Shown here in pieces: positions 1 through 64,000 of a stretch of DNA of 64,000 bases. The DNA is from Chloranthus sessilifolius (Eukaryota > Streptophyta > Magnoliopsida > Chloranthales > Chloranthaceae). The position numbers were made by a program, and so were the translations under genes. Below the pieces are notes generated by a model, which saw only the letters and a program-made list of their open reading frames with translations, was not told the origin of the DNA and made no database searches. Positions within the stretch are counted from its first letter, which is position 1, and the number at the start of each line of letters is the position of its first letter. The stretch lies in the NCBI GenBank assembly GCA_021018995.1, contig CM037590.1, positions 37,946,287 through 38,010,286 of the forward strand. Direction: 5' to 3'.

Positions 1-564
1 AAGACACGATGACAAAAGTGCAACTAATCAGAGAACGTATGAAGACAGCTCAAAGCAGGCAGAAAAGTTACACGGATAAAGAAAGGAGAGATGCGAACTT
101 TGCTGAGGGAGATTTAGCTTTTGTCATAATCTCACCTATCAAGGGCGTGATGAGATTTGGAAAGAGAGAAAAACTAAATCTGAGGTATGTTGGACGTTTC
201 GAAATATTGAAGAGGATTGGAGAGAAGGCTTATCGGATTCAGTTGCCACCAAAGTTTGTCGGGATGCATAATGTTTTTCATATATTAATGTTGAAGAAGT
301 ATTTCAAGGACCCTTCATATGTGATCGATTTAGAGCCATTAGAAATTGAGGACATGACCATCATTGAGGAACCAATTTCAATTCTAGAAAGAAAGGAGAG
401 GACACTTCGTAATAAGAAGATTCCATTGGTTTTGGTTAATTGGATGCACCACTCAAGAGAAGAAGCTACTTGGGAGCGCGAGGACGATATGAAGAAGGAA
501 TATCCACACCTTTTTACTTCAGGTACGATCTAATTTCGAGGACAAAATTTTCAACGAGGGAAGG
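1..564 (+). mobile_element. Ty3/gypsy chromovirus (Tekay/Del type), integrase C-terminus and chromodomain
   Basis: This is the 3' coding end of an LTR retrotransposon whose 5' part lies left of the window. The frame at 9-533 reads as the C-terminal part of a chromoviral integrase (residues about 1-105, with the element-typical HNVFHILMLKKY segment) followed by a short chromodomain-like stretch (VLVNWMHHSREEATWE). In such elements the chromodomain directs integration to marked chromatin. A purine-rich tract (gagggaagg, near 556-564) fits the polypurine tract just before the LTR. This part looks whole; the rest of the element cannot be judged. It is a fossil, not a host gene. Confidence 0.88.
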
Positions 565-3400
565 TTATAATGACCGAGATTTTTCGTTATTTAGTCCTTA
601 ATTATTTGCTAGATTTGTAATTTTGATTAGTTTAATTGATTTGATGCATGTGATTAGTTGTTGTGCATGAATATAATATTTACTTTATTTAATAATGATC
701 CATGATAATTAATTAATCTTATTAATATACCCTAAAAGCCTTTAAATATGTGTTAGTAATAATTGGGGTGCGTTTAGTAATGCTTATTAGACTTTTAAAA
801 TATGTTAGTAAAGTAATTAAAGACCTAATAACTAATTAAAGTCCCACTAAGTAATTAAAGATCCAATAATTAATTAAAGACCCATTAAGTAATTAAAGGC
901 CCATAGAATCACTTAAAACCCATGTAGGAAATTCTAAATAGAGTTAGATCTTAAATAGGAAACCTTAAAGTATTCTAAATAAAGTTAGATATTAAATAGG
1001 AAACCTTAAAGCTAAATAGAATTAGATCTTAAATAGGAAACCATAAAGTATTATAAATAGAGATTAATTTACCGAATTTTTACATAACTCTTATAACCTT
1101 ATAACTTCATAGAGAAAGAGAGGAAATTCTAGAGAAGAAGGAGAATCAGAAGAGGAACCCTAGAGTTTTTGGTTTGCAGGCTTAAAAGAACGCAAGAGGA
1201 GCTTACGACGCGACCAGATTTAGGATTAGAGCTTCGGATTGGATCAAGGGAGAGGAGTTACGTAAATTTTACATGAAGACTAGAGGTATGGAGAAATCAT
1301 GTTAAGATTAATCGGAAACGTAGATAAAACAAAAATAGAATATGAATTAGGGTTTATTTCATTTAATGAATATCCTTCATGTTAGATTGTTAAATTTTTA
1401 TGCTTAATTGCAGGTGCTCGATGGTACACGGGGTTTCGTGATTGATCACGGAATTCTGTGTAGAATCCATAATCTGTTTAGAATACAGAATCCCTGTCCA
1501 GAATTCAGAATCTGTTAGGAATTTCAGAATTTGTCATGTTTAATCATCATGTTTAAATGTTTATTTATATTTATCATTGTTTTTATTGCTTAGAATCCAT
1601 GCAACCTATGATATTTGATTTACACGACATGAAATAGGTAGGAATCGATAGAGATTACATATTTATGATGTGTTAAGCCTAAACAAGTAAAAGAGCTATT
1701 GCATGATCGATTGATTTTCAGTTTTTCTATGCATGTACATTCATGACATTTATAAAAGTGAAAAGATATATTTACGACATGACACATGAAAATAAAATAT
1801 TTCTATGATTACGATAGAATTCCTTTGGGCTTATTCTAGAGGAATTAACATGAATAAGAATGACAAGTAATAAAAGTTATGCATCAATTCATTAATGATA
1901 AGACTGAAGAGATGGAGAAGGTATTTAATTTTAAGCTTACTACTTAACTGAAGAGAAGTTATGTGAAAGTTAATGTAGATACTAATCGAAGGATCAGAGA
2001 AGATTAGGATAATGATTAAGAAAGAGATAATCATGTCCATTATGTATGTCGATTTATGCATGGGTTAAAATCTCGGAAAAATGATACGTATCGTTCAGCC
2101 CCAAAATCGATACGTGTCAGACTGTATCGTCTGAAATTTTAAGTTTTTGTATGGGAAGCACTGATACGGTACCTTGAATGTACCGTATCGGTGAGGTCGT
2201 CCGATACGTATCGGTATCGGACGATATTTTGACCCGTGGATTCATGAGCATTAAATGCACAAGTAAAAGTGACTACACATGAAATTTGGGTAGATACCCA
2301 AGCCATAATGTTATATTTAGATTTAATGCTATGTTTCGGTTTCATTCTATTGATTTACTCATTATTATGTTATGTTATATTTCTGTTATTGTTTGATTTT
2401 ATGAATTGATTTGAGTTATGAACCTTTTCTATTAAGCCCATCATGTCTGGTCCATACCGGTTTACTTGGTAAACTGACCCGTTGTTTGGGATTCTAGGGA
2501 GTACAACTATTCATGGAGTGGATGAAGTAGATGCGCCAATGATTGATGAAAATCTAGATTTGAGCGAAGAAGGATTTGAAGCTTAGTGGATTAGGTTTTC
2601 TTTGTGCGTTAGGAAGGATTTTAAGACATTAATTTCAGATTTATTTTTATGAACAAGTTCATGTTAATGACGGATTATGCTTGATTTCAGCTTTTATTTA
2701 ATTTAAAGAGTAAGCATAGAATTTAGTATATTAGGTTATCTCATATTTTAGCATTATTCTCATGATGATGGGAAAAAGAAAATTTATGTGTGCGCTTTTA
2801 ATAGTTATTTTTCCGTTGCGTTTATATGCGGATCTTTATGGATTAAGTGATATAAATATGATCTGGGATATGTGATGTCTCCAAGTGAGCGCATTGATAT
2901 GGTGTATGAATTTGGGGACATCACAAACGAACTGCGTGAAGATCCTCATTTTGGAAGACAAGTGGGCCTGTATTCTTCGTTAGGGAGACATTACGATCTA
3001 TGGGGTTCGGTAGAAATTCATAATTTAACTTATACGGGAACTGAAATGGGAGATCCCTATTTGGTTGGACTCGGGTTCAGGTGTGATGGCGAGGTATGGT
3101 GTCTTCAAAGAAAAGTTGCTCATTGGAGACATACACGATGGTTGGGGGCAATGACGAGGAGCATTGGGACACATGGCAGTGAGGACAATCACATGTATAT
3201 GATCTTTGTCGATGGCAGACGTGCGATTTTGGGAGAAGGAGGTCCTAACCAGAGATTGGAGATGCAGGATGGAGATTCATGGATTCTGAGGAACATTGTG
3301 CATTGCTCGAGATGCATGAGAACGTCGTACAATAGGTTCAGATAGCACGCGATGTGTATGGCTTAAGTTCAGATTGAAAGAACAGAGTAGTAGGGTGGAG
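565..3400 (+). mobile_element. Long 3' LTR of the Tekay/Del-type element (right end uncertain)
   Basis: The LTR should begin straight after the polypurine tract, near 565. Del/Tekay elements are known for LTRs above 2 kb, and the following 2-2.8 kb has no other identity. The part at 2870-3345, which holds an open frame of 157 codons, resembles the low-complexity G-rich tail of such LTRs more than any protein. A MITE (2059-2238) sits inside. I could not find the terminal CA or a target duplication, so the right border is a guess. Confidence 0.5.
2059..2238. mobile_element. Palindrome-rich MITE, copy 1
   Basis: The element begins with CATGGGTTAAAATC and ends with its near inverse (ATATTTTGACCCGTG). 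It is flanked by an imperfect 8-bp target duplication, gatttatg (2051-2058) and gattcatg (2239-2246). The interior carries several GATACGTATCG-like palindromes. It is inserted in the Tekay-type LTR. An 8-bp duplication is what hAT-superfamily transposases make; no transposase is present. Confidence 0.8.
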
Positions 3401-5659
3401 TTTGTTGACCTGGATCCAAGCCTTAGGTCCGGGATGTCGCTTGTTGAGGAGTCCTTGGAGTGCTTCTGTTTTGGGATGTAAAGGGTGGGGGGGGGGGTCA
3501 AAGAGGGGACACTATAAGGAGAAGCAACTCGTGGTGATGATGGGGAATCTCGATGGGCGGGAGAGGCAAGGGCGTTTAGGTCGTACAAGCGAATTGAGTG
3601 TGGAACCGACCACAAGGTAGCTTCATCATGTGTTGGGTAGTACTTGTACATAGGCTACTATGACAGCTGACGTCAATAAGCATGATTGGGATAAGACCAT
3701 GACAGTTGGCACTCGTTTGTTGGAGGAACAAGGGAATGGGGCTGGGGCTGGGGCTGAGACCCACGTGGATACAATTGTGGAAGAATTGGGCCTGGTATTG
3801 AAAAAGAGCGTGATAACTTTAGGCCTACATATGGCTATGGGCTCTATGTGGTTGGATTAGGAGACAGACCAACTTCTGTTATGGGATTCTCAAGGCTAGG
3901 GCCCACTCAGTGTGTGGAATACGAAATCTCGAGACTTTGGAGGCCATTAGGTGGTTTCTCTTTCGGGGATCGACGTGCAACTCTGGGAGAGGGAGCGCTG
4001 GAGCCCTTGCCTCTTCTTGTCTCGGTATCTGGCCGGTGGACTTTGCTGTCAGTAGATTCCAATTTTCCGCAAGAACATCTGGGTTTCAAACTCAGCACAA
4101 ACATTTTCCTTATCCGACATGTTCTCCTTGCATTTTAGGGATGGGTATGTGTGCGATGTGTACCAATGTCCTTAGATTTGGGTGTCAGTCTTATGTTTGT
4201 TCAAATCTTAATTTTACAGCTATGCAACATGCCAACAACATTTGAATTTTTAGTTTTTATAGTTTTATTTATTTGGGATAACCGTTTTTTGGTTAATGTG
4301 TTTGAATTAGGTCTTGTTCAGAGCTTGCTGATAAAGGCATCTCTAGGGATTTTGCTGAGGATATGCTCATTAGGATATCTATTCCAGATGAATTCTGGGA
4401 CTCCTTGATAAGGGCTCTCTATTGAAGGAGTGGGATGACTTGCGGGAGGTGATTGTTGGGTTGAATGAGTTGAGCGATGATCTTTGCTTGGAGGGAGGTG
4501 TAGCTAGGAGAGGGATTATAAAGAAGACTTCGTGGAAGAAGAGGGTGAGTTGCAGAAGGCTACAAGGAGTTTGAGAAAGGAAGCGAGGAGGAGGTCAGAC
4601 ATCTCAACGCAATGGAAGCTCTTGAAGTAAACCCATTGAGATCTCTGACGTGTTGCGAATGGAAAGCACGTCATTTCGATCGGCTTTGAGCACGCTAGTA
4701 GAAGAAGCAGGGGCTTAGATAGTGATGATGATTCCATTGACAGTGATGGTATGTTTTACCTGCAAACTTGGTCACGATATGGTGGGGAAACTGGTTTCTT
4801 ACTCTTAAGGAAGTTGGATTGGAGCACAAGGGAATGGATAACAATCTGAAAGCTTTGTTTGCAAGTTTAGAGTTCCCTAAGAAGGGGAGCCAATCAAGGA
4901 AATAACGGAAATGGAAGAGGGAGCTGGCAATTTTAAATGGGGTCTGAATTACGATAAAGGGGAGCTGACCAGTCAGAATGATGACTGTTACAGAGTCTTG
5001 TGGTCGGGCTGTGGGTTTTTCCGTGTTGATGAAGATTTTATCTTGGAATGTTAAAGGTATTTGCCGTTTAGGGATGAGGGCTTCTATGAAATTTTTCATT
5101 GAGGGAGTTAAGTCGTGGATTGTGATAATTCAGGTGGCCAAATGGGGGAGACAGATGTGGATAAAATTTTAGTATCCTCATCAGAAACATATGAGATTAG
5201 GTTAATGTCAGTTCCAATGGAGCATCTGAGGCTTAGTGGTCGCTTAGACCAGTTCGTTACTCAATCCAGTTGATAAGTCGGTTAAATTGAAGAATGTGGA
5301 TAATAACAGAATTTGGCCGTTCACGGGTGTCTATGGTCCGAATTATGACGGATGAAGGATTGATATTTGGAGGGAGTTGTTGGAGGTGTATGAAGGTTGG
5401 AGAGTTCCATGGGTGGTGGGAAGAGACTTCAATTTGGGCAGATGTCATTTGAAAAAAAGGGGAGGCACTTCAGTGTCTTGGGATGTAAGGTTGCTGATTT
5501 TATTATGGAGACTGGTTTAATTGATCAGCCTATGGGAGGAAGATGTTTTACCTGGTCAAACAGGCAGGAATATGGATCAAAATCTCGGTTTTTCGATACG
5601 TATCGTCCAGCCCCAAAACTGATACGTATCGGTTCATGATGATATTTTCCGGATTTTTC

Positions 5660-5693
<34 letters not shown>

Positions 5694-6300
5694 AAACCTA
5701 TAATTTGAAATTATCGGACGATAATTTCAAATTATCATCCTATACGAATGATACATTGAACGATACAGACGATACGAACGATAATTTGACTGTTTTTTAA
5801 GGGGAGCGATAAAAACCCAATGTGTCGTATCGTTCAAGTCCAAAACTGATACGTATCGGTATCGGACGATATTTTGATCCATGGGCTGGAAGATTCTATC
5901 CTAGCTAGACTGGGCTGGTTCCTGTATTCGCAGCTCTTGGGGATATGTTCCCATATGTGCTCATTGAGGGTCTGGGTAGACCGGTTTCGAACCATACCCG
6001 ATTGTTTTAAAATGTGACACTATTGGGAGCGGCCCCATCTCCGTTTAGATTTGAGAATATGTGGTTAAAGAACAAGAGTTTCTCAAACATTGTGGAGGAA
6101 AAGTGGAATGCTTGGGTAGCAGGGGTGCAGTGCTGAATACATATTTCAAACTCAAAAAGCTTAAGGAAGCTATTAAAGAGTGGAATGTGGAGGTGTTCCG
6201 ATTGGTAGGGAAAGCCAAATAGGAAATTTCGACTCAAATAGAGAAGTTGATAAAGAAGAGAACATACGATCTGAGTGCTAATTCTTATTTCCACAATTCT
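3400..6300 (+). mobile_element. L1-type LINE relic, 5' half (ORF1 region and endonuclease)
   Basis: The endonuclease domain of a plant L1 starts at about 5026 with MKILSWNVKGI, continues near 5400 with a PWVVGRDFN motif, and its end appears after an inserted MITE with GRPVSNHTRLF (near 5975) and FRFENMWL (near 6050). These are hallmark L1 ORF2 motifs. The 3400-5000 stretch is probably 5' UTR and ORF1 but is too decayed to confirm. The reading frame is broken in several places. No reverse transcriptase, 3' UTR or polyA tail follows 6300, so the 3' half is lost, the reverse of the usual 5' truncation. It lies in the same orientation as the LIM gene downstream, probably within its first intron. 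Confidence 0.72.
5571..5883. mobile_element. Palindrome-rich MITE, copy 2 (with long A tract)
   Basis: The termini are TATGGATCAAAATC and the near inverse ending GATCCATG. The 8-bp duplications are ggcaggaa (5563-5570) and ggctggaa (5884-5891). It interrupts the L1 endonuclease region. At 313 bp it is the longest of the six copies, through an internal run of about 30 A (5660-5690) and extra GATAC/GTATC words. Confidence 0.85.
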
Positions 6301-7227
6301 TAAGCAAGTATTACTATGTTAAATAAATCTTAATTTCCTTTCGAATTCACCTGACTATATAACAGCTAGCTCTAATTACCATTGAACTTCCTAATCAAGC
6401 ATATTTAGATATCTAACAGTTTAAATATATAAATAAGACCCTTTCATGCATGGGTCACTTCATACACTAGCCTTTTTATGTCTCAATTGGCTTCAGGATT
6501 TGTTCATATCCCTCATGAAACTTTCATTAACAACCAGCATTTACTAGGAGAAATATGTACAAGCTGTGAAATCAGTATGTGGTCCTTTGAACTCAAATTA
6601 TAATATCTATATAAAGCGTCTAAATACCTAGATGACATTTAAAATTAATAAATAAATAGCCTTCTATCTTTACATGCATGGGATGTCTTATCCACTAGCC
6701 TATTTTATGTTTCACTTGGCTTTAGAATTTGTGCATTTGATTAACATGTATGAGTTGTAAATGTTCTTGAGTGATCGGTAAGTTCCATGAGACCAATTTA
6801 CAATTTCTATATGGAATATAGGAACAATAATGTGATTTTGATCAAGTCAATACCATGCACAAAAATGTGTGTGGGTTAACACTAGACTTTGATGGTAAAA
6901 TTTAAGAACCTGGGAACATATCTTGGTACTTGGTGCTTCAGTTTTTGTTTTATTTTATTTACTTATGTTTTTCATTTCGTGATTTATGTCTTAATATTTG
7001 TTTATGAATAGAATTATTGTTTTCATGTGATTTGACATTCTTGTTGAAATTTTTTAGCGATGCTGTGAGAATATGATTATTTTTGTTTATTATCATCAAG
7101 AGATTTTTATCTAATGTATTAAAAACAAACATCTATTATCATTTCATAAATTATATGTTAGCATGTTTTGGGCATATATTTCATGAATTCGTTCCCACTC
7201 CTCCCTAATGACTAATTGATTTTGCAG
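6301..7227 (+). other. Intron of the LIM gene, with an old direct repeat
   Basis: This AT-rich intron sequence ends in a normal acceptor (tttgcag at 7221-7227). Two diverged copies of a segment at about 6440-6530 and 6660-6745 (shared words catgcatggg, cactagcct, tggctt) lie about 225 bp apart. I see no coding exon here. Confidence 0.6.
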
Positions 7228-10200
7228 CTAAGTAACTATTCCTCCTTTGAGGGTGTTCTGTACTGCAAGCCACACTTTGACCAACTCTTTAAGAGGACTG
7301 GAAGTTTGGATAAAAGTTTCGAAGGTAGCTATCATTATATTCTACTTCCAATATTCTTTGAAAAATTAAAGGGAAATCTCTTATTTCCTCCTTATGTTTC
7401 CCTCTGTTTTTCCCTCGTAGGTGCTCCAAGAATCACTAAAGCAGACAAATCAATTGATAATGAGGTACTCTCCTATTTCTAGATTGATGAGTCAGAGTGT
7501 GTTTCCTACACATGCGATGATATGTGGAAATTATCCTTAATTGTAGATTCAAGCTTCGTAATAGTATGTATGAAAGTACATTAAATTTTTTTTTTTTTTT
7601 TGGTGGGGTCAAATTACATAGGTCCATGCCAACAACAAAGTTTCGAGTATGTTTGCTGGCACCCAAGACAAGTGTGTTGCTTGCAAGAAAACTGTGTACC
7701 CAATTGAGAAGGTAATACTTATCGTTTCTTCAATAATAAAAAAAACTATCTCTTGTTCTTATTTTTCCTTTAATTATTAATTTTACATGATGCATTAAAC
7801 AAGGATGTTATTTCTGCTGATAAAATGTGCCTATTTTTGTATTTTGCCATATCGAAGTTGTGGGATTTTTTATCTCTTGCTTGTGACAAGCCACATAAAA
7901 CAAGGATGCTTTAGTTTGAAACTGAGTAAATGTTTATATTGAACTAGTTCATTTTTTGGACCCTACCATGTATCTATAGCCTGGTGAAGATATGAAACAA
8001 TTAAAGTAAGATTTTGTACCAATCCGTTCCCAATCTAGATTGTAAACGAGTCACTGATTTTGGACACAGGGCACTATTTTTCATCAAGTTTGCCATGTGA
8101 TGTGAAGGAGCCGATGTGAAGAGCTAGCGTGTCAAAGATTGAATAAAAAAAATCTCCATCATCTGATTACAAGCAGTTGATGGAAATGTTTGCAGGCATT
8201 TGACAACTTTGAATCAGATGATGGAAATGTTTTTCAATGCAATCATTCACAATACAAATCTTTAGATCTTGGTAATCACATAACATGTCACACTAGATGA
8301 AAAATAATGCCACATGTTCAAAAAAGTTACCCTAACCATGATTTGAGACAGTGTTACCAGAAGTGGTGATTTTTTTAATACATCCCGTTTAATCGTAATT
8401 TATTCAACTAATGTAAAGATTAAAGAACGCAATTTTTTCAAATTTTTTTTGCACTTTTCGCATTTTTATTGTGATTTTTACAATTTAATTGTGCTTAATT
8501 CATATTCCATTAAAATTCATGTTGGAACATCTATTTATTTTTTAATATTTTATTTTGAAATTTTCATTTTTTTCCCCTGATTCCCCACCCTTTCTGTTAT
8601 TTCCCTTGCCAATTTTTCTGCAAATTCCGACTTGGTAATCATGGTTTAACAGTCTGTAGTGCTCAAAGATTGCATTGAAAAACATCTCCATAATGTGAAT
8701 GGGTCAGTTCTCCTATACCAGCTATTAAAATAAATTGCCAAGGTAGCTAAATTTGAATTGTGCCTATAAAAGTATATAAGACAGCTTCTTTGTCTCCTTC
8801 ATTGGACATGTGCAACCCTGCAGAAACTTACTTAAATTTTGCGTATATAACATTACAGAAAATATACTTTATTTTTCTGGGATTCTCTCGCCTAAAAATG
8901 CATACAGTTGCTCATTGTCCATCATATGGGAAATACTCAAATACGTAAATCTTTGAGTAGGAAAGTGCTGAACAATCCTTTTGGTTCTTTTCTACGCTAA
9001 TATGTCTATGTATGCATACCAGTCATCGGTAAAAAATATTTTTAAATCATTAACTCCCCTCTGGGCTATATATAGTGGTCTGCCTAGATTCTGAAATGTT
9101 TTGTTTCCCAGTTGGTTCTACAATGCCCAAAATAAGCACACAAATCGATATTGAAATCTGCTTGATATGCTATAATTTAGAGTATAGGATGCTGTGTACG
9201 TCTGCTGGCTTATTAACGTGGCCTTGCCACCATACTTCAGTGTGCACTAGCTTTATGTTAGATTGTGGCTCTAACTTGTGAAGTCGCTCAAGCGGGAACC
9301 AAGTCCACTCGAGCGAGGTGAGCACTCAACAAGAGCGAACTAATGGGTGTAAGTCGCTTGAGCGAGTTTGGTTCTCTCTCTAGCGACCAACACACTATTC
9401 AAAGGGGCATTTTCTCGGGTTTTAGTTGCTCGAGCGACTTTGGTTGTCGCTCGAGCAACCTGTGACGTCTTAGTTACTTGCAGACTCCGTTTTTGGCTAG
9501 TTTCTCTTGGGTTAGAAGTAGGATTCAGCTCTTCTATATAAAGGGAAAGCTCATGTACAAATTGTAGGGTTGAGATATCATTGTAAAGCTTTGGAAAACC
9601 TATCTAGGGTTTTGAGGAGAGCTTTGGTGAGACTTGAGTGTTCTTGTATTCTTGTGTAATCATCAATATAGTAGATTATTGTTGCCCGTGGACGTAGGCA
9701 TATTGCTGAATCACGTAGATCGTTGGTTAGTTTGTGGTTGATTTTCTTCTATTTTGCATTCTTATTTGATCGTTCATCGTGAGATCGTTGGTTAGTTTGT
9801 GAGCTTCCGCGCAACACTTTAATCTTCAATTTGCACAGCTGAAGCTGATGTTTATGCATCTTGGAGGCACATTCTCCAAATTTTCTTTTGATTTTTAGGA
9901 TTGATGGGGCACGAACGGCCACCCCATTACAGATTATAGCCATGACCGACCCCCATATAACCCATGTGGTACATGGAGAAATCGAAGCCATCAATATGAT
10001 AAGCTCATATATTGAACTGTAGAGGGCCCAAGAATTTTTGGGAGATTTGAACCATATGATATATGCACTCTAACATGGACATCAGTTTATATTTTTTCGC
10101 CAATTGATATTAGTCACCGACCAAACGGTTCCTGTCATCTTATAAGCATGATTCTTTGGCTGAGAGACATGCCAATGATGGACTTTAATCTTCAATTTGC

Positions 10201-11209
10201 ACAGCTGAAGCTGATGTTTATGCATCTTGGAGGCACATTCTCCAAATTTTCTTTTGATTTTTAGGATTGATGGGGCACGAACGGCCACCCCATTACAGAT
10301 TATAGCCATGACCGACCCCCATATAACCCATGTGGTACATGGAGAAATCGAAGCCATCAATATGATAAGCTCATATATTGAACTGTAGAGGGCCCAAGAA
10401 TTTTTGGGAGATTTGAACCATATGATATATGCACTCTAACATGGACAGCAGTTTATATTTTTTCGCCAATTGATATTAGTCACCGACCAAACGGTTCCTG
10501 TCATCTTATAAGCATGATTCTTTGGCTGAGAGACATGCCAATGATGGACTGTCATTTGGACTATTTGGAATAATAAAAAATTTGTACTATGTTCTGTGTG
10601 GACGGTCATGCCCATGGGTCAAAATCTTGGACGTTACCGGTACGTGTCGTCCGATGCCGCCCAACCCTCCGGTACGATACATTGGATGTATCCTACCATA
10701 CAAATACATATATATTGCTATGTATCGTGTGATACGTACCAATGTATCATCCGAACTGATACGTATTGGAAAACTGGGATTTTGACTGATGGTCGTGCCC
10801 CTATCTGTGTACAAGCATCAAGCGGTCAGGAGGAGACTCCCTATTTTTTATTATTATATTTTTGTTATTTTATTATGTTCTATTTCGAAAGTGTTCCATG
10901 TTTTTCAGAAAGGCTTTTCACTCACTTGTTCTACTTTCACTTCACTGAATCTCACTCCACATTATACGGATTCCTAATGCCAAGCTTTTTGCATTTCAGG
11001 TAGCGGTTGATGGCACCTCCTACCATAGGCCCTGTTTCAAATGTGCCCACGGGGGATGCGTAATCAGCCCGTCCAACTATGTGGCTCATGAGGGTCGACT
11101 CTATTGTAAGCACCACCACTCTCAGCTCTTCAAGGAGAAGGGAAATTTCAGCCAGCTCGACAAACATGAACATGTTAAAGGGGTGCCTGAGAACACAGTA
11201 TCTGAGTAA
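7228..11209 (+). CDS. WLIM1: WLIM1-type two-LIM-domain actin-binding protein (first exon outside window)
   Basis: Four exons are visible: 7228-7324, 7421-7464, 7622-7711 and 11000-11209. All have GT-AG borders and matching phases, giving 146 residues and a stop. Exon 1 here starts mid-protein (LSNYSSFEGVLYCKPHFDQ), the end of LIM domain 1. The second LIM domain runs from DKCVACKKTVYP through SYHRPCFKCAHGG to EGRLYCKHHH, with the Cys/His zinc ligands in place. The TGSLDKSFEG linker and LFKEKGNFSQL tail fit plant WLIM1 proteins, which bundle actin filaments in the cytoplasm and can enter the nucleus. About 45 residues (start codon and the first zinc finger of LIM1) are missing and would lie upstream of 7228, probably beyond the window start. 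The last intron is 3.3 kb and transposon-laden. Identity as a WLIM is clear; the WLIM1 subclass is likely. Confidence 0.93.
7712..9277 (+). other. LIM gene last intron, left part
   Basis: The sequence is AT-rich and non-coding. A small foldback (about 8157-8226) pairs ccatcatctgatt with aatcagatgatgg, and words near 8219-8247 recur inverted near 8663-8692, so an old MITE may lie here. I see nothing else. Confidence 0.4.
9278..9815 (+). mobile_element. Solo LTR, copia type
   Basis: It runs from TGTGAAGTCGCTC to GCGCAACA with no internal region. It has a TATA box (ctatataaaggg near 9534) and the gttgcccgtggacgtaggca stretch common near the end of copia-type LTRs. The first 190 bp carry a cluster of CGCTCGAGCGA-like palindromes (9283-9465). 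The target duplication is not clear. It lies in the last LIM-gene intron, sense to the gene. Confidence 0.65.
9816..10547 (+). repeat. 366-bp tandem duplication in the LIM gene intron
   Basis: Unit 1 (9816-10181) and unit 2 (10182-10547) are almost identical by eye; for example acatggacatc in one is acatggacagc in the other. The open frames within it (82-92 codons, - strand) are the same non-coding sequence twice. Unit 1 begins exactly where the solo LTR ends. The high identity implies a recent duplication. Confidence 0.9.
10613..10791. mobile_element. Palindrome-rich MITE, copy 3
   Basis: It starts CATGGGTCAAAATC and ends ATTTTGACTGATG. The 8-bp duplications are gtcatgcc (10605-10612) and gtcgtgcc (10792-10799). 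It sits just right of the tandem duplication, 209 bp before the last LIM exon. Confidence 0.82.
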
Positions 11210-11600
11210 CGAAAGTAGTTTGCATTTCTTTCGTCGGTTGCAATATAGATTAGCATGAGTTGAGTACAACTTTGGAAGAACATGCAGAAGTTTGGGGCTT
11301 CAACCAGATTTTCACTTGCCAATTCTTGGAAATGCTGAGAGTTGAATGAATAATAGGAGAGTGGTCTTTGTTATTATAGAATAAGTTGGGGTCTTTGTCA
11401 GAATAAACTGTGTTAGCCAACTTGTTTGTGTAGGCTGTGTTTTGGAGATTTTGGTAGGTCGGCTGTGTATCCGTTGTCTTCATTTCAGAAGTAGATTTTG
11501 CTGTCTTAGTAAATTTCGGGATTCATCTTCGATGATTTATCGTTTTTTGCTTTTTCCCTTGTTAACTTCCTGCTCATGGTAATTTTTTTTTATGTTTTGT
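11210..11600 (+). terminator. LIM gene 3' UTR with a polyadenylation signal candidate
   Basis: The stop codon TAA is at 11207-11209. The next 200 bp is a plausible 3' UTR, and AATAAA at about 11403-11408 is the best polyA signal. The exact cleavage site cannot be read from the sequence. Confidence 0.5.
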
Positions 11601-12139
11601 TAAAATTATTATGTTTTTTGCCGTTGTTTAGTGGCGGATGACACACCTATACACAGATTAGAGGCATGACTTGGCGATAAATTAGCTGGTATGTGTTTTT
11701 GAGCAATCCAAGTCATCAAGATACTAGTTCATTGATTGAATTAAAATGGGCCCAAATGACACTCATTTGGATAGCCACACGGTCTGATCTATATGCATTC
11801 TAAAATGAACGGTTGTTCATATTGTTTAATGGTCAAAATTAAAGTGTACCAATCCGATGATTCAAATCTTCGTGATTCTTAACACTTGTCAATGATGTGC
11901 TGCTAAGCTACTAATAGGACAACTTTTATTGATCAAATATGTGTGCCATGTGGTGAAAAACTGGACGGTCTACTAACATGCACTTAACCTGCAACAAATG
12001 CTATGTACGGATCTTACACCAACAACCATTTGGAAATTGATATGGTTGAATAAGGGACTACAAATGTACTCAGGTTTGGTTGTTGGCTAATGTACAGTAT
12101 ATTGATATATGCAGCATTGTTGGTACATTCTTCTTACAT
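11601..12139. other. Intergenic DNA without recognised genes
   Basis: The sequence is non-coding and AT-rich. Its word content (gcattctaaaatgaacgg, ccaatccgatgattcaaat) resembles decayed DNA-transposon remnants, but I find no clear termini. Confidence 0.35.
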
Positions 12140-12144
12140 CTAAT

Positions 12145-12325
12145 ATGGTTGAGCGATAGCTCAATTGATATCCTTTTTCCTTGTGGACCCAACAAGTCAT
12201 GGGTTCTAATCTCTATGCCTGCAGGTGCTGTCACAAAATGGATATTCTCTGTGTGCAAATTTGCATGGACACTACATCGGAGCTGTATTTCTTCTTTCAT
12301 TCCTCGCATGTGAGGATAACCGAGG
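12145..12325 (+). mobile_element. tRNA-derived SINE-like element
   Basis: An A-box-like stretch (gatagctcaattgatatcc, near 12153) and a B-box-like stretch (gggttctaatctc, near 12203) lie about 45 bp apart, as in a tRNA-type RNA polymerase III promoter. The 3' body has no tRNA fold, so it is a SINE relic and not a tRNA gene. A related copy lies in reverse at 13130-13260. Confidence 0.5.
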
Positions 12326-12970
12326 TGTGACAATTAAAAAGTTATTAAATAATGTAAATAATTAGAAAATAAGAAACACGAGTGCAATGCATGTGAAGGG
12401 GAAAAATAACAAAAGAATAAAAAATTAATTTAAAATGGGTAAAGGTAGTTTGGAACTAATAATCAAGTAACTTACCTAGTCTCTCATTACTTCTTGTCAC
12501 GTGACACTCAAATCACATAATGGGGTTTCATATAAAAGTGTCTCTCATTAATTTAAAAGGGGTAAAGGTAGTTGATGATCATAACTGCTGTGCTAAAGAA
12601 AATCAAAATATAAAGTATAAATATATCCGATCAATAAAGTCAACTAAACGGTAAAAGAATGTTTGACTTCATTGTTCATTTTTTATACAATTGACACCAA
12701 CTATATAATTATATATTTTATCATAATAGTTATGATCATTGAGCCGCTCTTTATGTGACACATCATCATGTGATTGAGTGTTAGGTGACAACAAACTAAT
12801 ATGGGTCTAAGAAAGTTATTTAGTCCTTAGTACCAAGCTACCTTTATCAAATTAAATGTTGTTTAATTTAAATTGTATACTCCAACAATCAACAAATATT
12901 CTAATGCATATTGGAGTCGATCAAGACTATTCACGTACATCTATACCTTTTTATTTTTTATGATGCTATA

Positions 12971-13106
12971 CAGCATTGACAAACTGAATGTGCCTTATAT
13001 ATCGTATAGAGTAAGACAGCTGAGGAATAAATCCCACACAGCATTGACAAATTGAACATGCCTTATATATTGTATAGAGTAAGACAGTTGAGGAATAAAT
13101 CTCACA
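12971..13106. repeat. 68-bp direct tandem repeat, two units
   Basis: The segment starting cagcattgacaaa occurs at 12971-13038 and again at 13039-13106, about 90% identical by eye, including the shared words ccttatatat and gaggaataaat. Confidence 0.85.
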
Positions 13107-13129
13107 CAACAAAGCATCACTCATATTGA

Positions 13130-13260
13130 GTGACATGTGGGAGAATAAGTTCCAAGTAACAATATAAGAAAGGAAGTGAATGTGGAGTATGGAATCCCCA
13201 CCCTCAAGCCACACAAAAGAGGGAGGATATCAACTGAGCTACAATTCAATTGGTTACATC
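13130..13260 (-). mobile_element. tRNA-derived SINE-like element, reverse copy
   Basis: Read on the - strand it shows tagctcagttgatatcc (A-box-like), as in the copy at 12145, followed by a weak B-box. The ends are not resolved. Confidence 0.4.
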
Positions 13261-14341
13261 AACACCTCTTAGAATTAAAGTTAAGGGGTATTAAACTTAC
13301 TAGTTTAAATAATATTATATTTAACATGAATTAAAGTAAAAGTGTACTAAGCATAATGGTTTAAATAATCTTATATTTAATAAGTCGACGTCAAGGTAAC
13401 CATCATTGAAGCTGATGCATAGTCGTCAAGTTACATCTATTACTGAAAGCGTCTACTACTGAAAGTACTGACTTATTATTTCAAATTATTAGGGGCACTC
13501 ATTTTTTTGATTTTTTCATAAAATATGCATCCGCTCATATTACTAGAAATACTCACTTTTTCTTCCCTCAGCTGAAATCCTAAATTAAAACCCTCTTAAA
13601 ATCTATTTGAAGGCCATCCGAAATCCATCGGCAAGTCGTAAGGATGATGACAAAGACTTGTTCTTCATCTTTAGCTCCGGAAAGTCGCATTAACAATCGA
13701 GATGACTTCTTCTCCTTTCTTACCTCCGAACGTTTTAGTTTCAAGTAGGTTTCAGACTCACCGCCGGAGCTCTGGGAAAGAAGTTACGAGCGAACGCCCA
13801 CGTACGAATAACTGGGAGTGCCCTTTTTCGGGCTAAGCGAAAGATGAGGGACTTTTCCTTTGCACGTGCGAGCCTAAGTACTTTAGGTGCTATTAGGCTA
13901 ATAGAGTAGTGTTACAGCAACACCATTCATATTATAGCCACACCACTCAAATAAATAAAAAATTGTTAAATTCTTTAAATCAAGCGATGGAGATTGGTTT
14001 TGGTCTCACACTTTCCTTTAATAGATCTTATGATCATGGTCCTATAATAAGATGATCTCAAGCTCTATTGTGTGAAAGAGTGGGGCGAAAAATCATCTCC
14101 CATCATCTAATTCAAAGCAATCAACCATAAACGGTCTTAGATGCATAATGAGAGCTCACTTGGGTAAACAGATCACAGAAGGTTTACCTTAGGCTTCCAC
14201 TTGTCGGGTTAAGAGGCTGCCTTCTCTGTTTCGTAGGCGAGTTCTAGTTTAAGTAGGTAGTTTTATGTTTTTTTCCCTCATTTTATGCCCCCTATATTTG
14301 GTTGCTCTATTCGAAGTTTCGAACACTTTCACTGAACATCA
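13261..14341 (+). promoter_or_regulatory. Upstream region of POLL
   Basis: This is about 1.1 kb between the SINE relic and the POLL start codon. The first 300 bp are very AT-rich; 13600-13870 is richer in GC and could include the promoter or 5' UTR. A tctatattcg-like TATA candidate is not convincing (ctatatttgg near 14291 is the nearest). No other gene is visible. Confidence 0.3.
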
Positions 14342-14458
14342 ATGGCGCCGCCCAAGGCCACGAAAAAGAGAACCCCTCCTTCTTCAGAACCTGAAGGAAT
14401 GTTCTCTGGGATGTTTGTCTTCTTAATCGAAAATGGAGTTCAAGCACGAAGATTACAG
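14342..14458 (+). CDS. POLL: POLL exon 1 (start codon, BRCT start)
   Basis: This exon has 39 codons in phase 0. The start is chosen because [20 protein letters not shown] matches the basic N-terminus of plant Pol lambda directly before the BRCT domain. The donor is caggtatttt. Confidence 0.9.
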
Positions 14459-17400
14459 GTATTTTACATTCTATCCTTTTCACTCCATGTCTTTGTTCCG
14501 CTATCTTACAACATATTGTATGTAGATTTAGTTCCATGTTGTGGTAACAGGGAAAATTTCAAAAAAACGCTGAACTTTCACCCCCGATATTACTAACACA
14601 CGTACACTATTGATATTGTCAAATTAGCACCGGAATAAATCATAAATTCATCAACTAGACCCCTGCAGTCAAATCCCGTTAATATGTGAAGAAATCATAA
14701 GTTCGCCCCTGCGACAACCCTGTACCAGCTGTACGTCAACTCAGCCTTTTCCGTTTGCATATTCAGGGGAGTTGACGGCAGAGGTCTAGTTGATGAATTT
14801 ATGATTTCTTCGGGTGCTAATTTGACAATATCAATAGAGTAGGTGTGTTAGTGATATCGGGTGAAAGGTCAGGGTATTTTTTTGAAAATTTTCCTAACAA
14901 ATAACAAAGACCCATATGTCTGTTTTGAGAAATCATAGTTCCTCTTTGGGAAATGTTTTGTGGGGTTTGATTTAAAAACAGGGAAGAACCATATGTTCCA
15001 GGAAGTTGCATTTGTAAACTAAAAGGTAAATTATTATTATTATTATTATTATTTTTTTTTTGTGTGTGCGTGTGTGTGTGTTTGTAGATGATGTTTATAA
15101 GGTAATGAACTTATGACCATATAATTTAAATACCCACTATTTTTGCACACTTTTATGTTTCTCACGTTATATTATCTATTTAATTATAATTCCGGGATCA
15201 AAACCAAATACCCAGATTCCTTTGTTCTGAAAAGACTAAAGATTTGTTAGAAACTAATATATTTTATTTGGATATGTGCGGTAGTTATAGATACTAACTC
15301 GTTATATCATAGGTAACAAAGGTATTGTTTGTGTTAATAGAGGTTGTTCTAGGCTCTTGATGTGCCACACTATTTATAACGGTGGCAATTCGTTTTAACT
15401 CTTTTTGAATGCGACTAAGCTCGCCTACCCAACCAGCGATAGATGTTTCAGTGGCGGGTATGGATGCAGAAATTGGTGTGGATTCTTCCATTTGCAAAGT
15501 AATAATTTTTTAAGCATATGCCTTTTAGATGTACAAAAGGCCAAAGTTCTATTATGATACTATCTCAGAAAATCATTACGACTGCGCATGGCATAGCTCT
15601 CTGCTAGCCCCCGTCATAGCAGAGTTCACCTGCTTTAGCAGGTTCCCATCCTCTTTGCTAACATCTCGCTGCCTGCTTTAGCAGGTACCCCTTCTCTTTG
15701 ATAACTCCTTGCATAACAAGAATTTATGCAAGAATTACCTGTTAAGTAGTTTTACCCTCCTCTCTACTCACTCTTTGATAGAGCAGATTTTATTTGCTCT
15801 GGTGGGGAGCTAGTAGAGAGCAGGGAGGTTGCTAGTAGAGCATATAAATCCTCCTTTGCAGGGAGTTAGAAAAGAGAATGGGAACGAACTAAAGCAGGCG
15901 AACTCCGTTGTGGCAGGGGCTAGCAAAGAGCTATGCCATACGCATCCTACATCACCACAGGTTATAGAAAAGCAAAAGTTTGGTACTTGTCACCATATAT
16001 AATTTACAAAAAGTAACATCTCATACATATCCATAGAAAAAAATGAAACACTCTATACAACACTAAGTCAACACCGAGTCCAAAACGGGTTTAGACGCAC
16101 TGCAAAGTGGATCCCCAACGTTTCAATTTGGACATCAAAATTACAAAATTTAAAATCTTCTTATGGTGAACAATGATATGCATAGTTAAGATCTCTACAT
16201 AGTTTCCTTTCTCTTTTTTTTTTTCCTGAATTCTCTGATGGTAATGAAGCGAATCCAAAATACGGGGGAAGTCCTTAGGCTTGTCCTCGAGAAGACCCTT
16301 CACACTTTCTTCATCAGAGTCGGAACTTATTTCGATGATTGGAACACTGTAAGCAACCTCTATTATTTCCCCAACTTCCTCATCGGAGTCGGCTCCCAGT
16401 TTTTTGGGTTCATCATCGGAAGAGGCAGCTGGGTCATCCGGCTCAGGCTGAGATAAATGTCGTCGTTTTTGTTAGAAATTTCAATTACTTCAGATGGTGT
16501 ATAATAGGGTTCTGGTTACGTTGGTATTGCCTAAGTTTCTAAAGGACTCGGACAAAAGTGAAATACTATCTTGGTTGGATTGTAGAGGCATGCCAGGTCC
16601 TTTCATTACTTGGGACAGCGTACATGGATGCCTGGCATAACTTTCCCTTGCCGTTTGACACGTTCTTGCCATTTTCTAATCCCCGAAAAAAGAACACCCA
16701 AGTTATATTCTACAAAGGACAATAATTTGATTTGCAACTTATGGGTCCATAACCGAAGGTTTCTTAGGATTTCGCAAACTTGGATCTGATATCAAACTGT
16801 CCCGCCTCATGCCCCGGAAGCCGGTCTCATGCCAGGCTCGGAACGTGAACGAAACAGCTTGGAATCATAATCATAAGCCATGACAAAAAGGGAACTTTTT
16901 GTTTATATATAACGATATTTACATGGTAACTTTTTACAAAATACATTGTTTCTCGTTAAGCTCACGAAAGAAAAGTAACTCCTGGTTTCTCGACTCGTCT
17001 ATGGAATCCTCAATGGTTTCCTAACGTTTCGCAGCTTCAGAGTTTCTCGGTTCTTCACTTGAAATAACTTAGTAATGGGCTGAGTGACAAGTCACCCAAC
17101 AAATAACCCCCTACCGCTGGAACCTTTTAATAACTTGAGTATTCACTTCAATAGGGAGCAAATAACATTTAAAGATAGCGACTGCACGTGAGTCCAATTG
17201 CTTTCCTCTTTTTGTTATCTTTTTCAAATTCTAATACTATTTTAGATGGTCGCTTCAATTCATTAATCAATGATGTTTTTCACCCCTTTTTGGGTTTGTA
17301 GATTATGATTGTATGGTGGTGGCGGGTTTTTTGGTCCCAATTGTTGTGGTGGGCCACTTTTGTTTTGTTATCAAGAACATTTTTATATTTGATGTATCTC

Positions 17401-18450
17401 CGAAAAAAAATTGTGCATTTCTGTCATTAGATTTGGAAGCAGAAGCTGTCGCAAATGGGTGCTGAGATTGAGGATCGCCTTTCAAAGAGAGTTACTCACA
17501 TTTTTGCTATGGACTTGAATGCTATTCAACAAGCGAGTCGTGATCGTATGAAGCATCTTAAAAGAGTGAGTGCTAGAATTTTCCATTTCTTATTGCATAC
17601 TCAAGGGTGTTTTGTCTTGATTGAATGGTTGCTTGGATACACCAATTGCCCAACGCAGGCACGCTAAGCTACCATGGTTACACTTGTATACACCACCGTG
17701 CATCTCTCTTGCAACATCCAAAGCTCATGTTGGCGTGACATGGTACAATGGCCTCCAAGCACCGTTATAGGCTCACATCTAAAACCTTATGATTAAAGTT
17801 CAAAATCTTGGTTTTCCAATACATATCGGCCAGCTTTAAAACCAATACGTATTGGATGATACATAACTATATTTGGATGATACATTGGTATGAATCGACT
17901 GAAACATATTGGTATGTATCGGTCGATGCATTCAATGTATCGACCCAGTCGGTACGTATCGGATGATTCGTATTGGGTCTGGAAGATAGTTTGACCCATG
18001 CTTATGGGATCATTGAGGCACTGTCTACTATGTTGAGGCCTGTCATGTATGCCGTAGCCTTTGTGACTTGACCGTTTTGTAGATATTGTGACTACCCATT
18101 AGCTACAATGCCACTTGACCACTTGACTAGCCCACAACTTAGCAAACCTGTTTCACGCCCCACATACATGCCCCACGCCTTAGAAACTGTGCCACGTGTC
18201 TCATTCTCGTGCCTACATACACACACCTCAATGCATTGCGGTGTAGATTCGAGGCCTCGTGCTCCTATGCTAGTGACAAACATGTGCCTCTGCTCATTGA
18301 GGGTTGTCGCTCTGTGACAATGAGCACACGTGTACACACATATACGTGCATACATACATAGAAAGAGTAGGGCTTGGGCCTGTTGGAAGGTTGAAAATAC
18401 TGCAACCTCAAGGTCGCAAGTTCAAGCCAACTTACCCATAGAAAAACATT

Positions 18451-18487
<37 letters not shown>

Positions 18488-21400
18488 TAATGGTTTTGAC
18501 TTAATTTATTTTTCTTGCAAAATTTAGCATATGCTTGATATTTAACTTATATTTTATTTTTATAGTTTCATCAAACTGAAAAGAAAATCCTATGCTCACA
18601 AATAATACAAAAGTAATTCTAATTGTATCCATTGTTTTAGGCGTCTATAATGTTTCTACATGGCTTGTGCCCTCCTGATTTTGTACTCGCTGAAACTTGA
18701 GGTATATTTATGTTGGACGAGACAAATTTTTATTATCAGCAAAGCAAAAACTATAAGTAGAGAAAAAAGAATACATATCCTTGCCAAGCTACGAGGACAA
18801 CGAACCCAAAGAAAAACAACTAACAAAACAAGAAACGCAACAAAATGCAAAAAAGCACCCAAGAACCAAAAATAAGCCTAGAACACAGAGAGAAAACAGC
18901 AGAGGAAAGCCGGACAGGCTGGGACTTGGACATGCTAAATCACCTTCAGATCAATCTCTTATCTCCAGCAACTGTACATCCATATCAAGCAACACCAACT
19001 CAACCAGTTTCTAGCATTTTACATGACAAAAGTGATAGGTTTCCTAGTCCTTCAGAAAACCTTGTCGTATCTTTCAAGCCAAATGGCTGAAAGGACGACT
19101 ATCAACATGGATCTGTATAAAGATCTCTTAATTCCACTGAAACTGCCTGTCCCATGGAGCTAAGAGGTCCCCCCAAGACTTCAAAAGACCCAACCAAAGG
19201 ATCAAAATCTTGGTTTTCTGATACATATCATCCACCATCAACACCGAGGCGATGTGTCTTGGGTATTTCTCCATACATTTAATGTATCGATGATACAATG
19301 GATACATTATATGTATTGTGTATGTATCATCGATACATACCCAATGTATTGTGTACCAATAGTGTTCAATACCGATATGTATTAGACGTTACATATTGGT
19401 ATCATCCGAGATTTTGAACCATGGACTAAACAAACCCAAACTGCTTTTAAAATCATGCCCAAATCTCTTTCGGGTACCAACAATGAATAAACAAGTGGTC
19501 AGCTGATTCAGCATCTTCCAAACACATTATGCATCTATTGCACACTCTCTTACCTCTCTTCAAAATTGATCGACCTTAAGGATTCTTCCCTAAGCTAGGG
19601 TCCAATGGAAGAAACAAATTCTATGGGGTGCACACCCTTTCCATACCAAAACCCAGTTGTGAAACAACAAGGATTGATGAATCAGGAATTGAATTGAAAA
19701 ATACCTTTATTTTCAACCGTCCACACCCGCGTGTCTTCTCTTATTTGGTTTGAAATATAATTACTAATAGGATCCAAGATCTCCACCAGTAAAAAATAAT
19801 ATCATTGTCCTTATGATTTCTCCCAGTCCGTATATGCCACACAATCTCTTTACCAACACAACTATAGATTTCCATAATCAAAGCCTTCTGGTTCAACAAG
19901 TGTTTTAAATAACTTATAACACTAAACACATCCATCAAGGTTGAGTCACCTAGCCACATGTTTTTCCAAAACCAAATTGTCTCCTTTACCTTAACCATAT
20001 CTGATGCACAGATCAAAATCCTTCTTCACAAAACAAACCCATCTCCACCAAGCCGATGCCCTCGCTCTTCTACTATTTTCTTACCCCAATCATTATCAAC
20101 ACTGGCATATTTACTAATTACGACCTGAACCCACAAATCTGCTCTCTCCATCTGCCATTTCCATTTAACCAAGAGGGCTCTATTCATACCACCCACCCTA
20201 CGGATACTAGCTCCCCTTCCTTTTTGAAAATGACACCTCTCAGTTTACTGGGTTGTTACACTTATCCTTTCCCTTTCCTTCCATAGAAGTTCCTTCCAAT
20301 TTACTCAAGTCGATCAATGACTGCCATAGGGCATCTAAATATGGACATGAAATAGACCGGGAGATTAGTAAGCGCAGTTTAACAAGCACAAGTCTACCTC
20401 CAACACATAGCTAGTTCCCTTTCCAAACCACAACCCTATTTAAATCTCTGCACAACCGGCTTCCAATGCGTCACATTCAATTTTCCCAAATACTTCTCCA
20501 TGAGAGGAACTTTAGGAGTTAGGAATCTACTCTTCACTCTTTCCTATAAACAATAAATGTAGCTCAACTCGCACTTGCCGAGTTTGAATGAAACGGCAGC
20601 ACTTCCCCAGATCTAGTAAAGCTTGGATTGATGGAAAAGAAACTTACGATTGCTGATTTCCTACTTCTTACTCGATGGTGGTATTAGGCGGGAGAGCGAA
20701 CAATGTCCTAGACTAGGTAGAAGACTATCCTATGAAGCAACGACAAGCCAAGATAAGTAGAGGACAAGGAATTTACACTGCACCAATATCTCTAGCCAAA
20801 GAAGCTACAAGCATCTCATCACACCTAGTCCCAAGAGCCTCATCTTGTGGAAATTAATTTTATGCCCGAATCGCCTCATAGATCAAATCACCATAATATA
20901 TGGCGATTTACTAGTATAAGCCCTATAATAGATCATTTTGTTTTCCGCAAACTGGAGATAGTGACCGACATCCAGTACATAGCAACATCAAAACCCGAGA
21001 AATAGCCAAGGTTAACCCCCTCTAGAGTGATCTACTAGAAGCCTCTCCCACCATGTTGAAAAGGAAAGGGGATAGAGGGCTCCCTTGTCTTCTAGAGCTT
21101 TTCAAGTATTCCTTTGGGGTACCTTTTACCATAATTGAGAACCAAGCCGTCGAATAACAAGCTTTCATCCACCATCTCCATCTATCACCAAACCTAAACC
21201 TCAACATCATGTAATCCAGGAAACCCCAATGTATTTCGTCATATTCTTTTTCTATATCAATCTTGTAAATAATACTTGACTTCTTACTCTTGTGGTGAGA
21301 GTCAATAGCCTCGTGAGATTTCACCGTGACATCCTACAACTGCCTTCCTTGGACAGAGGCGCTTAAGAGGCCAAAATCATAGTTCCCATGCGAGGTCTTA

Positions 21401-24400
21401 GCTCACTTTGACCAATATTTTACGAACATTACTTAACGAATTATAGGTTTAAAATCTTTGATTTCCTTTGCTCCCTTCTTATTCGAGTAAAAGAGATAAA
21501 AATAGAGTTCATCACCTGCCCCATAAAGCTACTAGAGTGGAACTCAGGAAAAAACCCACAAGTCGTCCTCGAGAACCTCCAAAAAGCATATAAAACTTTT
21601 CGTATGAAACTCATCGGGCCTGGTCGCCGTAATTTTTAAATTTGTCGGATTTAAAGATAGCTCTTTTCTCCTCCTCCTCAAACTTCCTCTCAATATCAAC
21701 ACTAACGCTCTAAGGAATGGTAACGAAGATGACGCCATTAACATGGGATGGAACCATCCCTCATCTTTATAAACATCTTCATAGAAACAATCAATCTCCA
21801 CCCCGATTTCCTCCTCTAGGCTTAGCATTGTACCTAGTTTTTAACTCTGCCTTCTCCACATTCTCCTCCAAGGAGAGAGACCTCCCTTCTTCCATAAGGT
21901 CTAACCTTCGGATTTTAACAACCATATCTTCTTTAACTTTGGAAACAACCCCAAAACATTGTAAAATTCCACTTTTTTTTTATATCTCATCTTTTCAATT
22001 TCTTTAGCTTAGTCACCGCCCGGAAAGCTGCCATTCTAATGACCTCATCATATCTCCGCCAAGTGCCAACTAGACTCTTAAACTCCTCATCCTGAAGCCA
22101 CATGTTTTCAAAAGGAGAAGGGGAATTTTCCTCCAGGAGCACACTTTAAGCAATTGGAACATGAACCAACACGGGCTTTATGAGCCTCTCCGAGAGTACA
22201 TTGGGAATGTGGAAAATAATAAACTAAGAACTTAATAGAATAAATACCCATTTAGTTATTAGAGAGAGAAGAAGAGGAAGAGGGAGAGAAAACAAAGCAC
22301 AATAACACTAATGGGCTAAATTGTTAATATTGAGATAATCAAAGTGTTATAAGTAAGACTTTTTATATAGAGTAACACATAAGTGGACAAATTTTGTTTA
22401 TACAATGCGGGACTAAACTATAATACTAACTCTAACATAATGTCTCCAACACTAGACACTAACACACTACATACCATAATTAACATATTATCTCCAACAG
22501 TTCCCTCAAGTTGGAGCATCCACGACATTGATGTCCTACTTGCCCACAAATATAAAGGATATGTCTATATCATCTCCCCCGACTTGATATGGTCATACCA
22601 CAACCTCTTGCACCAAAGTGTCCAAGAACCACAAACAACAGCGTCACCCACAACCTGGCACACTTTGCACTTAAGTAGTCATGGTACACACCATGATCCA
22701 AGCAAGTGACAAAGACTTATTCTACAGATGTTGTTCTTGGCACTACGACTTAACCATAAGGTCAAGACAATGACGACAACAACATCACAGTGGACAAGAT
22801 AGTATACAACAAAAACATAATTGACAATCAGGACAAGATGGCATCATCGGCCTCTGTCTCAATTGGGTAACCTCTCATAGATGATTTGGCCCTAGCTGCC
22901 TTAGTCGTGGAATGCTTTAAGAAATTTGAGAATGTCACAGGGTACTAAATTGTCTCCTTGCTTCTTACAATCACGTGATTTAGTTTTGCACTAGAACTCC
23001 TCCCAATTTTTACAACTTAATTTATATTTTTGGAAGAGGAATGAGAAACCTCTTCAATTATAGAGAATTAAAGGATATTTGGAATTAAATTTTGTTAATG
23101 AAACGTATGTTACCAAATATCATTAGTCCCTTAAGAAGCCATTCAGTGTTCTGATGCTCCATGTTGCCTGTTGCAGAATGTATTTCTATATCAGTGGTTA
23201 GAAGACAGCTTGAAAGTAGGAGAAAAAGTGAGTGAGGATCCATATCGTCTAGAAATAGAGACAGGAAGGGTGAATGAATCAGGGAAATCTATTTTTGGAA
23301 GAGGAATGAGAAACCTCTTCAATTATAGAGAATTAAAGGATATTTGGAATTAAACTTTGTTACTGATACATATGTTACCAAATATCGTTAGTCCTTTAAG
23401 AAGCCATTCAGTGTTCTGATACTCCATGTTGCCTGTTGCAGAATGTACTTCTATATCAGTGGTTAGAAGACAGCTTGAAAGTAGGAGAAAAAGTGAGTGA
23501 GGATCCATATCGTCTAGAAATAGAGTCAGGAGGGGTGAATGAATCAGGGAAATCTTTGGATGCCTCTAAACTTGACAAAGTCAACCATTCAGTTGATGAG
23601 TCATCACAATACAAAAGGCCCAGAGTTTCTCCTCAGGAGTCAAAATTTTCAGGCGCAATGAGTACAGAATGTAACAGGAATATGGGTGATTTAGGCATTG
23701 GTCAATTTCCAGAAGCAGAGCATCAACTTGAGGATACGATTTCTGAAGATGATTATGCAAGAATCCAGTATAATCCTGATGCTGCAAAATCTAGCATGAA
23801 TGTTATGGATGCTTCAAATAAGGAAGTACATTTCAATATCCATTATTAAAATTAATTTTTGAAGTTTTTCGTTCCTCGTTGATTTCAATTGGCTCAATTC
23901 TTTGCTGTTCAAGCAACTGGTACCACTTTGTTTCAATAGCAGAGCAGCTTAAGGGGATATGTATATGTCAGTCTGTCTCAACTGCTTTACCTATGCTCCT
24001 AGGAAGCTATACTATTGTCTTTTTCTTACATACTTCATGAAGTAGCTGAAGTGTTCCTCTTAACTTTCCATGTTTAGGTTGGCGCTTCAGAGTCATCCTT
24101 GCTTTATAATCCACCAGATATGAACAAAAATATTACCGAAATTTTTGGAAAGCTTATCAACATATATAGAGGTAAATCTGCTGTGAAGGGAGATTTATTT
24201 TGTCCTCGTGTATGTTTTTGTATAGTTTATATTCCCTCACATCTTGGATTTGATATGTGGTACTTGGTCACAAAAGCGCTTGGGGAGGACCGGAGGTCAT
24301 TCAGCTATTACAAAGCTATCCCGGTTATTGAAAAATTACCTTTCAAAATTACAAGTGTCGATCAAGTCAAACACCTGCCTGCAATTGGGAAGTCGATGCA

Positions 24401-27400
24401 GGATCATGTAAGCGAACTGTCCAACATTGAGTTTGCAATTTTTGACATCAGTCACACAGCTGATAAGTCTTAGTGAATCTGTATTTTCCATCTATGTATG
24501 TTCTGAATTTTATGGGTTATTATGTGCTGAGACAAAAATGCTAATTTGCATTTTAGAAACCAAGTTCTCTTATGGATATCTAGCAGTTACATCAGTGATT
24601 ATTTTCTGGAAAATTGTGATATATCTATATTGCATTATTGCTTCTGTGAGACTAGTTGAACATTGTTATTGAAGGTCTTTAATGGAAAGCTTACTTGGTT
24701 TTTTGTGTAAGCCGCCATTTTTATTTAGGATACTTTGAGTCATTACCTGAAAACTTTTGAATGCTTAACTTATCAGTTTTGGACACGCTATGGTATTGGT
24801 ATATGATACTTCTATACTTGCATGATATGGTTTTACTATATTCTATGGTGTTACAAATCATAACTGTACTTGTATTACTTTATAATATTTATCTTAATTT
24901 TTTTTTCATATATAAATATAATTGGCATATCTTAAAGAATAATAATTAAGTGTATGAGTATATATCTAAAATATAAAGGGCATGATGTAAGGAATTGCAT
25001 ATCTACAATTTCTTTCAATTGATTTTACCCTAGCCTTCATTTTTTTATAGGCAAACTGGGCTTGAACCTGCGACCTTGAGGTTGTAATATTGTCAACCTT
25101 CCATTTTGTTAGAGGCCCAAGCTCCCCCTACTACCCTTCATTTCCCTAAACGCCTCTCTGTCCCACTTCCTCATATCAAATTTTAGGGGGTGCAGTTTAT
25201 TCATGCCCACTAGGGGGCTACAGCCTAATCATTTGCGGGCCTTTCAAAATTTCTAAAGTTTGTATATGATAGTCAATCAGAATGTGTTTCATTGATGTTG
25301 GATGATCAAAATAGTACAAATCTGATTTTCTCATCGCATATATTATACTATCTATCTTGATGACTGATTTCAACAATCCCAATTATAGAATCAAATTTTT
25401 ATTCTAATTGAATTGATATTTTTTACAACACCTTAAGTCTGTTTTATGGTTGTTTGATTTAATTGATTTAAATAGTGCCCATCAAAAAAAGAAAAAAAGT
25501 AATTGATTCAAAATCAGATTTCAAGATATGTTAGAAATTATTTTTAAAATCGAATCTTTTATGATTTAAGCTCATCAACTCAGTCATTATGAAATCAATT
25601 TTTTTTTTCTTTTTTAATAGGTAAGCTGGGATTGAATTTGGGATTTCTACCAAGAAATGCCCATGCCCCAAAACCAAATTTATTACCAAAAAATCTTGTT
25701 TTCAAAATATTTACCAAAAAATGCCTACATGGGTCATGCACGGGTGAACAAGAGACCATTTAGTCTCTTATTAGACCGATTTGTCTGTAGTAGACCAACG
25801 GGTCTCTTATTCGACCTGTGTAGTCATGTTTTGGTAAATATTTTGAAAACAATAATTTTTTGGTACTAAGGTTGGTTTTGGGGCTTGTTTTAGTAGAAGC
25901 CCTAGATTTTAGTGAGACCAAAACTGCTAATCATAACCGTCTTAATAAAACCAGTTTCCCTATCTTATATGTTGTGTAATCACACTTGTTGACATTGAAG
26001 TTCCTAAGATGCATGCCATGTATGATTGCCCACATTGGTAAATTGTGCATAATTATCATGGTGTGATTGCATGTTAATACAGTGTTGAAGAGAACTCAAA
26101 TTGCTTAGATGACTGCTGAAAGTTTTTCATAGGTTCTCTATCAAAGTCCGCTGTCTATAAGACCTATTCAAAATCTTTCATGTTATCCTATTGAAAAAAT
26201 ATCTATGGATATGGTTTTAGTATGCATCGATTTGATGTTCTGTAATTTGCTAACTTACCAATTATGCAAAAGGTTGAGGGGGTTGCTCTGTCGGTAACGC
26301 CTAGATCATTCATGGCTGTTCGACTAAATTGAAGATTGCATTGTCTTGAGTTTGAATGTAATAGTCCAACATCGGATAGGGAAATGTCCAGAGCCTGGGT
26401 TATAAGGTGTATGCGAACCTTACATGCCACGATGCATTTTGGGTGGGGACTTAAGCCCATGCCATGAACAAAACTGAGGGAGGGGGCTTAAGCCCATAAC
26501 TGGACCATATCGTGGTTTGTGGGTCTGGGTCGCCACAAATTGGTATTAGAGCCGACGATGACATGGGGGGATTGTAATAGTCCCACATCGAATAGGGAAA
26601 TGTACAGAGTTTGGGCTATAAGGTGTATGCGGATCTTACATGTCACGACACTTTTTGGGTGGGGACTTAACCCCATGGCAGGAACAAAACCAGGGAGGGG
26701 ACTTAAGCCTAGAACCGGACAATAACATTGAAGGGGAGTGTTGTGAATACAGACAACATTTCGTAAGTCCTATTGTTTCATTTTATATTTTATGACAGTC
26801 CCACATCGGTTATGAGCCAATTCATTACTATATTGTTTCTCTATGTAAAGGAGCTTAGGTGACGCAGGACGATCGCTTGCTAACCCTAAAGTAGCAAAAT
26901 CCCGTGTGGAAGGGGTTTTAGGGTATTCAAACCTTTCATTAAAATAAAAATAATAAGAAGAATAAGGTAGAAATCTTCGGATTCGCTCCAAAGAGGCTTG
27001 TCGGCTTCACGCTAACGGGTTTTCCGAAGCTTCACGCCACGGCTGTACGTCGGCTTTGCACCAAGTCGCACGAGAAACAATTGCTCACTCCTCAAGGATT
27101 GAAAGATTCACTCCCTCGATTGAAAACTTTTCACAAGCTCTTTGGGGTTTGCACAAAAGCAACTCTCTTTCATTCAATATCAATAATCAACTCCCAATAA
27201 AGTGTTTACAATGCCTTTATATAGGCTAAGAAAACCCTAAAACGAATATTAACTAAAAGACAAATATACCCTTAAAACTAAAGTTCGAATTTAGAAATTT
27301 AAAGCAACTAAAACTGCTCGGCGCGATTTCGATCGATCGAAATCGAAAATCGTTCGATCGAAATTGCAATTATCGCTTCGATAAAAGAACAAAAATCTCA

Positions 27401-30400
27401 AATCCCCGAGGAGTCAAGATCCGATATTGCAATTATCGCTTGATACCCTAAACTAGAACGAATTCCGAGTTCCTTCATCGGAGCCGTTTTTCTAGATCGG
27501 GAAAATTTTCACGCATTCAGACGCTAAAGCGGATTAATCTAATTGTTTTATGAATTTCATTGAATTAATTTTCTGTGTTGTTTGATTTTGAATATTTCCG
27601 CTATTCAATTCATTCTAAAAGTTAATCCCAAATTCGCATATTAGGATTTTTGCGTTTGTCCCACGTCAGTTTTGGTATCAGAGCACAGTTGTCCATCATG
27701 AGTAAAGATCAATTTATCGAAGCCTTGCACGAGTTGAATGGATTCATGATGGCTAGAATGGGATCGTTCGTGGATCGGCGAAGGCTCCTTGATTTATATC
27801 AGACGATTGGTAAGATTAGACAAGCTTGGGAGGCAGTAAAAATTAGATCGCAGAGTCTGAGGTATTTGGATTCAACACCTCGATATTGGCCAGCTTTATA
27901 TGATCACGCGTTTACTCTTGAGATTAGACGTGAGCTAACAGCTACGCGTGAGATAGCGGAGGCATTAAACAAGAGTCTCGTTCAAGAATTCGTTGAAGAT
28001 TTTCTCTTCAAACTACAAGAGGAAATCATATCGGTAAGACATGAAGCTTTGAAATTTAAGCTTTCAAAACCCGTGTTGGGTAACCTAAAGCCCATTTAAG
28101 AAATCAAGCCCGAACCCGTGGTTGTATCTGTATCGGTGGAAGATTCCGAACCTATAGTAAGTCAAAGTACTTCCATGCCTATGGAAGAACCGATGGCGCT
28201 CGTTGTTCATGCAAATCCAGTTATCTTCCTTGATCTTGTGCCCGAACAACGTCCGATTGACAAGTTCATACCAGTTGTTGAGACCGTGGCAGATCTTGAA
28301 ACCGTCGAAGAGCCCACAATCGTTGAAGTCCAAGCATCCATGATCGGCCCTACCGAGCCCGCAATCATCGAAGCACATGCATTTTGTGATCATCCCTACC
28401 GAGTCCGAGACCACTCAAAAGTTCGAGTTCCAGGGGGAACAAACATATTTGATACCGCTTATCGATGTCGACCAAAGTTCGAGGTCGAACTTTTTCAAAG
28501 TCGAGGAGATTGACGGGGAATTCAGATCCACATGTTTGGACCGTGGCCGAGACAATCGAAGGAAATCAGCAAGGAAGAAATGGACCTATAAATGGGCTTT
28601 CAAACGGCCCGCGAATAAGACGAAAATCTGAGACTTTCGATCAAACGATTTTCAATTCGATCGATCGAAATTGAGATCGAAAATTTTGATCGAACGAAAT
28701 CCCGCGTGAGGTCTTGCATCTAAGGTGACCACTAGTCAAACCCGGATGGATGAGCACATCGCTGATCAATAAGCCAGGTATGAGGCTTTAGAGACTCGTT
28801 TTGAAGAGATCAATGAGCTCATCGCTGAGAATTACAATAGAGTCAACAACCGTGACCGTAGGAGAGATGTTCTTCCCCGACATGAGGTCAAAACCAATCT
28901 GGACGATAAGGTAATGAAATCTGTCAAAATGGATGCCCCTACTTTTGATGGGAAAAGACAACCCAAGGTCTTTCTTGAGTGGGTCGCCAGCATGGAAAAT
29001 TACTGAGTGGTATTCCATGTCCGAAGAGCGTAAGGTCATATTTGCCAAAGTCAAGCTTATGGGTCAAGCTAGACTTTATTGGTTGGGAGTAGAGAGTCGT
29101 AGGCAAATCCAGGGTCTTCGTGCTATTTCCACATGGGCTGAAATGAAAGTCCAACTGCGCAAAAAATACGTTCCCATATCATATGATGAACGTATTCTTG
29201 ATCAGTGGCAGTCATTGCATCAAGGAGACTCCCTAGTTACAGAGTACATCGATCGGTTTGAAGACCTGATGACCCAGGCTGATGTCGATGAACCAGCAAA
29301 AGTAACCCTTTCCCGATTCCGAATGGGTCTTCGCCCAGAGTTACAGAGGGAACTCATTCCTTATCCCGTTGTGGATCTCGAGGAATGTTTTGCTAGGGTC
29401 GAAGAATTAGACCGGTATCTCGACACCCCCAGTCATGGCCGATCTAAGTCTTCTAAATTTGAACGTCAATCTAACCCTATCGAAAGGGAAAATAATGCCT
29501 CTAGTCAATCGTCAAAGTCCATAGTTCCTCAAGTTGACAAAGAGGCTTGTCGGCTTCACGCCAACGGGTTTTCCGAAGCTTCACGCCACGGTTGTACGTC
29601 GGCTTCGCACCAAGTCACACGAGAAACGATTGCTCACTCCTCAAGGATTGAAGGATTCACTCCCTCGATTGAAAACTCTTCACAAGTTCTCTGGGGTTTG
29701 CACAAAAGCAACTCTCTTTCATTCAATATCAATAATCAACTCCCAATAAAGTGTTTACAATGCCTTTATATAGGCTAAGAAAACCCTAAAACGAATATTA
29801 ACTAAAAGACAAATATACCCTTAAAACTAAAGTTCGAATTTAGAAGTTTTAAGCAACTAAAACTGCTCGGCGCGATTTCGATCGATCGAAATTGAAAATC
29901 GTTTGATCGAAATTGAATTTTGTTCGATCGAAATTGAAAATCGTTCGATTGAAATTTTCGTTCAATCGAATTGAAAATCGTTCGATCGAAATTCTCAGAT
30001 TTTCGTCTTATTCGCGGGCCGTTTGAAAGCCCATTTATGGGTCCATTTCTTCCTTGCTGATTTCCTTCGATTGTCTCGGCCACAGTCCAAACATGCGAAT
30101 ATGAATTCCCCGTCATTAGGTCTCTTAGTTTTTGCATTTTAATCAAGATGTATTTGTGCGCCTAGGAGGTCTTGTTTATTAGTGGAGTGCCTTAAACTTT
30201 TGTTGTTGTTGTTTTATTTTTGGGCAATTGTCGTTTTAATTTGCTTTTCGTTGTTTACCTTTTGTCTTTTCAGTAGTAGAAATTTGATTAATAAAAGTTT
30301 TAATGGTGAGATTGAGTAGTCCGTAAGAGTAGATACATTTTCTATCATTCAATTGATGTTAACTATGTAATTTGATTTAGTTGTAGAGCAGATGTATAAT

Positions 30401-33400
30401 TGATTGATATCTGCCAAATAGGAGTATAATTAAATCTTATAATTTATTAAAGATGCTATTTCGTTTGCCTTGCAGATTCATGAAATAGTGACTACTGGAA
30501 AATTATCGAAGTTGGAGCACTTTGAGACAGATGAAAAGGTGTCATGCAGGTTCTTAAAGAATTGAATTTTTATCTCTAGAGAATGCGGTGCTAATATTAT
30601 AAGTTTATATATATATATATGCTAAACACACCCTCTTTATTGTGAGGTTAATATCGTCTCCACTCCAAAATTTCCTCATGCGATGCCATTATAGTAAATA
30701 GATGAAGAGCAAAACCACCCTTTTTACTTTTTGGTGGCAAACTTATATTTCTTTTTATAATTACAAGTTTGCCACTGTGAACTTGTAATTACAAGTTTGC
30801 CACTGGAAAAGCAAAAAGGGCGGCATTGCTCTTCATTTATTAAGGCCCCCAGCACGGGGTCATTTTGGTCCAGGGACAATGCTAACCTCATCCCCCCCCC
30901 TCTCTCTATATATGTACATAAATATATTTCACATTTATATTACATGCTTTTTTATTTTGTGAATCTTTTATTGTTACTTGTACCATCTAGATAATTGTTT
31001 CTGTTCATGCCCATTAAAATTGGGCGCTGCTATTGCCACATCAACTCTTTCTAGGTGCATTCAACTAATGAAATCACTAGATACACTTTATCAACATTTT
31101 TTATTTTATTGGACACACTTTAACAACTTCATCGCGCAGTTCAATTTAATTAAAATAGGCTGCACACAACAGAATGAACAGATTCTCTTCATCTTCATCC
31201 AACTTGAAAACTCTAATCCTACTTCTCTCTCCTCTCTCTCCTCGCCCTTAAGTCCTTGAATACATGCGACGTTCTTGACTATAAGGAGCTTGCAATGATT
31301 CCTATCTTGCAACCAGACAAGTTTTGCCTAATGGATTAAAATAAATTTGTTATATTCAATTGACAAGAACACCAAAATCGATCTAGTTCTTGCATACCAG
31401 CATGAATTGTCACAAATAGTGAGCATGCAATAGAAACAAACAATCCACAGAAACTATCTTCAGTCTCTAGCTTATAAACCATGATGAAACCCACATTCTT
31501 CCTCCCTTTGCTAACAATCTTATTCTTCTCCATAGCTGAGGTTGACCTACTGGTCGGCTTTATGCCTATCCAAACAATTTCTCGAGTCCGTGCAATGAAA
31601 AAAAATGGCAGCTCCTTGTATCCATACAAATCATTATGGGGGAGAGATTTGCCATCCAAATCCGCAGCCAATGAAGAACCCAAATGGCTTATGGAGTCCT
31701 TGCAGTTTGGTGATCTATTAGAATATATACAGCACACCAGTTACAATAATGCCCGTATAAATGTAGCAAAGACTAATTAGGAACTATCTACATAAATGAC
31801 TAAACTACTCTCAACTAGACTATATGTCTCCTATGAGCTTTATTAACACTCCCCCTCAAGTTGAAGTATAGATATCAACCATACCCAACTTGGATATTAA
31901 ATCATGTAATCATGCTTTTCACACAACTATTGTAAGCATATCTGCAAGTTGCTCTAGAGTGCTAACATGAGGAGTACAAAACTCCCTTGAAGCTATCTTT
32001 TCCCTTACAAATGGCAATCAAATATGCTTCATACGTCGAAGCATTGATATCAACCATGACCATATGTCTACTGTGAGGTTTATCAACACTCCTCTCAAGT
32101 TGAAGCATGGATATCAACCATACCCAACTTGGATACTAAATCATGTAATCTTGATTTCCTCTTAAATTTTGTAAGTATATCTGAAACTCCCTTGAAGCTA
32201 TCTTCTCCTTATAAAATGGCAATCAACCTTTATATGCTTTATTTGTTCACGATACACCGTATTGTTAGCAAGAATGTGGCTTGAGTCGACACACAATTTC
32301 ATAATCTTCACCTTGATTCAAGATCAGCAAGAATAAATGTCACCCATAACCCCTTTGCAAGCATCATGGGCCATGGCCCTATAATTTGCTTGACTACTTG
32401 ATCAAGCTACAACATGATGTTTTTTTTTTAACTTTTCCATGATACTACATTCTGTCCTAAAAAAGTGCGATAGCTAGTAGTGAACCGTCTATCACTGTGA
32501 GATCCATCCCACTCGGCATCATGTATATCTCAACATCACAATGCTCATGATCATAGTACAAAATGCTCACGACACACAATTTCATAATCTTCACCTTGAT
32601 TCAAGATCAGCAAGAATAAATGTCACCCATAACCCTTCGCAAGCATCATGGGCCATGGCCCTATAATTTGCTTCAGTACTTGATCAAGCTACAACATGAT
32701 GTTTTTTTTTTAACTTTTCCATGATACTAGATTCCGTCCGAAAAAAGTGTGATAGCTAGTAGTGGACCGTCTATCATTGTGAGATCCACCCCACTCGGCA
32801 TCATGTATATCTCAACATCACAATGCTCATGATCATAGTACAAAATGCCCATGCCCTTCCCAGGGATTGACTTCATATAACTGAGCATCCTATAAAGTCC
32901 ATCAAGGTGACCTTTGGAAGGAGAATGGATATATTGGCTAATAACATTTACAACATATGCTATGTCACTGAGTGATCATGAGATATACAGTTTCCCAACA
33001 AGCCGCTGATGAAGGCAAAACATCTTCAAGAGTTTCATTCTCCTTAGCATCCATTTTATGGTTGGGTTCTATGGAGACTCGACTGGCCTAGCTCCCAACA
33101 TACCTGTCTATTTGAGGATATATATAGTATACTTTCTTTGAGATATGAAGATCCCCTTTTTTTTACCTGACCACCTCTATCTGCAAAAATTACTTGAGAG
33201 GCCTCAAGTCTTGTATGTCAAACACTCTGCTTAGGTATACTTTCAAAGTAGAGATCTCCTATTGATGATGACAATATCATCCCTATATACAATAGCTGTT
33301 GTTATATGCCGCTCTCGTTTAATGAATAGTGTGTGATCATAATAGCTTCTTTTATATCCAATCTTCATCACAGTTTCACTGAATTTTTGAAACCAAGCTC

Positions 33401-36400
33401 GTGGTGATTGCTTTAATTCATATATAACCTTTTTAGCATGCAAAGCTGATTTTTCTCCATTCGAAATGAAAAGCCAGGAGGAAGAGATATACACTTATTC
33501 CTGAAGATCACTATGAAGGAAAACATTTTTAACATCTAGCTCATGTAGTGCCACATTCTATGGGAAAATAGAGAAACGAAGGCACAAATTGAGTCAACTT
33601 GGCAATAGGAGCAAAAGTCCCATTATAATCGATCCCTATGGCCGTGTATAGCCCTTAGCAACTAGCTGTTCTTTACACCTATCCACAGATCCATCAAGCT
33701 TGTATTTAATGGTATACACCCATCTACAACCAACCACCTTCTTCCCCTCAGGAAGAATAGTCACCTCCCAGGTTTCGTTGCATTCAAGAGCTTTCAATAT
33801 AGGACACATTTACCAATGGGTGTATAATATCCTGGACTTTCATCATAAAAGTAAGGTTTCCTTGTTGCTATTTTTAATGAAATTGAGATAGCATTGATGA
33901 TTGGCACATGTATTATAGCATGTATGATTAACACTCTATAGTGTCTCAAAATCATAGTAAACACAAAAAAGAGCAGAAGTGCCAGCTATTAAAAAGTTAA
34001 GGGTAAAAATTGTAAAGGGGTAGATTTGGTAATTGTGAAAAATTTAGGGGTACTGTAAATAACATTGGCCCTAGCTTGGCATGTTATAAAGAATCAGGAC
34101 TAGCAAGAATGGGAAATGAGCAGCTAGTAGAAAGATCACGAGAAGAATCAGCAACAACAATGGTAGCGGACGGCACTTATTATCCACATTGAATTAGTAT
34201 AGGCCTCCTCTTAGTACCCTTAAGGTCTCTTAGTAGTGTGATCCTGAACAATACAATGTGAAGGGTAAAAAGTAACTGAACAGTTCAATGATTTATAATA
34301 CTACTAAGTGAAAGGAAATTAGTAGAGATATGAGGATACATGATGGGGACGCCGACATCGTAGACATCGGATATGGACCTTTTCGCGTGTACCAACGGTG
34401 GAAGAAGCGGAACGGAAATCAGAATTAGGCGAAAGATGAAATTCTATAGGATTAGGAGGAGCACAACAAATTCGATTGATCAAAGTCTAATTTCGATCGA
34501 TCGAACTTTACAGGGAAAAAATTTGTTCTAGAGTATATAATTCGATCGATCGAATTATATACTTGATCGATCGAATTTACATTCAATCGATCGAGTTTCA
34601 ACTTCGATCGATTGAATTCCAGTGGCGAAGTATTTATATATTTTTTCGATCGATCGAGTTTCACTTTCGATCGATTGAATTTAAATTTCGATTGATCGAA
34701 TCTCACTTTCAATCTATCGAAATCGCGTAGTTTATATTTTTTTTGTTTTTTTTTAAAATTTCGAAACCGACTTGTAGGGGCATACTTGTCTCTTTTAGTA
34801 TTTGTGTTAGGGTTTTATTTTCGTTTGAGAGGACTCCTATATAAGGTCCTTTAGATAAACAATGTAATTAGTTATTGATTATTGAATGAATGAACTTTTG
34901 CTTTTGGAACTTGAGATGAGTTTCTCCGAAGAGTGAATCTTCTTCCCGAGAAGGGTTTGGTGTGAAGCCAAGGGTGTGAAGCCCGCAAAATTTATTTTCT
35001 ATCTATCTATTTTTTATCTTCTCTGCTTGTATTGATCCCACAACCCTAACTCAACCATCATCCTTTTGAAATTCTAAACCCTAGCTTTTCCCTAAGCCAT
35101 TGAATCGATTCGATTCAACAATCGTAGCCTCCATCAAACTATTAAGCCTAGCCATATCAAAATAACCCGAAAACCAAAGATTCCATCATTGCACTGTGAG
35201 CGCTCTAATATGGAAATCTAGAGTTCTATCTCTAGGTTCGATCCATGCTGCAACCTAACGGATCTAACGCCCGGACTGAACCTTGCTCGAATCATACGCG
35301 ATCCTCCAATGGAATACTACGAAAGCCTAAGGTATTCGCTATATTTTAGAGTTTATTGTTTAATTTAATTCGATTAAATTTCGGCAATCAATTAATCATT
35401 GCATTCACGTAGTTTAGAGTATTGTCCTGCGTCAGTTTTGGTATCAGAGCCTAGGTTTTAGGTTGGGGCATACTGTGTGACATTGAATTCATTGCACTTT
35501 AATTTTAATCGCATATTATTCCTGTTTTGGCCAAAGTGTGCACATCACGTGTTTGTCAAAAGTTCCCCTTCATTGTCAATTCATTTTTCATTCCATTCTA
35601 GAACCCGTCATTAGTGAATTGTATCACCATGGACATGAGTGGGATTGCCGAGGCTCTTAACGGCATGAAGGTTGATCTAAAATCGATCAAAGATCGAATG
35701 ACTGCCATGGAGACAGCCCAAAGGACCCTTGAAATGACCAATGAGAAGTTGTTAGACTGAGTCAATCGATTAGATGAGGGTGATGAGTACCTCGAACCAC
35801 CCCTGAGCGTAATGGTTCACGTTTTGAACGAAATGGCTACCAACATAATCAGAACCGGAATCATAGGTTAGATCATCATGGAGATGACTACGAGACCCGG
35901 AAGGAAGGCTCCTAAAAAATGCTCGAGTTGGGTTCCCAACTTTCGATGGAAGATTAGACCCTCAAGTCTTCCTCGATTGGTTATCCGATATGGACCAACA
36001 CTTTGATTGGTTTGGCATGAGCGATGAAAGGTGCGTTAGACTTGCTAAAATGAAGCTCATAGGCCAAGCCCAACTCTTTTGGGTCAACGTTGAACGCATC
36101 AGAACGAATGCGGGTTGTACTCTCATTACCCGTTGGGAGGACATGAAGGAACAACTTACAGAGAAGTACGTTCCTTCTTTATACTACCATTGTCTCCTCG
36201 ACCAATGGCAAAATCTGGGCCAAGGTAGTATGCCCGTATCAGACTACATTGGCAAATTTGAAGAATTCATGATGAGAGCCAAAGTGTTTGAAGACCCTCA
36301 AGTCACTCTATCCAGATTCCGCACCGGATTGAGACTTGACCTGCAGAAAGAGTTAGTCTCCCACCCTGTTGAGACTCTCGCCAATTGTTACACCGTCGTT

Positions 36401-39400
36401 CAAGACCTTGAACGATATTTGAAAATGACGATGACTATGCGATCTGATTTTCACCCCGATTAACTCCGTACCGGCGAAGTGAGATCTAGTGCTGGAAACC
36501 CGCCTACCAAACCCACACAACCCACATCTACCAATATAAGATTTGACAAAGGTAAGGGTGTAGCCGGAGAATCCTCGCAGAGTGGGTCTCATGTCAAGTG
36601 TTATAAATGTCAAGGATTGGGACACTTTGCCGCCCAATGCCCTATGAGAGACCCACAAAGGAATCTCTTCATCGATGGAGAAGGAGAAGAAAGTGAAGGA
36701 GTTTATGAGGAAGAGACCTTTGAGTCGAATGCCACACCTAGTGATGAGGAAGGTGATGACATGGGTCGTGCTCTAGTTGTGAGGTGTGCCTTTGCACAAC
36801 CTTAGTGGGATGAAAAGGAGGATTGGCGGAGGGAGAGCATCTTCCACACCTTCGCCACATGTGGGACAAAGAGTTGTAGGGTTATTATGGATAGCGGAAG
36901 CTGCACCAATGTGGTGTCAGAACATACCGTCACCCGCTTAGGGCTTACACCTGAAGCCCACCCGAGACCTTACAAAGTCGCATGGATTGACTTCTCATCC
37001 ATTCCCGTATCTCAGAGGTGTCGTGCACCCATACAGTTGGGTTCATACTCAGACCCCTTATGGTGCGATGTGGTGTCGATGGATGTAGGCCACATTATCT
37101 TAGGGAGGCCATGGCTCTATGATTTGAACGTGACCATTTTTGGTCGATCTAACATTTGCACGTTCAATTACAAGGGCAAGAAAGTTACTCTTAACCCTTT
37201 GGCTCCCAAAGCACCATTGGTCAACAAAGTTGAGAAGAAGGGAGGCCAATCCAAGGCCATCAACGTTTTGAGCCCTTCAGAGTTTGAGAGGGCATCGTTA
37301 GATGAGAGCGTCGTGCATGTCGTTGTCACTGTTAAAAGTACTTCTGAGTCAGTCTGTGAGTACCCCAAGGAGGTAGAGCCCATCCTGAATGAATTTGCGA
37401 ATGTCTTCCCCGAAGACTTACCTAATGAGCTCCCTCCCATGCGTGACATTCAACACGTAATCGACTTGGTTCCCGGATCTACATTACCCAACCTGCCCCA
37501 CTACAGGTTGAATCCGGTTGAGCACGCCGAGTTGACTCGACAAGTCAGTGAGCTCCTTCAAAAGGGGTTCATACAAGAGAGTCTGAGCCCGTGTGCTGTA
37601 CCAGCATTACTCACGCCTAAGAAAGATGGTACATGGCGCATGTGTGTGGATAGTTGGGCAATTAATAAAATCACTGTTAAATATCGGTTTCCCATACCGC
37701 GACTTGATGACATGCTTGACATGATGGTTGGAGTCACTATCTTTCCCAAGATAAACCTTAGAAGTGGCTACCATCAGGTGCGAATTCGCCCTGGCGATGA
37801 ATGGAAAACCGCCTTCAAAACCAAAGACGGTGTCCGATCTCTATGATATTGGAAACATTACCTGAGACCGCAGGAATTTGTATTGTTTTCTGACCACGAA
37901 GCCTTACGTTTCCTTGCTTCCTAGAAAAAGTTGAACCCGAGGCACGTGAAGTGGGTCGAGTTCCTTCAAGGGTTCACATTCGTACTGAAGCATAAGGCTG
38001 GTGCCGAGAACAAGGCAGCTGATGCGCTTAGTCGTCGAGTGGCGACTTTGCAGGCTATGAGCACCGAGGTCATCGGATTTGAGCAGTTGAAAGAAGATTA
38101 TCTTGATTGCCCCGATTTCGGGGCAAAATATACTGCTTTCCTTGAAAATTTTAACAACATTAACTCCGATTATGCCCTGCTGGATGGGTATTTGTTCAAA
38201 GGAAATCGTTTGTGTATCCCTCGTACTTCATTGCGTGACTTCCTCATCTAGGAGTTACATACCGGAGGGATTACAGGACATTTTGGGCGCGATAAAACCA
38301 GTGCGCTCGTTGAGGATAGGTTTTATTAGCCTAGCCTTGTGAGAGATGTCTCTAGGGTCGTAAAACAATGTCATACATGCCAAGTTGCGAAGTATATCAA
38401 GCAGAATACTGGCTTGTACACCCTTTTACCCGTGCCACATACCCCGTGGCAAGACATCTCCATGGATTTCGTGCTGGGACTTCCAAAGACTCAACGGAAG
38501 CACCATTCCATTTTTGTGGTAGTGGACCGCTTTTCAAAGATGGTCCACTTCCTACCTTGGTCTAAAACCTCCGATGTGACTCACAGCCAAATTATTTTTC
38601 GAGGAGGTTGTGTGTCTACATGGGTTACCCCAGACGATTGTGTCGGATCGGAATGTGAAGTTTACCAGTTATTTCTGGAAAATTTTATGGCACATGATGG
38701 GTACCATGCTCCAATTTTCTTTGGCCTATCATCCTCAAACAGATGGCCAAACAGAGTCCACCAATGGAGCTTAAGTAATCTTCCCCGTTGTCTTGTTGGT
38801 GATCACCCAAGGACTTAGGATTCTACTTTGCCTTTAACCGAGTTTGCATACAACAATTCAGTCAATAGGTCCCTAGGTATGAGTCCTTTTGAGGTCGTTC
38901 TTGGTCATAGGCCTAGAACACCTATCGATCTAATCCCCATGTCTGCATCCCATCGAGTTTTTGAGTCAGCCGATTCATTTACACATCATATATATGAATT
39001 GCATGCCCAAATTAGAAAAAGAATTAATGCAAGCAATGAACAATACAAAATATCTGTGGATGCGCATAGGCGCTTCAAAGAATTCTAGGTTGGAGATTAC
39101 GTAATGGTTCGGGTTAGGCCTGAGCGGTTCCCATTGGGAGCCGTAAAGAAACTTCAAGCCCGCGACGCTGGACCTTTTAGAATTGTGGCAAAGAGCGGGC
39201 CTAATACATATGTTCTCGAGCTTCCACCGGATATAGGGGTCAGCTCTATATTCAATGTGGAGGACCTGGTTCCTTCTATAGCCCCAGCCCCACCCCCTCA
39301 CAACCCCTTCCAAGCAGCCCCGAGTCTAAATGCCAGCCCCACCCTGCAACCCCTTCCCTTCCCTTCCTCACGTAAGCAGCGCAGAGATGAGATCGAAGGG

Positions 39401-42400
39401 ATATTAGATGATTTGGCGATATCCACCCATGGGGGTGGAATTCAAAAGTACTTGGTCAAGTGGTTGGGAAAGCCGGACTCCGAGAACTCATGGTTAGTTG
39501 AAGACAAGGTGCGACGCCTGGACCCCGACATGCTCGAGCGCAATTACAACGCCGCTTCATCGGTGATGAAGCCTTTTCGGCCCGGGAGAATTGATGGGGA
39601 CGCCGACATTGGATATGGACCTTTTCGCGTGTACCGACGGCGGAAGAAGCGGAACGGAAATCAGAATTAGGCGAAAAATGAAATTCTGGAGGATTAGGAG
39701 GAGCACAACAATTCGATCGATCGAAATTTTCGTTCGATCGAAGTCTAATTTCGATCGATCGAACTTTACAAGGAAAATACTTGTTCTGGAGTATATAATT
39801 CGATCGGTCGAATTCCAGCGGCGATCGAATTATATACTCGATCAATCGAATTTACATTCGATCGATCGAGTTTCAACTTCGATTGATCGAATTCCAACTT
39901 CGATTGATCGAATTCCAGCAGCGAAGTATTTATATATGTTTTTCGATCGATCGAGTTTCACTTTCGATCGAATTTAAATTTCGATCGATCGAATGAAATC
40001 GCGCAGTTTATGTTTTTTATGTTTTTTTTTTAAATTTCGAAACCGACTTGTGGGGGCATACTTGTCTCTTTTAGTATTTGTTTTAGGGTTTTATTTTCGT
40101 TTGAGAGGACTCCTATATAAGGTCCTTAAGATAAACAATGTAATTAGTTATTGATTTTTAAATGAATGAGCTTTTGCTTTTGGAACTTAAGATGAGTTTC
40201 TCCGAAGAGTGAATCTTCTTCCCGAGAAGGGTTTGGTGTGAAGCCAAGGGTGCGAAGCCCGCAAAATCTATTTTCTATCTATCTATTTCTTATCTTCTTT
40301 GCTTGTGTTGATCCCACAACCCTAACTTAGCCATCATCCTTTTGAAATCCTAAACCCTAGCTTTTCCCTAAGCCATTGAATCAATCCGATTCAACAACCG
40401 TAGCCTTCATCAGACTATTAAACCCAGCCATATCAAAATAACCCAAAAACCAAAGATTCCATCATTGTACTGTGAGCGCCCTAATCTGGAAATCTAGAGT
40501 TCTATCTCTAGAATCGATCCACGCTGCAACCTAGCGGATCTAACGCCCGGACTGAACCTTGCTCGAATCATACGCGATCCTTCAATGGAATACTATGAAA
40601 GCCTAAGGTATTCGCTATATTTTAGAGTTTGTTTAATTTAATTCGATTCAATTTCGGCAATCAATTAATCATTGCATTTACGTAGTTTAGGGTATTGTCC
40701 CGCGTCAATACATGGTTCCTACCCCCTGAACATGCGGAAGGAACCATTAGCTAAGTGAACCTGTGCAAATGCCGATGGAGGAGAATATAAGGTGAAGTCT
40801 TGGGAGTCGTTGGCATGGTTTAAAATACTGGTTTTCCGGTATGTATCGTCCAGTTTCACAACTGGTACGTATCGTCTGATACGTACTGGTTCCGGACGAT
40901 ACATTACCAATATATATGTAATGCACCGCTATGATACATTCAAAGTATCGTATCGGTGACCTCCGAAACGGATACGTAACGTCCGGTACGTACCGGTTTT
41001 GGACGTGATTTTGAACCATGGTCACTGGTCATATGATCAGTAGCACCAGAATCGATTACCCAACAAAGGTTGTGTGATGCAATAGTAGCACAGAAGTATC
41101 AGAAGGCAGATAAATTGCGGTAATGAAAGCAGATGAGCCACTCTGGTAATCGTCCTTACACTTATGAAAACCATCATAGTGGTCATAGTCATGTCCACTC
41201 ATACAACAGTAGTGACTTGTACCAATGTGCCCATCAAGATAATGACGGCCATCCATAATAAAGATAGGGACAAGATAGCCCCAAATAGATGAATAGGGAC
41301 ACAAACAGCTAAGCAGAGGGATTCCACTAATTAAAATTGATGATTCATTTATAGATCAATCGAACAAACCAAGCTGGTTTAATACCTTATATAACAAATT
41401 TAACATATGTATCAATGCAGACCACTGAGAAAAAAAAAACAACATTCGTATTCCAACCATATTTCTAGCAAGAACAAACCGCAAGAACAACATCAAATGA
41501 CAACATTAGCTGCAGTACAAGCAGCTCTGTAGAAGCCATAAATTTCACAATAGTGCTTTAGTAGGGCCAATCGGGGATAAAAAATAATGAACAGCTTGAA
41601 TCAGATTACTGGTTAAGAGAACATCTGCACTAAATCTGATGAAAAATACCTTCGATTCAACCTACCAAAGTGGATCAAGCACGGCCAAAAGTAGATCATG
41701 GGAACAGCCATTGGAAACATGTCAAAATGGAAAAAATCGAGATCTCAAACTCCTCCAAAAAACAAGATATCTCATTTAGGAAGCCGGGCCGAAATGAGAT
41801 CACTGTCAATGGATTGTCGCTGAAAAAATGACCCAAATGCATGCCAACTATCTCACTTTATAGCCTCACACATATCAAGAGCCCAGAAAAACAAACACTG
41901 GTTGAGATTTCTGAACCTCAACCATGTATTCAAAAGCCCATTGAATCTACTTCATAGACAAAAACCAGATGCTACCATATAACTCAGCATGAAATTCTAT
42001 TTCAAGAATGAAGACATACCTTTATTGACGGGGACGCCGACATCGTAGACATCGGATATGGACCTTTTCGCGTGTACCGACGTCGGAAGAAGCGGAATTG
42101 AAATCAGAGTTATAGAATTCTAGAGTGATATTTCGACCGGTTGAATCATATATTCGATCGATCGAATATTTTGATGGATCAAAATGTGAATTCGACCGAT
42201 CGAATGTCGACGGCGATTTTTGATAGAATTATGAAATTTCGATCGATCGAAATTTCAAATCAATCCATCGAAATCGCGCCGGGTTGTTTAGTTAATTTAG
42301 GAGTTTAATTTTGAACTTCTGTTTTGAGGGTTTATTTGTCTTTTATTTATTAATTGTTTTAGGGTTTTCTTTTATTGAAAGGACTCCTATATAAGGTCCT

Positions 42401-43096
42401 TAAGTGAACAATGTAATTAGTTGATGATTAATGAAAAGAGATTTTGCTTGTGTGCTTGAGATGAGCCTATACGGAGAGTGATTCTTCTTCCTGAGAAGGG
42501 TTTGGTGCGAAGCCAAGGGTGTGAAGCCTGCAAATCTATCTTCTATCTACCTATCTATCTCTTATTATCTTTGCTTGTGTGATCCTACCACCTTAATTCA
42601 GCCATCATCCCTTTTGAAATCCTAAACCCTAATTGTCCCTGAATCCTTGAATCGATCCGATTCAACAACCGTAGATCCCAACTAAGTTATTAAACCTTCC
42701 GCACCAAATACTCAGAGGAAACCAGTGATCCCATCATTGAGTCGTGAGCGCCCTAATCTGAGAAAACCGAGAGTTCTATCTCTAGGATCGATCTACGCTG
42801 CAACCTAACGGATCTAGCACCTGGACTGAACCCTACCTGAAGCATACGTGATTCTCCCATGGAATACTACGAAAACCTGAGGTATTCGTTATATTTTGTG
42901 AATTTTATTGTTTAATTTAATTCTAATCATATCATTCATGTAGTTTAGGGAACCGTCCTGCATCATTTATCTTCTCAATCCAAGTTCGAAGTTTGACCAA
43001 TAACTAATATCAGCGCTGATTATGTAACACTGGCAGGTCAGGATAGCCTGGCTCTGATACCAAATTAACTATTTAGGTCTAAGGTTTTAAGGTTTA

Positions 43097-43145
<49 letters not shown>

Positions 43146-46100
43146 ATTTTCTTGATATCATGATTTAAGGCATGAGACTAAACTGAAATCTAGATGGTTA
43201 TTTGAAGAGAATTTTCATCTTCAGGTTTTGGGAGGGCCTTGGAACCCACCCCCCATTCTTCTCTTCCCTTTTTTATAAGCATTCTTTAGGGTGCTAACTG
43301 GCTGCTATTGTTAGCAACAACAAGCCCCAGCTGGCACCTGTAGCTTACTGCACGAAATAAAAAGGAAATGGGACTATTGTTCTCTTCCCAGTTCGTTTAC
43401 CAATGTTTCTTTTGGTCCTTTTTAGTAATGTGGCACTGTAGGACATAAATAAGGGTTTTTTTTGCTCTGGACCTTCATGATTTGAAAGCATGAGACTAAA
43501 CTGAACTCTAGATGACCATTTGAGTTGATAATCATAAACACTAGTTAATGATAAAAAAAAAAATCAAAGTTTTGATGCTCCTGAACATTGTGATAAGTCT
43601 TTGAAGATAATTTTCATTTTCGAGTTTTGGGGGGGTTGGTTTTGAAGACCTTCAAGACCCTTGGAACCCACCCCCCATTCTTCTCTTCCCTTTTTTATAA
43701 GCATTCTTTAGGGTGCTAACTGGCTGCTATTGTGAGCAACAGCAAGCCCCAGCTGGCACCTGTAGCTTACTGCACGAAATAAAAGGGGAAATGGACTATT
43801 GTTCTCTTCCCAGTTCGTTTACCAATGTTTCTTTTGGTCCTTTTTAGTAATGTCGAACTGTAGGACATAAATAAGGGTTTTTTATACACTACGACAGAAG
43901 GGAAAATCACTTGCGAACACCATATCTAGGTGCACAAAGAAGTGACTCAAAGGCTCAAACTATATCACTGGGAGACAACTGTCCGCCATAATGTTAAGTT
44001 TTGATGCTCCACAACACTGTGACAAGTGCCTTGGGAGTTTTATTGACTTTGGGAATTTTGGGGGAGGATTCCTGGGCCTCCGAGGCCCAAGGCCCTCCTC
44101 CCTAAAACACATTGAAGAAGAGAGAAGTAGACAAGGGGAGAAAGAGAGGCGCATGGCTAGATCTTACTAGCGTCCATAGTTTCATTAATAGAGAATTTCT
44201 GTAAATAGAAACACCATACATAATCGTTAAAGATGAATATGATATAGCTTTTCTAATATAATTCTAATCTAATTTACCTAATCCTAACCTACCAGGTAAT
44301 CCAAACTTTCTGAAAACCTAGGATACAACATCATGTGATCCGATCTTCTCAAACTACGTGAGATATACTCTTAACACGCTCTAGCAATCACATGTCTCTT
44401 TGATAAAGGAACATGCGGTTAGGTACCCAAAACAAAGTCTTTGGCCTTCATGTAGTTGTTGATATTCAGCTGAAACTGCCCGATCGTGCTTGATGGTGGT
44501 CACTGCTTATCTGTGAAGTTCATCATCATCTCAGTTCGCTCATGGAGTTTGTCGAAGCCGGAGCCACCCTAGATCAGGTATGTTGTGATCTCAAAAGGCA
44601 ATCGAAGTTGGATGGTGTGGCGCAATTCTCGTTAGAAAGTTCTTTAATGAAAATGATGAGATCGCAAGGCTTTATAGATGAGAATGAGGGATATAGATGG
44701 GTTGAGAGGAAATTGGTTAGAAGGAAATCATGATTTTTTTTTCTCATGTACTAACTAAAAAATATGGTCAAGCCCACATTGTATCACCGTAGATGATTTG
44801 TCTAATTAACGGACTTAGCAAATACGAGCATCAAGCTATCACTATCCTTTAAAGTTCCGTGACATAGCAGACTACTCGCTCATATCTTTCTCATATGAAG
44901 CAAAATTCCTTTAGTCAATTCATAAAAAAGAACAAAATGTTTTACTGAGAAAATTTACATGGGTGAGAGATGAGACTTTCGAATATGGATTGAAGTCCAT
45001 TGTCCATGACATAACAAAACATATTGAAGTTTATTGTCACTTTATTAGAAAGGAAGTTATGACTGGCCAGATTTGTACTCCGTTTGTTAAATCCTCTATG
45101 CAGCTTACGGATTTCCTTACGAAGCCTTTGGCAAGTTGACGTGGGACAACGACCCTAAAATGCGGAATATGATTTTTATGCAGATTTTATTGAAATTAAT
45201 GAAATTAAATCAAGTTTAATCGCAAAATTATCTTTGATACCTTTAGGGTTTTACAAAATTTTTGATGGGTAGATCACACGCGATCCAGATAGGGTCCAGT
45301 CTGATGCGCAAGTACTTTTCGAGTCGAGGTGAGATCGGCCTAGAGATAGAACTCTAGCTTTTTCCAGGCTTAGGTTCTCGTCTTCGGTCCGATGTAGATT
45401 CACGGATTCCCAGTTGGGTTGTGAAAGGGATTTGCGGTTTGCAATAGGCTTATGGTTTTCGGATCGGTTTATGGTTTAGAACGGGTGTTGGCTATGCTTG
45501 AATTAGGGTTTCAAAAGGGTTTAGGGTTTTGGGAAAGCAAGGAAACAATTAGGCTAAGGTTTTAGAAAGCAATCACAGATCGAGAATAGCAAATAGAATA
45601 GAGAAGATAACAATGGCTTTGGGAATCACTCCCTTGGCCTCACACCAAACCCATCTCAGGCAAAGATTACTCAAGCATAAAAGCATTCAAATAATCAATC
45701 AACTAACCAAAAGGTGTTTACAAGCCTTTATATATAGGCCACCAATAATTAAGTTCGAAATAAAAGAGTCCTAATACTAATAAAACACAAAAAAAGGAAG
45801 TTTCGCATAAAATCCCGTCTGAAGTCGCGCCGTAGCTCGCTCGAGTGAGGATTATCATCGCTCGCGCGACCTTAAGTGACCGCTTGCGCGACTTTAAAGT
45901 TGTCTCTGTAGCTTGCGCACAAGGATTATCATCTCTCGTGCAACTTCAAGGGCTCGCTCGCGCGAGGGCTCTCTGTGGCATTGTTCTCCTGGCTGTTTGT
46001 GTTCGTTTCTCCTCTGAGGCTACGGTACTCGAGTTTCCTCTACACTTCTTCCAACGACGATAAAAACGATGTGGTCCAAATCCGATGTCCATGTATGTGG

Positions 46101-49100
46101 CGTCCCTGTCAATTCCCCCGGGCCAAATAGGCTTCATCACCAATGAAACGCGCTCGTGGTAGATGTCAATCAAATAAGGGTTCAATCGGTGGACCTCATT
46201 CTCGTGGATCCAAGTGTTTTCGGACTCCGGTTTGTCGACCCATTTAACCAAGTACTTCTGGAATCCCCCGTCATGTGTAGAGACGGCATGATCATTGATT
46301 ATATCCTCTATTTCATCTGTTTTCTGTCTGCTGGGGGAAGGGACTGGTAAAGGTTGCAAGGTTGGGTTGGGACTGGGACTAGAAGGTGGCTAGAGTGAAT
46401 TTTTAAGAGGTGGGGTGAAACCCAAATAAGGAACCAAGTCCTCCACATTGAACGTTGAACTAACCCCCATACCTGGAGGAAGCTCGAGCACGTATGCATT
46501 AGGACCACTCTTAGCCAAAATTCTAAAAGGACTAGCGCCTCGAGATTGGAGCTTCTTTGCAGATACCGATGGGAACCGCTCAGGCCTAATCCGGATCATC
46601 ACATAATCACCCACATGAAATTCTTTAGAACGCCTGTGAGCATCTACAGATAATTTATATTGATTGTTGCTTGAATTAATTTTCTGTTTAATTTCGGCAT
46701 GCAAGCTATGAATATGTTGTGCAAATGCATTGGCAGACTCTGACACTCTATGGGATGCAGACATGGGGATCAAGTCTAATGGGGTCTTAGGCCTATGACC
46801 ATGTACTACCTCAAAAGGACTCATGCCTATGGACCTATTGACAGAATTATTATACGCAAGCTCAGCTGTGGGTAAGATGGTATCCCATGTCCTAACATGA
46901 TCACCGACAAGACTACGAAGGAGATTCTCAAGGCTTCTATTGGTGCTTTCGGTTTGGCCATCCGTTTGAGGGTGGTAAGCTGTAGAGAATTGGAGCAATG
47001 TGCCCATCATGTGCCAAAGGGGCTTCCAAAAATAACTAGTGAATTTAACATCCCTATCAGACACAATGGTTTTGGGCAACCCATGAAGACGCATTACCTA
47101 TGCGAAAAATAGTTTAGCAATATGAGACGCATCGGAGGTTTTGGAATAAGGAATGAAGTGGGCCATTTTGGAAAATCGGTTCACTACGACATAGATGGAG
47201 TCGTGCTTCGTAGGGGTCTTAGGAAGTCCAAGCACGAAATCAATAGAGAGGTTTTGCCACGGTGTGTGTGGCACGGGTAACGGGGTGTACAAGCCGGTAT
47301 TTTGTTTGGTCTGTTTTGACACTTGGCAAGTACAACAATGCCTGTTTTGACACTTCGCAAGTACGACAATGCTTAACGATCCGGGCGACATCTCACATTA
47401 GGCTAGACCAAAAGAACCTATCCTTTATGAGCGCAACAATTTTATTACGCCTGAAATGTCCTGCCATCCCTCCAACATGTAACTCCCAAATGAGAAAGTC
47501 ACGCAATGAAGTGCGAGGGATGCAAAGGCGATTGCCTTTGAACAAGTACCCATCCTGGATAGTGTACACGGAGTGTGTGCCGGTCGGGTTACTAAGGAGA
47601 GTAATGTACTCAACCTTAAAATCTGGGCACTTGGGGTACTCATCCTTTAACTTTTCGAACTCGACGACCTCGGTGTTATTGTGCGCAAAGTCACCACTGG
47701 CCAACTAAGTGCATCAGCGGCCCTATTTTCAGCACCGGCCTTATGTTTTAACACGAATGTGAATCCTTGAAGGTACTCAACTCACTTCGCGTGCCTTGGG
47801 TTCAACTTCTTCTGTGAAGCAAGAAAGCGTAAGGATTCATGGTCAGAAAATAGCACAAATTCCTGCGGTCTAAGGTAATGTTTCCAATACCAGAGAGATT
47901 GGACGACCGCATAGAACTCCTTGTCATAGGTGGAGTACTTTCGTTTCGCCTCGTGAAGTTTTTTACTAAAATAGGCCACGGGGTGACCCTCTTGGCTAAG
48001 CACTCCTCCTATACCTACATCCGGTGCGTCGCATGCAACTTTAAAGAATTTAGAATTTAGAAAAGTCTGGCAATCGCATGACGAGTGCACTACTCATTCG
48101 TTGTTTGATCTCAATAAAGGCATTCGTCGCCGCTTTGCCCCATTTAAAGTCCCCCTTTTTCATTTAATCTGTAATTGGGGCCATAATGGTGCTAAAGCTT
48201 CTGATGAAGCGACGATAAAAAGTAGCTAAACCATGGAAGCTACGAATATCGTGTATGTTCTTAGGCTCGGGCCACTCCACAATGACTCACCTTTTCGGGG
48301 TCCGCGACCATTCCATCGGTTGAGATAATGAATCCTAAGAAGACAACGGAATGTTACATGAAGGTGCACTTCTTGAGATTTGCAAACAACTTCTCGCCCT
48401 TGAGGGTTTCACAAACCAGCCTAAGGTGGTTCAAGTGTTGATCCTTGTCATGACTATAGATCAATATGTCATCGAAATAAACAAGGAATTTGCCTAGAAA
48501 TGGCCTCAACTCTTGGGTCATGAGTCGCATGAAGTACTCGGGGCATTAGAAAGCCCGAATGGTATTACCATCCACTCATAAAGACCAATTTTAGTCTTAA
48601 AGGCGGTTTTCCACTCATCACCGAGGCGGGTGCGGACTTGATGGTAGCCACTCTTAAGGTCTATCTTTGAAAAGATAGTGGCACCAACCATCATGTTAAG
48701 CATATCATCGAGCCTTGGTATGGGAAACCGATATTTAACCGTAATCTTATTGATTGTACGGCTATCCACACACATGCATCACGTACCATCTTTCTTAGGA
48801 GTGAGTAGGGCAGGTACGACACACGGGCTCATGCTCTCTTGGATGAACCCCTTCTGAAAGAGCTCATTGACTTGTCGAGTCAATTCAGTGTGCTCAACCA
48901 GATTCAACCTGTAGTGGGGTAGGCTCGATAAGGTAGATCAGGGAACCAAGTCTATTGCGTGTTGGATATTACACAGGGGAGGGAGTTCTTTTAGTAAGTC
49001 ATTAGGGAAGACATCCGTGAACTCTTTTAAAATCGGCTCCCTCCTTGGGACACGCATTCTCTGATTCGGGTGCACGCTCAACAGTGACAACTATGTACAC

Positions 49101-52100
49101 CACACTCTCATCTAGCGATGCTTTCTCGAACTCAGAAGGACTCAATATTAACGGCTTTAGAAGATTCACCCTTCTTTTCGATGGTGCTGGTCGATGGTGT
49201 TTTGGGAGGCAAAGGGTGTAAAGTGATCTTTTTGCCCTTATGCATGAACGTGCTTATGTTTGATCGACCAGAAAAAGTCACGCCCATGTCGTAGAGCCAC
49301 GACCTTCCCAAAATAATATGGCCCACATCTATCGGCACATCACACCATAAGGTGTCCGAATAAGAACCCAATTGAATCGGTACATGACACTTTTTCGACA
49401 CGGGAATGGATGAAGAATTGACTCATGTGACTTTATAAGGTCTCGGGTGGGCTTCAGGTGTAAGCCCTAAGCGGCGCACAACATGAGTTGATATTACGTT
49501 AGTGCAACTACCGCTATCCACGATGACCCTACAATTCTTTTCACCAAATCTGGCGTAGGTGTGGAAGATGTTCTCCCTCCGCCAGTCATCATTTTCATCC
49601 CGTTGAGGCTGTGCAAGGGCACACCTCACAGCTAAGCATGACGAATAACATCACCCTCCTCATCACTGGGTGTGCTAACCGGTTCAAATATTTCCTCTTC
49701 AACCACTACCTCATCATCATCCTCCTCTCCCTTAATAAAGAGTCCTTTGGGGTTCTTTCTTAGGGCACTGGGCAGCAAAGTGTCCCATTACATGACGTTT
49801 ATAGCATTGTACTTGAGAATTAACCCTTGAGGATTCTCTGATTACACCTTTTCCCTTTTCAAACCTAGAATTGGTAGGGGCAGGTTGTGTAGGTTTGGGA
49901 GGAGGATTAAATCGTCCCTCACCGGATCGTTGAACGCTATGTTGTGGCTCGGTCCTCTTCACCACCGTAGTTTTCAAGTACCGTTCAAGATCTTGCACAA
50001 CAGCATAACATCTATCAAGAGTTTCTACGGGGTGAGAAATCAACTATTTTTGCAAATCAAGTCGCAATCCGGTGCGGAATCTAGAGAGAGTGATTTCAGG
50101 GTCTTCTGATACTTTTGCCCTCATCATGAACTCTTCGAATTTGGCAATGTAATCGGTCACGGGCATACCACCTTGACGTAAAGTTTTCCATTGGTCGAGG
50201 AGGCGTTGGTGGTGTGATAAAGGAACATACTTCTCAGTAAGTCGTTCCTTCATGTTGTCCCAATAGGTAATGGGAGGACAACCCGCATATACCCTGATGC
50301 GTTCGACATTGAACCAGAAAAGCCGAGCTTGACCAACCAATTTCATCTTAGCGAGTCTAACGCAACGGTCGTCATTCATGGCATACCAATCAAAGTGTTG
50401 GTCCATGTCAGAAAGCCAATCGAGGAAGACGGTAGGGTCCATTCTTCCATCGAAAGTCGGAATCTCAACCTGGACGTTCTTAAGGAGTTGAACTTCGGTA
50501 TCATAGTCATCTCTACGATGATCCCTACGGTTCCGGTTGTCTTGGCGACCATTACGCTCAAAGTGAGGACGCTCACGCTCTTGGTGTTGATTTTCAGCCC
50601 ACCCATCGCTTCCAGTTGGTTGATTCAATCACGTAATCTATCATTACCAACTCCTAGGGATGTTTAGGCTTGCTCAATGACATTTAGACGTGCACTAATC
50701 GCACCCCATTCCTCATACATAGCTCTTTGAGTATTAAGAACCTCATCCGAAGCCATGGTGATCACAAAGTCTATTAGGGTTCTAATATGAAATGCAATAT
50801 GGACTCACAAAAAGGAAACAATGCAATAAAATAAATATGACAAGCAAAGATGCCGTAACCTAGAAAACCTAGGGCTCTGATACCAAAACTGACGCGGGAC
50901 AACGACCCTAACATGCGCAATATGATTTTTATGCAAATTTTGCCGAAATTAATGAAATTAAATCAAGTTTAATCACAAAATTATCTTTGATACCTTTAGG
51001 TTTTTACATAATTTTTGATGGGTAGATCACACGCAATCCAGGTAGGGTTCAGTCCGATGCGCAAGTACTTTTCGAGTCGAAGCGAGATCGGCCTAGAGAT
51101 AGAACTCTAGCTTTTTCCAGGCTTAGGCGCTCGTCTTGGGTCCGATATAGATTCACAGATTCTCAGTTGGGTTGTGAAAGGGATTTGCAGTTTGCAAGAG
51201 GCTTATGGTTTGGAACGGGTGTTGGCTATATTTGAATTTGGGTTTCAAAAGGGTTTAGGGTTTTGGGAAAGCAAGGAAATAATTAGGCTAAGGTTTTCGA
51301 AAGCAATCACAGATTGAGAAATAGCAAATAGAATAGAGAAGATAACAATGGCTTTGAGAATCACTCCCTTGGCCTCACACCAAACTCATCTCAGGCAAAG
51401 ATTACTTAACCATAAAAGCATCAACTAACTAAAAGGTGTTTACAAGCCTCTATATATAGGCCACCAATAATTAAGTTCGAAATAAAAGAGTCCTAATACT
51501 AATAAAACACAAAAAAAGGGAAGTTTCGCATAAAATTCCGTCTGAAGTCGTGCCGAAGCTTGCTCGAGCGAGGATTATCATTGCTCGCGCGACCTTAAGT
51601 GACCGCTCGCGCGACTTTAAAGTCGTCTCCGTAGCTCGCGCATGAGGATTATCATCGCTCGCGCCACTTCAAGGGCTTGCTCGCGCGAGGGCTCTCTGCG
51701 GCATTGTTCTCCTTACTGTTTGTGTCTATTTCTCCTCTGAGGCTGCGGTACTCGGATTTCCTCTATGCTTCTTCCGACGCCAATAAAAACGATGTGGTCC
51801 AAATCCGATGTCCATATATGTGGCGTTCCCGTCACAAGTCAAGCTATTCTTGATATCTTGGGCAAGTTGGGGATGATAGATATTTTTCCCCAATTTGAAC
51901 GGGAGTGTAAGAGTTCATGTTGTAGACATACATGTAGTATAGGACCCTGTTGTAGACTATGTATGGTGTTGAAAGTTATGTCGAGGGTATCTTGTCTTGT
52001 ACTTCTTTGCTATGCAATAAAGATCGAATGGGCTAAGCTTCCCGAAATACAATATTTCCATCTTATTTGTCTACTTTCTCTTCCTTCTTCATCTTCTTAA

Positions 52101-53553
52101 ACCCTATATAATTATAATATTCAGGTCAACTAATCCCAGCAGAATACATTTATCCCTTGACCTCTCGCCTTAGGAAGGGGGATCATGAGTGTGAGAGTAC
52201 TCATGACATTTGAGAGATGAATGTATATAAGTAGTATTCCCTCAAGACATTTGAGAGATGAATACACAGGGAACAGGGAGGCACCATACCACGAGGCACG
52301 CCACTCCGAGGGTCGTATAATCGGGAAATTGTCACCTTTTCAATTTCCTTGTATGAAAAATCTTCATTTCCTTTGATAATCGACCATCTTCATTGAACCT
52401 TAGCTATTAAAATGAAAGACAGTTCCTTTTCTGCAATTAAATGGAAATCATATGCATGATCTATAGCTATTTCTCAAGGATGCAGCTTTAAAAGAGTTGT
52501 TCTTCACATCCCATTTAGATGATTCTTCATCTAAACTGCTTTAGGAGTATCTAGACATCTGCATATTCAAGATTTGTTCTGATTATATACAGAACTAGTT
52601 ATATGGCATTGGGAGTGTTCTTATTTGTTATAAGGGACCATTGGTTGGTGCGATGGTAAAGGCCTTGTGCTATCAAGTGTGAAAACGCTGGTTCAAGTCC
52701 GGAGAGCAGCCACTTTGTGCGTAAAAATCCAGAGGTTAGGTCTGTATTTCGTCCACCCCTCCAAGCACCCTGTACGCACAGGGCCAGCACTGGGTGATTG
52801 CCTTCTTTGGCATTAATTGTTATTAACATCTGTTGCGAATACAGACTCAGCAGTCTCCACGGCCCGTGATAAGGGTTTGGTGATATTCTGCATTTTGGAT
52901 TGATTCTCACATTAGTTACTTAATATTGGTACTTGTTTGCTCCTCTATATATCAAGTGCCCGTCTCTGGGTTTAGCATCTTAGTCGTGGTGTAAATTCGT
53001 GGGCAGAACTCTAATCTTACAAAGCCTCTCTCTCGCTCGCTCTCCACACCATTTCAAGCTGATTGTTTATGCACCAAGATTGGTGCCTACTGCCCAACTC
53101 TTTTGAACTATAATATGGACACTTTTGCATTGTCTTCTGTTCAATGATACTGAATATATAGATCGCATGTCTGCACTTTTACTAGTCTATGAGTTATGTT
53201 CATCGTGTGATGATGTGATTAAATGGTGTTTCGTATGCACCTAAGGGCAGTGGATAATAAGTAGCCACATCTTGATATTCCATCCACATTATACACACTA
53301 AGTTATTGCCATACAAAGTTCTGAAATAATGGATAACCATTTTTCAAATATACTCAACTGACAACTCAATCTAGTTTGGTCAACCCCAAATAGATTGGAT
53401 AAGGCTATGATGATGATGAATCTAGTTTGGTCAACTGTGACCAAAGCTGGTCAACATAATTAGATTTAGCATCTAGGATTTGTCGATACTGAATTAGGGT
53501 TAGAGAAGATTAGACTTAGAAGAGGGGAGGAAAGAGAAGAGGGAGAGGGAGGG

Positions 53554-53601
<48 letters not shown>

Positions 53602-55355
53602 AAAAATAAGGGTTGTAAATTCTATACCTCACTTATACACTAAAAAATATGATCATATGTACATCGCTAACATCTAACTACACATGTTATTTCCACCACC
53701 GACACACCTAATTTATACTAGAGGTACACCACATGAAAAGCAGGAGATTATTCGAAGGTGACTCTGCATAACAGCAGCACAACTATAGAGGCAAGAATTT
53801 CATGACCGAATTTTGGTCTTTCACATCTTTTTCTTTATTTTCTCCCCATTTAGTTGATTTAGAATGTTTAAACCCTTATTTAGGAATTTTTTCCGGTACT
53901 TAAATGATATTAGATTTATTATATAGGTTTAAAAGAAAAAGGAGAGTGCTGGCCTCTCCTTTGCTTGATTATTCTTGCGTGTTGGAGAAACTTGAGAAGC
54001 TCTAGCTTCTAGTTAATTATTATTCACTTATTTACTTCATTTCTAATTTTTTTTTTTTATCGGTACTTCATTTCTAATTATTTGTTTGTAAATTATACCA
54101 TCTTCGTGCTATCGGCACATTCCAAGTGCATGTCAAATTGAGCAAAAGGGATTAATCCTAAAATTTGGGTAAAGTGAAAACACTGTCTATTGTGCTACAA
54201 CAAGTAAACTGAATAAAATGATATATGTAATGCGTATGTTTATAATTCATTTTAAGTGGGGATCAAGAATGTATGCATCAAGCTTGCAATAATAAGCCAG
54301 CCTAGGAATAGGAGCCTGTGAAGATGTCATTTATCTGGTATTTAGATGGCACATATCAAGCACCATTTTTTGGTGAATTTCTAATTTATTTTTTTTACTT
54401 TTGAGCATGATATAGTGGTTCTTTTATAACTGAATTAAAATTTGAATACATTTTTATTAGGCGTTGATTATTTTTAAAGTGAAAAACTTACTTATTTGTT
54501 AGTTTCTTTCTTGAATGACATTTCGAAGGCTGGTCTTTTGTCTGTGCTTCCAGTCACAAAGGTTTCCTCCCACGATTTGTTCAGTATTTAAAGGATATCA
54601 AGTTTTTGAGAGAGGATTTGATCTTCAGCATCCACAGCACGGTAAAAGTTGTTTTATCATGTTAGGAAACTGTTCATTCACAAATTTAATTATTTTCTAT
54701 AAGCTTATGGAATATAAGAGGCTAGATACATCAGTTATAGGTAAAAGAATACCCATCCAGGCCATCATATTCCTACCAATTTTCTTTTTGATGATCCATC
54801 AGTTGAGACCAAAATCCATATTTAATATTATCGTTTGAAGGGACACTTGGTTTGTTTATCTTGCCTCTTAACAAGATAAAGAGAGCATATATATATATAT
54901 ATATATTTGTTAGCATTATCTTTTACCTATGACGAATGCTAGGTCCAAACTAGAAGCAACCTGTTTCATTCCCCACCATGCTGGTAGGGATAGGGTTTGT
55001 ATGGCTGCTTTACACTACAAGACAGGAAAATTTGCATCAGTTTCATATTGCAAAGAAAATTAATAGTTATCAATGAAGAAATGAAACTGGTTCACTATTT
55101 CTCATCTAACTTGGCATTAAGCTGTTACTTTTACAGGTTAAATGCATCATTTAAAATACATCTAACCTTGCTAGATGGGAGGAAAGAGAGAATTTTTGTG
55201 GGTTGTGTTATCTTTCATATTGTCATTCTTATTTGGGGGTCTCTTGAAATTTACATATGTGTGAGGCAATACAGGGAACTGATTCAGGCGTTGATACATA
55301 CTTTGGTCTTTGCACGTATCCTGGTCGGGAGCTGCGGCATCGCATAGATCTCAAG
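14342..55355 (+). CDS. POLL: DNA polymerase lambda (family X); internal exons not found, 3' end beyond window
   Basis: Eight exons match plant Pol lambda: 14342-14458, 17431-17565, 23442-23825, 24078-24171, 24277-24407, 30476-30538, 54554-54641 and 55275-55355. All have GT-AG borders. The enzyme fills gaps in base-excision and end-joining repair in the nucleus. Exons 1-3 encode an N-terminal BRCT domain ([19 protein letters not shown] to [14 protein letters not shown]) and a Ser/Asp-rich linker. Exons 4-6 encode the 8-kDa lyase domain ([41 protein letters not shown]). The last two encode palm sequence including the third catalytic aspartate (RIDLK). About 105 residues between them, with the GVGP helix-hairpin-helix, the GGSYRRGK nucleotide-binding motif and the GDLDI aspartate pair, are not seen in the intervening 24 kb. 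Exon 6 ends in phase 0 while 54554 needs two bases from the preceding exon, so the two cannot be joined in frame. The gene is either broken at this locus or misassembled. The final exons lie right of 64000 or are lost. Confidence 0.9.
14549..14895. mobile_element. Foldback MITE with arms above 120 bp
   Basis: The left arm (from gggaaaatttcaaaaaaacg) and right arm (to ttttttgaaaattttcct) are near-complementary over more than 120 bp, leaving a short loop (about 14690-14770). Long arms suggest a Mutator-like origin. It starts 90 bp after POLL exon 1, so the unspliced transcript would form a long hairpin. Confidence 0.85.
15026..15083. repeat. Microsatellites (TTA)n, T run, (TG)n
   Basis: Consecutive simple repeats: TTA from 15031, a short T run, then TG to 15083. 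Confidence 0.95.
15582..15946. mobile_element. Foldback MITE in POLL intron 1
   Basis: The left arm begins gcgcatggcatagctct and the right arm ends agagctatgccatacgc. The arms pair over about 150 bp with scattered mismatches. No coding capacity and no clear target duplication. Confidence 0.85.
15947..17430 (+). other. POLL intron 1, right part
   Basis: It contains no recognised gene. Short open frames near 16091-16672 do not match any family I know and may be decayed transposon DNA. The acceptor for exon 2 is ctgtcattag (17421-17430). Confidence 0.4.
17431..17565 (+). CDS. POLL: POLL exon 2 (BRCT core)
   Basis: This exon has 45 codons in phase 0 at both ends. [20 protein letters not shown] and [11 protein letters not shown] match the BRCT fold of plant Pol lambda. 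Confidence 0.92.
17794..18000. mobile_element. Palindrome-rich MITE, copy 4
   Basis: The left end is decayed (taaagttcaaaatc) and the right end is GTTTGACCCATG. The 8-bp duplications are cttatgat (17786-17793) and cttatggg (18001-18008). It lies in POLL intron 2. Confidence 0.75.
18368..18450 (+). mobile_element. Short SINE-like element, copy 1
   Basis: It has a gggcttgggcc head, a caacctcaaggtcgcaagtt core with a B-box-like gttcaagcc, and an A-rich tail (catagaaaaac). The same sequence occurs in reverse at 25040-25134. A GA microsatellite follows directly. Confidence 0.65.
18451..18487. repeat. (GA)n microsatellite
   Basis: A dinucleotide run of about 18 units with one interruption. Confidence 0.95.
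18725..22195 (-). mobile_element. L1-type LINE, reverse strand (linker, reverse transcriptase, C-terminal zinc motif)
   Basis: Reading leftwards: a pre-RT region with [17 protein letters not shown] (near 22050), a linker with [12 protein letters not shown] (21544-21828), and the reverse transcriptase core [17 protein letters not shown] and [12 protein letters not shown] (21022-21324). [12 protein letters not shown] segment (19741-20016) and the [18 protein letters not shown] zinc motif (near 19500) then precede a T-rich 3' UTR ending near aataaaaattt (18725). The RT catalytic YxDD box is not readable. Frames are broken many times, and a MITE (19195-19423) lies between the zinc motif and the 3' UTR. 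It lies antisense in POLL intron 2. Confidence 0.85.
19195..19423. mobile_element. Palindrome-rich MITE, copy 5
   Basis: The left end is decayed (caaaggatcaaaatc); the right end is GATTTTGAACCATG. The duplications are gacccaac (19187-19194) and gactaaac (19424-19431), 6 of 8 matching. It sits inside the L1. Confidence 0.75.
22196..22960 (-). mobile_element. Copia-type LTR and adjoining 3' internal fragment, reverse
   Basis: On the - strand a purine tract (acttgaggga, about 22500-22512) is followed by an LTR start TGTTGGAGATAATATG (from 22499 leftwards). The right part (22500-22960) is degraded internal sequence. It is a fragment without recognisable protein domains. Confidence 0.55.
23026..23555 (+). 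repeat. 265-bp tandem duplication covering the POLL exon 3 acceptor and exon start
   Basis: Unit 1 is 23026-23290 and unit 2 is 23291-23555. Both contain an intronic lead, the cctgttgcag acceptor and the first 38 codons of exon 3. Units are about 96% identical by eye. In unit 1 the frame runs into intron-derived sequence and stops at 23351-23353. Confidence 0.95.
23177..23290 (+). pseudogene. Duplicated 5' part of POLL exon 3 (decoy exon)
   Basis: It starts [18 protein letters not shown] after an intact acceptor (ttgcag, 23171-23176), like the true exon at 23442. No donor of its own is visible: the copy ends at the duplication border, and the frame then gives IFGRGMRN and a stop. Splicing from exon 2 into this acceptor would truncate the protein after the BRCT domain. 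Confidence 0.85.
23442..23825 (+). CDS. POLL: POLL exon 3 (BRCT end and Ser/Asp-rich linker)
   Basis: This exon has 128 codons in phase 0. [18 protein letters not shown] closes the BRCT domain; the rest is a poorly conserved linker ([14 protein letters not shown]). It is taken to end at GAA before gtacat (23826). The linker in Pol lambda is known to vary freely. Confidence 0.88.
24078..24171 (+). CDS. POLL: POLL exon 4 (lyase domain start)
   Basis: [18 protein letters not shown] is followed by [13 protein letters not shown], matching the start of the 8-kDa domain. It ends one base into a codon that exon 5 completes as Ala. Confidence 0.93.
24277..24407 (+). CDS. POLL: POLL exon 5 (lyase domain, first helix-hairpin-helix)
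   Basis: [20 protein letters not shown] and [14 protein letters not shown] are near-invariant in plant Pol lambda; LPAIGK is the first helix-hairpin-helix. It ends in phase 0 before gtaagc. Confidence 0.95.
24408..25033 (+). other. POLL intron 5, left part
   Basis: AT-rich intron sequence; I see no repeat or gene in it. Confidence 0.5.
25034..25143 (-). mobile_element. Short SINE-like element, copy 2, with target duplication
   Basis: It is the reverse complement of the element at 18368, with the polyA tail as a T run on the left (25040-25048). Flanks share ccttcat (25034-25040 and 25135-25141). The head ends at ctccccctac. Confidence 0.72.
25600..25640 (-). mobile_element. Short SINE-like element, partial copy 3
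   Basis: A T run followed by aataggtaagctgggattga matches the tail end of the SINE at 25040. It stops where the next foldback MITE begins. Confidence 0.5.
25643..25901. mobile_element. Foldback MITE in POLL intron 5
   Basis: The left arm (gccccaaaaccaaatttatt, then gttttcaaaatatttacc) pairs with the right arm (ggtaaatattttgaaaac, then ggttggttttggggc) over about 80 bp. The loop contains repeated agaccna words. It abuts the partial SINE. Confidence 0.82.
26260..26859 (+). mobile_element. Degraded LTR-element 3' end (polypurine tract and LTR start), split by a TRIM
   Basis: Removing the TRIM, ttgaaggggag followed by TGTTGTGAATACAG (from about 26738) looks like a polypurine tract and LTR start. 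The LTR seems to continue after the chromovirus insertion at 26860-30115, since gagcttagg and tctcttagtt adjoin across it. Family is uncertain, probably copia-like. Confidence 0.45.
26357..26727 (+). mobile_element. TRIM (terminal-repeat retrotransposon in miniature), 371 bp
   Basis: Left LTR 26357-26537 starts TGTAATAGTCCAACATCGG and ends in CA. A 35-bp interior follows, with a primer-binding site (ttggtattagagcc) and a polypurine tract (acatgggggga). The right LTR is 26573-26727. A 5-bp duplication ttgaa flanks it (26352-26356, 26728-26732). It has no coding capacity and depends on other elements for transposition. It lacks the 5S-like segment of Cassandra TRIMs. The LTRs differ at well over 10% of sites, so it is old. 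Confidence 0.82.
27698..28099 (+). mobile_element. Unknown internal ORF of the composite element, 133 aa
   Basis: An ATG 14 bp after the primer-binding site opens a frame beginning [18 protein letters not shown], helical and rich in charged residues. It occupies the gag position but lacks a recognisable gag core. A second frame (28118-28513) directly downstream is rich in Val, Pro, Glu and Ser ([18 protein letters not shown]). I do not recognise either. They may be divergent gag-like or acquired sequence. Confidence 0.5.
28720..29535 (+). mobile_element. Chromovirus gag fragment
   Basis: Ty3/gypsy gag core: [69 protein letters not shown]. It runs up to the right-hand LTR piece. No protease or reverse transcriptase follows. 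Confidence 0.85.
30476..30538 (+). CDS. POLL: POLL exon 6 (lyase domain end)
   Basis: [20 protein letters not shown] plus Lys, 21 codons, phase 0 at both ends; nearly identical to plant Pol lambda. The next expected residues (a VRTISLF-like start) are not found downstream. Confidence 0.93.
30635..30895. mobile_element. Foldback MITE after POLL exon 6
   Basis: The arms pair gaggttaatatcgtc with gacaatgctaacctc and tagatgaagagcaaaacc with ggcattgctcttcattta. A second inner repeat (acaagtttgccact) occurs twice near 30764-30803. It begins about 100 bp past exon 6. Confidence 0.75.
31481..31780 (+). other. ORF of 99 codons with a signal-peptide-like start
   Basis: The frame opens [20 protein letters not shown], a strongly hydrophobic segment like a signal peptide, then a basic and Ser-rich stretch. 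It lies antisense within or beside the copia 3' LTR. I know no family for it. It may be chance or a remnant of a small secreted-protein gene. Confidence 0.2.
32288..32850. repeat. 283-bp tandem duplication inside the copia element
   Basis: Units 32288-32570 and 32571-32850 start gacacacaatttcataatc and are about 97% identical by eye. A separate older repeat of the polypurine/LTR junction (caaccatacccaacttgg) occurs near 31877 and 32118. Confidence 0.9.
34341..40707 (+). mobile_element. Chromovirus (Ty3/gypsy with chromodomain), near full length
   Basis: The 5' LTR is 34341-35434 and the 3' LTR 39592-40707, with a perfect ataca duplication (34336-34340, 40708-40712). Primer-binding site gttttggtatcagagcc (35435) fits initiator methionine tRNA. 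Parts in order: gag (35630-36463), zinc knuckle [14 protein letters not shown] (near 36600), protease [10 protein letters not shown] (36890), reverse transcriptase [15 protein letters not shown] (37690), RNase H (DALSRR, 38015), integrase (38339-39090) and chromodomain [18 protein letters not shown] (39445-39500). The chromodomain frame (39104-39670) runs about 80 bp into the 3' LTR. It is broken in several places. The LTR 3' halves differ at about 5% by eye, implying insertion some millions of years ago. Confidence 0.93.
40814..41020. mobile_element. Palindrome-rich MITE, copy 6
   Basis: It starts CATGGTTTAAAATAC and ends GATTTTGAACCATG. The duplications are gtcgttgg (40806-40813) and gtcactgg (41021-41028). 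It is inserted just after the copia protease motif. Confidence 0.83.
42026..42965 (+). mobile_element. Solo chromovirus LTR, 940 bp
   Basis: It runs TGACGGGGACGCCGACATCG to GTCCTGCATCA with a perfect tttat duplication (42021-42025, 42966-42970). It is closely related to the LTRs of the element at 34341. It includes the coding tail, an array of TTCGATCGATCGAA words (42128-42275) and a TATA box (cctatataaggtcc, near 42385). It was formed by LTR-LTR recombination inside the copia element. Confidence 0.92.
43071..44160 (-). repeat. Presumed copia 5' LTR region with (GA)n and a 422-bp direct repeat
   Basis: It follows the copia primer-binding site. A (GA)n run occupies 43101-43143. A segment starting ggaacccaccccccattctt occurs at 43241-43460 and 43663-43885, about 95% identical, with shared ccagctggcacctgtagc. 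No start or end of the LTR could be fixed. Confidence 0.5.
44161..44372 (-). mobile_element. Second copia-type LTR fragment, reverse
   Basis: On the - strand it begins TGTTAAGAGTATATCTCACG (44372) and contains tctctattaatgaaacta, a composition common near the polyadenylation region of copia-type LTRs. It differs from the LTR at 31848, so it is from another element. Confidence 0.45.
44542..44733 (+). other. Unrecognised ORF, 63 aa
   Basis: [20 protein letters not shown]... with [20 protein letters not shown]. The composition looks protein-like (helical, no simple repeat), but I know no family for it. It lies just before the + strand copia remnant and may be part of it or a captured fragment. 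Confidence 0.2.
44740..52120 (+). mobile_element. Copia-type 3' end (RNase H tail and LTR), split by a chromovirus
   Basis: The left part (44740-45136) ends with RNase H C-terminal sequence ([25 protein letters not shown]). The right part resumes at 51835 with [10 protein letters not shown], the usual end of copia polyproteins, followed by a short LTR-like stretch to about 52120 with polyA signal aataaag. The element at 45137-51834 sits exactly between them. It is broken and old. Confidence 0.8.
45137..51834 (-). mobile_element. Chromovirus (Ty3/gypsy with chromodomain), reverse, near full length
   Basis: The 3' LTR is on the left (45137-46111) and the 5' LTR on the right (50890-51834), with a perfect caagt duplication (45132-45136, 51835-51839). 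Primer-binding site ggctctgataccaaaac precedes 50890. Parts, right to left: gag (50044-50628), zinc knuckle region (near 49800), protease [11 protein letters not shown] (near 49530), reverse transcriptase [19 protein letters not shown] (48518-48775), RNase H (47782-48090), integrase (46390-47391) and chromodomain [16 protein letters not shown] (near 46240). The chromodomain frame (45946-46359) runs about 165 bp into the LTR. LTRs carry GCTCGCGCGA-type words. It is broken in several places, and the LTRs differ by roughly 6-8% by eye. Confidence 0.93.
52121..52631 (+). other. POLL intron DNA, no gene seen
   Basis: A short direct repeat (acatttgagagatgaat, near 52207 and 52248) is the only structure. 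I searched it for the missing POLL exons and found none. Confidence 0.45.
52632..52816 (+). mobile_element. tRNA-derived SINE
   Basis: The A box ggttggtgcgatgg (52633-52646) and B box ggttcaagtcc (52690-52700) are clear. Flanks share ttgttat (52625-52631, 52817-52823). The body includes gtacgcacagggcc, reminiscent of Au-like plant SINEs. Confidence 0.75.
52824..54553 (+). other. POLL intron left of the palm exon
   Basis: AT-rich intron with a (GA)n run at 53556-53597. It contains no recognisable exon on either strand. The acceptor of the next exon is tgcttccag (54545-54553). Confidence 0.5.
54554..54641 (+). CDS. POLL: POLL palm exon ([20 protein letters not shown])
   Basis: One base completes a split codon, then 29 codons follow: [20 protein letters not shown] and DLIFSIHST. 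This matches the segment right after the THPDG-like end of the catalytic strand in plant Pol lambda. It starts mid-codon, so it requires an upstream exon ending two bases into a codon. Confidence 0.9.
54642..55274 (+). other. POLL intron between the two palm exons
   Basis: A short intron of 633 bp with a (TA)n run near 54885-54905. Nothing else is seen. Confidence 0.6.
55275..55355 (+). CDS. POLL: POLL palm exon with third catalytic Asp
   Basis: [20 protein letters not shown] then RHRIDLK, 27 codons, phase 0. The Asp of RIDLK corresponds to the third metal-binding aspartate of family X polymerases. The following exon (a VYPRD-like start) is not in the window. Confidence 0.93.
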
Positions 55356-56848
55356 GTACCTTAATTTTTTTTTTTCGTTTGTCTGTTGAGATGGGAGGAA
55401 CTTGTTAGTTATATTACATCAATATTGTAGAAACAGAGTGAAGTATCTGATAGAATTACCACTTGGCATGATGTTGCTTAGGATCTATTAAAAAGTATAT
55501 GGTCACTCTTGGGTGATATCTGTAGCAAAATAAACAGTTGAAATCAGGGGTATAATCATTACAAACCATATCGATGACTTTTCAGTATGTCTCTTGATTC
55601 CACTTCATTTGAGTCTTTGACGCAGGACGGGAACCCTAAAATGCGTGAATGATGATTTGATGGGGTTTGCCGAAATTAAATAAGACTAAATCAAGTTTAA
55701 TCACAAAATTATCTTATATACCTTAGGGTTTGACGAATTCTGATGGGTAGATCGTGCGAGATTCGACTAAGGTCCAATCCGATGTGCAAGTCCCGTTAGC
55801 TTTAGGGCGGGATCGGGCTTAGAGATAGAACTCTAGCTTTTCTAGGCTTGTGCGTTCGTCGTCGATCCGATGTAGAATCGCTAGATCTCACTAGGGTTAT
55901 GGGATTTGGGTTGATTTGATGGCTCAGACATAATTTAAGGTTTTGGGATAATTTAGGGTTTTCGGAATGGATGAATAAAATAATTCAGGGTTGCAAAATA
56001 GAACAGAATCAGGCAGAAAATACAAGGTTGAAAGATAAAGAAGAAAACAAAGATAGAGAATAGGAAAAGATAACTTTGAGAATCACTCTCTTGGCCTCAC
56101 ATCAAACCCATCACGGGGAAGAAGAATCTCTCTCTACTAAGCAAAAGCTCATTCAATAACATTCAAAAACCAATTAATTGCGTTTACAAGCCTCCTTATA
56201 TAGGTAACCAAATAATAATACAAAATAAAGAATCCTAAAACAGTTAAAAGACTAAAAAAATAATGCGAAAAATAGAAATTCTCGTCGTTGGGGCGGAGAT
56301 GTCCACGGACGTCCATCGCCTAGGGACAGTGACGACTCAAAATCATGGACGTCCGTCACTGTTCACTGTTCACGAACGTCCATCATTTGATGACGGTTTT
56401 GTGTCTTTGTCTCCTTTTCTCTCTTGAAGTTGTGGTACTTGGGCTTCCTCTTTAGGCCTTTTTGAAGTCGAAAATATGTTATGGCCCCAATCCAAGGCTC
56501 TCGATCTTGGCGTTCCCCGTCATTCTCCCCCACTCAATGTTTCATCACCGATGAAACACGCACGTGATACTGATCAAGTGTATCGAAATTCGCACGGTGG
56601 AACTCCTTGCAACTAGTGACGCAGGACAGTACCCTAAACTACGCGAATGCGATGATTGACTTTGCCGAAATTAAATTGAATTAAATTAAATAATAAAACT
56701 CAAAATATAACGAATACCTTGGCGTTCGCAGTATTCCATTGGAGGCTCACGTATAATTCGAGTTGGGTTTAGTCCGGGCGTTAGATCCGTTAGGTTGCAG
56801 CGCAGATCGATCCTAGAGATAGAACTCTAAGTTTTTCCAGATTAGGGC

Positions 56849-59316
56849 TGTCACGGGGTCGCACTTCTGCAACCTCAGTCCCGTGCGGCACTTAACGCAC
56901 GCTGCGCTAAGTCAGCCTACTTCTGATACCAACTGTCGCGGGGCGTCCTTCGACGCGCTTTCAACCCACGCGGTGCTTCGCTACCGCGTGCAACGAAGCC
57001 AACCCATCTACATATAAGCTCTGATACCACCCGCCTAGAGAACAGGAACTCCCCCAACGTGGTTACCTCTGTTTCGTAGCCTACCACCCAGCTTATCGTG
57101 CCCCTTCGACACGTTCAATCGCACTACTGTGCTAAACTTGGTTTGCTCAAGCTTCACCCTGTGCACTGCACTAGTACCTCGCTTCGCAACAGTCTTGGCA
57201 TGTAGCTCCCCATGCCACCATGTCTTGCTCACATACCGAACCAAGCCCACAGCCTTGTGTCTCGCGCTCGCGTGCTCAACTGAGTCCCACACAGTCGGCC
57301 TTTGTGTGCGTTCCGAATTACTAGCACCCATTCATCATTGGCCCACATGCTGTCGTGCTCAACCGAGTCCCACGCAGCCTTGGTGTTCTTCTCTCGAGGT
57401 TGCCCAGCCGTACGCACCGCGACGCGTAGTCCGGAGTCATACTTCAACCTCCCTTGGGTGCCACACGGCATCGCTGCGTCGACGCCCTAGGCCCACCCTT
57501 CCAGGCCTAGGAGACACTTGCGCCCCCTCTGGCAACGCAAGGCCCCGTGTGGGTGGAAGGCAACTCTCCAGCTCCTTTCCCACATAGAGGGGTAAAACAG
57601 TCATTCAGCTAGAATGGCAGGAGGACCTCAAACCCCTTGGTTTGACATACCGCAACGCCTCCTGCATCGCTAGCCCACCTTGGCTGTGTCGCGTTCGTGT
57701 CGCGATCTGCCCCCGCTCTTCCCCATGCATGCGTGTGTCGCGCCCTCAGCTGCGACCACGTCACAAGGCCCTCTTGGCCCCCATGTCGCGTGCCCTCCTG
57801 ACACCACATGTCGTGCCCCAAGCACCATGCTGCAAGCTCGAGTATTGGCCCCGTCACATCCTCCACCACTCCATAAATGCCAACATCCTCGTTGACGCAT
57901 TATCGCAGTGAACTGACCCCGCCAATTCCTCCCAGCCTGTTAGCATAACATATCTAGTTCTTAGGTCCGCACCTTCCCACTAGCTCCCCACCGTCATCCG
58001 GCCGGGTCAACTTGGTTCTACTACCACAAGGCCCTCACCTGTTAACTAGCTCAGGGATGTCATGTGTCCTCTTGACACCACACTGCGTGTCGCTTTTGAC
58101 ACCAATTGTTCATGGATGTCGCGTGCCCTCTTGACACCACATTGCGTGCCTCTGCACCAATTGTTCATGGATGTCGCGTGCCCTCTTGACACCACATCGC
58201 GTGCCTCTGCACCAATTGTTCATGGATGTCGCGTGCCCTCTTGACACCACATCATGTGCCTCCGCACCAATTTGCTTAATAGCATCATCGCTTCTGGATC
58301 GAACTTGGCTCTGATACCAAATGTCACGGGGTCGCACTTCTGCGACCTCAGTCCCGTGCGGCACTTAACACACGCTGCGCTAAGTCAGTCTACTTCTGAT
58401 ACCAACTGTTGCGGGGCATCCTTCGACGCGCTTTCAACCCATGCGGTGCTTCGCTACCACGTGCAACGAAGCCAACCCATCTACACATCAGCTCTGATAC
58501 CACCCGCCTAGAGGACGGGAACTCCCCTAACGTGGTTACCTCTGTTTCGCGGCCTACCACCTAGCTTATTGTGCCCCTTACGACACGCTCAATCGCACTA
58601 CTGTGCTAAACTTGGTCTACTCAAACTTCACCCTGTGCATTGCACTAGTACCTCGCTTCGCAACAGTCTTGGCATGTAGCTCCCCATGCCACCATGTCTT
58701 GCTCACATATCGAACCAAGCCCACAGCCTTGTGCCTCGCGCTCGCGTGCTCAACTGAGTCCCACGCAGTCGGCCTTTGTGTGCGTTCCGAATTACTAGCA
58801 CCCATTCATCATTGGCCCACATGCTGTCGTGCTCAACCGAGTCCCACGCAGCCCTGGTGTTCTTCTCTCGAGGTTGCCCAGCCGTATGCACCGCGACGCG
58901 TAGTCTGGAGCCATACTTCAACCTCCCTTGGGTGCCACACGACATCGCTGCGTCGACGTCCTAGGCCCACCCTTTCAGGCCTAGGAGACACTTGCGCCCC
59001 CTCTGGCAACGCAAGGCCCCGTGTGGGTGGAAGGCAATCCAGCTCCTCTCCTACATAGAGGGGTAAAACAGTCATTCAGCCAGAATGGCAAGAGGACCTC
59101 AAACCCCTTGGTTTGACATACCGCAACGCCTCCTGCATCGCTAGCCCACCTTGGCTGTGTCGTGACGGCGTCTTCCCCCCCCGATGCGACCGTGTCGCGT
59201 CCTCGCAGCGCGACCACGTCACAAGGCCCCCTTGGCCCCCATGTCGCGTGCCCTCCTGGCACCACATGTCGTGCCCCAAGCACCATGCTGCAAGCTCGAG
59301 TGTTGGCCCTGTCACA
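56849..59316 (-). mobile_element. GC-rich non-autonomous LTR element, 2.47 kb
   Basis: The LTRs are 56849-57858 and 58322-59316, starting TGTCACGGGGTCGCACTTC and ending CTGTCACA as read on +. The interior is only 463 bp, with a primer-binding site (ggctctgatacca, 58308) beside the right LTR, so it reads on -. A gggc duplication flanks it (56845-56848, 59317-59320). There is no protein domain; the many open frames are a by-product of high GC. Each LTR also holds two extra primer-site-like words (56922, 57018 in the left one). The LTRs differ by about 5-6% by eye, mostly C/T changes. Confidence 0.88.
58050..58270. repeat. 55-bp minisatellite, about 4 units
   Basis: Units start catggatgtcgcgtgccctc at 58111, 58166 and 58221, with a diverged first unit at about 58050. 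They resemble an LTR segment (catgtcgcgtgccctcctga, 57782), so the array seems to derive from the LTR. Confidence 0.88.
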
Positions 59317-62300
59317 GGGCGCTCACGATTCAGCGATGGTATCTCTGGTCCTTCTATGGCTTAAGGGATTGGGTCGAATCAATGGAGTAGGGGGAAGCTA
59401 GGGTTTTGGGAGTTGGGTATTTGGATGGGAGATGGTAAATTTGGGTTGTTTGAATTAAAGCAAGGAAGATAGGTTAATAGGATAAAGTAAACAAGGATAG
59501 ATTGTGGGCTTCACACCCTTGGCTTCACACCAAACCCTTATCGGGAAGAAGAATCACTCTTCGTAGAGGCTCATGTCAAGCACACAAGTAAAAGCTCATT
59601 CATTCAATAATCAATAACTAATTATATTGTTTATCTTAAGGATCTTATATAGGAGTCCCTTCAAACGAAAATAAAACCCTAAAACAAATACCAAAAAGAC
59701 AAGTATGCCCCTACAAGTTAAGTTTGAAATTAGAAAAAAATACCAAAATATAAACTGCGCGATTTCGATCGATCGAAAGTGAAATTCGATTGATCGAAAT
59801 CGACCAAACTATATACTCCAGAACTAGTATTTCCCTACGAAGTTCAATAGATCGAAATTTGCAATTCGATCAAAATTTGTAGTTCGATCGATCGAAATTT
59901 GCAGTATTTTCCTATTCGCCAAATTTTGCCTCTTTTACGCTTAGTTCTGATGTCCATCCCACTTCTTCCGCCGTTGGTACACGCGAAAAGGTTCATATCC
60001 GATGTCTACAATGTCGGCGTCCTCGTCAACTAGCCCCAACAATCTTGGCACTGGGTGACGTATGATCATGATCTCGGTTGATTGTAGTGTGACACACTGT
60101 AATCCTCTCATCGACGAACCAAATAACCCGACTCGCCAACCCACTCTGCCAAATATTTTTGAAGCTTCTCATCAACTCTCCCGGACCTGAAGGAATTCAT
60201 CCCCAATGAAGACTGATCGCGATATCGGTCAGGGATATGAGAACTCAAGCAACAAACTCTTTCACGACTGCCCATGTACTCTTAGTAGCTGACATATCAA
60301 CGCTCTTCATCTCATAAATTCGAAACTCTCTACCGCAGGTGAATGATACAAGATCATCTAATCTTTCCTCAATTACCTCTTTTCTCTGCCTGCTTGGGGA
60401 GGGAAGGGGTATCGGTTGTAAAGTTGGGTTGGGATTGTGAATAGGGGGTTTTTAGAAAGGATTGCATGGAGGTGTGGTTGAGCTCAGAGAAGGATCCAAG
60501 TCCTCCACATTGAACGTTGAACGAACCCCTGTACCTAGAGGAAGCTCAAGTACGTATGCATTAGGGCCACTCCTAGCTAAAACCTTAAAAGGTCTAACGC
60601 CTCGGGATTGGAGCTTCTTTGCTGATCTTGATGGCAATCTCTCTGGTTTAACCCGGACTATCACTCGATCACCCACTTGATATTCTTTGAAACACCTGTG
60701 AGTGTCAGCAGATAATTTGTATTGATTGTTGCTTGAATTAATCTTCTGTATAATTTCGGCATGCAATGCAAAATGAAACTCAAAAGTTGACTCACAATAA
60801 GAATCGGAATGTGAAGCGGTATGCAACTCAGGACTATGATGTGTACGTGTCTGTATAGACTCGATACTTTCATATGCTTGCAATGCTAACGACTCACATG
60901 TAACCGACTCAAGAGCTCTTGGCTTTATTAACATGAACGACTTAGGCACAATCGACTCTGTGGGCACTATCAGCTCATGTGTGATCGAATCAAGGGACAC
61001 GAATGACACATGTACACTCGATTAGATTAACTTGTGCGTGCTCGTGTCAACCAAAACTAAAGACTCTGGGGTACTTGATTCAATTGATACTAATGGTTCT
61101 TGTGTACCCAGTTCGTTGAACCCACGTGTACTCGACCCAACATCACTATTCACAAGTGAGAAGCCTTTTTAACACAAACGAGACTTTTGTCAGCTTCTTC
61201 CATCTCCTCTTCACTCAATACTGTACGAGGGTCATACACGATTTCTTCCATTTTCATATTTCCCCGCTCCTTAGAATCTTCTCTTTTAGTCAATAAATTC
61301 GGAGTGAAAAATTTTGTGGAGCACTGGTAAGCAAAGTGTCGAAATTCGTGACACTTGGAGCAATCAGGACACTTGTCTTCTTGGTTTTTAAATTCCGTAG
61401 AAGGTGACGGTGTGAATGGAACATACTTTTTGATAAGTTCCACCTTCATGTCCTCCCATGTGGAGATGAATTTGTTTCAAAGAGACTGAGTACGACGTTC
61501 TAAGCGAGTCTAAAAATTTTTGGCATTACCCTCCAATTTTGTCTCCACTAGCCTAATTTTGTACTCGTTTGGTACGTCATACCAATCAAAATAGTCCTCT
61601 ACACTAGACAACCATTCCACGAAGGTTTTAGGATTCATCCATTCTTCAAAATTTGGAACTTCATCTCGAATAGATTTTAGAAACTTCTCTGCGGGATCAT
61701 ACTCGGGTTCACGATGATGGGGGTATCGCCTGACTCTAGTCCCATCACGAGTTTTAGGACTTTGCCAAGATTTTGGAGCGTAGCGACTCCCATTCTTAAC
61801 CGCACACAATTTGGCATTGATGTCCCTAATGACATCGACAATCTCGCTCATGCTCATGGCGAACACGACTTACTACATGGGTTCTAAATGACATGCAAAT
61901 ATGAACCAACAATGGATGAAGAATTTTGTCAAACAGTGGAGGTGCATACTTTTGAACACAAATGAGATAAAATGCAATGAAAATTTAAATGCAATAAAAT
62001 AAACTGTCATACAAATATGCCCTAACCTAGAAAACCTAAGGCTCTGATACCAAAGCTGACGCGGGACGGGAACCCTAAAATGCGTGAATAATTATTTAAT
62101 GCAATTTTGCCGAAATTAAAAGATTAAGACAACCTTATTCGCAAGATTATCACGATACCTTCGGGTTCAATCCGATGCTCAAGTCCCGTTAGCTTTAAGG
62201 CGGGATCGGGCCTAGAGATAGAACTCTAGCTTTTCCAGGCTTGGGCGTTCGTCGTCGATCCGGTGTAGATTTATTTATTAGTTCTCACTAGGGTTGGGAA

Positions 62301-62973
62301 TTGGGTTGTTTTAATGGTTCAGATGAAAGCTAGGGTTTTGGGTTGATTTAGGGTTTTCGAAATAGGGATAAAATTAATCAGGGTTGCATAACAAAATAGA
62401 GTCAGGCAGATTGTTAACGAGGTTGAAAGATAAAGAAGAAAACTTTAGGAATAGAAAAGATAAAAAGATAACTTTGGGAATCACTCCCTTGGCCTCACAT
62501 CAAACCCATTACGGGGAAGAAGACTCTCTCCATTCAAGCAAAAGTGCAATCAATATTCATAAAACTAATTAATTGTGTTTACAAGCCTCTTTATATAGAC
62601 AACCAAATTATAACACGAAATAAAAAGTCCTAATACTAATAAAAGACTAAAAAAGGAAGATTTTTGCAGAAAAATTAAAATTCCGTCGCTGCGGCCGAGA
62701 TTTCCACGAACGTCTGTCAAGTGCCCAAGGACGTCCGTCGCCTAGGGACAGTGAGGGTTCAAAATCACAGACGTTCGTCACTGTTCATGGACGCCCCTCA
62801 TTATTCACGGCACTGTTCACGGATGTCTGTCATTGGATGATGGTTTTGTGTCTCCTTTTCTCCCCTGAATCTGTGGTATTCGGGCTTGTGTTCTCTTTAG
62901 GCCTTTCTGAAGTCGAAAATCTGTTGTGGCCCCAATTCCAAGGCTCTCGATCTTGGCGTTCCCCGTCAGTCTT

Positions 62974-63797
62974 TAATTCCCAGTAGATCTGAAAAAGCTA
63001 AGACTGCTCTCACTTTAATGTCTCCAGTAACCTTTTTGCCAAACTCAATAATGCTCTTCCAACTCTTTGAAAACGCTTATGATTAATGCCAAAGAATTAT
63101 CCTGACCCTGAGCCCATAGAATCATGAAGCTTTTGACCTAATTGGTCATTTTTTTTCACTTTCGTCTTCAATTATTTTTCTATTTCTTTTTACGTAGGTC
63201 CCACATAATTGCTCTCTACTCAGCTGCACATGTACTTACCCGAAATCACAAGGCAAGGTCCAGTAGGTGCCAATATTTCTTCATTTTTACCACTATGACT
63301 CTTTAAGGTAGCCAAATACCTCATCTAATTCAGTCTGTTTGATTACAACAAAGCATTGTATGGTCCCTCATTGTCCGTCTGCATCCCTTGTGCACCCCAT
63401 CTTCACCCTCTTAACTTCTAGAGGACTGTGGTGTCTTGTCAATCTCGCAATGGTTGGTCCTTGCGATGTTCCTATGATGGTATCACAGATGGCTCGACGA
63501 TGGTCCCACAGATGGCCTGATGATTGTCCAGCTACTGGTTTTCGAGCTGGTCCCTATTACAGCCTATGCTATGCAATATGCTCATAGCCAATGTCCCTCA
63601 ATTCACTCTGCCATTACCAGTGTCAAGCCTTGATAAAAAAGAGTGCGGCTAGTGTCAGGTCGATAGCTGGGTGTAAAAATCTCTGTTAGTAATTTCATTA
63701 TCAAGACATGTCTGTGAAGCTGTGTGCCGATCCCAATGCAATGGGAGTTTACGTAATGAAAATGATGACTATGAATCAGATTTTAGAGTACCTACTT

Positions 63798-63868
<71 letters not shown>

Positions 63869-64000
63869 CAGAGTGAAAATATTGTTCAGTGCCCTCCCCT
63901 AGTAGTTTAGGTAATGAAAACAATGATGATGAATCGATTTAGAGTACCTACTTGGGTTCATGGTTACAAAGTGAAAATATTGCTCAATGCCCTCTGCTAA
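62974..64000 (+). other. POLL intron or flank, with (TA)n and a diverged tandem repeat
   Basis: No exon is recognised. A (TA)n run spans 63801-63864. A segment (gtaatgaaaatgatga... tagagtacctacttgg) at about 63752-63895 recurs at 63912-64000, where gttcatgg replaces the TA run. Short open frames here are not gene-like. Confidence 0.5.

Follow-up and report, generated by a model that had tools for sequence, protein, structure and literature searches.

Repeat-rich plant genomes contain genes that have lost, or seem to have lost, internal exons, their large introns being full of LTR elements and the gap lying between exons that are themselves intact. The locus described here differs from those cases in that the gap takes the catalytic core of DNA polymerase lambda (Pol lambda), which PMC10787897 reports as the sole X-family polymerase of higher plants. 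According to the same paper, plant Pol lambda proteins carry a His in place of K312 of the mammalian lyase domain, and mutation of K248 or K255 reduces the lyase activity of the Arabidopsis protein. Truncation within this gene is known from the Arabidopsis line atpol-lambda-1 (SALK_075391C), which carries a T-DNA in intron 9 and is predicted to produce a BRCT-containing protein cut inside the polX domain; PMC4444747 regards this product as unable to carry out DNA synthesis, and describes the plants as fertile, normal and moderately DSB-sensitive. In plants with a Pol lambda knock-out, Cas9 cuts are described as healing by deletions only (PMC11282277). Among the literature matches listed, no title or abstract opening mentions a natural loss of POLL exons in plants.

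Structure of the POLL locus

The window, that is, the whole stretch of 64,000 nucleotides that we analysed (C7:37946287-38010286, in an assembly of 2,168,743,587 bp, or 2.17 Gb, with 32 contigs, at least 15 of which measure 96 to 199 Mb), contains most of one POLL gene on the plus strand, with eight exons that are open and have correct splice sites. The plant query protein used for the comparisons was an Arabidopsis-like sequence, which matches human Pol lambda with E=1.2e-47 and the exons of the window closely. Exon 1 (14342-14458; tblastn E=5e-8), which is open and ends at a GT donor, contains the ATG and the start of the BRCT region; exon 2 (17431-17565; E=7e-9; acceptor AG, donor GT) continues the BRCT, and exon 3 (23442-23825; E=4e-13; open, AG/GT) comprises its end and the linker. 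The 8-kDa lyase domain starts in exon 4 (24078-24171; open, also matched by tblastn), continues in exon 5 (24277-24407) and ends in exon 6 (30476-30538; E=3e-7 over 21 aa; AG/GT). Joined together, exons 1 to 6 form an open frame of 924 nt, or 308 codons, with AG/GT borders. After an interval (30539-54553) in which we found no POLL exon, the gene resumes with two palm exons, one starting with HKGFLPRF (54554-54641; 2e-11) and another with the RIDLK motif (55275-55355; 7e-15), whose Asp is the third catalytic aspartate. The last three exons lie beyond the window; when its numbering is extrapolated, they occupy 76413-76480, 82414-82498 and 82744-82842, and the final one ends in FLGFPWLEPHDRNL followed by a stop. 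The third catalytic Asp and the C-terminal (thumb) part are thus both retained. From ATG to stop, the gene occupies 68.5 kb of C7, as deduced from the window and the 50 kb read beyond it.

The identification of the gene as POLL is based on three kinds of evidence. Human Pol lambda (PDB) matches a joined-exon query spanning the gap with E=1.2e-11; Pfam recognises HHH_8, the 8-kDa lyase domain, in exons 4-6 (56.5 bits versus a cut-off of 30), as well as DNA_pol_B_palm positions 60-109 in exons 54554-54641 and 55275-55355 taken together (25.2 bits versus a cut-off of 25); and the exons resemble the Arabidopsis-like query protein. Compared with plant Pol lambda (Arabidopsis At1g10520, rice OsPol lambda), the similarity to the Arabidopsis-like query sequence can be followed exon by exon from the BRCT region to the C-terminal FLGFPWLEPH.RNL, whereas neither the HhH of the fingers nor the palm portion with GGSYRRGK/GDLDI is present in the assembled locus. 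The original prediction had described the lyase and later palm exons as intact and correctly spliced, and this holds for the eight exons of the window, all open and with AG/GT borders, and for the three additional ones that lead to the stop. The 11 remaining exons contain no stops, frameshifts or broken splice sites and, hence, do not have the appearance of a decayed pseudogene.

Two tandem duplications were also observed in the window. One, of 265 bp and 96% identity (23025-23289 and 23290-23554), repeats the acceptor and the first ca. 113 nt of exon 3, and the copy lying upstream forms a decoy exon, which reads into a stop. The other, of 366 bp (9816-10550), shows one difference in 366 sites and is either very recent or an assembly artefact.

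Search for the missing catalytic exons

Measured on the plant query protein, the sequence missing between the end of exon 6 and position 54554 amounts to 107 codons plus two bases. Aspartates D427 and D429 of the GDVD motif (full-length human numbering, from PDB coordinates with an offset derived from the alignment table), the catalytic pair, fall within this stretch. It had been predicted that some 105 residues are absent from both strands of the interval, and our searches agree with this. Regular expressions allowing mismatches for the second HhH and for GGSYRRGK/GDLDI gave only chance-like partial matches on both strands of the window; tblastn of the whole window with the plant query sequence and with the PDB-derived human sequence gave no match beyond chance for the missing pieces, and specifically none to the GDLDI exon inside the interval; and hmmsearch --max did not find the missing exons among 3391 stop-to-stop frames of the window. 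The best E value for any missing piece was 0.04, at 60175-60116, outside the interval, and it was not accepted as a remnant. By comparison, that tblastn run detected genuine exons of 27 and 29 codons with E values of 7e-15 and 2e-11. Likewise, planted copies of three query segments were recovered in 40 of 40 cases each at 86, 72 and 60% identity, and in 37, 28 and 40 of 40 cases, respectively, at 50% identity. The flanks of the window, 10 kb on its upstream side and 50 kb on its downstream side, yielded chance-like matches only, with E of 0.23 and above. Neither the fingers HhH nor the catalytic Asp pair (GDLDI) was, therefore, found in the window or its flanks, nor was exon 8 found in the genome-wide searches described below. 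The gap probably corresponds to two exons (7 and 8) and not to three, because a lone copy of exon 7 on C8 forms a single block of 63 codons.

POLL sequences elsewhere in the genome

Genome searches, which score the best candidates only, returned eight matches with the C-terminal half of the query protein: five to this gene, one on C8 and two on C14. This search contains its own internal control, because it picked up the exons of this gene over 29-44 aa with 61-83% identity, and it gave no match for the GGSYRRGK/GDLDI exon (exon 8). An additional, uncontrolled genome search with exon 8 by itself produced zero candidates, an empty outcome that alone shows nothing. With exons 1-6, we obtained 10 matches, of which seven belonged to this gene, including one to the duplicated part of exon 3, two corresponded to parts of exon 3 located on C3 and one was chance-like (E=1.18). 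The genome search with PF14792 missed even this gene, with zero matches, and is thus uninformative.

The C8 match is a lone, decayed exon 7 (C8:18331735-18331923, minus strand) of 63 codons and 76% identity to the query sequence; it is interrupted by an in-frame TAG and has no AG at the acceptor, although it keeps the donor GTATGT; no other POLL exons appeared in 100 kb read around it. A stretch of 56 bp located 365 bp upstream of this exon is 96% identical to positions 43064-43119 of the window. We did not accept it as the edge of a deletion; its core 18-mer occurs, among 54 loci, only at the C8 place. On C14, the final two exons of POLL occur as a duplicate (C14:58457672-58459551, minus strand) that extends over 1.8 kb, with 38 differences in 1741 sites (2.2%); it is isolated, with no further POLL exons in the 100 kb read around it, and the C14 stretch examined includes 7,500 N. 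A 19-aa match to exon 8 on C14, with 37% identity and E=0.012 for one of 13 exon queries, was taken as chance. Lastly, the exon 3 fragment on C3 (C3:28724758-28725037, minus strand) is 94-95% identical and consists of two pieces.

In all, exons 1-6 match a single locus, apart from the exon 3 fragment, and exon 8 has no match, which indicates that POLL has a single locus in this assembly and that a second intact copy is lacking, as far as the best-scoring candidates tell. The second intact copy contemplated in the original prediction is, therefore, rejected for this assembly, where we found only the pieces on C8, C14 and C3. It is also very unlikely that exons 7-8 escaped detection through divergence, splitting or displacement to a distant part of C7 or elsewhere. 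A decayed exon 7 does exist on C8 and the genome searches rate only the best candidates, which would allow for it; nevertheless, copies with 60% identity were always recovered in the window, the flanks gave nothing beyond chance and the C8 copy, with its in-frame TAG, lacks an AG acceptor.

Transposable elements in and around the interval

Two full LTR elements (A and B) and a solo LTR account for 14,005 bases (at least 58%) of the 24,015 in the interval, which does not contain a single N. Element A (34341-40707, plus strand) is of Ty3 type, with gag and RT recognised by Pfam, an LTR divergence (K2P) of 0.0615 and the target site duplication (TSD) ATACA; the solo LTR (42026-42965, plus strand) shows the TSD TTTAT; and element B (45137-51834, minus strand), also of Ty3 type and with gag recognised by Pfam, has an LTR K2P of 0.0792 and the TSD CAAGT. 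The matching 5-bp TSDs that border all three indicate that they are simple insertions, neither breakpoints nor chimeras of two repeat copies, and rule out that the exons were lost at their borders.

The remaining 10,010 bases include pieces of decayed copia elements. One of them (31800-33810, minus strand) shows RVT_2 at 33246-33494, with 37.6 bits (above the cut-off of 31.6), and at 33639-33809, with 29.9 bits (below it), and probably resumes beyond element A, at around 40943-41355, where Pol_BBD reached 20.4 bits (below the cut-off of 27) at 40943-41098; no repeat suited as its LTR pair was found. By eye, the translations of 44915-45136 and of the sequence just past element B resemble the terminal part of a second copia, this one with plus-strand orientation, and Pfam gave no family for them; element B is apparently nested in this truncated piece. 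Both copia remnants seem to lack their 5' parts, with those sides facing each other at about 41.1-44.9 kb.

Another LTR element, C (55618-62968, minus strand; TSD GTCTT; LTR K2P 0.175), occupies the intron after exon 55275-55355. It harbours a nested solo LTR (56617-60028; TSD ACTAG) inside which, in turn, lies a small element rich in G+C (56849-59316), whose terminal repeats of ca. 1 kb are 93% alike, in a three-deep nest.

These results bear on two of the explanations advanced originally. A loss within the transposon cluster is compatible with the data, and would be recent given the 11 open exons, but it did not take place at element A, the solo LTR or element B. Misassembly finds no sign in the form of N or of a chimeric element at these three insertions, although an omission would leave the same picture. 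Such an omission would mean that the genome has intact exons 7-8 and that the assembler, or the purging of haplotigs, dropped the stretch and joined both sides without a gap, and we regard it as a serious possibility, if somewhat short of an even chance. Every other exon and splice site is intact, as in a working gene, and the interval is mostly made of LTR elements; besides, there are gaps elsewhere, such as the 7,500 N in C14, and an assembly of only 32 contigs may have been stripped of small pieces that could not be placed. Conversely, none of the three bordered insertions is a chimera, the interval is free of N and a misjoin usually leaves the dropped piece somewhere, yet exon 8 was not matched in the assembly.

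Reading frame and predicted product

Exon 6 ends in phase 0 and exon 54554-54641 opens with the last base of a codon that an intron divides; as had been predicted, they cannot be joined in frame, and a direct join of 30538 to 54554 adds 31 codons before a stop. Reading through into intron 6 would add eight codons before a stop. Judging from these phases, transcripts of POLL as assembled cannot encode a polymerase, and their maximum product could be a BRCT-linker-lyase protein of about 316-339 aa. A truncation inside polX is predicted both here and in atpol-lambda-1, but there it results from a laboratory insertion whereas here the core exons are absent from the assembled locus.

The lyase residues K, K and H of plants are kept in exon 5 with the spacing of Arabidopsis K248, K255 and H260, as mapped by this spacing and the query sequence. 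The position of mammalian K312 is a His, also in exon 5, a feature that PMC10787897 reports for plant Pol lambda proteins and that, therefore, was ruled out as evidence of decay. The end of exon 6 lies a few residues at most from the border between lyase and fingers. The BRCT (PF00533) scored 20.4 bits, below the cut-off of 21.3, although the N-terminus is clearly similar to that of the Arabidopsis-like query protein. For the 308-aa product, NCBIfam returned zero families, and the predicted structure had a mean pLDDT of 45.4, and was thus uninformative; a scan against viral contigs found no relative.

The original prediction had mentioned a BRCT-plus-lyase protein without polymerase activity. 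The retained lyase residues and the end of exon 6 near the lyase border would allow it on sequence, and the intact downstream exons argue mildly against it. In its fuller form, the exons would have been lost longer ago and selection would keep a BRCT-linker-lyase protein that, without being a polymerase, could go on trimming 5'-dRP ends or bringing in partners for end joining. We consider this very unlikely: it would agree with the 308-codon open frame, with the lysines and the His at Arabidopsis spacing and with the position where exon 6 ends, and the decayed exon 7 on C8, if it were the displaced original, would make the loss old; however, the exons after the gap would be useless in such a protein and are intact to the stop, the BRCT does not reach the Pfam cut-off, the structure model is uninformative and, as described below, the five changes that separate the C7 exons from C14 all seem to have arisen on the C14 side.

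Age and constraint of the remaining exons

We evaluated how long the exons could have stayed intact by simulating neutral evolution with substitution and indel rates derived from the LTRs, assuming that 80% of indels shift the frame. The 11 exons and 20 splice sites were all intact in 0.075% of the runs at K=0.0396 (element B) and in 0.5% at K=0.0307 (element A); this proportion was 3.75% at K=0.0194, 18% at 0.01, 42% at 0.005 and 71% at 0.002. With the eight exons of the window and indel rates specific for each element, intact runs were 1.0% (B) and 0.55% (A). According to the simulation, the remaining exons are too clean for a gene that died long ago and, consequently, any loss would be recent.

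The C14 duplicate differs from the C7 exons in five of 184 exon sites, all of which are C or G on C7 and T or A on C14; they include the G of FLGFPW, and two of them are missense on the C14 side. The duplicate has also lost a splice donor. In the flanks, transitions in the direction from C/G (C7) to T/A (C14) number 15, against 12 in the opposite direction. The exons do not differ at a lower rate (5/184) than the flanks do (33/1557), so that the argument from C14 is one of direction, from five sites. With this, the C7 exons look unchanged since the C14 duplication, and the comparison favours a POLL that was functional until recently, or still is, rather than an old pseudogene.

Origin and significance of the gap

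Recent deletion and assembly omission fit the data almost equally. We lean slightly, and tentatively, towards a deletion because there is no gap in the interval, the insertions are clean and exon 8 was not found in the assembly; to our judgement, the chances are not quite even that exons 7-8 (ca. 107 codons, with two of the three catalytic Asp) were recently deleted from the only POLL locus found, possibly in a polymorphic or hemizygous state in the sequenced plant. If the assembly is correct here, POLL would have been a working gene until recently, and some 107 codons would then have been lost from a repeat-swollen intron on the assembled haplotype. The deletion would have occurred in the roughly 10 kb of the interval outside elements A and B and the solo LTR, perhaps at 41.1-44.9 kb, where the two old copia remnants seem to be missing their 5' parts. 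The absence of exons 7-8 from the assembly, within the limits of our searches, stands together with the strong planted-copy controls in the window, the single locus for exons 1-6 and the lack of any exon 8 match in the genome, all of them as expected from a recent deletion. So do the 11 exons, open and with AG/GT borders through to the stop beyond the window. The loss would also be tolerable, in view of the fertile and normally developing atpol-lambda-1 plants (PMC4444747). On the other hand, an assembly with the exons omitted would look identical, an event young enough to leave all else undecayed implies a narrow window of time, and the polarity of the C14 differences concerns five sites, with an exon rate not below that of the flanks.

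A broader reading is that this is a flowering plant naturally devoid of the activity of its sole X-family polymerase, with POLL kept as a BRCT-lyase protein and base excision repair and end joining proceeding without gap filling by Pol lambda, which we consider very improbable. Should the locus represent a natural null species or allele, Pol lambda would be dispensable for plants in the wild, and this predicts deletion-only repair footprints in that plant. If, instead, the assembly omitted the exons, then a gap-free stretch of a chromosome-scale assembly would be silently lacking the catalytic exons of this gene.
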